Shown here: positions 1-52,421 of the stretch, piece after piece | Numbering within the stretch: position 1 is the first letter of the stretch | Layout: each line of letters starts with the position of its first letter | Assembly: GCA_027451225.1 (NCBI GenBank) | Contig: DAIDJU010000022.1 | Location: 1 to 52,421, forward strand | Origin: Acidocella sp. | GTDB lineage: Bacteria; Pseudomonadota; Alphaproteobacteria; Acetobacterales; Acetobacteraceae | DNA length: 52,421 nucleotides | Reading direction: 5' to 3' | Translations under genes and position numbers: made by a program | Notes under the pieces: model-generated | Databases searched by the model: none | The model's input: only the letters and a program-made list of their open reading frames with translations | What the model was told of the DNA's origin: nothing

Positions 1-1019
1 ACATTGGGGCCGGTCGGCACCAGCAGATGCGTCTCGCCATAAGCGTGGATCTCGATCTCGGAAGCCGGAACGCCGTCCTGCACCAGCTGGGCAGCCACAG
101 TCTTGGCGCGGCGCTCGGAGAGACCCTGGTTGTACTGGGCCGTACCGGAGGTATCGGTATAGCCGGAGACATCCAGCGTGGTGACGTTCTGCGTCTTGGA
201 GTCGGACGCCGCCTGGGCGATGATCTGCGTCGCGCGCGGCGTCAGGCTGTATTTATCCCAGTCGAAGAACACCAGATAGGTCTTGGCGGGAGCCGGAGCC
301 GGAGCGGCCATCGGAGCCGGGGCGGGGGCCGGAGCCGGCGCCATCGGGGCCGGGTTGAAGAGCTGGTAGCGCAGGCCCAGCAGGAAGGTGTGGCTGGATT
401 CGTCGCCGATCTTCACCGGAGCAGAACCCAGCTCGACGGCGTGAGCAGAGTAGTTGCGGCTCTGGGTCAGCTGCATGAAGCGATATTCGGCGGTGGCGGA
501 CAGGCCCGGCACCCAGGGAAGCGGATAGGACAGGCCGGCGATCACGTCGTAAGCGAAGCTACCCTCGGTACCGCCGATGCGGGTGAAGCCGTTGCCGATG
601 TCGTTGTTGAACTTGACCCACTGATAACCAGCGCCGGCGCCGACATACGGCACCACGGGCAGGCCGAGATTGAGGTCGTACAGCACGTTCAGCATCGGGC
701 CGTACTTGTTCTCACCACCGTACAGACGGAAGATGTTGCCGGACTCGTTAGCCGAATGCAGCGTGTTGCGCATGTAATCGAAGCTCACTTCAACACGGAA
801 GCCGTTGCCGAAGCCGTAACCAACATCCGCCAGACCAGCGTAAGACGGGCGCCAATGGAACTTTCCGGTCTCACCGCCATTGTGGAACAGATAATTGGTC
901 GGGTTGAGAATGCTGGTACCAGCGCCGAGCCCGACATACGGCCCCGTGACGTACTGAGCATGTGCCGCAAGCGGCAGGGCCATGCAGGTGGCGGCGGCAA
1001 GCGCTAAGCGAAGCTTCAT
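1..1019 (-). CDS. OmpA-family outer membrane protein, 3' end cut by window
   Basis: Outer-membrane beta-barrel porin with a C-terminal OmpA peptidoglycan-binding domain. The protein begins at the ATG at 1017-1019 (MKLRLALAAATCMALPLAAHAQ...), a clear signal peptide ending in AHA-Q, behind a GAGGAG ribosome site about 8 bases upstream. A barrel domain follows, then a Pro/Ala-rich linker (APAPAPAP-type) and the OmpA domain (FFDWDKYSLTP, SGYTDTSGT, LSERRA). The sequence leaves the window at ...VPTGPNV, about 13 residues short of the end by comparison with its neighbour at 1196-2248. The two are tandem paralogues: the linker and OmpA domain are almost identical in DNA over about 400 bases, whereas the barrels differ clearly. 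The role as a cell-wall-anchoring surface protein comes from the family. Confidence 0.9.
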   Translation of the reverse strand, partial: MKLRLALAAATCMALPLAAHAQYVTGPYVGLGAGTSILNPTNYLFHNGGETGKFHWRPSYAGLADVGYGFGNGFRVEVSFDYMRNTLHSANESGNIFRLYGGENKYGPMLNVLYDLNLGLPVVPYVGAGAGYQWVKFNNDIGNGFTRIGGTEGSFAYDVIAGLSYPLPWVPGLSATAEYRFMQLTQSRNYSAHAVELGSAPVKIGDESSHTFLLGLRYQLFNPAPMAPAPAPAPAPMAAPAPAPAKTYLVFFDWDKYSLTPRATQIIAQAASDSKTQNVTTLDVSGYTDTSGTAQYNQGLSERRAKTVAAQLVQDGVPASEIEIHAYGETHLLVPTGPN

Positions 1020-1048
1020 AGTCAGTCTCCTCATCATCTATTTGTTTT

Positions 1049-1078
1049 AACCTACTGTCGCCGCAACATTCTTGTCAG
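1049..1078 (-). promoter_or_regulatory. Possible promoter of the first OmpA gene
   Basis: On the minus strand CTGACA (1073-1078) and TAGGTT (1049-1054) are separated by 18 bases and lie 30 bases upstream of the start codon. The second OmpA gene has a matching TAGGCT at the equivalent place. This is a pattern match only. Confidence 0.3.
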
Positions 1079-1147
1079 CAAACTTTGTTGCAAATTCTGA
1101 AATTTTTACCCAAGTGTTGCCTATTTGCCGCGATCTCCACACCCAAC

Positions 1148-1178
1148 AAAAAAACCCGGCAGTTTCCTGCCGGGTTTT
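1148..1178 (-). terminator. Intrinsic terminator after the second OmpA gene
   Basis: A perfect 10-bp stem (AACCCGGCAG / CTGCCGGGTT, 1153-1162 with 1167-1176) closes a GAAA tetraloop on the minus strand and is followed by a run of T. It begins about 20 bases beyond the stop codon at 1196 and separates the two OmpA genes into independent transcripts. Confidence 0.93.
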
Positions 1179-1195
1179 CGTGGCGCTTAAGCGCG

Positions 1196-2248
1196 TTACT
1201 TGAGCACGATCTCGACGCGACGGTTCTGCGGCTCGCGCACATTGGGGCCGGTCGGCACCAGCAGGTGCGTCTCGCCATAAGCGTGGATCTCGATCTCGGA
1301 AGCCGGAACGCCATCCTGCACGAGCTGATCAGCAACAGTCTTGGCGCGGCGCTCGGACAGGCCCTGGTTGTACTGCGGCGTACCGGAAGTGTCGGTATAG
1401 CCGGAGACATCCAGCATGGTGACGTTCTGCGTCTTGGAGTCAGACGCCGCCTGGGCGATGATCTGCGTCGCACGCGGCGTCAGGCTGTATTTATCCCAAT
1501 CGAAGAACACCAGATAGGTCTTGGCCGGGGCCGGAGCCGGAGCGGCCATCGGGGCCGGGGCGGGGGCCGGAGCCGGCGCCATCGGGGCCGGGTTGAAGAG
1601 CTGGTAGCGCAGGCCCAGCAGGAAGGTGTGGCTGGATTCCTGCTCCACATTCATTCCACCCGGAATGGTGGCGGAATAGCTGCGGTTCGCGGTCAGCTGC
1701 ATAAAGCGGTATTCGGCCGTGGCGGACAGGCCCTGCACCCAAGGCAGCGGATAGGAGATACCGGCGATCACATCAAAGGCAAAGCTGCCTTCGGTGCCGC
1801 TAACCTTAACCCCCCCGGCGCCAACATCCGAATTCGCCTTCGCCCACTGGTAGCCAAAGCCACCGCCGACATACGGGTAAATCGGCCAACCGACATTGAA
1901 ATCATACAGGGCGTTGGCCATCAGGCCATATTTGTTTTCACCGCCAAAGATGCGGCTGTGGAACCCCGCCACATCGGCTTCATGCGCAGTGTTCCTGAGA
2001 AAATCCATACCAAGCTGCACACGGAAGCCATTGCCGAAGCCGTAACCAACGTCAGCAACACCGGCATAAGACGGACGCCACAATGCCTTGCCCGATATCG
2101 CGGAGTCAGCCCCGGGCGACACGGTAACCGGGGCCAGAATGCTGGTACCAGCCCCCAGGCTGACATACGGGCCAGCAACAGGCTGGGCATGGGCGGCAAG
2201 CGGCAGCACAAGGCAAGTCGCCGCGGCAAGAGCCAGACGGATTTTCAT
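1196..2248 (-). CDS. OmpA-family outer membrane protein
   Basis: 350-residue paralogue of the neighbouring partial gene. Signal peptide MKIRLALAAATCLVLPLAAHAQ-like (residues 1-22), an outer-membrane barrel of about 190 residues ending in the FLLGLRYQLF strand, a Pro/Ala linker (about 220-245), then the OmpA peptidoglycan-binding domain (KTYLVFFDWDKYSLTP, DVSGYTDTSGTPQYN, LSERRAKTVADQL, EPQNRRVEIVLK). The start is set by a strong GGAGG 9 bases upstream. Its own terminator follows at 1148-1178. The DNA of its 3' third is nearly identical to the neighbour, while the barrel parts (for example the region after FGMDFLR) have diverged. The likely role is structural anchoring of the outer membrane plus surface exposure of variable loops. 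Confidence 0.92.
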   Translation of the reverse strand: MKIRLALAAATCLVLPLAAHAQPVAGPYVSLGAGTSILAPVTVSPGADSAISGKALWRPSYAGVADVGYGFGNGFRVQLGMDFLRNTAHEADVAGFHSRIFGGENKYGLMANALYDFNVGWPIYPYVGGGFGYQWAKANSDVGAGGVKVSGTEGSFAFDVIAGISYPLPWVQGLSATAEYRFMQLTANRSYSATIPGGMNVEQESSHTFLLGLRYQLFNPAPMAPAPAPAPAPMAAPAPAPAKTYLVFFDWDKYSLTPRATQIIAQAASDSKTQNVTMLDVSGYTDTSGTPQYNQGLSERRAKTVADQLVQDGVPASEIEIHAYGETHLLVPTGPNVREPQNRRVEIVLK

Positions 2249-2377
2249 GACATATCCTCCGTTGTTTTATTTTTTTGAGCCTACTCCAAGACCTGAACCG
2301 AAACCATAACAAACGCGACACAGCGGCAAAAACGTTTCTATTGTGTTATTTCAGACACAGTTTCGCCGCCGTAGCTA

Positions 2378-2842
2378 TCATACCTGCCGGGGCGGATTTG
2401 GCGCTGGCAGAAAATCCTGCAAATGCGACCACAAGGCGCTGTCGGGCATCTTGGTCAGGTCTTTGTTCAGCGTGCCGCCGAGCTTGGCATGCGTCTGCGT
2501 ATTCAGCTCCCGGCGGATGATGTTGAGCGTATGCGCGGGGGCGGCGACGATCAACACGTCGAACCCCTCCTCGATCGCATTCAGCTCATGCGCCACGTGC
2601 TGGGCGAATTTCTCCGCCTCCAACTCCTGCGGGTCATGCTTGGGAACAATAGAGTGATGCACCGTGGCGTTGCTGTGGAACGAAGCGCCCGGATGGTCGC
2701 TGCGCAAATCCGAGGACTGCTTATGCGCGGCGCTGGACTCGATCCAGCGCTCGGTATGCAGCACGTTATGGGCATCGCCGCGGACGATGCGGGCATGCTC
2801 GCCATCGGCGATGGCGACGAGAAAACGCTTCTGGGTGGACAT
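2378..2842 (-). CDS. Host attachment family protein
   Basis: 154-residue protein of the 'protein required for attachment to host cells' family (Pfam Host_attach). Visible hallmarks are the N-terminal FLVAIADGEHARIVRG strand-helix, a central His-rich stretch (ATVHHSIVPKHDPQELEAEKFAQHVAHEL) and VLIVAAPAHTLNIIRREL near residue 100, followed by LNKDLTKM. The family folds like release-factor or Pelota-type nucleotide-binding domains; its biochemical role is not settled, and the name comes from an Agrobacterium phenotype. AGGAGG lies 8 bases before the ATG. An FNR-type activator site upstream (2896-2909) suggests induction at low oxygen, so a stress role is as plausible as attachment. Confidence 0.85.
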   Translation of the reverse strand: MSTQKRFLVAIADGEHARIVRGDAHNVLHTERWIESSAAHKQSSDLRSDHPGASFHSNATVHHSIVPKHDPQELEAEKFAQHVAHELNAIEEGFDVLIVAAPAHTLNIIRRELNTQTHAKLGGTLNKDLTKMPDSALWSHLQDFLPAPNPPRQV

Positions 2843-2867
2843 CCCAATTCCTCCTCTTGACGCGCCG

Positions 2868-2909
2868 AGCCTAGTCCGTTGCCCGGTGAAAAGGTTTGAC
2901 CCAGGTCAA
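2868..2909 (-). promoter_or_regulatory. FNR/FixK-type promoter of the host-attachment gene
   Basis: TTGACCCAGGTCAA (2896-2909) is an FNR-class box with a fully symmetric TTGACC/GGTCAA. On the minus strand exactly 22 bases separate it from TAGGCT (2868-2873), as expected for a class II activator centred at -41.5. The predicted start near 2861 leaves a 19-base leader that contains AGGAGG. The opposite direction has no -10 at this distance. Confidence 0.7.
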
Positions 2910-3006
2910 GTTTCCGTGCCTTCCGGTTTGTGTTCCGCGGTTTAGCGCCCCGCCCCGCCCGCCGTTATAGTGCGCGCCAGGAAAACGCCTTGAGGTGCAA
3001 AACATC

Positions 3007-5259
3007 ATGACTGAACCGCTTCGTCTCGTCGCGCTTGAAACCAGCCCGCCCTCCTTCTCCGCCGAGGAGGCCGCCCGCATGGCCCGCGAGATTTTCGGCA
3101 TCGACGGCACGGCGCACCCGCTCTACGGCGAGCGCGACCAGAATTTCCGCATCAAGACCGGCGCCGGCCCCGGCATCATCCTTAAAATCCTGGGCAGCAA
3201 CGAGGACCCGGGCAGCGTGGAGTTCCAGACCGCCGCCCTCGGACATATCGCCATGATGGACCCCACCCTGCCCGTGCCGCGCGTGCGCCGCACAATAAGC
3301 GGCGAGGCTTATACCAGCATCACCGGCGAGACCGGCATGGCCCATATCGTCCGCGCGCTGGATTTCCAGCCCGGCCGGGTGATGGATGGCGTCGATCCCT
3401 CGCCCGCCCTGCTGCGCCATGCGGGCGGCACGCTGGCCCGGCTGAACCTGGCGCTGGCCAATTTCTTCCACCCGGCGGCGGGGCAGCGCATCGTGTGGGA
3501 TCTGCGCCGGATCGTCGATCTGCGCCCCTCGGCCAAGCTGATCGACGATGCCGAGACCCGCAAGCTGATCGAGACGGTGCTGGACCGCTTCATCGCCTTC
3601 CTGCCCACGCTCTCGCGCCTGCGCCACCAGATGGTGCATAACGACCTCCACCCCGGCAACATGCTGGTGAATGACACCGCCACCGAAGTCACCGGCCTGC
3701 TGGATTTCGGCGACATGATCCATGCCCCCCTGCTGTTCGACGTAGCGGTGACCGCCGCCGAGACGGTGGGCGAGATGAACCCCATCGACTACGCCGCCCA
3801 AATCGTGGCCGGGTATAACGCAACCCTGCCCTTGCAGGACGAGGAATTCCCCGCGCTGTTCGAGGCGATCATCGCCCGCCACGCTCTGGCCGCCACCATC
3901 CACGCCTGGCGCCGCCATAACGATCCCGCCGGCGCCGAAAAACTCGGCGCGCTCTCGGCCCTCGGCGCTCCGGCCATCGAGGCCTATCTCTCCGCCGGGC
4001 GCGAGGCCGTGGTGGCCAAGTTCCGCGCCGCTGCGGCGGCCAAGCCGGAGGCGGGCAACCTAGCGGAGCGGCGCTTCCACGCCCTCGGGCGCGGGCTGGA
4101 ACTCTCCTACGCTGAGCCTCTGCACCTGGTGCGCGGCGAAGGCGTGTTCCTCTATGCGCCGGACGGCACGCGCTATCTCGACGCTTATAACAACGTGCCC
4201 TCGGTCGGCCATGGCAACCGCAAGGTGGCGGCCGCCATCGCCCGGCAGATGCAAACGCTCTGCACCAACACGCGCTATCTGCACGAGAGCATCGTGGACT
4301 ATGCCGAGCGCCTGACCGCCACCATGCCCAAGGCGCTGGACACCTGCCTGTTTGTCAATTCCGGCTCCGAGGCCAACGACGCCGCCTACCGCATCGCCAA
4401 AATCGTCACCGGCAAAACCGGCGCGATTGTCATGGACCACGCCTATCACGGCGTGACCGAGATCGTGGCCGCACTCTCCCCCTATTACGGGCCGTTCGCG
4501 CAGCCCCTCGCCCCCTTTGTGCAAACCCTGCCCTCGCCCGATACCGGCGCGGACCCGGCGGAGGCCGCACGGCGCGCGATCGAGGCGCTACAGCAGAGCG
4601 GCCATGGCGTGGCCATGCTGCTCATCGACTCCGCCTTCGTCTCCAACGGCATCGTCAACGTGCCGCAGGGCTGGTTCGCCACCGTGGCCGAGGAGGTGCA
4701 CAAGGCCGGCGGGCTGGTGGTGGGGGACGAGGTGCAATCCGGCTTCGGCCGGCTGGGCGACGCGTTCTGGGGCTTCGCCACCCATGGCGTGGAGCCGGAC
4801 CTTGTGACTCTGGGCAAGCCGATGGCCAACGGCCACCCCACCGGGGCCGTGGTGGCGCGGCGCGAGCTGCTCAAGGCCTTTACCGACAAGATCGACTTCT
4901 TCTCCACTTTCGGCGGCAACCCCGTCTCGGCGGCGGCGGCCCTGGCCACGCTGGAGGAGCTGCAAAGCCGCAACCTTCAGGCCAACGCCCGCGCCACAGG
5001 CCAAAAGCTGCGCGAGGGCATCGCCGCCCTCAACCACCCCGCCATCGGCGAGGTGCGGGGCAAGGGGCTGATGATCGGCGTGCGGGTGAACGGCAACGCG
5101 GCCCTGGCCAAGGGCATCGCCAACGCCATGCGGCGCAACCACGTGCTCATCGGCACCGAGGGGCCGGACGGCAACGTGCTGAAAATCCGCCCGCCTTTGC
5201 CCTTCGGGCCGGAGCATGTGGAACTCTTCCTCGAAGCCCTGCGCGCCAGCCTGGATTAA
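3007..5259 (+). CDS. Fused APH-type kinase / class III aminotransferase (phospho-lyase-like)
   Basis: 750-residue two-domain protein. The N-terminal half is an aminoglycoside-phosphotransferase-fold kinase (HNDLHPGN near residue 211, LLDFGDM near 231). Residues from about 360 on are a class III PLP aminotransferase (NSGSEAND near 450, [15 protein letters not shown] lysine in [12 protein letters not shown] near 602). The same two modules occur as separate human enzymes, hydroxylysine kinase and the AGXT2L1/2 ammonia-phospho-lyases, so this fusion may phosphorylate an amino alcohol and then eliminate phosphate and ammonia; the substrate is unknown. I prefer ATG 3007 behind GAGG over GTG 2995. 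Its stop codon overlaps that of nadC on the opposite strand by four bases (TTAA). Confidence 0.85.
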
Positions 5260-6107
5260 GCCAGGAAATCCAGCCCGATATCCAACACCCGCGCCGAGTG
5301 GGTGAGCCATCCGGCGGAGAGCAAATCCACCCCGCTCTCCGCGATGGCCGGGGCGGTCTCGGCGTTGATCCGCCCCGAGGCCTCGGCCACCGCCCGCCCG
5401 CCGATGCGCCGCACCGCCTCGCGCAACGTCTCGGGCCCCATATTGTCGAGCAGAATGGCATCCGGCCCGAAGGGCAGCGCCGCGTCGAGCTGCTCCAGCG
5501 TATCCACCTCGATCTCGATCTTCACCAGATGCCCCGCCGCCGCGCGGGCACGGGTCATCGCCGCCTCCACCCCGCCCGCGATGGCGATGTGGTTGTCTTT
5601 GATGAGAATGGCGTCATCCAGCCCGAAGCGATGATTCGCTCCGCCCCCCGCGCGCACCGCGTATTTCTCGGCAAAACGCAGGCCCGGCGTGGTCTTGCGG
5701 GTGCAGGAGATCTTCGCCCTGGTATGGGCGATGGCATCGGCAATGCCGCGCGTGGCCGAGGCGATGCCCGAGAGATGCCCCAGGAAATTCAACGCCACGC
5801 GCTCGGCGGTGAGGATGCTGCGCGCCGGACCTTCAATCTCCGCGATAATATCGCCCGGCGAAAGCCGCGCGCCATCGGCCAGACGCGGCGCGAAACGGAT
5901 GTCCGGGTCCACCAGCTTGCAGGCGATGCGCGCGAAATCCAGCCCCGCCACCACGCCGGGCTCGCGCGCCGCCAGCACCACACGGGCCTGGGCCTCGGGG
6001 GGGATCACGGCGTCGGAGGTAATATCCCCCGCCCGGCCCAAATCCTCCAGAAGTGCTGCCCGCACCGCCGGTTCGATCATGATGTCAGGAAGCGGCAGAA
6101 TATTCAT
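5256..6107 (-). CDS. nadC: Nicotinate-nucleotide pyrophosphorylase (carboxylating), NadC
   Basis: 283-residue quinolinate phosphoribosyltransferase, converting quinolinate and PRPP to nicotinate mononucleotide, the last step of the de novo NAD branch encoded here. Diagnostic stretches are [19 protein letters not shown] at the N terminus, [48 protein letters not shown] (substrate phosphate-binding Arg/His/Lys) and the C-terminal [10 protein letters not shown] and [13 protein letters not shown]. The length is normal for the family. The start codon overlaps the nadB stop by one base (TGATG), so it is translated from the same mRNA as nadA and nadB. It ends tail-to-tail with the kinase/aminotransferase gene. 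Confidence 0.97.
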
Positions 6108-7516
6108 CAGGCGGCCTTGTCGATGGAGGTGGCATCGGCGCGGGCATGCGCGCCGACGGAAGTTTTACGCGCCAAAGCCGCCTGGGCAATGCGCAGGCAC
6201 AAAGCGGCGGCGGGGTTGGCGGGGGCCAGTGCGGCAAACGCCTCGGCGGCCTGGGCCATCCCCGCCTCATCCCGCAACACGCCCAAATGCGCGGACATCA
6301 ACTCACGCAGCGGCGCGGCATCGGGCCTGGGGAGCTTCGTTATCGCGGGCAGCGCCCGCATTGGCTTGGCCTGAAGCCCCGCCATACCCCGCCCCGCCGC
6401 CTCACCGCAGATCGCGGCTTCCAGCAGCGAGTTGCTGGCCAGACGGTTCGCGCCATGCAGCCCGGTACGGGCGACCTCGCCCGCCGCCCACAGCCCCGGC
6501 ACGCTGGTACGGCCCTCGGCATCCACCGCAACGCCACCCATATGGTAATGCGCCGCCGGACGCACCGGAATCGGCTGGGTCGCCGGGTCGATGCCCGCCT
6601 GCGCGCAGATGGCATGGATCGCCGGAAAACGCTTGGCGAAACGCGCACCAATCCCCCGCGCATCGAGAGACACCGCATGCCCCGCCTGGGCATGCGCGAA
6701 CACGGCGCGGGCCACCACGTCACGCGGGGCGAGGTCGTTGCCGCGCATGAAATGCGCCCCCGTCTCGTCGATGAATTTCGCCCCCTCGCCACGCACGGCC
6801 TCGGAGATCAGCTTCAGCGATCCGCTGCCCGGCGCATCCAGCGCCGTGGGGTGAAACTGGATGAACTCCAGATCGCGCAGCTCCGCCCCCGCCCCCATGG
6901 CCAGCATCAGCCCCTGGCCTATCGCCCCCTCCGGGTTGGTGGAATAACGGAACAGCCCGCCAATCCCGCCCGTGGCAAGCAACACGCGGTCGGCGGGCAA
7001 GGCCATGGTCTCATCTCCCCGCACAGCCAGCACGCCGGTCACGCCGGAAGCATCGGTAAAAATATGCCGGGCGGTGGCGTTCAGCACCGTAATGCTCGGC
7101 GTGACGCGCACCTGGGCGACGAGCGCGCGCATGATCTCCGCCCCCGTGGCATCGCCATTGGCATGCAGGATGCGGTGGCGCACATGCGCCGCCTCCAGTC
7201 CCAGCGCCAGCGCGCCGGTCTTGTCGCGGTCGAAGCGCACGCCGAGGCGCAGCAGCGTCTCCACCAGCTTGGGCCCCGCGCCGATGATCCGCTCCACCGC
7301 CGCGCGGTCGCATAACCCGGTCCCCGCGGCCAGCGTATCGGCCACATGCAGGGCCACGCTGTCATCCGCCCCGATGGCAGCCGCCATGCCGCCCTGGGAG
7401 AGCTGGCTCGCCGCCCCCTCGCCCAGATGTCCGGCATCGAGCAGCGTGACCGGATGCGGGGCGGCGGCCAAAGCGGCCATCAGCCCCGCCACGCCACCGC
7501 CGATGATGATCATCAT
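6107..7516 (-). CDS. nadB: L-aspartate oxidase, NadB
   Basis: 469-residue flavoprotein oxidising L-aspartate to iminoaspartate, the substrate of NadA. The FAD-binding GGGVAGL lies at residues 6-12; [52 protein letters not shown] and [12 protein letters not shown] are typical of the NadB/fumarate-reductase flavoprotein family. It is shorter than the roughly 540-residue E. coli enzyme, mostly through a reduced C-terminal helical domain, as in many alphaproteobacteria. Two adjacent ATGs (7516 and 7513) overlap the nadA stop codon, indicating translational coupling. It is the middle gene of nadA-nadB-nadC. Confidence 0.96.
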
Positions 7517-8472
7517 TTAACCGCGAGCATCCGCTCGACCGCCCGCCGCGCGGGCGCGAACAGCTCGGCCGGAATGGTCACCTCGGTCTGCATCTCCTCC
7601 AGCGCCCGGCGGATATTCTTCAGCGTGATCAGCTTCATATGCGGGCAGAGATTGCACGGGCGGACAAACTCCGTCTCCGGCGCGTTCTGCGCGATATTGT
7701 CGCTCATCGAGCATTCGGTGATCAGCGCCACGCGGGCGGGCTTCTTGTCCCGCACGTAATCGGCCATCACCGCCGTGGAGCCGGAGAAATCGGCCACCTC
7801 CACCACCTCGGGCGGGCATTCGGGATGCGCCAGGATCACCACGCCCGGATGCGTCTGGCGCAGTTGCAGAATCTCCTGCGGGGTGAAGCGCTCATGCACC
7901 TCGCAATGGCCCTTCCAGGCGATGATTTTTACCCCCGTCTCCTTGGCCACGTTCTGGGCCAGGAACTCATCGGGGAGCATGATCACTTCCGGCACGCCGA
8001 GCGATTCCACCACCTTCTTGGCATTGCCCGAGGTGCAGCAGATATCGCTCGCCGCCTTCACCTCGGCCGAGGTGTTCACATACGCCACCACCGGGCGACC
8101 GGGGTACTTGGCCCGCAGCAGCGCCACATCGGCGGCGGTGATGCTCTCGGCCAGCGAGCACCCGGCATGCGCGTCGGGGATCAGCACGGTCTTGCCGGGG
8201 TTCATCAGCTTGGCGGTCTCGGCCATGAAATGCACGCCCGCCAGCACGATCACATCGGCATCGGCCTTCTCGGCCTCGCGCGCCAGGGCCAGGCTGTCGC
8301 CCACAATGTCCGCCACGCCGTGGAAGATGTCGGGCGTCTGGTAGTTATGCGCCAGGATCACGGCACGGCGCTCGCGCTTGAGCTTCAGGATCGCCTCGGC
8401 GTCCTCCGCCATGGTGGCCCATTCGATGGGCGGGATCACACGGGAAACACGGTCGTACAGGTCAAGCGGCAT
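7513..8472 (-). CDS. nadA: Quinolinate synthase, NadA
   Basis: 319-residue [4Fe-4S] enzyme condensing iminoaspartate with dihydroxyacetone phosphate to quinolinate. Typical features are [47 protein letters not shown], the three cluster cysteines in [16 protein letters not shown] and NLCPHMK, and [13 protein letters not shown] lies 6-7 bases before the ATG. Two palindromic operators (8485-8505 and 8521-8541) occupy the promoter just upstream, so the nadABC operon is very likely repressed by the NadQ-like regulator encoded immediately before it. Confidence 0.97.
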
Positions 8473-8484
8473 GACGCACTCCTT

Positions 8485-8505
8485 TTATACTCATGGTGAG
8501 TATAA
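8485..8505. promoter_or_regulatory. NAD operator 1 (perfect palindrome)
   Basis: A 21-bp perfect inverted repeat: TTATACTCA, three-base centre TGG, TGAGTATAA. It abuts the ribosome site of nadA and is the natural binding site for the NadQ-like protein encoded at 8553-9434. It resembles the NadQ motif I recall for rhizobial nadABC. Confidence 0.85.
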
Positions 8506-8520
8506 GTCTGATGCGCCCGG

Positions 8521-8541
8521 TTATACTCACGGTGAGAATAA
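8521..8541. promoter_or_regulatory. NAD operator 2 (imperfect palindrome)
   Basis: A second copy, TTATACTCA-CGG-TGAGAATAA, one mismatch from perfect, with its centre 36 bp from the first. Both lie in the 80-base gap between the regulator stop codon and nadA. The spacing would allow cooperative binding by two dimers. Confidence 0.8.
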
Positions 8542-8552
8542 TCGTGCAATAA

Positions 8553-9434
8553 TTATTTCACACGGGGCAGCTTTGTGCCGGAAACCCCTCGCTCCTCCAG
8601 CACGGCCTGGCGGAAGCGGAACAGCTTGGCCGGGCGGCCAGCTAAGCCCGAGGTCGTCTTGCCGGTTTCCTCCACCAGCTCCTGCTGCTCGATCAAGCGG
8701 CGGAAATTCGGCTTGTGCAGGGTCTGCCCGGCCAGGGCCTCCATGGTCTGCTGCAAGTCCAGCATGGTGAATTCGCGGGGCAGCAGCTCGAACACCACGG
8801 GGCGGTATTTGATCTTGGCGCGCAGCCGGGCGATGGCCGTGGCCAGAATGCGCCGGTGGTCATGCGTCATCTCCCGCCCGGGCACGGTTCCGCCTTCGCC
8901 CGCATGGGCGCGCCGCGCCTCGGGCACCAGCGAGGCCTGCCAGAGCAGCTCGTAGCGTTGCAGCACCAGCTCCTCGTTCCAGCCCTCGGCGCCGAACAGC
9001 CCTTCCACCCGCGCCTGTCGCGTGGCGTCATCCCCCGCCCAAAGGCGCAGGCGCGGCAGAATGGCGGCGACATAAGGGGCGGAGCGGTCCTGACGGGCAT
9101 CCTCCCAGGGGAAGTACTCGTACCAGCCATGCCATTCCGCGCCGGGATATTCCGTCACCGCCTCGCGGGTAAGGCCCAGATAGGAGATGGAAATCCCCCG
9201 CGCTTCTCCGGGGAGCTGGCCCGCGAAGGTGTAAAGCTGCTCCACATAGCCCAGCGGATGGTGCGTCTGCCGCTCCACCCAGGCGCGCAGGCCAGTTTGC
9301 AGAGAGCGGTGCCCCTCCTCCAGCGGGCCGGAGGGCAGCGCATAACCGGAGCCGATGGTCAGCACACGCGGCTCGCCATCCGTCACGGCGGCAAGCACCG
9401 CAATCAACTCCGCCTGAACCGCTCCACCTTCCAT
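8553..9434 (-). CDS. nadQ: NadQ/NrtR-like NAD biosynthesis regulator
   Basis: 293 residues. The N-terminal two thirds look like a Nudix fold that has lost its catalytic signature: around LPSGPLEEGHRSLQTGLRAW the expected REUxEE glutamates are absent. The C-terminal part (FTMLDLQQTMEALAGQ, HKPNFRRLIEQQELVEETG, GRPAKLFRFR) is the winged-helix DNA-binding domain of the NrtR/NadQ type. Such proteins sense an NAD-related metabolite through the dead Nudix pocket. The gene sits directly before nadABC with two palindromes between, the arrangement expected for its own regulon. The start at 9434 follows AAGGGGGA closely and is not certain. It lies 39 bases after the exporter operon and could be partly read through from it. 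Confidence 0.82.
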   Translation of the reverse strand: MEGGAVQAELIAVLAAVTDGEPRVLTIGSGYALPSGPLEEGHRSLQTGLRAWVERQTHHPLGYVEQLYTFAGQLPGEARGISISYLGLTREAVTEYPGAEWHGWYEYFPWEDARQDRSAPYVAAILPRLRLWAGDDATRQARVEGLFGAEGWNEELVLQRYELLWQASLVPEARRAHAGEGGTVPGREMTHDHRRILATAIARLRAKIKYRPVVFELLPREFTMLDLQQTMEALAGQTLHKPNFRRLIEQQELVEETGKTTSGLAGRPAKLFRFRQAVLEERGVSGTKLPRVK

Positions 9435-9473
9435 TCCCCCTTCTCGCGCATTTGCGCAGATGCGGGAAGGCGC

Positions 9474-10601
9474 TCAATCAAGCGATTTCTGGAACCTCAG
9501 CACGCTGACGCCGAGCATGATGGAGGCCAGCAGCGCCAACCCCAGGAAATCCGGCCACAGCACGGCAAAGCCCACCCCCTTGAGGAACACCGCGCGCAGA
9601 ATGACGATGAAATAGCGCAGCGGGTTGATGAAGGTGAACCATTGCAGCGCCTCCGGCATGGCCGAGATGGGAAAGGCGAAGCCGGAGAGGATGAAAAACG
9701 GATTCACCAGGAAGAAATTAAGCGCGAAGGCCTGCTGCTGCGTGCGCGAGGCGGTGGAGAGCAGCAGCCCCAGCCCGATGGCCGCCAGCAGGAACAGCGA
9801 GGAGCCGAACAACAGCACGAACGGGCTGCCCACGAACGGCACATGGAACCACACCGCCCCCAGCCCGGTGACGAGCGCAACATCCACCAGGCCGATGATG
9901 AAGAACGGCACCGTCTTGCCCAGGATGAACTCCACGCGGCTGATCGGGCTGACCATGATCTGCTCCAGCGTGCCCATCTCGCGCTCACGCACCACGGCGA
10001 AGGCGGTGAGGCTCACCACCTGCATCAGCGCCAGCGTGCCGATCACGCCGGGGATGAAGAACCAGCGATCCTCCAGCCCGGCGTTAAACCACGGGCGCTC
10101 CTGCAACGAAACACTGACCGTCCCCGGCGCCGCGCCGCTGCTGGCCCTCAGGGCATTGGCGTAATCGGCCTGAAAGACCGTAACGATCTGGCTGACATAG
10201 CCCAGCGCGATGAGCGCGGTGTTGGAGTTGGTGCCGTCCACCACCACCTCCAGCGGCGCGGTCTGGCCGTTGAGAAGTCTCCTTTCGAATTCAGCGTGAA
10301 TGATGATCCCCGCCACCGCCGTGCCGGTGTCGATATCGCGGTTGAGCTGCCGCTGATCCGTCACGTTGTCCACGATCTCAAAACGCCCCGTCGCCGGGAA
10401 ATGCGAGACGAGATCCCGGCTGGCCTGGCTGTGGTCGAGGTCCAGCACCACGGTGGAGACGTGGTTCACGGTGAAGGTGGCGGCATAGCCGTAGATGAAA
10501 AGCTGAATGACCAGCGGCGCCACGAGGCGGAAGATCGCCCACGGGTCGCGCTTGAGTTCCAGGAACTCCTTCATCAGCATGACGCGGATGCGCTCGAACA
10601 T
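9474..10601 (-). CDS. ABC-2 type permease, YbhR-like
   Basis: 375-residue inner-membrane permease of the ABC-2 family. It has an N-terminal membrane helix (FRLVAPLVIQLFIYGYAATFTV), a large periplasmic domain (about residues 45-180) and five more helices. The diagnostic stretch VVREREMGTLEQIMVSPISRVEFILGK precedes the helical bundle, and FPISAMPEALQWFTFINPLRYFIVILR closes it. It is the last gene of the exporter operon, two bases after the partner permease. By analogy with E. coli YbhS/YbhR it forms a heterodimeric channel energised by the two upstream ATPases. Substrate unknown; the family exports cationic dyes, some antibiotics and possibly Na+. Confidence 0.88.
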   Translation of the reverse strand: MFERIRVMLMKEFLELKRDPWAIFRLVAPLVIQLFIYGYAATFTVNHVSTVVLDLDHSQASRDLVSHFPATGRFEIVDNVTDQRQLNRDIDTGTAVAGIIIHAEFERRLLNGQTAPLEVVVDGTNSNTALIALGYVSQIVTVFQADYANALRASSGAAPGTVSVSLQERPWFNAGLEDRWFFIPGVIGTLALMQVVSLTAFAVVREREMGTLEQIMVSPISRVEFILGKTVPFFIIGLVDVALVTGLGAVWFHVPFVGSPFVLLFGSSLFLLAAIGLGLLLSTASRTQQQAFALNFFLVNPFFILSGFAFPISAMPEALQWFTFINPLRYFIVILRAVFLKGVGFAVLWPDFLGLALLASIMLGVSVLRFQKSLD

Positions 10602-10603
10602 GG

Positions 10604-11740
10604 CTAATCCAGGCTCTTGCGGAAGGCCCGCGCCGCCGCGCGGATGATGACCGCCGCGTAAACCAGCAAGGCGATGACCGGCACCGCCATATCCAATAAC
10701 GAGCTGCCCTTGAGAAATACCGAGCGCAGAATGGTAACGTAATAGCGCGCCGGAACGAACCAGGAGATGACGCGCACCGCCTCGGGCATCTGGTCGAGCG
10801 GGAAGGTGTAGCCCGAGAGCATGGTGGTGGGCAGCATGGTCAGCATCAGCGCGATCTGGCTGGCCCCAAGCTGGTTATGGATGCGCACCGAAAGCAGATA
10901 GCCAATGCCCAGCACCACCAGCGCGAACAAGGCCGTGGTGAGGACGAGCGTGAACAAACTGCCCCTGAACGGCACATGGAACCAGAAGGCGGCGGCGCCG
11001 AGGCAGAACACGGCGTCCAGCAGCCCGATGACGAAATACGGCGTCAGCTTGCCGAACATCAGCTCCAGCCCCGTCACCGGCGTGGAGATAAGCTGCTCCA
11101 TCGTCCCGCGCTCCCACTCGCGCGCAACGGTGAGCGAGGTGAGCTGCGAACCGACCAGCGACAGAATAATGGCGACCACGCCGGGCACGATGAAATTGCG
11201 GCTGTCCAGCCCCTCGTTGAACCAGACGCGCGAAGAGAGATCCACCGTGCCGATGCTGCGCGCCGTCTCGCCATGCGCGCCCCGCCAGTTGGCGGCGAGA
11301 TCGGCATCGAGCTGCGCGACAATCCCCTGCGCGTAGCCGGTGGCGATATTGGTGGTGTTGGAGTCCGTGGCGTCGAACACCACCTGGAGGCTGTCCTGCC
11401 CTGTCATGTAGAGGGTGCGGGAGAAATTCACCGGGATCACCAGCGCGCCCAGGCAAGTGCCGTGGTCCATGGCGGCGCGCAAATCGCGGTCGGTTTGCAG
11501 CACCGCCACCTCGCGGAACCAGTCCGACGAGGTGAAGCGGTTCACCACCCCGCGGCTGAGCTGGCTGTTCTCCTGGTCGTACACGCAGAGCGGCACGCGC
11601 TTGATGTCCAGGCTGACACCGTACCCCAGCAGCCCCATCTGCATCAGCGGCATCAGCAGCGCGATGGCGAGGCTGCGCGGATCGCGCCAGATCTGCAACG
11701 TTTCCTTATACGCGATGGCGAGCAGGCGGCGCAGGTTCAT
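10604..11740 (-). CDS. ABC-2 type permease, YbhS-like
   Basis: 378-residue partner permease. N-terminal RRLLAIAYKETLQIWRDPRS and the helix LAIALLMPLMQMGLLGYGVSL are followed by a periplasmic domain containing FDATDSNTTNIATGY, which matches VVVDGTNSNTALIALGY in the downstream permease, so the two are old paralogues. The motif REWERGTMEQLISTPVTGLELMFGK precedes the remaining helices, and FVPARYYVTILRSVFLKG lies near the end. The start overlaps the upstream ATPase stop by four bases. It is predicted to pair with the 9474-10601 protein and dock on the HlyD-like subunit in the periplasm. Confidence 0.88.
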   Translation of the reverse strand: MNLRRLLAIAYKETLQIWRDPRSLAIALLMPLMQMGLLGYGVSLDIKRVPLCVYDQENSQLSRGVVNRFTSSDWFREVAVLQTDRDLRAAMDHGTCLGALVIPVNFSRTLYMTGQDSLQVVFDATDSNTTNIATGYAQGIVAQLDADLAANWRGAHGETARSIGTVDLSSRVWFNEGLDSRNFIVPGVVAIILSLVGSQLTSLTVAREWERGTMEQLISTPVTGLELMFGKLTPYFVIGLLDAVFCLGAAAFWFHVPFRGSLFTLVLTTALFALVVLGIGYLLSVRIHNQLGASQIALMLTMLPTTMLSGYTFPLDQMPEAVRVISWFVPARYYVTILRSVFLKGSSLLDMAVPVIALLVYAAVIIRAAARAFRKSLD

Positions 11741-12684
11741 GCCGCCTCCGGCGCCGGCTTGCGCGAGACGAGGCGGACGAACACATCCTCAAGGCTCGGG
11801 ATGATCGGCTTGGGCGGTGTGGCGGTGAGCCCGTGCGCCGCGAGCAAGGGGGCCAGCGCCGCGGCATCCGTGCCTGGGGCAAGCAGCACATGCAGCCTGT
11901 CGCCGAAGATCGCCGCCTCCACCACGCCCGGCGCGCCATGCAGCGCCGCCAGCGCCGCGCCGGGCTGGGGGCTTTCCAGCTCCACCAGCGCGCCGCCGAG
12001 ATCCCGCCGCTTCAACTCGCCCGGACTGCCGATGGCGATGAGGTGCCCGGCGGCGATGAGCGCGATGCGGTTACAATACTCGGCCTCGTCCATGTAATGG
12101 GTGGAGACGAGGATGGTCACGCCATCCGCCGCCAGGCTGTGAATCAAATCCCAAAACCGCCGCCGCGCCTCGGGCTCCACGCCGGAGGTCGGCTCATCCA
12201 GAAACAGCACCGGTGGGCGGTGCAGAATGGCGCAGCCCAACGCCAGACGTTGCTTCCATCCCCCCGCCAGCGTGCGCACCAGCGCGTCCTCGCGCCCCGT
12301 CAGCCCCGCCATGGTGACGGCGAATGCCATGCGCTCCTTCAACTCGGCCCGCGGCACACGGTAGAGCCCGCCGAAGAAGCGCAGATTCTCCGCCACGGTC
12401 AGGTCGCCATAGAGCGAGAATTTCTGCGACATATAGCCGATATGCGCGCGCACCGTTTCCGGCTCGCGGACAATATCATACCCCGCGACGATGGCCGTGC
12501 CCGCACTGGGCCGCAGCAGGCCGCAGAGCATGCGGATGGTGGTGGACTTGCCCGCCCCGTTCGGCCCGATGAAGCCGACAACCTCGCCCTTGGCGATCTC
12601 CAGATCCAGCGCGTCCACGGCGATAAACTCGCCGAAGCGCTTGGTCAGGCCGCGCGCCTGCACGGCGGGCGGGACGCCGTTCAC
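11737..12684 (-). CDS. ABC transporter ATPase, YbhF C-terminal-half-like
   Basis: 315-residue ATP-binding subunit. Walker A GPNGAGKST (near residue 40), Q-loop YMSQKFSLYGDL, a variant signature LAGGWKQRL with Ala in place of the usual Ser, Walker B PVLFLDEPTSGVEP, and the switch histidine in STHYMDEAEYC are all present. A C-terminal extension of about 90 residues is typical of drug-type ABC-2 ATPases. In E. coli YbhF two such ATPase units form one chain; here they are separate genes overlapping by four bases. It supplies one of the two nucleotide-binding domains of the exporter. Confidence 0.9.
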   Translation of the reverse strand: MNGVPPAVQARGLTKRFGEFIAVDALDLEIAKGEVVGFIGPNGAGKSTTIRMLCGLLRPSAGTAIVAGYDIVREPETVRAHIGYMSQKFSLYGDLTVAENLRFFGGLYRVPRAELKERMAFAVTMAGLTGREDALVRTLAGGWKQRLALGCAILHRPPVLFLDEPTSGVEPEARRRFWDLIHSLAADGVTILVSTHYMDEAEYCNRIALIAAGHLIAIGSPGELKRRDLGGALVELESPQPGAALAALHGAPGVVEAAIFGDRLHVLLAPGTDAAALAPLLAAHGLTATPPKPIIPSLEDVFVRLVSRKPAPEAA

Positions 12685-13619
12685 GCCGCCCCCGCGCCGG
12701 TGAGGGCAACGAACACATCCTCGATCCCCGGCTCCACCTGGGCGATGTCGCCATAAGCCACGCCCCGCTCATGCAACCGGGCGGCAAGCTCCGGCGCGCG
12801 AGCGGCACTATCGGCGCGCAAATTCACACGGTCGCCCATCAGCAGCGCGCCCAGCACGCCGGGGGCGTCCTCCAACGCGGCCCGCACCGCGCGCGGGTCC
12901 GGTGCGGTAACGGCGAAGAGCACGCCGGGCATGGCCTGCTTCAGCCGGGCCGGGGTGTCGCAGTCATGCACCCGCCCCTCATGCATCAGGGCAAGGCGCG
13001 AGCAGCGCTCGGCTTCGTCCATATAGGCGGTGGAGAGCAATATGGTGACGCCGGATTCCCGCAGGCTGTAGAGGATGCCCCAGAACTCCCGGCGCGAGAC
13101 CGGGTCCACCCCGGTGGTCGGCTCGTCCAGCAGCAACACCGTGGGGGTGTGGATCAGCGCGCAGACCAGCCCGAGCTTCTGCTTCATCCCACCCGAGAGC
13201 GCGCCCGCCAAACGGCGGCGGAAGGGCGCCATCCCGGCGGCTTCCAGCAACTCCGCCGCGCGGGCCTTGCGGGCCTTGCGCTCCACCCCGAACAGCTCGG
13301 CATAGAAGAAGATGTTCTCGTCCACGCTCAAATCTTCGTACAGGCCGAAGCGCTGCGGCATATAGCTCAGCCGCGCTTTCGCCGCCTCCGGGTCGGCCAG
13401 CACGTCCACGCCGTCCAGCACAATCTCCCCCGCATCCGGCCGCAGCACCCCCGCCAGCATGCGCATCAGCGTGGTCTTGCCCGCGCCATCCGGCCCGACC
13501 AGCCCGAAAATCTCGCCATGATTGACGCTCAGGCTAACTCCGTCCACCGCCGCCAGCGCGCCGAAATGCCGCCTCACCTCGCGGGCGGCAACCGCCACCT
13601 GCCCGCCCGCCCCGCTCAT
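12681..13619 (-). CDS. ABC transporter ATPase, YbhF N-terminal-half-like
   Basis: 312-residue ATP-binding subunit. It contains Walker A GPDGAGKTT (Asp where most ATPases have Asn, as I recall for the first half of YbhF/RbbA-type proteins), YMPQRFGLYEDLSV, signature LSGGMKQKL and Walker B TVLLLDEPTTGVDP. The switch region reads LLSTAYMDEAERC, with Ala replacing the usual switch His, so this site may be catalytically weaker than its partner and make an asymmetric ATPase pair. It overlaps both neighbours by four bases and is translationally coupled to them. Confidence 0.9.
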   Translation of the reverse strand: MSGAGGQVAVAAREVRRHFGALAAVDGVSLSVNHGEIFGLVGPDGAGKTTLMRMLAGVLRPDAGEIVLDGVDVLADPEAAKARLSYMPQRFGLYEDLSVDENIFFYAELFGVERKARKARAAELLEAAGMAPFRRRLAGALSGGMKQKLGLVCALIHTPTVLLLDEPTTGVDPVSRREFWGILYSLRESGVTILLSTAYMDEAERCSRLALMHEGRVHDCDTPARLKQAMPGVLFAVTAPDPRAVRAALEDAPGVLGALLMGDRVNLRADSAARAPELAARLHERGVAYGDIAQVEPGIEDVFVALTGAGAA

Positions 13620-14608
13620 GGCCCCGGCGGCAGCAGGGCAATCCGCGCATCCGCCGGCATGCCGGGCAGCAGCTCATGCGTCGGGTTGGCGATGTCGATA
13701 CGCACCCGGTACACCAGCGTCACCCGCTCGGCGTAGGTCTGCACGGTCTTGGGCGTGAATTCCGCCTGAGGCGAGATGAAGCTGATATGGCCGTGATAAA
13801 TCTTGCCCGGATAGGTATCGGTGGCCACGTCCACCGCCTCGCCCAGGCGCACCTTGCCGATATTCTGCTCGTTCACATAAGCGCGCAGCCAGGGGTGGTC
13901 GAGATCGTCAAGCGTGAAGATCGCAACCCCCGGCCCGGCCAGCTCGCCCAGCTCCGCCTCGCGCACCGAGATGGTGCCCGAGAACGGCGCGCTCAGCGTG
14001 GCGTAGCCCAACGTCACCTCGTCCTGATGCAGCTTGGCCTGGGCGGCGGTCACATTGGCCTGCGCCAGCCCGACATTCGCCTCCTCCTGCCGCACCACCG
14101 CGCGGTCATGCGCCAGGGTGGCGGCGGATTGCTTGGCCGCCGTGGCGGCGAGGTCGCGCGCCTGCACCGAGACGGCCCTGGCCCCCACCAGCGCCTGGGC
14201 GCGCTGGTAGTCGAGCAGCTTCTCGGCGTAATCGGCTTCGTCGCTCACCACGTTATGCTGTGCGGCGGCGAGGCTGGCCTGATTCACCACCACCTGCGCC
14301 TCGGCCACCTGCACATTGGCCTGGTCGATCTCCACCTGCCGCTGGTAGAGCCGGTCATCCACCCGGGCCAGCACCGTGCCCTGCTGCACATTCGTCCCTT
14401 CGTCGAACGGCAGTTCCACGATCGGCGCCTGCACGCTGGTGAAGCTGAGCACGCTCTCATGCGCCTCGATATTGCCCGAGACGATGACATACCCCTTGCC
14501 CGCCGCGCCGAACGGCCCGGTCTGTTCCTCATTCCAGCGCCACGCCGCATACAGCCCCGCGGCCGCAAGGCACGCGGCGGCAATCGCCAGAGCGCGGCGG
14601 CGGTTCAT
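13616..14608 (-). CDS. HlyD-family membrane fusion protein, YbhG-like
   Basis: 330-residue periplasmic adaptor, first gene of the exporter operon. One N-terminal membrane anchor (ALAIAAACLAAAGLYAAW, about residues 5-22) is followed by a biotinyl-lipoyl half-motif (SFTSVQAPIVELPFDEGTNVQQGTVLARVD), a long alpha-hairpin (about 85-190, Ala/Gln-rich coiled coil) and the second half-motif (GYATLSAPFSGTISVREAELGELAGPG). It bridges the inner-membrane permeases to an outer-membrane channel, which is not encoded here. An FNR-type box 65 bases upstream of the start (14674-14687) suggests oxygen-linked expression. The ribosome site is poor. Confidence 0.9.
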   Translation of the reverse strand: MNRRRALAIAAACLAAAGLYAAWRWNEEQTGPFGAAGKGYVIVSGNIEAHESVLSFTSVQAPIVELPFDEGTNVQQGTVLARVDDRLYQRQVEIDQANVQVAEAQVVVNQASLAAAQHNVVSDEADYAEKLLDYQRAQALVGARAVSVQARDLAATAAKQSAATLAHDRAVVRQEEANVGLAQANVTAAQAKLHQDEVTLGYATLSAPFSGTISVREAELGELAGPGVAIFTLDDLDHPWLRAYVNEQNIGKVRLGEAVDVATDTYPGKIYHGHISFISPQAEFTPKTVQTYAERVTLVYRVRIDIANPTHELLPGMPADARIALLPPGP

Positions 14609-14645
14609 GCCCGGAGCGGCTTGTAAAATGTCGTCATTTCAGAAT

Positions 14646-14687
14646 CTCGTAATCTCCCGCATTTCCGGCCGCTTTGACCTGCGTCAA
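14646..14687 (-). promoter_or_regulatory. FNR/FixK-type promoter of the exporter operon
   Basis: TTGACCTGCGTCAA (14674-14687) is an FNR-class box. On the minus strand the hexamer TACGAG (14646-14651) lies exactly 22 bases beyond it, a weak -10 but at the class II distance. The predicted start near 14639 lies 31 bases before the ATG of the HlyD-like gene. No -10 sits at the equivalent distance toward the glycosyltransferase on the other side. Confidence 0.6.
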
Positions 14688-14797
14688 CCGGCTTCTATTG
14701 ATCCCGCCCTCGCGAGGGCATAGGTTGCGCCATCCCCGCCGCGCCCTCCGCGCGGCTTTGTGTTTATTGGCGGCTCCCGCCCATCTGATGGTCTAGC

Positions 14798-16042
14798 ATG
14801 AGAGTTTTGTTCGCTTTCGAGAATCCTCTGCCCAACGCCGAGGCCGATGCCGAGGTGTTCGCCACGACCGCCAAATACCTCGCCCCGCATACCGAAGGCG
14901 CCTGGCTGCACGCCCCCGTGGCCGAAACCTCCACGCCCGAGGCCGTGAGCAAGATGGTGGGTATCCCGCTGGTGCGCGCCTGGGCGCCGCTTACCCCCGC
15001 CGCGCTGCGGCATTTCTGCTGCGGCCTCACCATTCCGCTGCGCACGGCGTTCCGGCGGGCGGATTTCATCTATACCCGCAATCTCTGGGTCTCCTGGCTC
15101 TCCATCCTCTGCGGCCAGCACGTGGTGTTCGACCATTACCGCCCCTGGCCGGACCAGATCCCCCCGCTGCAACACTGGCTCTACAAGCTGTTCACGCATG
15201 AGCGCTTCATCGGCAGCATCTGCCACTCGGAATACACGCGCCAGAAATACATCGAACTCGGCGTGCCGGCCTCCAAGCTGCGCTGCGTGCATAACGGGTT
15301 CGAGCCCTCGCGCTTCGCCGCCCCCATTCCGCTGGAGGACGCCAAGCGCCAGATCGGCGTGCCGCCCGAGGCCAAGACCATCGTCTATACCGGGCGGATC
15401 AACCACAAGAAGGGGCTGGATCTGGTGCTCGAGGCCGCGAAGCAGCTGCCGGAGCTGACCTTCATCCTCGTCGGCTCCTACGGCGAGGGGCCGATCGAGC
15501 GCGCCGCCGCCGCGCTGCCGAATGTGCGGATCGTGCCCTGGCAGACCGAGGACACGCTCGGGCGCTACATCTTCGCGGCTGATGTGCTGCTGGTCCCGCC
15601 CTCGCTCCAGCCGCTGGCCAAGTTCGGCTCCACCGTGCTGCCGCTGAAGCTGTTCTTCTATATCGGCTCGGGCCGCCCCATTCTGGCGGGCAACACGCCG
15701 GACGTGGCCGAAGTGCTGCGCGACGACGAAACCGCCCTGCTGGTGCCGCCGGACTCCCTGCCCGACTTGGTGGCGGGCCTGAAGCGCCTGACCACCGACA
15801 CCGCCCTGGCCGAGCGCCTGGCCCACGGGGCGCGCGAGCATAGCCGCAACTACACCTGGGAAGCGCGGGCCAAGAAAATCGCCGACATCATCACCCATTG
15901 GCGGCAATCCCCCCCCCACGGGCCGGGCCATTGGGGCAAGGCGCAGACGCGCAACTGGTTGACGCAGTCGCGCCGCTGGTTCGTGCATTTCGCCCGCACG
16001 CGCTCCTTCATCCTGCCGCCCGGCAACACCTCATCCGGCTGA
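14798..16042 (+). CDS. GT4-family glycosyltransferase
   Basis: 414-residue retaining GT-B glycosyltransferase. N-terminal acceptor domain MRVLFAFENPLP...; the C-terminal nucleotide-sugar domain begins near residue 190 (KTIVYTGRINHKKGLDLVLEAAK) and carries PWQTEDTLGRYIFAADVLLVPPSLQPLAKFGSTVLPLKLFFYIGSGRPIL, where the donor-binding acidic residue of the usual E-x7-E motif is replaced by a variant PLKLFFYIGSG. A basic C-terminal tail of about 40 residues suggests membrane association. It is followed three bases later by a Wzx-like flippase, so it probably builds a lipid-linked oligosaccharide. Sugar and acceptor are unknown. Confidence 0.85.
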   Translation: MRVLFAFENPLPNAEADAEVFATTAKYLAPHTEGAWLHAPVAETSTPEAVSKMVGIPLVRAWAPLTPAALRHFCCGLTIPLRTAFRRADFIYTRNLWVSWLSILCGQHVVFDHYRPWPDQIPPLQHWLYKLFTHERFIGSICHSEYTRQKYIELGVPASKLRCVHNGFEPSRFAAPIPLEDAKRQIGVPPEAKTIVYTGRINHKKGLDLVLEAAKQLPELTFILVGSYGEGPIERAAAALPNVRIVPWQTEDTLGRYIFAADVLLVPPSLQPLAKFGSTVLPLKLFFYIGSGRPILAGNTPDVAEVLRDDETALLVPPDSLPDLVAGLKRLTTDTALAERLAHGAREHSRNYTWEARAKKIADIITHWRQSPPHGPGHWGKAQTRNWLTQSRRWFVHFARTRSFILPPGNTSSG

Positions 16043-16045
16043 TTC

Positions 16046-17515
16046 ATGGCCGACGCGGAAAAGCCGCCGCAGGATGCGATGGCCCAGCACCGGCGGCATC
16101 TGGGCCGGGGCTTCAACTGGCTGGGCGGGGCCACCATCATCGCCAAGGTCACGGATTTCTCCACCATTCTGGTGGTGCTGCTGTGCCTGAGCAAAACCCA
16201 GATGGGCATCGGCTCGCTGGTGGTGTCCATCGGCATGGTGGTGGAGGCGTTCGACGGTTTGGGAACTGGCGACGCGCTGGTGCAGGCCAAGGGCGTAAAC
16301 CGCCGACAGCTTGATTCGCTGTTCTGGTTCATCCTCGCCGCCGCCGTGCTGATCGCGCTCATCACCCTGGCCGCCGCCCCGCTGGTGCAGATGATCTACG
16401 CCGTGCCCGGCATGGCGGCGTATTTCGTGCTGGTGGCGGCCAAGCAGCCGCTGGTGGGCATGGCGGTGATCCCGCTGGCCCGGCTGAACCGGGCGCTGCG
16501 CTATGAGCGGATCGCCGCCATCAATGTCGGGGCCACGTTTGGCGCGGCGCTGGCGCGGGCGGGCATCGCCTTCGCGGGCGGCGGGGCCTGGGCCTTGGCG
16601 GGGGGCTATGCCGCGAGCGGCGTGTTCATCCTGGCGGGCGCGCTGCTGGCCAGCCCGTTCAGGCCAAAACTGCGCTTCAACTTCGCCGAGATCGCGCCGC
16701 TGCTGCATTTCGGCTGGCGCTCCTCCTCGGCCAACATCTTCGAGCAGATCTTCAAGAATATCGACTTCCTGCTCGTCGGCTGGTTTTACGGCGCGGCGCC
16801 GCTAGCGGTGTACCGCGTGGCGTTCGACGTGGCGATGGAACCGGCCATGGCCATCGGCACCATCATCAACCGCACCGCCCTGCCCGTTTTTGCCCGCGCG
16901 GCGGCCGTGCCCGAGCATCTCACCGGCTCTCTGTTATGGTCCTTGCAACGCCTCACCGTACTCAACGCGCCGCTGATGGCCGGGATCGTGCTGCTGGCAA
17001 CGCCGCTCACCGCCTTGCTGCACGATAGCCAGGGCCGCAGCTACGCCGCCGCCGCGCTGCCGATGCAGGTGCTCGCCGTGGCAGCGATCCTGCGCATCAC
17101 CTCGCAACTGCTCACCCCGGTGCTGCTGGCCACGGGGCAGCCGGGCAAGGCGGCCAAGCTATCGGCGGCCACGCTGGGGCTGCTGGGGGCGGGCATCCTC
17201 GCCGCCGGATGGTATTTTCCGGCCAAAACCGGCATCGTCGCCGTCTCCACCGTGTGGCTGGCGGTGTATCCGCTGCTGCTGGGCTGGGGGGTGATTTATC
17301 TGCGCCGGCGCTGGGGGTTGAGGGCCATCTCGCTGATCCGGCCTTTCCTGGTGCCGGGGCTGGCCATCGCCGCCATGCTGGCGGGGACAGAAACGCTGTT
17401 CCATTTCACGGCCAGATTTGGGCCTGAGGTGCAGGCCGCTATCGCGCTCGCCGCCACGGGGCTGACCTATGGCGGGCTTTCCTGGCACGCCAAGCGGGCC
17501 AAGCACGACACTTAA
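16046..17515 (+). CDS. Wzx/WzxC-like oligosaccharide flippase
   Basis: 489-residue integral membrane protein of the polysaccharide-biosynthesis (MOP) superfamily, with about 12-14 hydrophobic helices from residue 25 to the end (GATIIAKVTDFSTILVVLL, FWFILAAAVLIALITLAAA, ...). The conserved central feature is HFGWRSSSANIFEQIFKNIDFLLVGWFYG near residue 215. It would flip undecaprenyl-linked sugars across the inner membrane. It forms a two-gene unit with the upstream GT4 and shares a TTAA stop overlap with the PIG-L gene on the other strand. Given its place beside the sphingolipid genes, the cargo could serve glycolipid extension as well as exopolysaccharide. Confidence 0.85.
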   Translation: MADAEKPPQDAMAQHRRHLGRGFNWLGGATIIAKVTDFSTILVVLLCLSKTQMGIGSLVVSIGMVVEAFDGLGTGDALVQAKGVNRRQLDSLFWFILAAAVLIALITLAAAPLVQMIYAVPGMAAYFVLVAAKQPLVGMAVIPLARLNRALRYERIAAINVGATFGAALARAGIAFAGGGAWALAGGYAASGVFILAGALLASPFRPKLRFNFAEIAPLLHFGWRSSSANIFEQIFKNIDFLLVGWFYGAAPLAVYRVAFDVAMEPAMAIGTIINRTALPVFARAAAVPEHLTGSLLWSLQRLTVLNAPLMAGIVLLATPLTALLHDSQGRSYAAAALPMQVLAVAAILRITSQLLTPVLLATGQPGKAAKLSAATLGLLGAGILAAGWYFPAKTGIVAVSTVWLAVYPLLLGWGVIYLRRRWGLRAISLIRPFLVPGLAIAAMLAGTETLFHFTARFGPEVQAAIALAATGLTYGGLSWHAKRAKHDT

Positions 17516-18255
17516 TCCAGCGTGAGTTCCGCACTCCCCCAGCGCCACAAGCGCAGGCGGGAAATGTCGAGCAGCGTCTCGCCTTGCATCGGGCGCAACT
17601 CCCCCACCGGGGGCTGAGCGTAGAGCGTCTCGCGCCGGGGCCAGCGGTAGGAGAGCAGCCACGTCCATGCCCCATGGCGCAGGTAAACCCAGGCCCAGCG
17701 CCGGGCCAGACATTCCGCCGGGCGGCGGGTTTCGCGCCGCGCCCAGCAGGGGGGGGCGGCGAGACGCCGGGCCAAAGGCAGGCTCAGCGGCGCGACGTAG
17801 TTGGAGAACCAGATCGTGAAGCCCAGCTCCGCCTGCAAGGCGCAAATGGCGCGATAGACCTGCACATGCTCCGGGTGGCCGTACTCGCCCCAAGGGTTAT
17901 GTGTAAATACATTGTCGTACCCCGCCAGCACCGGGCGCAGGGCCGTCACCAGCTTTGCAAAATTCGCCTCATAGCGCGCCCGCCCCTCGGCGTCGGCGAT
18001 CTCGACGCCATAAGGCGTGGGCTGGGTCGCCTCCCACGCCACCAACTTGCGCACGCCGCTTTCGGGGATTTGCAGATCGATAAGGTTGGGCAGGGCCAGC
18101 GCCGCCACGGCGCGGCGGCGGGCGGCGGAGCGTTTGGGGTTGCCGAACAGATCGCCAAAGCAGAACACGATGGTCTCCGCCCCCTTCAGGGCGGAACTCA
18201 GCCAGAGGATTTCGTCATCCGGGTGCGCCACCACCACGGCGTTGCGGCCCTGCAT
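17512..18255 (-). CDS. PIG-L/LmbE-family deacetylase
   Basis: 247-residue Zn-dependent N-acetylglucosamine-type deacetylase. The metal site is complete: AHPDDE (His11, Asp13, Asp14) and EYGHPEHVQ (His126, His129). Family members remove the acetyl group from GlcNAc-phosphatidylinositol (PIG-L) or GlcNAc-inositol (MshB) and related sugars. It is the fourth gene of the acp-spt-GT4-PIG-L operon, overlapping the GT4 stop by one base. Because the same region encodes inositol-lipid genes, a substrate such as GlcNAc-inositol-phosphoceramide is a reasonable inference, though lipid A-like or polysaccharide substrates cannot be excluded. The C-terminal 80 residues are unusually rich in Arg and Trp. Confidence 0.88.
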   Translation of the reverse strand: MQGRNAVVVAHPDDEILWLSSALKGAETIVFCFGDLFGNPKRSAARRRAVAALALPNLIDLQIPESGVRKLVAWEATQPTPYGVEIADAEGRARYEANFAKLVTALRPVLAGYDNVFTHNPWGEYGHPEHVQVYRAICALQAELGFTIWFSNYVAPLSLPLARRLAAPPCWARRETRRPAECLARRWAWVYLRHGAWTWLLSYRWPRRETLYAQPPVGELRPMQGETLLDISRLRLWRWGSAELTLD

Positions 18256-19415
18256 CAGGGCTTATCCAGCAGCGAGTCGTAGAGCTCTTCCAACACCGCC
18301 GTCTGCCGCGTGATGTCGAAGTTTTGCACCGCGCGGGCGCGGGCTGCCTCGCCCAGTTTCCGGCGCAGGGCTTCATCGCCCAACAACATGGCGAGGCGTG
18401 CGCCCAAAGCCTCCGGGTCGCGCTCTGGCACCAGGAAGCCGGTTTCACCATCCGCCACCACCTCGGGGATGCCGCCCAGCGACGAGCCGATCACCGGCAC
18501 GCCGGTGGCCGCCGCTTCCAGCGTGACCATGCCCAGCCCCTCGACCCGGCCGGACGAAGTGCGCACGCTGGGCAGCACCAGCATGGCGGCGCGGCGCATA
18601 TGCGCCAACACCTGCGCGTGCGGCATCGCGCCCAGAAACGCCACGCGCTCGGCCACGCCGCAAGCTTGCGCCAGCTTCTCCAGCTTGGCGCGCAATGGGC
18701 CATCGCCAATGATGACCAGCCGGGCTTTGGGATGGTGGGGGGCAGCCAGGGCAAAAGCGCGGATCAGGTATTCCGTGCCCTTCACCTCAACCAACCGGGC
18801 GACGTGCAGGATTTCCAGCGCCTCTTCCTCGGGCGTGCGCGGGATGATCGCGCCGCAATCCACGCCGATATAATGCACGCGCGTGCGCTCAGGGGGAAAG
18901 CCCATGCCCAGTAGCCGTTCGCGGATGAAGCCCGAGGCGCAGAGGAACAGATCGCCATAACGCGCCAGGCGCGAGCGGCCCAGCGCGTAATGCGTATAGG
19001 CCGGTGAGGCCAGCAAGGCGGCGGTGGAGAGTGTCGCGTCGAACCCATGGAAGGTGGTGACGAGCGGGATGCCAAGGCGCTTGGCCACCGGCAGGGCATA
19101 AACGCCCTCCACCCCAAAATGCGCATGGATCAGCGCCGGGTGCCGCCCTTTCAGCAGGCGCAAATACGGGGCGGGGTCCAGTGTGAGCATCTGCCGGGCG
19201 ACGAAGGGGATCGGCCAGCCTTTCACCAGATCCGCCAGCGCCAGCGATTCCGCCCCTGGCGGGGGGGCGCCGTAGCGCAGCCGCCCGACGTAAAGCGGGT
19301 GGTAGCGGCGCAGATGCTCCGCCTGCTCGGTAATGAACGGCTCCGACACCTTGAACAGATTGTGCCGGAAGATGGCGACTTCGCGCAAAGCGGGCGCGGG
19401 CGGGGTTCCGCCCAT
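18255..19415 (-). CDS. GT4-family glycosyltransferase of the spt operon
   Basis: 386-residue GT-B enzyme. N-terminal domain: VAIFRHNLFKVSEPFITEQAEHL, then LIHAHFGVEGVYALPVAKRLGIPLVTTFHGFD. C-terminal donor domain: EILHVARLVEVKGTEYLIRAF, RLVIIGDGPLRAKLEKLA, VAFLGAMPHAQVLAHMRRA and the E-x7-E type loop EGLGMVTLEAAATGVPVIGS. It starts four bases after the spt stop and ends overlapping the PIG-L start, so it belongs to the sphingolipid operon. A GT4 followed by a PIG-L deacetylase is the same pairing as PIG-A/PIG-L in GPI anchors and MshA/MshB in mycothiol. GlcNAc transfer to an inositol lipid is the suggested but unproven reaction. Confidence 0.85.
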   Translation of the reverse strand: MGGTPPAPALREVAIFRHNLFKVSEPFITEQAEHLRRYHPLYVGRLRYGAPPPGAESLALADLVKGWPIPFVARQMLTLDPAPYLRLLKGRHPALIHAHFGVEGVYALPVAKRLGIPLVTTFHGFDATLSTAALLASPAYTHYALGRSRLARYGDLFLCASGFIRERLLGMGFPPERTRVHYIGVDCGAIIPRTPEEEALEILHVARLVEVKGTEYLIRAFALAAPHHPKARLVIIGDGPLRAKLEKLAQACGVAERVAFLGAMPHAQVLAHMRRAAMLVLPSVRTSSGRVEGLGMVTLEAAATGVPVIGSSLGGIPEVVADGETGFLVPERDPEALGARLAMLLGDEALRRKLGEAARARAVQNFDITRQTAVLEELYDSLLDKP

Positions 19416-19419
19416 GCCT

Positions 19420-20664
19420 TTACTTCGCGGTGGCGAGGACGGGTTCGCCCTGGCTCTTCGCTCCAGCCGCGGGGATCAGCCCCAACTCGCGCCCGGCCTC
19501 GGCGAACATGGCGATGGCATGGTCGATCTGCGCCGGGGTATGCGCCGCGCTCACGGAAGAGCGCAGCAGCGCGAGGCCCTTCGGCGTGGCTGGGGGCAGG
19601 CTGACATTGGTGTAGAGCCCGCCATGCAGCAGCCGCGCCCAGAAGGCGAAGGCGGCTTCCGGCGAGGGCATGACGGTGGAGACCACCGGGCTCGGCTCGG
19701 GCCCGACGGTGAAGCCCAGGGCGGCCAAGCCGTCATACAGGCGGTTGGCGTTCTCGGTGAGCTGGCGGCGCAGCGCCGGGCGGGTCTGCAACTGGTGCAA
19801 GGCTTCCAGCGTGGCGGCGATGACGCCGGGCGGCAGCGAGGCCGTGAACATATAAGGCCGGGTGACGACACGCAGAATGTCGAAGCCCTCGGCATCGCTG
19901 ACGCAGAACCCGCCGACGCCGCCCAGGCTCTTGGAGAAGGTGCCGACGACGAAATCCACATCCGCCTCGACGCCCGCCGCCTCGGCCAGACCGCGCCCGT
20001 TCTCGCCCAGCACGCCCAGCGAATGGGCTTCGTCCACCACCAGATAAGTGTCCGGGTAGCTGCGCTTCACCGCCGCGAATTCCTTCAGCGGCGCGGTGTC
20101 GCCCAGCATGGAGTAGATGCCCTCGACCACGATGACCTTGTCGCCCGGCGTGTCCTTCAGGCGGCGCAGGCGGTTGTCCAGATCCTCGGGGCTGTTGTGG
20201 CGGAAGCGCGTGACCTGCGCGTAGCCCAGACGGGCGCCGTCATAGATGCTGGCATGCGAATCGGCATCCAGGATCAGGTGATCGTCCTTGCCCGCCAGGG
20301 TGGAGAGCATGCCGAGATTGGCCTGATAGCCGGTGGAGAACACCATGCCGTGCTTGCGGTTGAAATACCCCGCCAGCGCCTGCTCCAGCTCCTGGTGCCC
20401 GGCATAGCTGCCATTGGCGATACGCGAGCCGGTGGTGCCGGTGCCGTACCGTTCGGTGGCTTCCACCGCCTTGGCGATGACGGCGGGATCGTAGGTCAGG
20501 CCCAGATAATTATTCGTGCCCAGCAGCAGGACCGATCGGCCTTTGAGCATCGCCTCGGTGGGCGAGAGCACGGAGTCGAACGACACGTTGAAGGGATTCG
20601 CGCCCGCTTCCTCAAGCTGACGGTACTGCGCCGCCAGGGACGCGAACTTGGTAAACAGCGACAT
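19420..20664 (-). CDS. spt: Serine palmitoyltransferase (alpha-oxoamine synthase)
   Basis: 414-residue PLP enzyme that condenses L-serine with a fatty acyl thioester to 3-ketosphinganine, the committed step of sphingolipid synthesis. Signatures include NNYLGLTYDP, GTGTTGSRIANGSYAGHQELEQALA, DADSHASIYDGARL (ring-stacking His), VVVEGIYSMLGDTAPL, DEAHSLGVLGENGRG and the PLP lysine in GTFSKSLGG (about Lys245). Related KBL and ALAS enzymes share the fold, but the immediately upstream dedicated ACP and the nearby ceramide genes favour SPT. The start is ATG 20664, three bases after the acp stop; TTG 20667 is the alternative. Soluble, homodimeric type as in Sphingomonas. Confidence 0.9.
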   Translation of the reverse strand: MSLFTKFASLAAQYRQLEEAGANPFNVSFDSVLSPTEAMLKGRSVLLLGTNNYLGLTYDPAVIAKAVEATERYGTGTTGSRIANGSYAGHQELEQALAGYFNRKHGMVFSTGYQANLGMLSTLAGKDDHLILDADSHASIYDGARLGYAQVTRFRHNSPEDLDNRLRRLKDTPGDKVIVVEGIYSMLGDTAPLKEFAAVKRSYPDTYLVVDEAHSLGVLGENGRGLAEAAGVEADVDFVVGTFSKSLGGVGGFCVSDAEGFDILRVVTRPYMFTASLPPGVIAATLEALHQLQTRPALRRQLTENANRLYDGLAALGFTVGPEPSPVVSTVMPSPEAAFAFWARLLHGGLYTNVSLPPATPKGLALLRSSVSAAHTPAQIDHAIAMFAEAGRELGLIPAAGAKSQGEPVLATAK

Positions 20665-20667
20665 CAA

Positions 20668-20919
20668 CTAGGAGCCAGCCCTCAAATTTTGCATGGCCGC
20701 GATCAGGTCGCCGACCGTTTCAATCTCAGCAATCTTGTCGAGCGGCACGGAGATATCCAGCCGGTCCTCGATCTCCATCACGAAATCCATGACCGCGACG
20801 GAATCCAGGCCCAGATCCTCGACAATGTGCGTATTCTCGGTGATCTCAACCGGTTTGGGCAAAGACGAGCGCAACGTCTCGAAAATGATCTCACGGATAT
20901 CCCCGACCAAACCACCCAT
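20668..20919 (-). CDS. Acyl carrier protein for sphingolipid synthesis
   Basis: 83-residue acyl carrier protein. Ser40 in DLGLDSVAVMDFVMEIEDRL is the phosphopantetheine site; the helical pattern and acidic character are typical. I chose ATG 20919 (MGGLVGDIRE) behind AGGGA; an upstream in-frame ATG at 20979 would add a Gly/Arg-rich 20-residue leader unlike ACPs. Placed first in the acp-spt-GT4-PIG-L operon, it is the counterpart of the special ACP adjacent to spt in Caulobacter and Sphingomonas, loaded by a fatty acyl-AMP ligase such as the one at 27675-29414 and feeding acyl chains to Spt. Confidence 0.9.
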   Translation of the reverse strand: MGGLVGDIREIIFETLRSSLPKPVEITENTHIVEDLGLDSVAVMDFVMEIEDRLDISVPLDKIAEIETVGDLIAAMQNLRAGS

Positions 20920-21118
20920 GTCCCTGCCGCCAAATCTGTTGAGAGAACCCGCCAACACAGGCGCCAAACGCCCGTACATGACAAATTCATATCACCGCCT
21001 ATACATGGCACGGCAAATTATTTAAAGAGCGGGCAGGTCGTAGGGGCTGTCTTTTACCGGCACGCCCGTGGCCGCCCTTGCGCCGCGAGCTGCCCAGGGG
21101 CTCCGCCAAGGCACCGGC

Positions 21119-22267
21119 ATGGCCGGGAATGAATGGTTTAACGCTTTGATCCTCAACCGTTATATCGCCCGGGACATCAGCCGGCCATTCGCCGTCATCC
21201 TCGGCATTCTCTGCGTGCTGTTCACAGGCTACTCCGTCGCCTCCATCCTCTCGGACGCGGTGAGCGGCCTGCTGCCCACCCTCACCATCATGGAGCTGAC
21301 CGGGCTCAAGCTGCTCATCGCTCTGGATGTGCTGATCCCCATCTCGCTCTATTTCGCGGTGCTGCTCTCCTTCGGGCGGCTCTATGCGGATAGCGAGTTC
21401 ACCGCCATGGCGGCCCTTGGGGTGCAGCCCTGGCAGGTGATGCGGGTCGTGCTCTCCTTGGCCGGCATGGTGGCCCTGGTGGTCGCGCTGCTCTCCTGCG
21501 AGGCGCGCCCCTGGGCGTACCGCACCTCGCACGACGTAACCTGGCACGGCGCCACCAGCCTGGACGTGAACGCCATGCAGGCCGGCACCTTTTACACCAG
21601 CGAGGACGGGCAGCGCGTCATCTTCCTCACCCACCGGGCCGGGCCGGGCACGCCGGCGCAGGATGTGTTCGTCCGCCGCCAGCTGGCCGACCATGTCGAG
21701 GTGATCTTCGCCAAGCTGGCCTCGTCTTTGCAGCAGACCGCCGCCAGCGGCCAGCATGAGGTCTATCTGACCGATGCACATGTTTACGAGATCTACCCCC
21801 CCGGAAGCGCGCAGAAAGACCAGCTCCTCAACGCGCAAGGGCTGATCCTCGACCCCGAGAGCGCGCCCGGCGCGGCGCCCGGCTACAACCCCATCACCGC
21901 CGACAGCCTGGACCTCGCCCACTCCACCTCCCCGCGCGATATCGCCGAGCTGGAATGGCGGCTCTCCACCCCCATCTCCACCCTGCTGCTGGCCCTTCTG
22001 GCCATACCGCTGAGCTACACGCGGGTGCGCCAGGGCAAATACGCCAAGTTCGGGGAGGCGATCCTGATCTACGCCGGGTATTACCTGCTCTGCACCACGG
22101 CCCGCACCTGGGTGGAACACGGGATGATCGGCACGCTGCCGGGCATCTGGTGGGCACCCGGGATGCTCTCGCTGGTGCTCGCGCTGATTCTGGCCCTGCC
22201 GCATTGGCGCAACCGGCAAGCCGCCAAGGCCCGGACCGCCGCAGCCGCGAAGGCCAACGCCGCATGA
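21119..22267 (+). CDS. LptF/LptG-family (YjgP/YjgQ) permease, LptF-like
   Basis: 382-residue inner-membrane protein with three N-terminal helices (ILNRYIARDISRPFAVILGILCVLFTGYSVASIL; LKLLIALDVLIPISLYFAVLLSFGRLYADSEFTAMAALGVQPWQVMRVVL), a periplasmic beta-jellyroll domain (about residues 125-270) and three C-terminal helices (STPISTLLLALLAIPLSYTRVRQGKYAKFGEAILIYAGYYLL). This is the LptB2FG transporter architecture, which extracts lipids from the inner membrane. I start at ATG 21119, where the family N terminus begins, rather than the upstream in-frame ATG. It is transcribed divergently from acp-spt, so it could serve LPS, sphingolipid, or both. Confidence 0.87.
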   Translation: MAGNEWFNALILNRYIARDISRPFAVILGILCVLFTGYSVASILSDAVSGLLPTLTIMELTGLKLLIALDVLIPISLYFAVLLSFGRLYADSEFTAMAALGVQPWQVMRVVLSLAGMVALVVALLSCEARPWAYRTSHDVTWHGATSLDVNAMQAGTFYTSEDGQRVIFLTHRAGPGTPAQDVFVRRQLADHVEVIFAKLASSLQQTAASGQHEVYLTDAHVYEIYPPGSAQKDQLLNAQGLILDPESAPGAAPGYNPITADSLDLAHSTSPRDIAELEWRLSTPISTLLLALLAIPLSYTRVRQGKYAKFGEAILIYAGYYLLCTTARTWVEHGMIGTLPGIWWAPGMLSLVLALILALPHWRNRQAAKARTAAAAKANAA

Positions 22268-23343
22268 AGCTGCTCGACCACTATATAGCCGCCACGGTGC
22301 TGCGCGGCTTTCTGCTGATCCTCGCGGTGCTGACGGTGCTGTTCAGCCTGCTCGCCTTTGTCGAGCAGCTCGGCTTTGTCGGCCAGGGGCAATACACCGC
22401 CAAGGACGCGCTGATCTGCATGGTGCTCACCGCCCCTTACCGTGTGGTGCAGATCGCCCCCGTTTCCATGCTGCTTGGCGCGCTGCTGGCGCTCGGCGGG
22501 CTCGCGCGCAATTCCGAGCTGATCGCCTTCCGCGCCCTGGGCGTGTCGGAGATGCAGATCGTCGGGGCGCTGATGAAGCTCTCGGTGCCGGTGATCGTCG
22601 CGCTGTTCCTCATCGCGCAATTTGTCATCCCGCCGGGGCAGCTCATGGCCCAGCATGTGCAAGCCGAGGCCTCGGGCGAGGCCGCCCCCTTGCGCAGCGC
22701 CGGGGGCTTCTGGGTGGAGCGAGATCACCAGTATCTGAACGTGCAGCGCTTCGGCTACGGCAACACGCCGGAGAATATCGACATCTACACCTTCAACGCC
22801 GATGGCAGCCTGAACAGCTACACCCACGCCAAGCGCGCCGAGGTGGAGCCCGACGGCACATGGATGCTGGTCGGCGTGCTGCAAAAAACCGCCGACTCCA
22901 CGCATTTCAACACCATCACGCTGGATGAGATGCCCTGGCCGTCCTTCATCTCCTCGCACCAGATGCGCCTGCTGATGCTGCCGCCGGAGATGATGCCGCC
23001 CCTCGCGCTGTATAAATATATCGGCGAGCGCAAACGCCTGGACCAGCAGGCCCAGCGCGATGAGCTGACCTTCTGGAGCATGATCAGCGTGCCGTTCTCA
23101 CTGCTCGGCATGGCGATGATCGCCACCCCCTTCGTGTTCGGCGTGCAGCGCATGCAAAGCGCTGGGCGGCAGCTGCTGATCGGCGCGGTCCTGGGCATCA
23201 TGTTCCAGGTCGGCCAGCAGGTGATCTTCTATCTCGGCCTGCGGCTTAGCCTGAATCCAGCCATCACGGCGCTCGCGCCCTCGGCGGCGCTGCTGGGGGC
23301 GGCTGCGTATCTGATCCGCCGGATGCAGGTGGAGTTGCGGTAA
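22264..23343 (+). CDS. LptF/LptG-family permease, LptG-like
   Basis: 359-residue partner of the preceding protein. N terminus MKLLDHYIAATVLRGFLLILAVLTVLFSLLAFVEQL, coupling-helix region LIAFRALGVSEMQIVGALMKLS, a periplasmic jellyroll (about 130-265) and three C-terminal helices (SMISVPFSLLGMAMIATPFVFGVQRMQSAGRQLLIGAVLGIMF). The start overlaps the previous stop (ATGA), so the two are translated as a coupled pair. No ATPase LptB or LptC is visible here, so the pair must share an ATPase encoded elsewhere. It converges with the CDP-alcohol phosphotransferase gene with only three bases between. Confidence 0.88.
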   Translation: MKLLDHYIAATVLRGFLLILAVLTVLFSLLAFVEQLGFVGQGQYTAKDALICMVLTAPYRVVQIAPVSMLLGALLALGGLARNSELIAFRALGVSEMQIVGALMKLSVPVIVALFLIAQFVIPPGQLMAQHVQAEASGEAAPLRSAGGFWVERDHQYLNVQRFGYGNTPENIDIYTFNADGSLNSYTHAKRAEVEPDGTWMLVGVLQKTADSTHFNTITLDEMPWPSFISSHQMRLLMLPPEMMPPLALYKYIGERKRLDQQAQRDELTFWSMISVPFSLLGMAMIATPFVFGVQRMQSAGRQLLIGAVLGIMFQVGQQVIFYLGLRLSLNPAITALAPSAALLGAAAYLIRRMQVELR

Positions 23344-23346
23344 GCG

Positions 23347-24267
23347 TTACAGCCGAGCCGCGTGGTCGAGGAACAGCTGGTAGCGGCGGCGCTGGCCAGC
23401 CTGGAGCCAGAGCATGATGGCGCTGAAGCCAAAGATCTCGAACAGGAAATAGAACATCGGCATGCCCGCCACCGCGAACAGGAAAATCCCGATCGTGCGG
23501 TAATTCGCCGATAGAATCGCCCAGCGCCGGACAGACGGAGCGAATACCTCGCGGTAATCCTGGCGCAGCGCGGTCTCGCAGCCCGGCTTGACGGCAAGGA
23601 TTGCCTCCAGCTCCTGGTTGAACCCGGCAGCGCCGCCCGAGACCGCGATCTGCACCCGCGTATACAGCCCGTGCAGCAGATTGGCCGCGCGCTTCAACAA
23701 GGGCTGATCTTTCAGCGCATCCTTGGGCGGATGCAGATCCGCCAGCGCCGCGGATTTGCGCCCCCAGCCCCAGAAATTATATTGCTGGCGCTGCAGCTCA
23801 TAAGTAGCCGATTGCAGCGCGTGGCACAGCGCCGCCACCGCCGCCAGCCCCCACACCCAGGTGCCGACATAGCGGCTAAGCGTGAACGCCAGCCCCAGAT
23901 AGACGGCGCCGAAGGTCACGTAATCGCAAATGCCGTCGATGATCTTGCCCAGCTCGGAGAAGGAGTTGGTCATCCGGGCGAGCTGGCCGTCCGCGCCATC
24001 CAGCACATGCCAAGCGAACATCAGCGCGAAGCCGAGCAGGCAAACCCAGGGATGCGGATACCAGTGATACGCCACACCCGCCGCCACGCCGCAGGCCATG
24101 CCGGCCAGCGAGACGACATTGGGCGTAATGCCCAGCCGCGCGCAGATGGGCACGATCCGCGCGGAAAGCGGATGGACGATGTATAGGTTGGTCGGTTCCT
24201 CGATCTCCGAGGTGCGGCGGACAGGCTCGGCCTGCGCCGCCATACCGCCGGGAATGTCCTGCTGCAT
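23347..24267 (-). CDS. CDP-alcohol phosphotransferase (inositol-lipid head-group transferase candidate)
   Basis: 306-residue membrane enzyme of the CDP-alcohol phosphatidyltransferase family. The catalytic motif DG-x2-AR-x8-G-x3-D-x3-D is intact (Asp93, Gly94, Ala97, Arg98, Gly107, Asp111, Asp115). About six helices surround it, with a soluble insert at about 165-245. It is the last gene of a three-gene unit after inositol-phosphate synthase and an IPCT-like cytidylyltransferase, eight bases after the latter. With CDP-inositol as donor, the expected reaction is transfer of inositol-phosphate to a lipid hydroxyl; ceramide or a glyceride is the likely acceptor. Start choice between ATG 24267 and 24243 is open. 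Confidence 0.87.
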   Translation of the reverse strand: MQQDIPGGMAAQAEPVRRTSEIEEPTNLYIVHPLSARIVPICARLGITPNVVSLAGMACGVAAGVAYHWYPHPWVCLLGFALMFAWHVLDGADGQLARMTNSFSELGKIIDGICDYVTFGAVYLGLAFTLSRYVGTWVWGLAAVAALCHALQSATYELQRQQYNFWGWGRKSAALADLHPPKDALKDQPLLKRAANLLHGLYTRVQIAVSGGAAGFNQELEAILAVKPGCETALRQDYREVFAPSVRRWAILSANYRTIGIFLFAVAGMPMFYFLFEIFGFSAIMLWLQAGQRRRYQLFLDHAARL

Positions 24268-24275
24268 GGCGGGGA

Positions 24276-24992
24276 TTACAACTGCCCCGCTTCGAGCAAC
24301 GTCTCCGCCTTGGCGAAGGCGATCGGATCATCGACATCGACCCAGAGGCGGTCTTTGATGTCGAACACACGGGCCTTGCCCCATTCGGCCAGCACGTTCA
24401 TCGCGCCGGAGATGCTGTCATCGCCGCGGGTCTGGCTTTCGGCCAGGGCGTCGAACATCACCGGGGTGCAGAGGAACACGCCCGTGTCGAAACAGTTGAA
24501 GTCGCGGATGACCTTGCCGATGTGCAGGAGCTTATCGCCCTCGCACTTCACGCGGGTCACGTCTTCGGGGTCGTTCAGCGGGCTGTCGATGTTGAAATCC
24601 ACGGCCAGCGTCACGGTATCCGGTTTGACGGGAGCGGCCGTCAGGGCGCGGAAGATTTCCGGGTCCACCAGATGGTCGCACATCGTCAGCAGGAAAGGTT
24701 CGTCGATAAACTGCTTGGCCGTGAGCACGGATACGCCATTGGCGCGGTCCCAGGCGCGGTTGAAGATGCGGGTGATGCGCGCGCCTGTGCGCTTGCCGAT
24801 CTCCCCCAGCTCCGCCTGCAGTGTTTCCGCCCGGTAGCCGGTGACGACGAAAAACTCGTCGACCCCGGCAGCCTGGGCATTGCCGATCACGCGTTCGATC
24901 AGCGGCACGCCCTTGATGGGAATCAGGGGCTTCAGCTCGCCTTTTTCACGAAGCCTCGTGCCCTGACCGGCCGCGACGATCAGGCATTTCAT
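24276..24992 (-). CDS. Nucleotidyltransferase resembling CTP:inositol-1-phosphate cytidylyltransferase
   Basis: 238-residue NTP-transferase of the MobA/GlmU-like fold. It has the nucleotide loop IVAAGQGTRL with Lys21 (LKPLIPIKGVPLIERV), a metal-binding aspartate in FLLTMCDHLVDP (Asp106), HIGKVIRDFNCFDTGVFLC and LWVDVDDPIAFAKAE near the end. These last three stretches closely recall the IPCT domain of the archaeal IPCT/DIPPS enzyme (for example FILTMGDH, FDCVDTGFF, LWMDVDT, from memory). Its position between inositol-phosphate synthase and a CDP-alcohol phosphotransferase fits synthesis of CDP-inositol. The gene overlaps the upstream stop by four bases. Other sugar- or alcohol-phosphate substrates remain possible. 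Confidence 0.82.
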   Translation of the reverse strand: MKCLIVAAGQGTRLREKGELKPLIPIKGVPLIERVIGNAQAAGVDEFFVVTGYRAETLQAELGEIGKRTGARITRIFNRAWDRANGVSVLTAKQFIDEPFLLTMCDHLVDPEIFRALTAAPVKPDTVTLAVDFNIDSPLNDPEDVTRVKCEGDKLLHIGKVIRDFNCFDTGVFLCTPVMFDALAESQTRGDDSISGAMNVLAEWGKARVFDIKDRLWVDVDDPIAFAKAETLLEAGQL

Positions 24993-26125
24993 CCGACGGC
25001 CGAGACCTTCACCGGCGCGGAGTAGCGGTTGATGAACTCTTCGGTCATCTCATGCGCCACGTCATCGGTGTACTGCACGGGCGGGTGCTTGCAGAAATAG
25101 GCGCTCGGGCCTTCCAGCAGGCCGCCAAGGCCGTGATCCAGCGCCAGCTTGCAGCAGCGGATCATATCGATGACCACGCCGGCGGAGTTGGGCGAATCCT
25201 GCACCGAGAGGCGAAGTTCCAGATCCATCGGGACATCGCCGAAGAGCTGGCCTTCCATGCGGATGAAGCAGATCTTGTTGTCGTTCTGCCAGGGCACGTA
25301 GTCGCTGGGGCCGACATGGATGTCTTCGCTCTCCATGCGCTTCTTGGCGACAGCCTGCACCGCCTCGGTCTTCGACTTCTTCTTGGAAGCCAGGCGGTCC
25401 TGGTTCTTCATATTGAGGAAGTCGGTATTGCCGCCGGTGTTGAGCTGGTAGGTGCGCAGCAGCTTCACGCCGCGCTTGGCGAAGATATCCGTCAGCACGC
25501 GGTGGGTGATGGTGGCGCCCAGCTGGGACTTGATGTCGTCGCCAATGATCGGGAGATTGCGGGCCTTGAAGCGCTCGGCGAAGCTCTTATCGGAGGCGAT
25601 GAACACCGGCATGTTGTTGACGAAGGCGACACCGGCCTCCAGCGCGCATTCGGCGTAGAAGCGGGCGGCCTTCTCGGAGCCCACCGGCATGTAGTTCAGC
25701 AGCACTTCGGCGCGGGTGCGCTTCAGCTCGGCCACGATCTCTTCCTTGGTCAGCTCCTTGGCGGTGGAGCGGACGAAGGTGCGGTCCTCGTCGTAGGCGG
25801 CCATGTGCTCGGAGATGCCGTCCAGCACCTGGCCCATCTGCACGGTCACGCCGCTGTCCGGGATGTTGGACTCGAACACCTTGGTGCAGTTCGGCTTGGC
25901 GAAGATGGCGCGGCTGACGTCCTGGCCAACCTTGCGGGCGTCCACGTCGAACGCGGCGACAACTTCGATATCACACGGCTTGTAGCCGCCAATCTCGGTG
26001 TGCATCAGCCCGACCACGCCCTCGCGGCAGCGCTCCGGAGTGTAGTAGTGGATGCCCTGAATCAGAGAGCTCGCACAATTCCCGATCCCGGCAATCGCAA
26101 TCCGGATGCGGCTTTTATTCGCCAT
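24989..26125 (-). CDS. ino1: Inositol-3-phosphate synthase
   Basis: 378-residue NAD-dependent enzyme isomerising glucose-6-phosphate to inositol-3-phosphate. Hallmarks are IRIAIAGIGNCASSLIQGI (NAD-binding), NYMPVGSEKAARFYAECALEAGVAFVNNMPVFI, IIGDDIKSQLGATITHRVL, TYQLNTGGNTDFLNM, KNQDRLASKKKSKTEAV (catalytic lysines) and DSPNSAGVVIDMIRCCKLALD. The size and sequence are of the prokaryotic (actinobacterial-type) class. The start is ATG 26125 behind GAGG, where the conserved N terminus begins. It is the first gene of the inositol-lipid unit and is preceded by an unusually long 403-base non-coding leader. Confidence 0.95.
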   Translation of the reverse strand: MANKSRIRIAIAGIGNCASSLIQGIHYYTPERCREGVVGLMHTEIGGYKPCDIEVVAAFDVDARKVGQDVSRAIFAKPNCTKVFESNIPDSGVTVQMGQVLDGISEHMAAYDEDRTFVRSTAKELTKEEIVAELKRTRAEVLLNYMPVGSEKAARFYAECALEAGVAFVNNMPVFIASDKSFAERFKARNLPIIGDDIKSQLGATITHRVLTDIFAKRGVKLLRTYQLNTGGNTDFLNMKNQDRLASKKKSKTEAVQAVAKKRMESEDIHVGPSDYVPWQNDNKICFIRMEGQLFGDVPMDLELRLSVQDSPNSAGVVIDMIRCCKLALDHGLGGLLEGPSAYFCKHPPVQYTDDVAHEMTEEFINRYSAPVKVSAVG

Positions 26126-26528
26126 GATGAACCTCGTCCACGATAAAAATTCTTTGGAAAAACAACAGAGAGGGAGCAGGAACACGCAAAGACGCGACCT
26201 GCCCGCCCTTTCCGGCGGGGGTCTTGGCTTTGCTGTTCATTTACGCCGCCCGGGCTTTGAACCCCTGCCGGCCTGTACCCAGATCTCCGCCGTCCCCAAT
26301 CCAACTCTCTCCTGCCAGCGCGGCACCGCCAACCCGAGGCTTTGATCACTCAACGCCGTGGCCGAGCAATGCTTCACTCGGCCTGCCTGCCTTGCAATCT
26401 CCGGCCATCGGCGGAAACGCCACAGGGTTAGGTCATAAACACTGCGCTTATAGTAGTGGGCCAACCTACAATGTTGGCGGATATGTCGCAAGCATGACAG
26501 CCAGTATAACCCTACAGCTCGGGCAAAG
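26126..26528 (-). other. 403-base non-coding leader/promoter region of inositol-phosphate synthase
   Basis: No convincing gene on either strand. Reading toward the synthase it holds three inverted repeats: 26460-26478 (GCCAAC/GTTGGC, 7-base loop), 26360-26383 (GGCCGAG/CTCGGCC, 10-base loop) and 26202-26219 (CCCGCC/GGCGGG, 6-base loop). A TATAAG lies near 26450 on the minus strand. The region could be a structured regulatory leader or simply a promoter with operators. I do not recognise a known riboswitch. Confidence 0.5.
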
Positions 26529-27497
26529 TCACGCTAATCCTGGCAAGCCGTGCAGGGCGGAACAAACTAACGCACTGTAAAGCTGACTATCCCGGTGCTC
26601 GCGCACATAGCCGGGGCTAATGCGCGCGACATAAGGTTTGCTGCGCACCGAGGCATACCAATGCACAACCCTGGTATCCGGCGGCAGAACCTGCTCCAGC
26701 CTGGGGCGGCGGCTGGGCCTGAACCAGTGCTCCGAAATCTCCGGCGCCAGGGGGTAGAACACCGGCGGCGGATGGATGGTAAGCTCCTCCGCAGGGTAAT
26801 GGCTGATCAGCGCTTGAAGCAGATCCGGCCCCAGGGCGTAGGGTTCTGTCTGGCGCTCCTGGGGCAGCTCGAGCATGGCGCGCAAATAGGCCCGGAACAG
26901 CGCCGCACCCGGAGCGGCCCCCATCACGGCGTTATTCACGCCGGGGAAATACCACTCCTCGACCAGCCGAAAGGCGCGCCAACCGCCAGGAAGCAGGCGC
27001 ATGGCCTTGCGCAGCACGTCGAGCGTGAGATGCTTGGCCCAAACGGCCGGTGAGCGCGAACTGCGCACCGCATGCGGCCAGACAATGAACTCGGAGCCCA
27101 CAAATTGGGGCGCGCCGAGCAAAGGCCGCAGCGAGGCGACTGTAATGGTATCCAGGTCGAGATAGATCCCGCCATCAAGATACAGAATGGCGGCGCGCAG
27201 CACGTCTGCTCGCTGCACGGGGCTGGTCAGCCTTGCGTAAAGCGCGGTCAGGCCGCCGCCGACTCCAAGCCGCTCCTGCACCTGGGCAAGACGGGCCATG
27301 GGATCGGTCAGCTCCAGCCGCACGCCCGAGGCCGCGCGCAGGGCGCGCAGCTCGGGGCCGTCTTCCAGCTCGTCGGTATGGTGCAGGACGACTTCGTCCA
27401 TGCCGCCGCGCTCGGCGGCGGACAGCACGGCAAACACGTAAGCCCAAGGAAGGCGCTTGCCGATCCAGCAGAAATGGACGCAGGCGGGAATGGTCAT
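26529..27497 (-). CDS. GT32-like glycosyltransferase with DXD motif
   Basis: 322-residue glycosyltransferase of the 'sugar-binding region containing DXD' type. N terminus IPACVHFCWIGKRLP is the classic IPKxIHxxW-like opening; the core is SPVQRADVLRAAILYLDGGIYLDLDT, with Asp114-Leu-Asp116 as the metal/nucleotide-sugar DXD, followed by VNNAVMGAAPG and ALGPDLL. Yeast mannosyl-inositol-phosphoceramide synthases (SUR1/CSH1) belong to this family, notable because the gene lies just upstream of the inositol-lipid unit. ATG 27497 is preferred on homology grounds although the ribosome site is poor; TTG 27530 is possible. Donor and acceptor are unproven. Confidence 0.82.
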   Translation of the reverse strand: MTIPACVHFCWIGKRLPWAYVFAVLSAAERGGMDEVVLHHTDELEDGPELRALRAASGVRLELTDPMARLAQVQERLGVGGGLTALYARLTSPVQRADVLRAAILYLDGGIYLDLDTITVASLRPLLGAPQFVGSEFIVWPHAVRSSRSPAVWAKHLTLDVLRKAMRLLPGGWRAFRLVEEWYFPGVNNAVMGAAPGAALFRAYLRAMLELPQERQTEPYALGPDLLQALISHYPAEELTIHPPPVFYPLAPEISEHWFRPSRRPRLEQVLPPDTRVVHWYASVRSKPYVARISPGYVREHRDSQLYSALVCSALHGLPGLA

Positions 27498-27605
27498 AGG
27501 AGGGCCGTTTGCCAGTAAGGGGGGACGCAAATGGGCGGGGTAGATAGGCTGGCGCCGGATCAGCCGTCAACCGCCCCCCGCCTGACGCCAAGCTGGCCTT
27601 ATTGT

Positions 27606-27620
27606 AATGGCATTGCCATT
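27606..27620. promoter_or_regulatory. Palindrome in the GT32 / acyl-AMP ligase divergent promoter
   Basis: AATGGC-ATT-GCCATT is a 15-bp inverted repeat in the gap between the two divergent genes, 55 bases before the ligase start. Its form suits a dimeric repressor. I found no second copy in the window. Confidence 0.4.
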
Positions 27621-27674
27621 CCAACCCGACTCTGTTAGCCCGGAAAGCCGTATCAACGCCTTATCCCCTCAGGT

Positions 27675-29414
27675 ATGACAGAGCTATCGCCAACCGGTTT
27701 CTCCGGGCAAACCATACGTTACGCCGACTTCGGCACAATTGCCGAGGCGCTGGACTATGCCGCCCAAGGCAGTGCCGGGTTCAATTTTTACTCAGGCAAG
27801 GGTCAGCTGGTGGAAACCCTGCCCTACAGCGCGCTGCGCGAGCAGGCGCTTGGCCTTGCCGCGCGCATGCTGGGCGCTGGGCTAAAGCCGGGAGATAAGG
27901 TCGCGCTGATCGCCGAGAGCGATGGCGACTTCACCCGCGCCTTCTTTGCCTGCCAATATGCCGGGCTGGTGCCCGCCCCGCTGCCGCTGCCCGCGGCCTT
28001 CGGCGGCAAGGACGGTTATATCGCGCATCTGCGCCGCATGGTCACCAGCGCCCATGCCGTGGCGCTGCTCGGCCCGGCCGTGCTGGAAGCCTGGCTTGCA
28101 GAGACCGCCGAAGGGCTGAATCTGCGCCTTGCCGGCACCTTCTCGCTGCTCGACAACATAGCCCCGAGCAGCCAGCCCCTGCCGGCGCAGGCCGCCAATT
28201 CCCTCGCTTATCTGCAATTCTCCTCGGGCAGCACGCGTTTCCCGCTGGGTGTTGCGGTTACGCAACACGCCTTCATGGCCAACGCCCATTACATGGCGCT
28301 CTACGGCCTGCAGGTGACCGAGCAGGACCGCTGCACCACCTGGCTGCCCTATTATCACGACATGGGGCTGGTCGGCTTCTTCCTGATGCCGATGGCTTGC
28401 CAGCTTTCAGTGGATGTCCTGCCAACTCGCGAATTCGCCCGCCGTCCGCTCCTCTGGCTGGACCTGATCGGCCGTAACCGCGGCACCGTGTCGTTCAGCC
28501 CGTCCTTTGGCTACGAGCTGTGCGTGCGCCGGGCCGAGACCGCCTCCATCGAGGGGCTGGATCTCACGAGCTGGCGCCGCGCGGGTATTGGCGGCGACAT
28601 GGTTCGCCCCGCCGTGCTCACCCGCTTCGCCGAGCGCTTTGGCCAGCAGGGCTTCTCCACCGGCGCTTTCGTGCCCTGCTACGGCATGGCAGAGGCGACG
28701 CTGGCGCTCAGCTTCACCCCGCCCGGCCAGGGCGCGCTGGAAGATGTCATCGACGGCACCATCCTCGAGGATGAGCACCGCGCCGTGCCCGCCCATGCGG
28801 GCAGCACGCGCACCCGCAGCTTCGTGCTGTGCGGGCGTATGCTCCCTGACCACGAGGCCGAGGTGCGCGACGAAAACGGCGAGCTGCTGCCGGACCGGCA
28901 GGTGGGGCGCATCTATGTGCGCGGCCCCAGCCTGATGCTCGGCTATTACAACGAGCCGGATGAGACCGCCCGCGTGCTGGACAAGGATGGCTGGCTGGAT
29001 ACCGGCGATCTCGGCTATTTCCTCGACGGCCAGCTCGTCATCACCGGCCGCGCCAAGGATCTGATCCTGGTGAATGGCCGCAATGTGTGGCCGCAAGACC
29101 TGGAATGGGCCGCCGAAGCGGACATGCCCCTGCTGCGCAGCGGCGATGTCGCGGTGTTCTCGGTCGATAACGGCGCGCATGAGGAGGTTGTGGTGCTGGT
29201 GCAATGCCGCACCACAGACCCGGCGGGGCGCGAGGCGATGATCCACGACATCACGAAGTTCTTCCGCGGCCGCCACGGCCTGGAGACCCATGTGGTGCTG
29301 GTGCCGCCGCGCAGCCTGCCGCAGACCTCCTCTGGCAAGCTCAGCCGCAGCCGCGCCCGCGTGATGTATCTCGAAGGCGCCTTCCAACCGGCCAAGACCT
29401 CCAACGCGGCATGA
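27675..29414 (+). CDS. Fatty acyl-AMP ligase / acyl-ACP synthetase
   Basis: 579-residue adenylate-forming enzyme of the fatty acyl-AMP ligase group. Motifs: P-loop FSSGSTRFPLGVAVTQ (near 182), TWLPYYHDMGLVGFFLMP, FVPCYGMAEATLALSF, GRIYVRGPSLMLGYYNEPDETARV, WLDTGDLGYF and the C-terminal lysine region RSLPQTSSGKLSRSRAR. It activates a fatty acid with ATP and passes it to a carrier protein. In Caulobacter an equivalent acyl-ACP synthetase loads the ACP used by Spt, which fits the acp at 20668-20919. It overlaps the ceramide-reductase-type gene by four bases (ATGA), so activation and reduction steps are co-expressed. Confidence 0.87.
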   Translation: MTELSPTGFSGQTIRYADFGTIAEALDYAAQGSAGFNFYSGKGQLVETLPYSALREQALGLAARMLGAGLKPGDKVALIAESDGDFTRAFFACQYAGLVPAPLPLPAAFGGKDGYIAHLRRMVTSAHAVALLGPAVLEAWLAETAEGLNLRLAGTFSLLDNIAPSSQPLPAQAANSLAYLQFSSGSTRFPLGVAVTQHAFMANAHYMALYGLQVTEQDRCTTWLPYYHDMGLVGFFLMPMACQLSVDVLPTREFARRPLLWLDLIGRNRGTVSFSPSFGYELCVRRAETASIEGLDLTSWRRAGIGGDMVRPAVLTRFAERFGQQGFSTGAFVPCYGMAEATLALSFTPPGQGALEDVIDGTILEDEHRAVPAHAGSTRTRSFVLCGRMLPDHEAEVRDENGELLPDRQVGRIYVRGPSLMLGYYNEPDETARVLDKDGWLDTGDLGYFLDGQLVITGRAKDLILVNGRNVWPQDLEWAAEADMPLLRSGDVAVFSVDNGAHEEVVVLVQCRTTDPAGREAMIHDITKFFRGRHGLETHVVLVPPRSLPQTSSGKLSRSRARVMYLEGAFQPAKTSNAA

Positions 29415-30364
29415 CCCGCCCCCTGGTCGCCGTTACCGGCGCGACGGGGTTTCTCGGCCTGCATCTGATAGCGGCCCTTGCGCAAGCGGGGGCCGATATC
29501 CGTATTCTGGCGCGGCATGATCCGGCGCATGAATTCTGGGATGGGCTAAGCTTCGAGACCGTCCGGGGCAGCCTGGAGGATGAGGCCGCCCTCACCCGCC
29601 TGGTCAAAGGCGCTGATACCGTCATTCACGCCGCCGGGCTGATCAAGGCGCTGGACCGCGCCACATTTCTCAACACCAATCGGGACGGCACGGAGCGCGT
29701 GGCCAGAATTGCCAGGCGCCATGCCCCAGCTGCGCGGTTCATCCTTGTCTCGTCCCTCGCCGCGCGTGAAGCACGGCTTTCCTCCTATGCCTTCAGCAAG
29801 CGCGCGGCCGAGGACGCGGCGCGGCTGGTCTATGCGGATGCGCCGGACCGCCTGGTCATCATCCGCCCGCCCGCCATTTACGGTCCGTGGGACCGCGAGA
29901 CCCTGGCGATTTTCAAGACCGCCAAGGTCCCCATCGTGCCGCTGGTCAGCCGGGGGCGCATGGCGATGATCCACGTCTCCGACGCCGCCGCCGCCATTGC
30001 GCGACTTGCGCTGGGCGCTGGCGAGGCCGGGCTTTATGCTTTGGCCGATAGCCGCCCGGAAGGCTACGAAATGCTCGAATTGCTGGCCGAGGCGGCTTGC
30101 GCGGTCGGCCGGAAGCAGCCGCGTTTTGTGCCAATGCCGCCCGCACTGATACGTCTGGCGGGGCGCGCCTCGGGCGCGTGGGGGCGGCTGCGCGGGCAGG
30201 CCCCGGTGTTCACGGCGGAGAAGGCGGAGGAGATTTTGCACCTGGATTGGTCGATAACCCCCGCCGAGGCGCTGCCCGGCTCCGTGTACCAGCCTCGCCT
30301 CGGCTTGACCGAGGGGTTTCGGGAGACCGTCGCCTGGTACAGGGAAAAGGGCTGGCTGCGCTGA
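29411..30364 (+). CDS. NAD-dependent epimerase/dehydratase-type ceramide reductase candidate
   Basis: 317-residue extended short-chain dehydrogenase. The NAD(P)-binding loop GATGFLG is at residues 10-16, and the catalytic Tyr126-x3-Lys130 (YAFSK) follows the SSLAAREARLSS serine strand. TVIHAAGLIKA and IIRPPAIYGPWD are typical of the family. In bacterial ceramide synthesis an SDR of this kind (CerR) reduces the 3-keto group of the acylated sphingoid base. The gene is translationally coupled to the acyl-AMP ligase and faces the N-acyltransferase gene tail-to-tail. A sugar-nucleotide substrate is the alternative, but the context argues for ceramide. Confidence 0.83.
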   Translation: MTRPLVAVTGATGFLGLHLIAALAQAGADIRILARHDPAHEFWDGLSFETVRGSLEDEAALTRLVKGADTVIHAAGLIKALDRATFLNTNRDGTERVARIARRHAPAARFILVSSLAAREARLSSYAFSKRAAEDAARLVYADAPDRLVIIRPPAIYGPWDRETLAIFKTAKVPIVPLVSRGRMAMIHVSDAAAAIARLALGAGEAGLYALADSRPEGYEMLELLAEAACAVGRKQPRFVPMPPALIRLAGRASGAWGRLRGQAPVFTAEKAEEILHLDWSITPAEALPGSVYQPRLGLTEGFRETVAWYREKGWLR

Positions 30365-30372
30365 CAAGGATA

Positions 30373-30397
30373 CCGCCTTTTTTCGTGAAAAAGGCGG
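30373..30397. terminator. Hairpin between convergent ceramide genes
   Basis: CCGCCTTTTT and AAAAAGGCGG form a 10-bp stem with a 5-base loop in the 57-base gap between two convergent genes. The T and A tracts lie inside the stem, so it could act in both directions, but no separate U-tract follows. Hence the moderate confidence. Confidence 0.5.
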
Positions 30398-30421
30398 CAG
30401 CCAAAAACCTGTTGGCAGTTA

Positions 30422-31552
30422 TTACAGCGGCTTTTCGTAGATCCGGTAGGTTTTGTAGGCCTGCGAGCCCAGACTCTCATTCATCCGCCGCATCGGCAGA
30501 TTATCTTCGAGAATCCAGGACAGCTCGATATGGGTGAAGCCCTGCGCCAGCCCCTGCTTGCGCACGGCATCGACCATCAGGAAGGGCAGCAGGCTGCCGA
30601 TCATGTCGTTGGCCGCCGAGCGGCGCACGCCCATCAGCGGCACGCGAGCGGTTTTCACCCCGCTCACCTTCAGCCGCCACAGCAGCTTGGCCCAGCCGAA
30701 GGGCAGCAGCTTGCCGTTCAGGTCGCGGATCGCCTCGTTGATATTGGGCAACGCGATGAGGAAGCCCACCGGCTCGCCATTGCGCTCCACCACGCTGGTC
30801 AAACGCGGGTCGAGCAGCGGCTTGAGCGATTTGGCGAGATAATCCGTCTCCGTCTCGGTCAGCGGTACGAAGCCCCAGTTATTCACCCAGGCATCGTTGA
30901 AGATGCTGGTGACGGTGCGGATTTCCTCGTTATAGCGCTTGAAGTCGAGCTGGCGGACGATGAGGTCCGGCGGCAGCGGGCGGGCGAGCAGGCGGCGCAC
31001 GCTGGCGGGCAGGTCCACGGTCATGTCGTAGAGATAGGCGTAAACGTCCTTCTCCTTGACCAGCCCGTATTCTTCCAGCCGGGGGCCAATATAGGGCTTG
31101 TCATGACCCATCAGCAGCATGGGCGGCGTGTCGAACCCCGCCACCAGCAGCCCGGTCTCCTCGTTGATGTTCAGGTTGAACGGCCCCTGCATGCGCACCA
31201 TGCCGCGCTCACGCAGCCAAGCGGCGGCGGTGTCCAGCAGGGCGGTGAAGATAGCCGGGTCGTTCTCGGCGGCGATCATGCCGAAGAAGCCGGTGCCGTC
31301 CGGGCGCAGGGCCAGGGCTTGTTTGTCGAGCTGGGCGCTGATGCGCCCGACATCGCGGCCATCGCGCTCGGCCAGCCAGAACTGCACCTCGGCATGGCCG
31401 AAGAACGGGTTCTTCGGCGTCAGTGCCTCCTGGCGCTCCATGTGCAGCGGCGCGATGTAATGTGGATCATCCCGATGCAGCCGTTCGGGGAGACGGATGA
31501 AGCGGTTCAGCAGCGCCCGCCCGGTGACCGGGATGATCCGGATTTCGCTCAC
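30422..31552 (-). CDS. Bacterial ceramide synthase-type N-acyltransferase (GNAT-like)
   Basis: 376-residue soluble protein of the GNAT-like family that includes bacterial ceramide synthase bCerS. Recognisable stretches: FIRLPERLHRDDPHYIAPLHMERQEALTPKNPFFGHAEVQFWLAERDGRDVGRISAQ near the N terminus, GFFGMIAAENDPAIFTALLDTAAAWLRERGMVRMQGPFNLNINEETGLLVAGFDTPPMLLMGH in the middle, and a second half with FNDAWVNNWGFVPLTETE and LSWILEDNLPMRRMNESLG. The enzyme N-acylates the sphingoid base from acyl-CoA and is unrelated to eukaryotic ceramide synthases. Its start overlaps the stop of the hydroxylase gene by four bases, linking N-acylation with hydroxylation. Confidence 0.85.
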   Translation of the reverse strand: MSEIRIIPVTGRALLNRFIRLPERLHRDDPHYIAPLHMERQEALTPKNPFFGHAEVQFWLAERDGRDVGRISAQLDKQALALRPDGTGFFGMIAAENDPAIFTALLDTAAAWLRERGMVRMQGPFNLNINEETGLLVAGFDTPPMLLMGHDKPYIGPRLEEYGLVKEKDVYAYLYDMTVDLPASVRRLLARPLPPDLIVRQLDFKRYNEEIRTVTSIFNDAWVNNWGFVPLTETETDYLAKSLKPLLDPRLTSVVERNGEPVGFLIALPNINEAIRDLNGKLLPFGWAKLLWRLKVSGVKTARVPLMGVRRSAANDMIGSLLPFLMVDAVRKQGLAQGFTHIELSWILEDNLPMRRMNESLGSQAYKTYRIYEKPL

Positions 31553-32340
31553 AGAGCCTCCGCCGCCGCAGATTCACGCTCCAGTCCGGAAGGGGGTCTG
31601 TCACGCGGCGGGCTGCCGGTGATCTCCATCACCCAGGGGTAGCGCTTCGCCTCTTCCAGGTCATAGCCCAGGTTGAACACGGTCGGGCTTTTCGCACAGT
31701 CGCGCGCGGTGGCGGCGAAGCTGTGGAAGATGTAGTCCGGCGTGAAGCTGACGATGCCCATGTTCACCTTCTCGCTATAGAAATGGTGCAGCATATGGTC
31801 GCGCTTGAGCTTCTGGATGAACTTGTTCTTGGGCTTGTAGTTCAGGTGCTGGATGCAGTGGAAGAACTCATACACGCAGGTGGTGACGAGCGCGGTGGAG
31901 AAGGCCGCCGTGCCGCCCGCCCAGCCGCCAATGGCATAGCCGATCGGCCCGGTGATGATGAGCATGGTGGGGATGGTGTTCAGCGGCGAGCCGAACAGCA
32001 CTTCCAGCAGATGCGGGTCCTGGTGATGGTCGAAATGGATGCGCTTCCACAGCCCGGCGGTGAATTTCATCCGGTACAGCCAACGGCCGTGCAGGACAAA
32101 GCGGTGCAGCCCGTACCAGACGAAGGGGTAAACGAGGCACACGGCCAGAATCGGCAGGACGATGTCCTGCCAGCGTGCCGCCAGACTGAGCGCCGCGCCG
32201 CCGGAGATCACGGCCAGGAAGGCGTACAGATTGATCGCCGGGTAGGTCAGGTAAGCCCGCCAAAGATCGGGCAGGGCCATGCGCCCGAGATCATAGCTTC
32301 GGCCATGCCAAGCCCGGCCCCACACAAGTTTTTCCGCCAT
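31549..32340 (-). CDS. Fatty acid hydroxylase / sterol desaturase-family membrane enzyme
   Basis: 263-residue di-iron membrane hydroxylase. Four hydrophobic segments frame the histidine clusters: HRFVLH (His79, His84), HFDHHQDPH (His102, 105, 106, 110), HCIQH (His161, 165) and HMLHH (His182, 185, 186). The family includes ceramide fatty-acyl 2-hydroxylases and sphinganine C4-hydroxylases. Acetic acid bacteria are known to contain 2-hydroxy-acyl dihydroceramides, so alpha-hydroxylation of the N-acyl chain is the best guess. It is coupled to the ceramide synthase-type gene downstream; the reaction needs oxygen and an electron donor not encoded here. Confidence 0.86.
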   Translation of the reverse strand: MAEKLVWGRAWHGRSYDLGRMALPDLWRAYLTYPAINLYAFLAVISGGAALSLAARWQDIVLPILAVCLVYPFVWYGLHRFVLHGRWLYRMKFTAGLWKRIHFDHHQDPHLLEVLFGSPLNTIPTMLIITGPIGYAIGGWAGGTAAFSTALVTTCVYEFFHCIQHLNYKPKNKFIQKLKRDHMLHHFYSEKVNMGIVSFTPDYIFHSFAATARDCAKSPTVFNLGYDLEEAKRYPWVMEITGSPPRDRPPSGLERESAAAEAL

Positions 32341-32427
32341 GCTGTATTACCCTGTTCTGCAGGCGCGGTATCCCGCGTCTCACCGTGGGTGGATAGCAGC
32401 GCCGCCCACGGCTGGCAAATGAGGCGG

Positions 32428-33936
32428 CTAGCCGGATAATTGGGCTTTTGCGGGGCTTGGAACCCAGACATCGATTTCCGGCGTATGCAAGGCGAGGCTG
32501 TAATGCTGCGCCAGAGCCTGGAGAAACGCCTTGGAGAATCGGAACGTGTGCTTTGAGGCTCCACGGTCGGTATCGCCAATCTCCACCGCGGCGAAACGCT
32601 GGGACTCGACCATGGCCACGAACTCCCGCGGGTCTAGCTTATGGAGGCTGATCTGGTCCTGAACGTAATAGGGGTCGAACGCGGAAGGCTTGCCCGCCTC
32701 GTCGCACATCAGCAGGTTCTCGCACACCACGGGGCCGGAAGCTTGGCGCAGCAGCCCCACACCGGCGGCAAAATCAGCCTCGTGCCGGGGCAGCGCCCTC
32801 CATTCGGCGGCCCCGGAGACAATGCTGTTCGGCAGCTTGCTCAAGGGAAACAGGATCTGGCTGAGCGGAAACAGCATGGGCAACACGCAAAGCAGCGCGG
32901 CCCGGCCCGGTGTTGCGCGCCCCTGAACTGCAAAATAATCAGCGCAGGCGATGACGCTGATGACCGCGTCCATCAGGATTGCCTCGAAGAATATGTTGCG
33001 GCTCACGCCGTCGCCCCCCGCCCAGGCAAAGGCCAGGAGATGCGCGACCAGCCAGCTCCAGGCCAGCGGGGCGCGGCGCTCGTCGCGCCAGTTGCGCCAG
33101 GACCACACGCCGCCAAGCAGCACGAAGGGCAGGAAGATGATCAGATAGGTGCCGATATTGTGCAGCGCGTCGCCGAGGCTACAGGCGCGAGGCTGGAGCA
33201 TGTTGGCCAGGAAATAGGGGCCGTCGAGCCGCAGCGTGACCCAGAACAGCGCCGCCGCAGCCAGCAGGCCCGCGCCAACCCAAAGCACAAGCCGCCGCCA
33301 GTCCCACCTGGCCAGCAAGGCGAGCCCCGCCCCCAGCGGCAAGGCCAGCAGATTATGCTTGGTGAATACCGCCAGGGCGAAAAGCGGCGCGCTGCGCCAG
33401 CCATTCTGGCCGCGGTGCACGGCACGGAGAAAACCGTAAAGCCCCAGCAGCTCGAACACCATGCCAAGCAGTTGCGGATCGTTCACGCCGATCCGGCGCG
33501 GCATCCACATTTCCAGCCATAGCGCAAAGAGCAGCCCGGCGCAGATGCCCGCATACCGGGCCGGAACAAAGAGCCGCACCAGCGCGCCCACCAGCACACA
33601 CACCGCCACCAGCGCGGCCAGAGAGAGAAACCGCCCAGTCTCGTTGACATTGCCGGTCAGAAGGCTGAGCAGGCCGACAATATGAAAGGAGAGCGGCGGG
33701 TAATTGGTGATGTCCCCCCCCGGCGGGCTGGCGTAAAGCGGCAGGAACTGCGCGGCCTGCTGCTGGCGGAAGGCGTTCCAGCCCTCATCATAGTCGAACT
33801 GCACCACGGCGGTGCTGCGCAGCACAAGCGGCCAGCCGATGACCGTGACAAGTAGCGTAAGCAGCGCCGCAGCGGTGCTCCATATGCGCTGGGAGGAGCG
33901 CGCGATGACGGCGGGCAGTCCGGCTTGGTCGAACAA
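32428..33936 (-). CDS. GT-C/ArnT-like membrane glycosyltransferase
   Basis: 502-residue integral membrane protein with about 10-12 helices and a soluble C-terminal domain (from about residue 385). The periplasmic first loop carries the acidic FDYDEGW motif (near residue 48) typical of GT-C enzymes such as ArnT/PMT, which use polyprenyl-phosphate sugars, and NYPPLSFHIVGLLSLL follows. The start is TTG 33936, supported by a good GGGAGAGAG ribosome site. It reads in the same direction as, and lies 87 bases before, the hydroxylase and N-acyltransferase genes, so it could glycosylate an exported sphingolipid or a surface glycan. No substrate can be read from sequence. Confidence 0.8.
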   Translation of the reverse strand: MFDQAGLPAVIARSSQRIWSTAAALLTLLVTVIGWPLVLRSTAVVQFDYDEGWNAFRQQQAAQFLPLYASPPGGDITNYPPLSFHIVGLLSLLTGNVNETGRFLSLAALVAVCVLVGALVRLFVPARYAGICAGLLFALWLEMWMPRRIGVNDPQLLGMVFELLGLYGFLRAVHRGQNGWRSAPLFALAVFTKHNLLALPLGAGLALLARWDWRRLVLWVGAGLLAAAALFWVTLRLDGPYFLANMLQPRACSLGDALHNIGTYLIIFLPFVLLGGVWSWRNWRDERRAPLAWSWLVAHLLAFAWAGGDGVSRNIFFEAILMDAVISVIACADYFAVQGRATPGRAALLCVLPMLFPLSQILFPLSKLPNSIVSGAAEWRALPRHEADFAAGVGLLRQASGPVVCENLLMCDEAGKPSAFDPYYVQDQISLHKLDPREFVAMVESQRFAAVEIGDTDRGASKHTFRFSKAFLQALAQHYSLALHTPEIDVWVPSPAKAQLSG

Positions 33937-34467
33937 AACTCTCTCCCTGCGATAATTGCCAAAGCCGCAAGTGAGCCGGCGCCATACCAGCCTCCGTCCG
34001 CCCCCGCATTGATCGCGCCCTCTATAGCTGTGTGTTTTGAATAAGGCAGCCCGTTACAGGGTTAAAAAAAATCACGGGTTTTACAGGAACGTTACAAAGA
34101 AATTTTCATCGCCCTGGAACTGGTGTCCGCTTCACTGCTTTTCCCGGCTTTCCCGTCATCTATTCTGGTGGCGGCGGCCTGGGCCATTTTACAAACAGCC
34201 TTTGTAATGCAAGATCTTTCGCGACAGCACCAGACATGCATTATGCAGCGGAGATCACAGCGCCGCTCTGCCATCTACGACAGAAGGGCAGACATAAATG
34301 GGCGATCCTGCAAAATAAACCTGCACAAAGCTAAAGCATTTGTGATCGAATACGCCCAATTCTAAAGCTTTCGTGATTGGAGTCACGCCGGTCAAATGAA
34401 TATTCCATGACCTTAAGCAAACGGGAGCAATTTTCCCGGCATTTCGTCACAAGGAAGTCGAGTCACT
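33937..34467. other. 531-base AT-rich intergenic region
   Basis: No supported gene; this stretch is clearly more AT-rich than its neighbours. It must hold divergent promoters for the GT-C gene and the small coiled-coil gene. It contains a 31-bp-spaced direct repeat (described separately), an A8 tract at 34064-34071 flanked by CCCGT/ACGGG, a GAATATTC palindrome near 34398, and a CGGGA/TCCCG inverted repeat at 34422-34438 in the likely leader of the downstream gene. Confidence 0.5.
34332..34380 (+). repeat. Direct repeat upstream of the small coiled-coil gene
   Basis: TAAAGCATTTGTGATCG (34332-34348) and TAAAGCTTTCGTGATTG (34363-34379) match at 14 of 17 positions and start 31 bases apart, close to three helical turns. 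They lie about 90-135 bases before the start of the 34468 gene. The spacing suggests a same-face, two-site operator or activator element. Confidence 0.55.
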
Positions 34468-34731
34468 ATGTTCTGGCAGACCAAGAAGTCGGGTAGCGGC
34501 ACCGCCGAGATTGTTGAGCTGAAGCGCCAGTTGGAGAAGGCGAAGGGGCAGATCACGCAGCTGATGCTGGAGCGCATCCAGTTACAGAACGAGGTCGAGC
34601 TGCTGAAGGATTATCGCAGCGCGCCGCCGCAGGTGGTGGTTCGCCAGGTTGGCATTGTTGCCGATACCAGCGCCGTGCCCGAGCCCGCGAACTCCCAGAT
34701 CGGCCTGCTGCACATCAAGGAAGCCGTCTAA
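34468..34731 (+). CDS. Small predicted coiled-coil protein, function unknown
   Basis: 87-residue protein, no family recognised. Residues about 13-50 (AEIVELKRQLEKAKGQITQL...) form a heptad-rich coiled coil reminiscent of a leucine zipper; the C-terminal 35 residues are extended and Val/Pro-rich (QVVVRQVGIVADTSAVPEP). There is no signal peptide or membrane segment. AAGGA lies about 11 bases before the ATG. Codon use is like its neighbours, and an AT-rich regulatory region with a paired direct repeat precedes it, which argues that it is real. Its stop shares four bases (CTAA) with the atpG stop on the other strand. Confidence 0.7.
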   Translation: MFWQTKKSGSGTAEIVELKRQLEKAKGQITQLMLERIQLQNEVELLKDYRSAPPQVVVRQVGIVADTSAVPEPANSQIGLLHIKEAV

Positions 34732-35567
34732 CCGGTTGGCGGCCCTCCATTTGCCGCCTGTCCGGCGGCAAGCTCGATGATCTCCGCCGTGATCTCGTCC
34801 TGCCGCACGATCCGGCGCGTGAGTTCCAAACCCTGCAATTGCTGGTCGATATGCCGGTGCGCCGCCGCCATGGTGGCCATGCGCGCCTCGTTCTCGGCCA
34901 TAAAGCTGTGCAGCGCCGCCTGGCATAGCAGGGCGTGCACGTAATCGGCGGTCAGCGAGGCCAGCAGCGCCCCAGGCGGCAGGTTGAGCAGGGGCGGATT
35001 GCGCCGGGCTATTGCGGGGAAATCCGCCGGGTCCAGCGGCAATAGCCGCCGCCGCACGACCTCCAGCCCCCTGCCCTGGCGCCAGCTCTGGTATACGGCG
35101 TCGATCCGGTCGATGCCTTCCGCCGCGATGCGCGCATAGAGTTCCGCCGCCACCTGCCGGGCCAAACGCGGCACGCCGGCCGAGGCGGCAGGCAGCGCTT
35201 GCGACCAGACCGGCTTCAGTCCGCGCTCCGCCGCGAACATCAAGCCGCGCGTGCCGAGCAGGAACAACGCCGCCCCAGGCTCCGCATGGTCCAGCACATG
35301 CTCGCTGAATGCTCCGGCAAAGCCCTGTTCCGCGCAGAACAGAAGCTGAGCCGGTTGTTGCGCGCGCACTGGCTCCGGCATAGCGGTGGCGGCCAGCAGC
35401 GTGCCTATGGCCGTGGTGATGGTCGAGGTGTAGCGCTCCACCGCCTCAAGCTGCGTGCGCGCCGCCTGGGCCCGCGCCCCGGCGATGCCGCGCATCGCGT
35501 TCACCACCGTGCCGAGTTGGCGGATCGTCTCGATCCGCCCGGAAACCTCGGCCAGGCGCTCGGTCAT
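34728..35567 (-). CDS. atpG: N-type ATPase gamma subunit
   Basis: 279-residue central-stalk subunit of the alternative F1 motor and last gene of the nine-gene operon. N-terminal [38 protein letters not shown] and C-terminal [45 protein letters not shown] are the two coiled-coil helices that rotate inside the alpha3beta3 head. The middle domain is divergent from the housekeeping gamma, as usual for N-ATPases. It overlaps the alpha gene by four bases and ends tail-to-tail with the coiled-coil gene. Confidence 0.92.
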
Positions 35568-37075
35568 CCGGCGCAGTCCTTGGCGTAGGCTTGCAGCACG
35601 GCCAGAAGCGCCGCGCGGCTTGTCTCATCCAGCCGTCCCGTGGCGTCGATCATCCGCACCACAGCCCCGGCATCGCGGGCCAGCCGCTCCCCCAGCCCGG
35701 CGCGGAAAGCCGCGAGGTGCTCGAGCGTAAAAGTATCCAACAGGCCGCTCTGCACCGCGCTGACCAACGCCACCTCCTCGGCCAGCGGCAGCGGGGCGTG
35801 GCGCGGCTGGGCCAGAATGGCGCGGATTTTCGCGCCACGTGCAAGCTGCCCCTTCACCCGCGCGTCGGACATGCCACCGAAGCGGGTGAAGATTTCCAGC
35901 TCCAGAAACTGCGCGTAGTCCAGGCGCAGCGTGTCCGCCGCCTGACGCAGCGCCTTGGCCTGGGTCTTGCCGCCCACGCGGCTGACGCTGAGCCCCACAT
36001 CCACCGCTGGTTTCTGCCCTTCATGGAACAGCCGGGCGTCGAGGACGATCTGCCCATCGGTGATGGAGATGAGGTTGGTGGGGATATAGGCGCTGAGGTT
36101 TCCGGCATCGGTCTCGGCGATGGGCAAGGCGGTGAGCGAGCCGCCGCCCTTCTCGGCGCTCAGCTTGGCGGCGCGCTCCAGCAGCCGGGCATGGACGTAG
36201 AAGATATCGCCCGGATACGCCTCGCGCCCCGGCGGCATGCGGGTGAGCAGCGCGATCTCGCGGTGGGTGGCGGCGTGCTTGGTGAGGTCGTCGATGATCA
36301 CCAAAGCGTGCTGGCCGCGGTCGCGGAAATACTCGGCCATGGTGAAGCCGACGAAAGGGGCGATCCATTGCAGCCCCGGCGTGGCGGCGGCGGGGGCGGC
36401 CACCACAATGCAGCGCTCCGGCGCGCCGTGTTCCTCGATGGCCGCGATGGCCCGGCGCACGCTGGAGGTTTTCTGCCCCACAGCGACGTAAACACAGATG
36501 ATGTCGCTGTGCTTCTGGCTGATGACGGTGTCGAGCGCGATGGTGGTTTTGCCGATGGCGCGGTCGCCGATGATCAGCTCGCGCTGCCCGCGCCCCAGGG
36601 CGAAGAGGGTATCGACCACCAGCAGCCCGGTCTGTACCGGCTGGGTGACCAGATCGCGGTCGATGATCTCGGGCGCGGGGCGCTCCACCGGCTCATGCGC
36701 GGCGGCGGTGATTGGCCCCTTGCCGTCCAGCGGGCGGCCCAGCGGGTCCACCACCCGGCCCAGCAGCCCTGGGCCCACCGGCACGCGCACCACGTCTCCC
36801 GTGCCGCGCACCGTGTCGCCCACGGCCACATCGTCCGGCGCGTCCAGCAGCACGCAGCCTATATGGCCGCGCTCCAGCACCTGGGCGAAGCCATATTGCC
36901 CGCCGGAGAAATGCAGCAATTCGGAGAGCCGCGCTTCGGGCAGGCCGGAGACCAGGGCAACACCGTCGGCCACCTCTTCCACCCGGCCGATGGCCTCCGT
37001 CCGTGCGCCCAGTGTCATTGCATCAAGCCGGGTGCTGGACTGGGCCAGCCAATCGGTCTCAACCGGGCTGGTCAT
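35564..37075 (-). CDS. atpA: N-type ATPase alpha subunit
   Basis: 503-residue regulatory nucleotide-binding subunit. P-loop GDRAIGKTT (near 170), [101 protein letters not shown] and [14 protein letters not shown] are all standard F-type alpha features, with smaller C-terminal differences. The start overlaps the end of the b-delta gene by 17 bases. It assembles with the beta subunit at 39680-41098 into a second F1 head distinct from the housekeeping ATP synthase presumably encoded elsewhere. Confidence 0.95.
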
Positions 37076-37790
37076 GCGTCAGCTCCTCCCGGATACGGGC
37101 GAGATCCGCCCGCCAGCTATTGGTGAGATGCAGATGCCCGCCTTGCAGCTCCACCCCGGCGAGCAGCGCCGCATCCACCTGGAACGTGACCTTGAGCGCG
37201 GGGCCGAACGATGCCGTGAGGCGGCTCGTGGCCTCCTGCTGTTCCTCGGGCGGCAGGGGGGCGGGGCTGGTTACGGTGAGCTCCGCGACATCCTGGCGCA
37301 GCGCCTCGGGCTGGGCGGCGAGTTCGGCGAGTGCGCCATCCAGAAACGCGGCGCGGATGGCGGGGGCATCGAACCGGGAGACCAGCTTTCCAGCGATCCG
37401 CACCGCCAGTTCGGCCGCCTGGGTTTGCAGCTTGGCCCCGGCCTCGCGCTGTTCGGCGGCCAGACGCTCACGCGTCTCGGCCTCCAGCTTTTGCGCCGCC
37501 ATGGCACTTGCGGCCTCGCTCGCGGCTTTCAGCTTCGCGGCGTCCTCCTGCGCCGCCGCCAAAATCGCGGCGCGCTCCTGCGCGAACCCGGCGCGGGTCT
37601 GCGCGATGCCCGCGCGCTCCGCCTCGGCGGCTTGGCGCGCCTGCCCGGCCTGGGCCAGCATCTCCTGCGCCGCCGCGCGGCGCTGCGCGATAACCGCCGC
37701 CACGGGACGCCAGAAGAATTTCCGCAACAGCCAGATGAGGATGAGGACGTTGACGGTCTGTAGCGCCAGCGTCCAGAAATCGATCCTCAT
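37059..37790 (-). CDS. atpF: N-type ATPase b subunit fused to a delta-like domain
   Basis: 243-residue peripheral-stalk subunit. One N-terminal membrane helix ([23 protein letters not shown]) with the b-type RPVAAVI turn is followed by a long Ala/Glu/Gln coiled coil (about 35-160). The last 75 residues ([41 protein letters not shown]) look like the C-terminal OSCP/delta domain. No separate delta gene exists in the operon, so this fusion would replace it, as known for N-ATPases and, independently, mycobacteria. It starts four bases after the c-subunit stop. Confidence 0.9.
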
Positions 37791-37794
37791 GCGC

Positions 37795-38040
37795 TCATTT
37801 CAGCAGCGGGTTGGCGAAGAGCAGCAGCAGCGCGATGACCAGGCAGTAGATCGCCATGGTCTCGATCATGGCGAGGCCCACGAACAGGGTGCGGGAGATG
37901 GTGTTCGCCGCCTCGGGCTGGCGGGCAATGGCGTCCATGGCGGCGGCGACGGCGCGGCCCTCGCCCAACGCCGGGCCGATGGCCCCGAAGGAGACCGCCA
38001 GCGCGGCCGAGACAATGCTGGCAAGAGCCAACCAGTTCAT
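37795..38040 (-). CDS. atpE: N-type ATPase c subunit (rotor ring)
   Basis: 81-residue two-helix proteolipid. Helix 1 contains FGAIGPALGEGRAVAAAMDAIARQPEA with the polar loop RQP; helix 2 contains the ion-binding Glu60-Thr61 in VGLAMIETMAIYCLVIALLLLFANPL. Glu27 (GEG) stands where the Na+-binding Gln32 is found in Ilyobacter tartaricus, giving two carboxylates per subunit, a feature I associate with N-type rings. That mix does not settle Na+ versus H+; a Burkholderia N-ATPase ring is reported to be H+-specific with 17 subunits. It overlaps the a-subunit stop by four bases. Confidence 0.94.
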   Translation of the reverse strand: MNWLALASIVSAALAVSFGAIGPALGEGRAVAAAMDAIARQPEAANTISRTLFVGLAMIETMAIYCLVIALLLLFANPLLK

Positions 38041-38723
38041 GCGTCACTCCTGTTGTTGTCGGGTTTCGCCTCGCCCACCGCCTGGGCGATGAACACCATG
38101 GCCAGCACGGCGAAGATGTAAGCCTGCACAGCGCCGGTCAGCAGGTCGAGCGCCATCAGCGGGATCGGCACCAGCAGCCCGGCAAGCGAAAGCACGATGC
38201 CGATGACGAACACGCCGCTCATCACATTGCCGAACAGCCGCACCAGCAGCGAGAAGCTGCGTGTCAGGCTCTCGACGAAGTTCAGCGGGATCATCACCGG
38301 GTTGGGCGTGGCGAAGCTGGCGAGATACCCCCGCACCCCGCCCGCGCGGATGCCGAACACGATGACGGCGAGGAACACCAGCAAAGCCAGGGCGGCGTCG
38401 GTCTCGATATGCGCGGTGGGGGGCTCGACGCCGGGGATCAGCTCCGACCAGTTGGCCGTGAAGATGAACAGGAACAGCGTGCCTATGAAGGCGCGGTACG
38501 GGCCGGGTTCCACGCGCATGGTGTCGCGGATCTGCTGGTCCACCGTCTCCACCACCAGTTCCAGCACCGTCTGCACCGGGCTGGATTCCAGCCGGAGGCG
38601 GCGGGTAAGCAGGAAGGAACCAAGGCCGAGGAGCAGCATGATCGCCCAGGTGACAAGCACCGGCGAGGTGATGGGCACCGGCCCGAGATGAAACAGCGCC
38701 GGGTTTTCCAGCGGCGAGTTCAT
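38037..38723 (-). CDS. atpB: N-type ATPase a subunit
   Basis: 228-residue stator subunit of the membrane sector. ENPALFHLGPVPITSPVLVTW opens the protein; helix motifs ELVVETVDQQIRDTM, FLFIFTANWSELIPGVEPPTAH, GIRAGGVRGYLASFATPNPVMIPLNFVE, the essential arginine in LLVRLFGNVMSGVFV and GAVQAYIFAVLAMVFIAQAVGE match the family. I start at ATG 38723, which overlaps the atpR stop by four bases and gives a normal N terminus; a longer in-frame extension upstream is shadow sequence over atpR. Confidence 0.94.
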   Translation of the reverse strand: MNSPLENPALFHLGPVPITSPVLVTWAIMLLLGLGSFLLTRRLRLESSPVQTVLELVVETVDQQIRDTMRVEPGPYRAFIGTLFLFIFTANWSELIPGVEPPTAHIETDAALALLVFLAVIVFGIRAGGVRGYLASFATPNPVMIPLNFVESLTRSFSLLVRLFGNVMSGVFVIGIVLSLAGLLVPIPLMALDLLTGAVQAYIFAVLAMVFIAQAVGEAKPDNNRSDA

Positions 38724-38995
38724 GCCGCCTCCGGCCGCAGGCGGCGCACCACCACGCCACGCCCCGCCAGCACGCCACACCCCATGCTCAAGAGCGGCAG
38801 AACGCCGGAATGGCTCGCCAGGAACAGGGCAAACCCCAAACCGGCGAAGCGGGCCAGCCCGAGCAGCACCGCCATCACCGGCTTCGTACCGCTGGTCAGC
38901 AGCCGCACATTCCACCACAGCACGCCGAAATATAGCAGGCCAAGCCCGCAACCAGCGGCGAACCAGAGCACCAGAGCGCAGTTTGCGAGTGTCAT
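38720..38995 (-). CDS. atpR: N-type ATPase accessory subunit AtpR
   Basis: 91-residue protein with three hydrophobic helices (CALVLWFAAGCGLGLLYFGVLWWNVRLL; VMAVLLGLARFAGLGFALFLA; GVLPLLSMGCGVLAGRGVVV). AtpR is found only in N-type ATPase operons, and the GLLYFGVLWWNVR and RF motifs match it. Its arginines have been proposed to help assemble or stabilise the c ring, but the role is unproven. It sits between atpQ and atpB with four-base overlaps on both sides. Confidence 0.87.
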   Translation of the reverse strand: MTLANCALVLWFAAGCGLGLLYFGVLWWNVRLLTSGTKPVMAVLLGLARFAGLGFALFLASHSGVLPLLSMGCGVLAGRGVVVRRLRPEAA

Positions 38996-39266
38996 GCGCT
39001 GTTAACCCACTTCCATGCCGACCAGCAGCCGAGCCCCAGGCCCAGCATCAGCAGCGGCGCGGTCCAGAAGACACCCGTATCGAACGTTCTGTCCAGCCAG
39101 CGGCCGAGAAAAATGCCGCCGAGCATGGGCACAACGATGATCCAACCCAGCACGCCGATCTGCGCCAAACGGCCCGCGACGGAGGGCTCCCCGCCCTCTC
39201 GCAGCCAGCGCCTGTGCCGCTCGCCGTGCTTGCGCGCCTCCTCCACCAGCTTGTCCGGTTCTTCGG

Positions 39267-39270
<4 letters not shown>
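38992..39270 (-). CDS. atpQ: N-type ATPase accessory subunit AtpQ (AtpI-like)
   Basis: 92-residue protein with a charged N-terminal segment (about residues 1-28, KLVEEARKHGERHRRWLREGG) and two membrane helices (IGVLGWIIVVPMLGGIFLGRWLDR; FWTAPLLMLGLGLGCWSAWKWV). The GRWLD motif is shared with AtpI-type assembly factors. The gene order beta-epsilon-AtpQ-AtpR-a-c-b-alpha-gamma defines the N-type operon. It overlaps the epsilon stop by four bases. Confidence 0.86.
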
Positions 39271-41147
<1,877 letters not shown>

Positions 41148-41256
41148 ACCCCGGAACCGCCAGAGCTGGGCGATTGACCGAAATCATGGTGCGGCGGGGG
41201 CGGACGGGCCAGCCTGCGGCATCTTTCACAATGCCTCCACATAAGGAACGAAGCCG

Positions 41257-41682
41257 ATGAACAAACCGATCCAGCGGGCAGGCATGGCGGCATTGGCGCT
41301 GGCGTTCAGCGCCCCGGCCGGATGGGCGCAGTCCATCTCCGGCGCGACGGTTCAGGCGGGCGGCGCCGCCAATTTGCAAGGGCCGGGATGGAACGGCGGC
41401 TATGGCCCGTGGATGATGGGCGGCTGGGGCGATGGCTGGCACTCGATGATGGGGTATGGCGGCGGAGGCTGGATCATGATGTTGCTTATGGTTGTTATCG
41501 TCGTGGCGCTGCTCGTTTTCCTGGTCCGGGCGACGGCTTGGCAGGGGCATCCGTATCACGGCGCGCACCCACAGCCGCCGGCGCGGCCTTCGGGGCTGGA
41601 TGTGCTGGATGAGCGCTACGCCCGCGGCGACATCAACCGCGAGGAATACCAGCAGAAGAAACGGGATATTCTCGGCGGCTAG
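41257..41682 (+). CDS. Secreted/membrane SHOCT-domain protein
   Basis: 141 residues: signal peptide (AALALAFSAPAGWAQ, cleavage near 25), a Gly/Trp/Met-rich segment (GPGWNGGYGPWMMGGWGDGW), one membrane helix (WIMMLLMVVIVVALLVFLV) and a C-terminal SHOCT domain (LDVLDERYARGDINREEYQQKK). SHOCT is a short oligomerisation module of unknown specific function, often at the end of membrane proteins. AAGGA lies about 9 bases before the ATG. It diverges from the N-ATPase operon and shares a CTAG stop overlap with the LacI-family gene. The Met/Trp/Gly-rich loop could bind metal, but this is a guess. Confidence 0.82.
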   Translation: MNKPIQRAGMAALALAFSAPAGWAQSISGATVQAGGAANLQGPGWNGGYGPWMMGGWGDGWHSMMGYGGGGWIMMLLMVVIVVALLVFLVRATAWQGHPYHGAHPQPPARPSGLDVLDERYARGDINREEYQQKKRDILGG

Positions 41683-42677
41683 GCCGGGAGCGGCTGCGCC
41701 GCCCGGGTCGAGCCCCGCACCACGCAGCGCCCGCCCAGCACCACCTTGCGCACGGGCGCTTCCGGGTGTTCCAGGCGCTCCAGCAATAGGTGCATCGCCG
41801 TGCGGCCGATATCGGCCACGGGCTGCTCGATCACGGTGAGCCCCGGCCCGGCCAGCTCGGTCCAGCTTTCATTGTCGAACCCCGCCACGGCGAGATCCTC
41901 GGGGATGCGCTTGCCCGCCGCGCGGAGCGCCTTGACCACGCCCATCAGCAGCAGGCCGTTGCTGGCGACCACCGCCTCGGGCGCGTGGCCGTGGCTGAGC
42001 CAACTGGCGGTTTCGGCTTCCGCCGCCTCGATGCTCGGCGCCACGAAGCGCGATTCCGGCTGTAGCCCCAGGCGCTGCATGGCGGCGGTGAAACCGGCAT
42101 GGCGCTCGATGCCCGTGGTGCTGGCATTGCCGAACAGCCCGGCGATATGCCGGTAGCCCTGACCGTGCAGATGCTCGACGAGCATGGTGGCGGCGGCGGA
42201 ATTATCCAGCACCACGGCGTCCTGCCCGCTGGCGATGTCCGCGCGGTCGATCAGCACGATGGGATAGTTGAGCCGCAGCTTGCCCAGCTTGCCCGCCGTG
42301 GCGCGGGTGGGGGCGAAGATCACGCCGGTGACGCGCTCCTCCTCCATCAGTTGCAGGTACATCGACTCCTTCTGCGGGTTTTCATCCGTGTTGCAGAGGA
42401 TCACGCGCAGGCCCGCCTTGTAGGCCTCATCCTCCACCGCGCGGGCGACGGCGGTGAAGAACGGGTTGCAGATATCCGCGACGATGAGCCCGATGGTCTG
42501 CGATTCCTGCGAGCGCAGCCGCCGCGCGGAGAGATTGGGCCGGTAGCCGGTGCGGCGCACGGCGTCCTCCACCTGTGCGCGCAGCTCGGCGCTCACCTTG
42601 CCGCCGCTCAGCGCGCGCGACACCGTTGCCGGAGAAACCCCCGCTGCCCGTGCGACATCCTTGATGCTGACACTCAT
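41679..42677 (-). CDS. LacI-family transcriptional regulator of the fructose operon
   Basis: 332-residue repressor. The N-terminal helix-turn-helix and hinge (IKDVARAAGVSPATVSRALSGG, GYRPNLSARRLRS) are followed by a periplasmic-binding-protein-like effector domain (TIGLIVADICNPFFTAVARAVEDEAYKAGLRVILCNTDENPQKE). ATG 42677 gives the standard N terminus; GTG 42692 would add five residues. It is divergent from the fructose PTS operon, and a palindrome typical of the Cra/FruR group overlaps the PTS promoter, with a related half-perfect copy just before its own start. It is therefore the likely FruR, probably released by fructose-1-phosphate or fructose-1,6-bisphosphate. Confidence 0.87.
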   Translation of the reverse strand: MSVSIKDVARAAGVSPATVSRALSGGKVSAELRAQVEDAVRRTGYRPNLSARRLRSQESQTIGLIVADICNPFFTAVARAVEDEAYKAGLRVILCNTDENPQKESMYLQLMEEERVTGVIFAPTRATAGKLGKLRLNYPIVLIDRADIASGQDAVVLDNSAAATMLVEHLHGQGYRHIAGLFGNASTTGIERHAGFTAAMQRLGLQPESRFVAPSIEAAEAETASWLSHGHAPEAVVASNGLLLMGVVKALRAAGKRIPEDLAVAGFDNESWTELAGPGLTVIEQPVADIGRTAMHLLLERLEHPEAPVRKVVLGGRCVVRGSTRAAQPLPA

Positions 42678-42695
42678 TGTTTCCGCCCACACTTA

Positions 42696-42707
42696 GAAAT
42701 CGTTCTC
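42696..42707. promoter_or_regulatory. Putative autoregulatory operator of the LacI-family gene
   Basis: GAAATCGTTCTC differs from the palindrome in the PTS promoter (GAAAACGTTTTC) at two positions and lies 19 bases upstream of the regulator's ATG. Its position suggests negative autoregulation. Confidence 0.5.
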
Positions 42708-42791
42708 AGGAAATTGAGCACATCAGACCCAAATCCTGCAAGGGTTTAGCAGCATTGTGCAGCGCAGTACAGGCGATTTGCAGAATAGTGC

Positions 42792-42821
42792 TTGACAATT
42801 AATCATGAAAACGTTTTCTTG
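42792..42821 (+). promoter_or_regulatory. Fructose operon promoter with FruR/Cra-like operator
   Basis: A consensus -35 TTGACA (42792-42797) is followed by the perfect palindrome GAAAACGTTTTC (42807-42818), extendable to CAT...TTG with one mismatched pair. The operator fills the space between -35 and the likely -10, so bound repressor would block RNA polymerase. It closely resembles the Cra/FruR consensus TGAAACGTTTCA. Confidence 0.75.
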
Positions 42822-42848
42822 CGTTCCAAGAGTCTGAGGAAACATCCA

Positions 42849-45362
42849 ATGTCACTAGCCATTGAAGACGCTCTGCTTGGGCGCGAACTGGTCCGCCTGA
42901 ACGCCGCCCCCGCCAGCAAGGACGCCGCCATCAGCGAGGCGTGCCAGCTGCTGATCGCCGCTGGCTGCGTGGCGCCGGATTTCGCCGCCAGCATGCTGCG
43001 GCGCGAGGCGGTGGCGAACACCTATCTCGGCCATGGCGTGGCGATTCCGCATGGCATGGGCGAGGATAAAGGCATGGTCCGGCGCGACGGCATCGCCGTG
43101 CTGCAAGTGCCAGGGGGCATTGAGTGGAATCCGGGGCAGAGCGCGCGGCTGATCGTGGCCATCGCGGCGCGCGGAGACCAGCATATCACCATTCTTCGCC
43201 GCCTCACCCGGCTGATCCAGGACGAGGCGCGGCTTGAGGCGCTGTGCGCCACGCGCGACGCCGGCGCGATCATCGACGCCCTGACCCAGGACAACCCCGC
43301 CCCCGCCCATACCGTCGCCACCCCGGCCGATCTGGCCGAGAGCTTCGACTGGGTGGTGGATTACCCCGCCGGGCTGCATGCCCGCCCGGCCTCGGCTTGG
43401 GTGGAAACCGTGCGCGCCACCGGCCTGCGCGTGCAGGTGCGCCACGACAACGAGACCGCCGATGCCCGCAACCTCGTGGCGCTGTTGCAACTCGGGCTGC
43501 GCCAGGGCGATACCATTACCGTCTCCGCCGAGGGCGAGGACGCGCTGGCCGGGTTGGCCCGGCTGCAGGCGCGCATCACCGGGCTGACGGCGCAGGAGAA
43601 AGCCGACGCCGCCAAGGCCGCCGCCCGCGCCGCAGCACAGCCCCAGCGTGGCTGGACGCCGCCGGGTGAGCTGCCGTTCATCCAGGGCATTGCCGCCAGC
43701 CCGGGCATCGCCATCGGGCGGCTGCACGCGCTCGCCACCCATGAGCCGCAGATCGCTGACGTGCCGGCCTCGCTCATCGACGGCGGCAACGCCCTGAACG
43801 AGGCGCTGACCGCCACCCGCCAGCAGATGGTGGCGCTGATCGACGATACCGCGCGCCGCCTCGGCCCGCAGGATGCCGCGATCTTCAAGGCGCAGGCCGA
43901 GCTGCTGAACGATTCCGACCTCATCACCCTCACCTGCCAGCTCATGGTGGAAGGGCATGGCGTGGCATGGTCCTGGGCCGAGGCGGTGAACCGCCTCGCC
44001 GCCCGGCTGAGCGCGCTGGGCAACCCGGTGCTGGCGGCCAGGGCAGCGGATCTGCACGATGTCGGCCGCCGGGTGCTGGGCAGGCTGGACCCGTCCGCCG
44101 CCACCGGCTCGCTGCGCGATCTGCCGGACGAGCCTTGCATCATCGTGGCCGAGGATCTTTCGCCCTCCGACACCGCCTCGCTGGATATGAACCGGGTGAT
44201 TGGCCTCGCTATGAGCCAGGGCGGCCCGACCTCGCACACCGCCATCCTGGCGCGCACGCTGGGGCTGCCGGCCATCGTGGCCGGAGGGGCGGCGCTGGAA
44301 GCTGCCGGGAGCGGCGCGACGGCGATCGTCGATGGCCTGAACGGGCGAATTTATGTCTCGCCCGCCGAGGCGGATATCGCCTCGGCCCGCGCCTGGGCGG
44401 CGGAATTGCAGGCGCAGCGCGAGGCCGAGATGGCCAAGCGCGCCGAGCCAGCCACCACCAGGGATGGCGTGCGGCTGGAAGTGGCCGCCAACGTCAACCG
44501 CCCGGACCAGGTGCAGCTGGCGCTGGAGGAAGGGGCTGAAGGTGTGGGCCTGATGCGCACGGAATTCCTGTTCCTGGAAGCCAGCGCCAGCCCGACCGAG
44601 GACGAGCAGGCCGAGACCTATCGCGCCATGGCCGAGGCGCTGGGCGGGCGGCCGCTGATTATCCGCGCGCTGGATATTGGCGGGGACAAGCAGGTGGCGC
44701 ATCTGCATCTGCCGCGTGAGGAAAACCCGTTCCTGGGCGTGCGCGGTGCAAGGCTGCTGCTGCGTCGGCCGGATCTGCTGCTGCCGCAGCTGCGGGCCAT
44801 CTACCGTGCCGCCACACAGGGCGGGGATATTTCCATCATGTTCCCGATGGTGACCTCGGTGGGCGAGATCCTGCGCCTGCGCGAGATCTGCGAGGAGGTG
44901 CGCGCCGAGTTGGGCGCGCCGGAACTGCTGATCGGCATCATGATCGAGGTTCCCGCCGCCGCCGTGCAGGCCGATGTGCTGGCCGAACATTGCGACTTCT
45001 TCTCCATCGGCACCAACGACCTCACCCAATACACCCTGGCCATGGACCGGCAGAACCCGGAGCTGGCCGCCGAGGCGGACGGCATGCACCCGGCCGTGCT
45101 GCGGCTGATCGCCCAGACCGTGGCGGGGGCCAGGAAGCATGGCCGCTGGGTGGGCGTGTGCGGCGGGCTGGCAGGCGATCCGTTCGGGGCGCTGCTGCTG
45201 GCCGGGCTAGGGGTGAAGGAACTCTCGATGACCCCGCGCGACATTCCCGCCGTGAAGGCCAAGCTGCGCGAGGCCGATTTTGCCGCCATCGAGGCCTTGG
45301 CCCAGCGCGCTTTGGCCGCCGCCACCGCCGCAGATGTGCGCGCCCTGGAAGGAAACGCCTGA
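42849..45362 (+). CDS. fruB: Fructose PTS multiphosphoryl transfer protein (EIIA-HPr-EI fusion)
   Basis: 837-residue cytoplasmic protein combining three phosphocarriers. EIIA-Fru: residues about 1-145, with phospho-His68 in GHGVAIPHGMG. HPr: about 155-240, active His177 in GLHARPAS. Enzyme I: about 265-837, with His463 in GGPTSHTAILARTLGLPAIV, the PEP-binding FLRTEFLFL-like stretch VGLMRTEFLFLEA, and GTNDLTQYTLAMDR with VCGGLAGDP near the end. It takes phosphate from PEP to the membrane EIIBC, needing no separate EI or HPr. ATG 42849 follows GAGGAAAC; the in-frame upstream TTG lies inside the -35 box and is discounted. Confidence 0.95.
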   Translation: MSLAIEDALLGRELVRLNAAPASKDAAISEACQLLIAAGCVAPDFAASMLRREAVANTYLGHGVAIPHGMGEDKGMVRRDGIAVLQVPGGIEWNPGQSARLIVAIAARGDQHITILRRLTRLIQDEARLEALCATRDAGAIIDALTQDNPAPAHTVATPADLAESFDWVVDYPAGLHARPASAWVETVRATGLRVQVRHDNETADARNLVALLQLGLRQGDTITVSAEGEDALAGLARLQARITGLTAQEKADAAKAAARAAAQPQRGWTPPGELPFIQGIAASPGIAIGRLHALATHEPQIADVPASLIDGGNALNEALTATRQQMVALIDDTARRLGPQDAAIFKAQAELLNDSDLITLTCQLMVEGHGVAWSWAEAVNRLAARLSALGNPVLAARAADLHDVGRRVLGRLDPSAATGSLRDLPDEPCIIVAEDLSPSDTASLDMNRVIGLAMSQGGPTSHTAILARTLGLPAIVAGGAALEAAGSGATAIVDGLNGRIYVSPAEADIASARAWAAELQAQREAEMAKRAEPATTRDGVRLEVAANVNRPDQVQLALEEGAEGVGLMRTEFLFLEASASPTEDEQAETYRAMAEALGGRPLIIRALDIGGDKQVAHLHLPREENPFLGVRGARLLLRRPDLLLPQLRAIYRAATQGGDISIMFPMVTSVGEILRLREICEEVRAELGAPELLIGIMIEVPAAAVQADVLAEHCDFFSIGTNDLTQYTLAMDRQNPELAAEADGMHPAVLRLIAQTVAGARKHGRWVGVCGGLAGDPFGALLLAGLGVKELSMTPRDIPAVKAKLREADFAAIEALAQRALAAATAADVRALEGNA

Positions 45363-46301
45363 ATGACCGCGCTGACTGTCACCCTCAACCCGGCCATCGA
45401 CCAGACCGTGCTGCTCGGCCATCTGCGCCCCGGCCATGTGCATCGCGCGCAGGGTGTGAGCTTTAACGCCGGCGGCAAAGGCGTGAACGTGGCGAGCTGT
45501 CTGGCCGATTGGGGCGACAAGGTTTCCGCCACCGGCTTCCTGGGGCAGAACAACACGCGGCACTTCGAGACGCTGTTCATGACGAAGCTGATCGGCGACG
45601 CGTTCATCCGTATCCCCGGCGAGACGCGCACCAACATCAAGCTCAGCCATGATGGCGACACCACCGACATCAACCTCCCCGGCCTGATCCCCACCGCCGA
45701 GGAATTGCAGGCCCTGCTGGCGCGCATTGGCACGCTGGCCACCACCGGCACGCTGGCGCTGCTGGCGGGTAGCCTGCCGGGCGGGGTGGATGAAAGCTTC
45801 TACGCGACGCTGACCGAAACCCTCGCCCAGCGTGGGGCGCGGGTGCTGCTGGATACCAGCGGCGCGCCTCTGCAAGCCGCGCTGACCGGGGCGGTGCTGC
45901 CTTTCTGCCTGAAACCCAACCGCGCCGAGCTGGAGCAGCTTGTGGGCCATGCCCTGCCTGACGATACGGCGGTGATCGGCGCGGCGCGGGGGCTGATCTC
46001 GCGCGGGGTACAGCTTGTCGTGGTTTCGCTGGGCGAGGATGGGGCGCTGTTCGTCACCCAGGACCAAATGCTGCGCGCCTCGCTGCCCGTGGTGCGGGCC
46101 GCCAGCACGGTGGGTGCGGGGGATGCGATGGTCGCGGGCATTATGGCGGCGCTGCGCGAGGAGGCGGGGCTGGAGCGCATCGCCCGGCTCGCCACCGCCT
46201 TTGCCGCTGGAAAACTCACTTTGGCGGGGCCAAATCTGCCGCCGCGTGGTGACATCGAGGCGCTGAGCGCCAATGTGCAAATTCAAAACATCCAAGAATA
46301 A
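45363..46301 (+). CDS. fruK: 1-phosphofructokinase
   Basis: 312-residue PfkB-family kinase converting fructose-1-phosphate from the PTS to fructose-1,6-bisphosphate. Signatures: TVTLNPAIDQTVLLGHLRPGHVHRAQGVSFNAGGKGVNVASCLADWG at the N terminus (substrate-binding GGKGVN), GSLPGGVDESFYATL, KPNRAELEQLVG and the catalytic anion hole AASTVGAGDAMVAGIMAAL near 255. The ATG directly follows the fruB stop codon. Because Entner-Doudoroff genes follow downstream, the product probably enters gluconeogenic recycling to glucose-6-phosphate as well as lower glycolysis. Confidence 0.95.
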   Translation: MTALTVTLNPAIDQTVLLGHLRPGHVHRAQGVSFNAGGKGVNVASCLADWGDKVSATGFLGQNNTRHFETLFMTKLIGDAFIRIPGETRTNIKLSHDGDTTDINLPGLIPTAEELQALLARIGTLATTGTLALLAGSLPGGVDESFYATLTETLAQRGARVLLDTSGAPLQAALTGAVLPFCLKPNRAELEQLVGHALPDDTAVIGAARGLISRGVQLVVVSLGEDGALFVTQDQMLRASLPVVRAASTVGAGDAMVAGIMAALREEAGLERIARLATAFAAGKLTLAGPNLPPRGDIEALSANVQIQNIQE

Positions 46302-46316
46302 AAACGGGAGTTCAAG

Positions 46317-47993
46317 ATGAGCGAGATTATCGCCTCGGTCGCGGCCGAAGGCGCAACGGTAAACGGAGTGCTGGCCGCGCAGGCGCTGCGCAAGGCCGCC
46401 ACCGCCCAGGGTAAAAGCATCGAGGTTGAGGTGCATACCGCGGAGGGCGTGCTGAACAAGCTGGGGGCCAGCCAGACGCGCGATGCGCGCCTCGCCGTGC
46501 TGGTGGGCGAAGGGGCGAACCTGCCGGAAGATGCGGCGGTGAGCCGGACCATCCGCGCCACGGTAGCGCAGGTGCTGGCCGACGCCGCCGCCGTGCTGCA
46601 AGAGGCTCCCGCCGCGGGCGGCAAGAAGATCGTCGCCGTGACCTCCTGCCCCACCGGCATCGCCCATACCTTCATGGCGGCCGAGGGCTTGCAGCAGGCG
46701 GCCAAGGCGTTGGGGCACGAGATCCGCGTGGAGACGCAGGGCTCCGTGGGCGCGCAGACGCCGCTGACGGCGGCGGAAATCGCCGCGGCCGATCTCGTGA
46801 TCATCGCGGCCGACAAGAATGTGGAACTCTCGCGCTTCGCCGGGAAGCCGCTCTTTGAGAGCGGCACCAAGGCCGCGATCAATGACGGGCAAAACCTGAT
46901 CCGCCGCGCCTTTGAGCAGGCAACCGCGCAGGGCGGCACCGCCGCCGCGAAGCCCGCCGCCGCGCCCAAGGCCGGGCCGTATAAGCACCTGATGTCCGGC
47001 GTATCGTTCATGCTGCCCTTCGTCACGGCGGGCGGCCTGCTCATTGCGCTGGCCTTCGCCTTTGGCGGCATCTACGCCACTGAGCCCGCCGCCGCGCATA
47101 CCTTCGCGGGCGCGCTGTTCCAGATCGGCGCGAAAGCCGCCTTCACCCTGTTCGTACCGATCCTGGGCGGGTTCATCGCCTATTCCATCGCCGACCGGCC
47201 GGGCCTCGCCCCTGGCATGATCGGCGGGTTGCTCGCCTCGCAGATCGGGGCGGGGTTCATCGGCGCCATCGCCGCCGGGTTTCTGGCAGGCTATGTCACG
47301 CAGTTTCTCACCCGCGTGATCAAGCTGCCGCGCGCCATGCAGGGGCTGATGCCGGTGCTGGTGCTGCCGCTGCTCAGCTCGCTGATCACGGGCCTGGCGA
47401 TGGTCTATGTCATCGGTACGCCGATTGCCGAGATCCTTGCCTTCCTCACCAATTTCCTCAAATCCATGCAGGGATCCTCGGCCATTCTGCTGGGGCTGCT
47501 GCTGGGCGGGATGATGGCGTTCGACATGGGCGGGCCGGTGAACAAGGCGGCGTATTCCTTTGGCGCGGCGCTGCTCTCGGCTCAGGTTTACACTCCCATG
47601 GCCGCGGTGATGGCGGGCGGCATGACCCCGCCTATGGCGATCTTTCTGGCCAGCCGCCTGTTCCCCAGCCGCTTTACGGAAGAGGAGCGCGAAGCCGCCA
47701 TCTCCGCCGGGGCGCTGGGGCTCTCCTTCATCACCGAGGGCGCGATTCCCTTCGCCGCCAAGGATCCGTTCCGCGTAATCCCCGCCAATGTGGCAGGCTC
47801 GGCGCTGGCCGGCGCGATCTCGATGTTCGGTGGCGTGGAGCTGAAGGTTCCGCATGGCGGTGTCTTCGTGCTGCCCATCCCCAATGCCGTGACGCATCTG
47901 GGCATCTATGTCATCGCCATCGTCGCGGGCACGCTGCTTACGGCGCTTATTCTTGGAGCCGTGAAGCCAAAACTCGTTCAACAAGCCACATAA
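46317..47993 (+). CDS. fruA: PTS fructose-specific EIIBC component
   Basis: 558-residue fructose permease. An N-terminal degenerate B' domain (about 1-95) precedes the active EIIB domain with phospho-Cys111 in VAVTSCPTGIAHTFMAAEGL. The EIIC membrane domain (about 220-558) has roughly nine helices, beginning KHLMSGVSFMLPFVTAGGLLIALAFAFGG and including DMGGPVNKAAYSFGAALL and FITEGAIPFAAKDPFRVIPANVAGSALAGA. It transports and phosphorylates fructose to fructose-1-phosphate using phosphate relayed by FruB. It is third in fruB-fruK-fruA, 15 bases after fruK. Confidence 0.96.
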   Translation: MSEIIASVAAEGATVNGVLAAQALRKAATAQGKSIEVEVHTAEGVLNKLGASQTRDARLAVLVGEGANLPEDAAVSRTIRATVAQVLADAAAVLQEAPAAGGKKIVAVTSCPTGIAHTFMAAEGLQQAAKALGHEIRVETQGSVGAQTPLTAAEIAAADLVIIAADKNVELSRFAGKPLFESGTKAAINDGQNLIRRAFEQATAQGGTAAAKPAAAPKAGPYKHLMSGVSFMLPFVTAGGLLIALAFAFGGIYATEPAAAHTFAGALFQIGAKAAFTLFVPILGGFIAYSIADRPGLAPGMIGGLLASQIGAGFIGAIAAGFLAGYVTQFLTRVIKLPRAMQGLMPVLVLPLLSSLITGLAMVYVIGTPIAEILAFLTNFLKSMQGSSAILLGLLLGGMMAFDMGGPVNKAAYSFGAALLSAQVYTPMAAVMAGGMTPPMAIFLASRLFPSRFTEEEREAAISAGALGLSFITEGAIPFAAKDPFRVIPANVAGSALAGAISMFGGVELKVPHGGVFVLPIPNAVTHLGIYVIAIVAGTLLTALILGAVKPKLVQQAT

Positions 47994-48036
47994 AAAACAA
48001 CACCCCACAACCAAAAAACAAAAAGTCATCAGGAAA

Positions 48037-49344
48037 ATGTTCAAGACTCTTCTCTGCGGCGCCAGCCTGCTGGCGCTCGCCACCGCCGCGCACGCCCAAA
48101 CGGCGGCGCAAACCGTAACCCAGACATCAACCCAAACAGAGACGCTCGGCCAGAAGCTTTATGATCGCGGCGTGTCGATCTCGCTGAATTACACAGGCGA
48201 GGCGGCGGGCAACCCTTACGGCGGCATCCGCCAAGGGACGCAATATACCGGGCAGCTTTATCTCGGCGGCGATTTCGACATGGGCAAAATCGTCGGGCTG
48301 GAGGGCATGACCATCCATATCGCCGTAACGCAGCGGCATGGGCGCAATCTGGCCCAGGATGATATCGGCAACAATACCTCGGTGCAGGAGGTTTGGGGCA
48401 CGCAGAACCTTCATCTGGCGAATTTCAGCATCGAGCAGAAGCTGTTCGGCGGCAGGCTGGATGTCAATTTTGGCCGTGTGGCGTCCAACATCACGTTCTT
48501 CAGCTCGCCGCTTTATTGCCAGTTCCAGTCCAACTCGGCCTGCGGCAACCCGACCTTCATCTTCAAGGACGCGAACTTCACCTACTTCCCCGCCTCGGCC
48601 TGGGGCGGGGATGCGAAGTTTCTGTTCACGCCCAATACCTATGTGCATGGCGGCGTGTATGAGGTGAGCCCCATCGACAAGACCTTTGTTGATCATGGCT
48701 TCAACTTCGGCGGCAAGGGCGATACCGGCGTGGTGATGCCGGTGGAGTTCGGCTACACCCCGGCGGGCGGGCTGTATGCCATCGGCGCCTGGTACGATAC
48801 CGGCGCTTATTCGGATCCGCTGAACGACGCCAATGGCCAGCCCGCCTTGCCCGCCAACCAGCCTTACGCCCAGCACCATGACCGCTCCGGCTTCTTCCTG
48901 CGCTTCAACCAGCAGGTGACGCCGGGAGGGCTGTCGATCTTCGGCGTGTTCATGACCAAGGTGACGGGCAGCGTGGCCGAGGACCGCTATTACGAGCTGG
49001 GCGCGGTGCAGCAGGGGATTCCCTGGGGCCGCCCGAATGATACGGCGGGCTTCGTTGTTAACGACCAGGAATTCTCGCGCGCCTTCGTCCAGAACATCGC
49101 CGATGCGCGCGAGTCAGTCGGCGGCTCGGGCTGGGGCATTCCGCACCGCGAGATCATGATGGAGCTGAACTATGATGCGCGCATCGGCAAGGCGTTCACC
49201 ATTACGCCCAACCTGCAATACATCCTCAACCCGGACCAGTCCGCCGAACCGTACCGGAAAACGAATATCCCCGACGCCTTCGTGCTCGGTGTGAAATTCA
49301 CCGTCGATCTCGCCGAATTGGGGGGCTTTGCGGCACCTCAATAA
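48037..49344 (+). CDS. oprB: OprB-family carbohydrate-selective porin
   Basis: 435-residue outer-membrane porin. Signal peptide MFKTLLCGASLLALATAAHA, then a short Thr/Gln-rich stretch (TAAQTVTQTSTQTET) before the barrel. Typical OprB text includes YDRGVSISLNYTGEAAGNPYGG, YTGQLYLGGDFDM, FGGRLDVNFGRVASNITFFSSPLYCQFQSNSACG, YFPASAWGGDAKF, and a C-terminal region matching MELNYDARIGKAFTITPNLQYILNP with a final VKFTVDLAEL strand. AGGA precedes the ATG. Placed 43 bases after fruA, it should admit sugars to the periplasm for the PTS. Confidence 0.93.
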   Translation: MFKTLLCGASLLALATAAHAQTAAQTVTQTSTQTETLGQKLYDRGVSISLNYTGEAAGNPYGGIRQGTQYTGQLYLGGDFDMGKIVGLEGMTIHIAVTQRHGRNLAQDDIGNNTSVQEVWGTQNLHLANFSIEQKLFGGRLDVNFGRVASNITFFSSPLYCQFQSNSACGNPTFIFKDANFTYFPASAWGGDAKFLFTPNTYVHGGVYEVSPIDKTFVDHGFNFGGKGDTGVVMPVEFGYTPAGGLYAIGAWYDTGAYSDPLNDANGQPALPANQPYAQHHDRSGFFLRFNQQVTPGGLSIFGVFMTKVTGSVAEDRYYELGAVQQGIPWGRPNDTAGFVVNDQEFSRAFVQNIADARESVGGSGWGIPHREIMMELNYDARIGKAFTITPNLQYILNPDQSAEPYRKTNIPDAFVLGVKFTVDLAELGGFAAPQ

Positions 49345-49355
49345 CAGGAAACCCT

Positions 49356-49387
49356 GGGCGGGGTATTCCGGGTACAAGCCCCCGCCC
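49356..49387 (+). terminator. Stem-loop between oprB and zwf
   Basis: GGGCGGGG (49356-49363) pairs with CCCCGCCC (49380-49387) across a 16-base loop, 11 bases after the oprB stop. Only a short T-containing stretch follows, so it is more likely a partial terminator or mRNA-stabilising hairpin than a strict end. Confidence 0.5.
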
Positions 49388-49410
49388 CCATTTGCTTGAA
49401 TGGAAGACTT

Positions 49411-50889
49411 ATGACCAGCCGTGTAATTCCCGTCTCTCCCTTTGCCCTGGTGGTGTTCGGCGCCACCGGGGACCTGGCCAAGCGCAAGCTGCTGCCCGCC
49501 ATGTTCCAGCGCGACCTCGCCGGGCAGCTGCCCGAGGAGGCCACGGTGATCGGGGCGGCGCGGGCGCATCTGCGGGAGGATGAGTTCCTCGCCCTGGCGC
49601 GAGAGGCGATCGAGGAGCACGTGCCGGAAGCGGAGCGGGACGCCCAGGCGATGGAGCGCTTCCTGGCGCGGCTGCGCTATGTGGCGGTGAACGCCACGGG
49701 CGATGAAGGCTGGCAGGAGCTGGCGCAGATACTCTCGCCGCTGAAAGAGCGCATCTGGGTGTTCTACCTCGCCACCGCGCCCGCGCTGTTTGGGCCGATC
49801 TGCGAGCATCTGGGCCGTTTCGGCCTGGCGGGAAGCAATGCGCGGGTGGTGGTGGAAAAACCGGTGGGGCGGGACCTTGCCTCGGCCAAGGCGGTGAACG
49901 AGGTGGTCGGCCGGGTGTTCCCCGAGGAACGCATCTACCGCATCGACCATTATCTTGGGAAAGAAACGGTGCAGAACCTGATGGCGCTGCGCTTCGCCAA
50001 CGGGCTGTTCGAGCCGTTGTGGAACGCCGCGCATATCGACCATGTGCAGATCACCGCCGCTGAGAGCCTGGGCGTGGAGGGCCGCGCCGGATATTACGAC
50101 ACGGCGGGCGCGCTGCGCGACATGGTGCAGAACCATCTGCTCCAACTGCTATGCCTGGTGGCGATGGAACCGCCCGCGCAGCTGGACGCCGACGCCGTGC
50201 GCGACGAGAAGCTGAAGGTGCTGCGGGCGCTGAAGCCGATTTCCGATGCGCTATCCTCCCAGAACGTGGTGCGCGGGCAGTACCGTGCCGGGGCCTCCGC
50301 TGGTGGAGCGGTGCCGGGATACCTGGAAGAGCTGGGCGCGGCGGAGAGCACCACGGAGACTTTCGTGGCGCTGAAGGCGGAGGTGGAGACTTGGCGCTGG
50401 GCGGGCGTGCCGTTCTACCTGCGCACCGGCAAACGGCTGGCCGAGCGCGTGTCGGAGATCGTGATCACCTTCCGCCCGGTGCCGCATTCGGTGTTCGAGC
50501 CCTCGGCCGGGCCGATCAAGCCCAACCGGCTCGTCATCCGCCTGCAACCGGATGAGGGCGTGCAGTTGCAGCTGATGATCAAGGACCCCGGCCCGGGGGG
50601 GATGCGCCTGCGTCAGGTGCCGCTGGATATGAGCTTCTCCACCGCCTTTGGTGTGCGCAACCCGGATGCCTATGAGCGGCTGGTGCTGGATGTGGTGCGC
50701 GGCAACCAGACGCTGTTCATGCGCCGCGACGAGGTGGAGGCGGCATGGCGCTGGATCGACCCGATCCTGGACGCCTGGAGCCATACCGAGGAACCGCCCA
50801 AGCCCTATACGGCGGGCACTTGGGGGCCGTCGGCCGCGATTGCGCTGATCGAGCGCGATGGCCGCACCTGGGCGGATGGCGGCTCGTGA
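49411..50889 (+). CDS. zwf: Glucose-6-phosphate 1-dehydrogenase
   Basis: 492-residue NADP/NAD-dependent dehydrogenase oxidising glucose-6-phosphate to 6-phosphogluconolactone. The coenzyme loop VVFGATGDLAKRKLLPAMF is at the N terminus. The substrate site RIDHYLGKETVQNLMALRFANGLFEPLWN is intact, as are YYDTAGALRDMVQNHLLQLL, PFYLRTGKRLAERVSEIVITFRPVPHSVF and DAYERLVLDVVRGNQTLFMRRDEVEAAW. ATG 49411 behind GGAAG is preferred to TTG 49396. It opens the zwf-pgl-edd unit feeding the Entner-Doudoroff pathway and competes with the inositol-phosphate synthase above for glucose-6-phosphate. Confidence 0.96.
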   Translation: MTSRVIPVSPFALVVFGATGDLAKRKLLPAMFQRDLAGQLPEEATVIGAARAHLREDEFLALAREAIEEHVPEAERDAQAMERFLARLRYVAVNATGDEGWQELAQILSPLKERIWVFYLATAPALFGPICEHLGRFGLAGSNARVVVEKPVGRDLASAKAVNEVVGRVFPEERIYRIDHYLGKETVQNLMALRFANGLFEPLWNAAHIDHVQITAAESLGVEGRAGYYDTAGALRDMVQNHLLQLLCLVAMEPPAQLDADAVRDEKLKVLRALKPISDALSSQNVVRGQYRAGASAGGAVPGYLEELGAAESTTETFVALKAEVETWRWAGVPFYLRTGKRLAERVSEIVITFRPVPHSVFEPSAGPIKPNRLVIRLQPDEGVQLQLMIKDPGPGGMRLRQVPLDMSFSTAFGVRNPDAYERLVLDVVRGNQTLFMRRDEVEAAWRWIDPILDAWSHTEEPPKPYTAGTWGPSAAIALIERDGRTWADGGS

Positions 50890-51554
50890 TGCGAGCGTTT
50901 TCCTCCCCCGAAGCCCTGGCCGAGACGCTGGCCGAAAGCGTGGCGGCGGCGCTGCGCGGGCGCATCGCGCGCGAGGGATTTGCCGCCCTGGCAGTCTCCG
51001 GCGGCACCACGCCGATGCGGTTCTTTGAGGCCCTGTCCCGCCAAGAACTGGACTGGGCGAAGGTGACCGTAACACTGGTGGATGAACGCTGGGTGGACGA
51101 GGCCTCGCCGCGTTCGAACGCCGCTTTGGTGCGGGCGCATCTGCTGCAAAACCAGGCGGCGGCGGCACGGTTCCTGCCGCTCTACAGCGGTGCGGCCACG
51201 CCCGAAGAGGGCTGCGCGCTGGTGCGGGCAGCGGTAAGCGCACTGCCTTTGCCGTTTGCCGCCATCGTGCTGGGCATGGGCGCGGACGGGCATACCGCCT
51301 CGTTCTTTCCCGGCGGCGATCATCTGGACGCCGCACTGAACCCCACTGGCGCCGCCCTGGCCCTGCCAATGCGCGCCCCAAACGCTGGCGAGCCGCGCAT
51401 CACCCTGACCCTGCCGGTACTGCTGGCGGCGGATTATCTGGCTTTGCACATCGAGGGCGAAGCCAAGCGCGCGGTGCTGGCGCAGGCCAGCGCCCTGCCG
51501 GTGGGGGCCGTGCTGGCCCACCGCCCCGGCACCGAAATTTTCTGGAGTCCCTGA
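50889..51554 (+). CDS. pgl: 6-phosphogluconolactonase (DevB type)
   Basis: 221-residue lactonase hydrolysing 6-phosphogluconolactone. Family motifs: LAVSGGTTPMRFFEALSRQELDWAKVTVTLVDERWVDEASPRSNAALVRAHLL, AAIVLGMGADGHTASFFPGG (catalytic His region) and RITLTLPVLLAADYLALHIEGEAKRAVL. The start ATG shares one base with the zwf TGA stop (TGATG), so it is translationally coupled. It links G6PDH to the dehydratase encoded next. Confidence 0.95.
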   Translation: MRAFSSPEALAETLAESVAAALRGRIAREGFAALAVSGGTTPMRFFEALSRQELDWAKVTVTLVDERWVDEASPRSNAALVRAHLLQNQAAAARFLPLYSGAATPEEGCALVRAAVSALPLPFAAIVLGMGADGHTASFFPGGDHLDAALNPTGAALALPMRAPNAGEPRITLTLPVLLAADYLALHIEGEAKRAVLAQASALPVGAVLAHRPGTEIFWSP

Positions 51555-51557
51555 GCC

Positions 51558-52421
51558 ATGGTCCATCCCAAGATCGAGCAAGTTACCGCCCGCATCGCCG
51601 AGCGCAGCCGCAAAAGCCGCGAGGCCTATCTCGCGCGCATCCGCGCCGCCGCCACGCACATGCCGCGCCGCAAGGGGTTGGGCTGCGCCAATCAGGCGCA
51701 TGGCTTCGCCGCCTGCGCGCCGGGCGACAAGGTGGCGCTGACCGGCGGGCAGGCCCCAAGCCTCGCCATCGTCACCGCGTATAACGACATGCTCTCGGCG
51801 CATCAGCCCTATGAGCATTACCCGGACATCCTCCGCGACGCCGCGCGCAAGGCGGGCGGCGTGGCCATGGTGGCGGGCGGCGTGCCCGCCATGTGCGACG
51901 GCATCACCCAGGGCGAGGCGGGGATGGAACTCTCGTTGTTTTCGCGCGATGTCATCGCGCTCTCCACGGCCATCGCGCTCTCGCACCAGACATTCGACGC
52001 GGCTGTTTACTTAGGGATTTGCGACAAGATCGTGCCGGGGCTTGTGATCGGCGCGCTCAGCTTCGGGCATCTGCCGGCGGTGTTCATCCCCGGCGGGCCA
52101 ATGACCTCGGGGCTTTCCAACAACGAGAAGGCGAAGATCCGCCAGCTCTACGCCGAGGGCAAGGCCACGCGCGAGGAACTGCTGGAGGCCGAGGCCAAGG
52201 CGTATCATGGCCCCGGCACCTGCACCTTCTACGGCACGGCCAACACCAACCAGATGCTCATGGAGATCATGGGGCTGCACCTGCCGGGCTCGTCCTTCGT
52301 GAACCCCGGCACGCCCTTGCGCGAGGCCCTGACCCGCGCCGCCGCCGAGCGCGCTTTGGCCCTGACCGCCCTGGGCGGCAACTACACCCCGGTGGGCGAG
52401 ATGCTGGATGAGCGCAGCTTC
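51558..52421 (+). CDS. edd: Phosphogluconate dehydratase, 3' end cut by window
   Basis: The first 288 residues of an Fe-S dehydratase converting 6-phosphogluconate to KDPG, the key Entner-Doudoroff step. Visible: [102 protein letters not shown] and [36 protein letters not shown]. The cysteines in AMCDG, GICDK and GTCTFYG are the cluster ligands expected for the IlvD/Edd family. It starts three bases after pgl. The gene continues beyond the window, where eda would be expected. Confidence 0.95.

Follow-up and report, generated by a model that had tools for sequence, protein, structure and literature searches.

A candidate Acidocella gene cluster for the synthesis and export of a glycosylated inositol-phosphoceramide

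We describe a gene cluster of Acidocella that probably directs the synthesis of a glycosylated inositol-phosphoceramide and its transport outward, with the outer membrane as the likeliest destination. It spans approximately positions 14798-33936 of the window, i.e., the whole stretch of 52,421 nucleotides analysed, with a Wzx-type flippase and a second GT4 glycosyltransferase included as members (Table 1). Gene identities were assigned with Pfam and NCBIfam profile searches. A preliminary description of this DNA had placed the cluster at 18255..33936; all the genes it named are present, but this extent was too small, and its PIG-L gene (17512-18255) falls just outside it. The ceramide genes it listed (Spt, ACP, acyl-AMP ligase, CerR-like, bCerS-like and hydroxylase) were all recovered, the bCerS-like one weakly, as were the head-group, sugar and export genes (MIPS, IPCT-like, CDP-alcohol phosphotransferase, GT32, GT4, GT-C, PIG-L and LptFG-like), with GT-C below the cut-off.

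Table 1. Cluster members, with positions in the window, strand and the match behind each assignment.
Feature	Positions	Strand	Match
GT4b, family GT4 glycosyltransferase	14798..16042	+	Pfam Glycos_transf_1, 59.5 bits
Wzx/MOP-type lipid flippase	16046..17515	+	Polysacc_synt_3, 164.5 bits
PIG-L family de-N-acetylase	17512..18255	-	PF02585, 33.7 bits (cut-off 28.2)
GT4 glycosyltransferase	18255..19415	-	Pfam, 146.8 bits
Serine palmitoyltransferase (Spt)	19420..20667	-	NF047599, 661 bits (cut-off 500)
Acyl carrier protein (ACP)	20668..20979	-	PF00550, 47.1 bits
LptF-type permease, second copy (LptF2-like)	21068..22267	+	TIGR04407, 262.6 bits (cut-off 230)
LptG-type permease, second copy (LptG2-like)	22264..23343	+	TIGR04408, 307.6 bits (cut-off 240)
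CDP-alcohol phosphotransferase	23347..24267	-	PF01066, 50.8 bits
CTP:inositol-phosphate cytidylyltransferase (IPCT), NTP transferase type	24276..24992	-	Closest solved structures 2xme, 4mnd, 4jd0
myo-Inositol-phosphate synthase (MIPS)	24989..26185	-	PF01658, 125.8 bits
GT32-type glycosyltransferase with DXD motif	26529..27530	-	PF04488, 38.6 bits (cut-off 23)
Fatty acyl-AMP ligase	27675..29414	+	PF00501, 168.6 bits; NF006624, 854.5 bits (cut-off 600)
CerR-like ceramide reductase (NDUFA9-type SDR)	29411..30364	+	Pfam Epimerase, 74.7 bits
bCerS-like ceramide synthase (GNAT fold)	30422..31552	-	PF00583, 22.3 bits (cut-off 20.7; weak)
Fatty-acid/ceramide hydroxylase	31549..32340	-	PF04116, 65.3 bits
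GT-C-like membrane glycosyltransferase	32428..33936	-	PMT_2, 22.4 bits (below cut-off 26.1)

Spt is over its equivalog cut-off and has ACP and the ligase as neighbours, as in an alphaproteobacterial ceramide cluster. It scored 449.6 bits against the solved SPT chain 2x8u, and its PLP lysine motif FSKSL was found in 28/28 aligned homologues. The ACP, present in 27 of the 28 spt-linked loci and with its GLDS motif in 28/29 aligned homologues, is probably dedicated to Spt, and the fatty acyl-AMP ligase is predicted to load it. The CerR-like protein kept YxxxK in 20/20 aligned homologues and matched, among solved structures, an epimerase/dehydratase chain (9g83) and then mostly complex I NDUFA9-type subunits, a homology also reported for Caulobacter CerR (PMC11087976). 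The bCerS-like protein had no significant match among solved structures, its GNAT call being one weak Pfam match, and the histidine motifs of the hydroxylase were conserved in 17/17 aligned homologues.

The MIPS gene, which has a 4-base overlap with the IPCT gene, is the only PF01658 match in the genome, and its product scored 390 bits against the solved inositol-3-phosphate synthase 1gr0. The nearest solved relatives of the IPCT-like protein are IPCTs (2xme and 4mnd carry the name in their titles; 4jd0 is the Thermotoga enzyme, PMC12275187), and its active-site residues R13, K21 and D106 were invariant in 24/24 aligned sequences. It is predicted to make CDP-inositol; Caulobacter CpgD, a cytidylyltransferase of the same fold whose best structural match is IPCT, acts on phosphoglycerate (PMC12275187). 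The CDP-alcohol phosphotransferase is predicted to be a CDP-inositol:ceramide phosphoinositol transferase, i.e., an IPC synthase. It carries the family motif D(x)2DG(x)2AR...G(x)3D(x)3D as DGxDGxxAR...GxxxDxxxD, with the catalytic columns invariant in 20/20 aligned sequences, and its solved relatives are PIP synthase, cholinephosphotransferase and AF2299. In favour of the assignment, a Desulfobacteraceae MAG (L202) encodes the IPCT and CDP-alcohol domains as one fused protein. Its best NCBIfam models are CDP-lipid-donor enzymes (53 and 46 bits; cut-offs 180 and 170), which counts against this assignment. No AUR1-like PAP2_3 protein was found over the cut-off in the genome carrying the cluster (two weak matches, 20-23 bits); PAP2_3 exceeded it in 7/40 genomes.

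Among the sugar-adding genes, the GT4 that abuts PIG-L is predicted to transfer GlcNAc to inositol phosphate, like MshA/PIG-A. Its solved matches include BshA (5d00), a PI-mannoside mannosyltransferase (3oka) and a D-inositol-3-phosphate glycosyltransferase (7qsg), and it scored 125 bits with the NCBIfam BshA model and 102 bits with MshA, both below the cut-off. PIG-L, predicted to turn the GlcNAc- into the GlcN-inositol lipid, retains AHPDDE in 24/24 and HxxH in 25/25 aligned homologues; its top solved match is MshB, which was not significant (E 0.15). The DxD of GT32 was found in 31/31 aligned homologues, and the gene in 14 of the 28 spt-linked loci. GT4b adjoins LptFG in Gluconacetobacter and Wzx elsewhere, with 56-74% identity outside A. 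aromatica in the IPCT loci that hold it. The GT-C-like protein, which is predicted to add a sugar in the periplasm, is the least conserved member (29-42% identity outside A. aromatica, where found). The Wzx-like protein scored 133.8 bits with the MOP flippase model NF007773, not reaching the cut-off of 273, and its gene was present in 17/28 spt-linked loci, many of these loci being cut short.

The gene set is genuine, and its recurrence in the genus and in other families rules out a chance grouping. Gene order is near-identical in five of the seven other cluster-bearing genomes of the genus (L062-L066; L065 lacks a GT32 match), and most genes are present but rearranged in the other two, L067, with no GT32 or hydroxylase match, and L072/L073, where the cluster is split across two contigs. 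Other families have much of this gene content in a shuffled arrangement, and catalytic motifs are intact throughout the homologues aligned. Eight of the 16 genomes of the genus have Spt, MIPS, IPCT, bCerS and four LptF/G genes, and the other eight have none of the first four (bCerS, 8/8 versus 0/8) and two LptF/G genes. The extra LptF/LptG pair, which lies beside the sphingolipid genes and within the genus is restricted to cluster-bearing genomes, is predicted to export the sphingolipid; this 8-versus-8 split represents one event on the tree.

Across 299 genomes drawn from the order, IPCT orthologues were detected in 29 (E ≤1e-78; next best match 4e-14), all 29 of which have MIPS. Spt was found in 28 of these 29, compared with 11/33 genomes with MIPS but without IPCT (Fisher p 1.3e-7, kinship ignored). 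The block with spt recurs in Acidocella, Nitrospirillum, Azospirillum sp. B4, an Elstera MAG and others; Spt scored at least 300 bits in 28 of 82 loci, and four more end inside spt. A repeated origin of the linkage was not established (p-AU 0.052). PIG-L was present in 23/28 spt-linked loci, with no match at those of Azospirillum sp. B4 (L155) and of one MAG (L151), and in 1/27 full-flank loci scored without Spt, a locus (L146) that itself ends inside spt. The refuting outcome named in the preliminary description, a lack of co-occurrence between the inositol genes and spt in related genomes, was not observed. Spt was not found in a Desulfobacteraceae MAG in which the IPCT and CDP-alcohol domains are fused (L202), in two similar MAGs (L200, L203) or in one alphaproteobacterial MAG with an IPCT locus (L183), which counts against a ceramide product.

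From the gene content, motifs, conservation, linkage and co-occurrence observed, we infer a theoretical pathway, in which the reactions and their succession, ceramide as acceptor, the sugars and the export are predicted from sequence. Spt would condense serine with an acyl chain attached to a dedicated ACP, the chain being loaded by the acyl-AMP ligase; bCerS would add the second acyl chain, CerR would reduce the keto group and the hydroxylase would add a hydroxyl. MIPS would convert glucose-6-phosphate to inositol phosphate, which IPCT would join with CTP to give CDP-inositol, and the CDP-alcohol phosphotransferase would transfer phosphoinositol from it to ceramide (or keto-ceramide), releasing CMP. 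Head-group transfer would then be of the Kennedy type and not an AUR1-style exchange with phosphatidylinositol. GT4 would add GlcNAc to the inositol, followed by deacetylation to glucosamine by PIG-L and by further sugars from GT32 and GT4b. The Wzx-like protein would flip the lipid, to which GT-C may attach one more sugar on the outer side, and the second LptF/LptG pair would feed the lipid to the Lpt bridge.

The inositol module might instead make a phosphatidylinositol-type glycerolipid from CDP-inositol and diacylglycerol, possibly with sugars added and with LptF2/G2 as its exporter, and be parked beside an independent ceramide pathway, which we regard as unlikely but as the alternative most deserving of weight. 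Cholinephosphotransferase 1, among the solved relatives of the CDP-alcohol enzyme, uses diacylglycerol as acceptor. Gluconacetobacter, Acetobacter peroxydans, Lichenicoccus and others carry the LptF-LptG-CDPAP-IPCT-MIPS module at a site away from spt. Each of the 11 Gluconacetobacter genomes has six LptF/G genes and, where positions are readable, one pair at the spt locus and one at the inositol module, which suggests that two lipids are exported apart. One genome (G058, an assembly in 350 pieces) has the module with no Spt by two queries; this and the Gluconacetobacter arrangement make a diacylglycerol acceptor possible. Heaver et al. also proposed diacylglycerol as first acceptor for a comparable Bacteroidetes cluster (PMC9246714). 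Against a glycerolipid stand the presence of Spt in 28/29 IPCT genomes of the order and, elsewhere in the genome, in 11/12 Emcibacteraceae/Kordiimonadaceae-type genomes without spt at the IPCT locus, and the near confinement of PIG-L to spt-linked copies. Besides, the DAGK-type kinase that adjoins spt in Gluconacetobacter, used as query in place of CpgB itself, had no match at E 1e-8 in 12/12 cluster-bearing genomes tested, so that no phospho-head-group genes other than the inositol module are seen in the cluster. Considering the linkage of spt and IPCT, the lack of the relatives' lipid kinase and the distribution of PIG-L, the glycosylated inositol-phosphoceramide suggested at the outset fits; its ceramide acceptor is predicted, and the separate module of Gluconacetobacter speaks against that part.

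An improbable alternative has CDP-inositol used for a surface polysaccharide or lipopolysaccharide, with phosphoinositol on a glycan and Wzx, the GT4s and GT-C as its assembly line: these proteins are present, MIPS-IPCT adjoins a Wzx-like protein, an epimerase and a CDP-alcohol enzyme in an Emcibacteraceae MAG (L184), and inositol has been found in a Bacteroides capsule (PMC9246714), but Pfam named neither a polymerase nor a priming enzyme in its scan of window genes, and the ties to spt and LptFG stay unexplained. The substrates of CDP-alcohol phosphotransferases are lipid or small alcohols, which counts against a glycan. A di-inositol-phosphate compatible solute, made by IPCT and a DIPP synthase, is very improbable. 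The best matches of IPCT include the archaeal IPCT/DIPPS fusion, and the fused Desulfobacteraceae protein would suit it; the CDP-alcohol enzyme, however, reached just 26.8 bits with the IPCT/DIPPS model and 16.4 with 4mnd, less than with lipid enzymes, and a solute would account for neither spt nor LptFG. Least probable of all is the synthesis of GlcN-inositol for a mycothiol-like thiol by MIPS, GT4 (MshA) and PIG-L (MshB). For MIPS the closest model is indeed that of mycothiol-associated Ino1, TIGR03450 (439 bits, cut-off 638), and GT4 resembles BshA/MshA, yet MshC was over the cut-off in none of eight genomes, which disfavours it, and it leaves no place for IPCT, the CDP-alcohol enzyme, spt or LptFG. 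The single 284-293-bit MshC match in each genome is taken for cysteinyl-tRNA synthetase, since the same search matches 13/14 control genomes, over the cut-off in one.

Parts of the predicted glycosylated inositol-phosphoceramide pathway are not new. The Caulobacter crescentus ceramide phosphoglycerate (CPG/CPG2) cluster, CC_1152-CC_1168 (PMC11324152, PMC12275187, PMC11087976), shares by its description Spt, bCerS- and CerR-type genes, a cytidylyltransferase, a CDP-alcohol-domain protein and second Lpt copies in one region; its second LptC/F/G copies had already placed an LptF/LptG pair beside sphingolipid genes (PMC11324152). The Acidocella head group is predicted to be inositol phosphate, with MIPS and an IPCT-like gene present, instead of phosphoglycerate; GT4, PIG-L and GT32 are added, and the search for a ceramide kinase like Caulobacter CpgB, made with the Gluconacetobacter DAGK-type kinase, matched none of the 12 cluster-bearing genomes tested. 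Heaver et al. described an 'alternative cluster' of MIPS, NTP transferase, CDP-alcohol transferase and HAD in B. vulgatus/Prevotella, with predicted CDP-inositol, in bacteria shown to make inositol phosphoceramide, the function of the cluster itself being a prediction (PMC9246714). By that description, adjoining MIPS, predicted CDP-inositol synthase and CDP-alcohol transferase genes are common to both; the scan of Acidocella window genes showed no HAD gene, and the block adds ceramide genes, glycosyltransferases, PIG-L and LptFG. The contrast with Bacteroidetes first drawn for this locus was thus too sharp. The B. thetaiotaomicron operon BT_1522-1526 goes through PI-phosphate and PI to an AUR1-like exchange (PMC9246714, PMC8791184), unlike Acidocella without PAP2_3 over the cut-off, and shares with it MIPS feeding a (here predicted) inositol phosphoceramide.

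Fungal and plant glycosyl inositol phosphoceramides, made by AUR1/IPCS and MIPC synthases, belong to the same predicted product class, sugar-inositol-P-ceramide, from which Acidocella would differ by an unrelated CDP-alcohol phosphotransferase using CDP-inositol and by its bacterial Spt, bCerS and CerR. The yeast MIPC synthase is a member of the GT32 family, and GPI anchor synthesis starts with PIG-A (GT4) followed by the PIG-L deacetylase. Like that start, GT4 and PIG-L genes abut here beside inositol-lipid genes and a GlcN-inositol-phospholipid is predicted; unlike it, the predicted anchor is a ceramide, and no ethanolamine-phosphate or transamidase gene was named among the window genes scanned. 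The literature searched yielded no experimental description of a CDP-inositol:ceramide phosphoinositol transferase and, for these genera, no report of an inositol-phosphate fragment on ceramide. We tentatively hypothesize, with somewhat more doubt than confidence, a complete outer-membrane counterpart of fungal and plant GIPC, in which a CDP-inositol:ceramide transferase builds glucosamine-inositol-phosphoceramide, GT4/PIG-L (re-creating the first two GPI steps) and GT32 decorate it, Wzx flips it and its own LptF2/G2 export it. If true, these bacteria would have a second glycolipid beside lipopolysaccharide, and Acidocella may make alone a lipid known mostly from fungi and plants, by an unlike head-group route.

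All the genes that the preliminary description had assigned to the pathway were borne out by Pfam and NCBIfam, while its left limit, at 18255, did not hold: the block extends further left over a PIG-L de-N-acetylase, a Wzx-like flippase and a second GT4 glycosyltransferase (GT4b).

Genes extending the block to the left
Feature	Position	Place
PIG-L	17512-18255	left of the range first proposed
Wzx-like flippase	16046-17515	left of the range first proposed
Second GT4 (GT4b)	14798-16042	left of the range first proposed

ATP-synthase genes begin at 34728 on the right side of the block. On the left side are an ABC exporter that includes an HlyD protein, nadA, and a nadB-like FAD protein; both kinds of flanking genes look unrelated to the block. 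The ATP-synthase-like operon (34728-41098, minus strand; three proteins at 34728-37790 were scanned) has an arrangement that we take to be reminiscent of N-ATPase, and its b-type subunit (37059-37790) matches the delta/OSCP family too. In the exporter (9474-14608, minus strand), the HlyD-type protein is accompanied by two ABC ATPases and two ABC-2 permeases; the NAD genes lie on one side of the exporter and the lipid block on the other. In Acidocella aromatica, HlyD adjoins the block as well. The source genome, 97% complete, comprises 2.6 Mb in 200 contigs, and the window corresponds to contig 22. Among the best 80 of 424 relatives, hence the nearest only, the closest named one at the locus is A. 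aromatica DSM 27026 (93% identity for the cytidylyltransferase IPCT, 96% for the serine palmitoyltransferase Spt), and the block is also carried by the named strains A. facilis ATCC 35904 and Nitrospirillum amazonense.

Spt scored 661 bits against its NCBIfam model (cut-off 500); its score with a solved SPT was 450 bits. The inositol-phosphate synthase (MIPS), the sole PF01658 match in this genome, scored 390 bits against the solved inositol-3-phosphate synthase 1gr0, presumably the M. tuberculosis enzyme. The GT4 protein matched solved structures of BshA, of a PI-mannoside mannosyltransferase and of D-inositol-3-phosphate glycosyltransferase, among others. BshA and MshA both have a PIG-L-family deacetylase as partner; the PIG-L protein retains AHPDDE in 24/24 and HxxH in 25/25 homologues, its top solved match, MshB, being non-significant. 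GT32, of the family of yeast MIPC synthase, has its DxD motif in 31/31. The family motif of the CDP-alcohol phosphotransferase is present in each of the 20 orthologues of alignment A2. Among the solved relatives of this enzyme are PIP synthases, cholinephosphotransferases and AF2299, a di-inositol-phosphate synthase fusion ranking close to the end of the list. The three nearest solved relatives of IPCT are 2xme, 4mnd and 4jd0, two of which bear the title IPCT, and R13, K21 and D106 are invariant in all 24 orthologues of alignment A1; 4jd0 is named as the Thermotoga IPCT in PMC12275187. The ceramide reductase-like CerR matched an epimerase/dehydratase chain on top, followed mainly by NDUFA9-type complex I subunits, a homology also reported for Caulobacter CerR (PMC11087976).

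The co-occurrence of the inositol genes with spt, which the preliminary description had put forward as a check, was examined in 299 genomes of the order, which belong to a single family. Of these, 29 have an IPCT orthologue (E <= 1e-78, with a sharp gap to the next match at 4e-14), all with MIPS (62/299 overall) and 28 with Spt (164/299 overall). Spt was present in only 11 of the 33 genomes with MIPS but without IPCT (Fisher p 1.3e-7 against the IPCT genomes, related genomes not being independent). The 16 genomes of the window's genus fall into two halves: eight encode Spt, MIPS, IPCT and the ceramide synthase-like bCerS together with four LptF/G genes, and the other eight have none of Spt, MIPS, IPCT and bCerS and two LptF/G genes. 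We dropped this pattern as strong evidence of co-inheritance, since an LpxC tree places the cluster-bearing genomes in one clade (93/92) and it thus counts as one event, in which the entire block was either gained or lost. A further 20 IPCT-bearing genomes, mostly from outside the family (the Nitrospirillum locus among them was already known to be spt-linked), contained Spt in 16 cases at E <= 1e-90; the four in which it was not found are an alphaproteobacterial MAG and three that carry a Deltaproteobacteria or Desulfobacteraceae label, MAGs likewise. Where Emcibacteraceae/Kordiimonadaceae-type genomes among these 20 lack spt at the IPCT locus (n=12), Spt lies elsewhere in 11. In one such Emcibacteraceae MAG (L184:8877-15701), MIPS-IPCT face a Wzx-like protein, a 372-residue protein without Pfam match, a CDP-alcohol enzyme and an epimerase, with Spt elsewhere in the genome. 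In a Desulfobacteraceae MAG (L202:8961-10298), a single protein of 445 residues combines an IPCT domain with a CDP-alcohol phosphotransferase domain; it adjoins MIPS, and no Spt was found in the genome.

A single block of ceramide and inositol genes with LptFG, GT4 and mostly PIG-L occurs in Acidocella, two further genera (g64 and g8), Nitrospirillum, Azospirillum sp. B4, an Elstera MAG and several other MAGs. Spt (>=300 bits) was present at 28 of the 82 loci scored (80 named ones plus L069 and L071, their near-copy L070 being omitted), and 4 more end inside spt; with over 8 kb on each side, it was present at 16 of 43. Gene order varies across lineages and much of the content is kept. GT32 is found at 14 of the 28 spt-linked loci and PIG-L at 23; three of the other five end nearby, and PIG-L was not found at those of Azospirillum sp. 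B4 and a MAG (L151). Among the 27 full-flank loci scored without Spt, PIG-L is present at one (L146), which ends inside spt. LptF-LptG-CDP-alcohol phosphotransferase-IPCT-MIPS form a group of their own, with small differences, apart from spt in Gluconacetobacter, Acetobacter peroxydans, Lichenicoccus and others.

Spt-linked rows fall at three places in the Spt tree (46 rows; duplicate loci and Spt pieces <250 bits omitted), and the linkage label requires 5 changes in the IPCT tree (58/82 loci; 24 with short flanks and no Spt omitted). We do not claim repeated independent assembly of the linkage, because a single clade of Spt-linked rows was not rejected (p-AU 0.052; subset 0.113; 40 rows after removal of further near-duplicates) and loss of linkage fits the trees equally.

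The lipid that receives the inositol head could be a glycerolipid instead of ceramide. The separate Gluconacetobacter module with its own exporter, the Desulfobacteraceae MAGs with inositol genes and no detected Spt, and G058, the one IPCT genome of the family sample in which two queries did not find Spt, indicate that the inositol genes are viable without spt nearby or without spt altogether. G058 is an assembly of 350 contigs with a bCerS homologue (38%) on a 3.9 kb contig; a hidden variant Spt was sought there with a divergent Spt-like protein of G004 and discarded, the only match (38%) probably being another oxoamine synthase. In G004 itself, this protein (33% to the window's Spt), a hydroxylase, a kinase homologue, a bCerS homologue (40%) and a second LptFG pair (L102:7357-17471) possibly form another sphingolipid-like cluster. 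The CDP-alcohol enzyme scores weakly against PIP synthases using CDP-lipid, which we also counted against the proposed pathway. On the other hand, the head-group genes of relatives argue for ceramide. The spt locus of Gluconacetobacter diazotrophicus (L075, G072:C1:3735000-3754999) encodes a diacylglycerol-kinase-like protein, a metallophosphatase, GT4, another NTP transferase, which matches none of 2xme, 4mnd and 4jd0 but only the uncharacterised protein 2dpw, and its own LptFG, the third pair in a genome that has a separate inositol module; the 11 Gluconacetobacter genomes have six LptF/G genes each. This set resembles the Caulobacter ceramide phosphoglycerate genes, of which CpgB is described as a bacterial ceramide kinase (PMC10331486) and CpgD as forming CDP-glycerate (PMC12275187). 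The kinase was found in 5/5 tested genomes with Spt but without IPCT and in 6 of 22 IPCT genomes (of 29; 7 Gluconacetobacter left out), with no match in any of the 12 cluster-bearing genomes tested (one of these, G157, has its cluster on separate contigs) and none in G271, G058, G109 and G156 either. In the cluster-bearing genomes, the inositol module thus occupies the place of the relatives' presumed ceramide-phosphate module, and this replacement, as read from gene content, is the strongest indirect argument for ceramide. We regard a glycerolipid acceptor as unlikely, and the inositol head probably resides on ceramide.

In the proposed mechanism, the CDP-alcohol enzyme would pass phosphoinositol from CDP-inositol, itself a predicted cytosolic product, to ceramide, or to keto-ceramide if CerR is periplasmic, as described for Caulobacter (PMC11087976). 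Direct transfer is favoured over PI formation and AUR1-type exchange because no AUR1-like match exceeded the cut-off in the window's genome (weak generic PAP2 matches occur there), none of the scanned window genes was identified as HAD, and the IPCT/CDP-alcohol fusion of L202 ties both steps together. GT4 and PIG-L would then form glucosaminyl-inositol, and GT32, GT4b and GT-C may add further sugars; glycosylation of the lipid is moderately favoured, and glucosamine is evenly balanced between presence and absence. Mycothiol synthesis was rejected, with no MshC over the cut-off in 8/8 genomes. Export by LptF2/G2, the second LptFG copy, is predicted and rather likely. LpxC was present in 40/40 genomes tested, so that lipopolysaccharide is probably made as well, and its replacement by a sphingolipid was rejected.

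Inositol sphingolipids are essential drug targets in fungi and important in plants, and experimental proof of bacterial ones comes chiefly from Bacteroidetes. Bacteroides is described as making inositol phosphoceramide via an AUR1-like route (PMC9246714, PMC8791184), and CDP-inositol is predicted for the B. vulgatus-type cluster, which combines MIPS with an NTP transferase, a CDP-alcohol transferase and HAD (PMC9246714). According to the latter paper, Novosphingobium acidiphilum has a lipid with PI-ceramide-like fragments and a genome without homology to either cluster. In Caulobacter, LptC2/F2/G2 adjoin sphingolipid genes (PMC11324152). The literature searched, with most subscription journals outside its coverage, held no lipid reports on point for the genera studied here. 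As far as it shows, what is new is that in several families the CDP-inositol trio is combined with the alphaproteobacterial ceramide core, with GT4/PIG-L and with an LptFG of its own. If true, a CDP-inositol route in an alphaproteobacterial ceramide cluster would mean that one product is reached by two chemistries and would support the still unproven B. vulgatus-type route. It would also suggest modular head-group swapping on a common ceramide core, with phosphoglycerate in Caulobacter and phosphoinositol here, and point to an LptFG exporter specific for one lipid.
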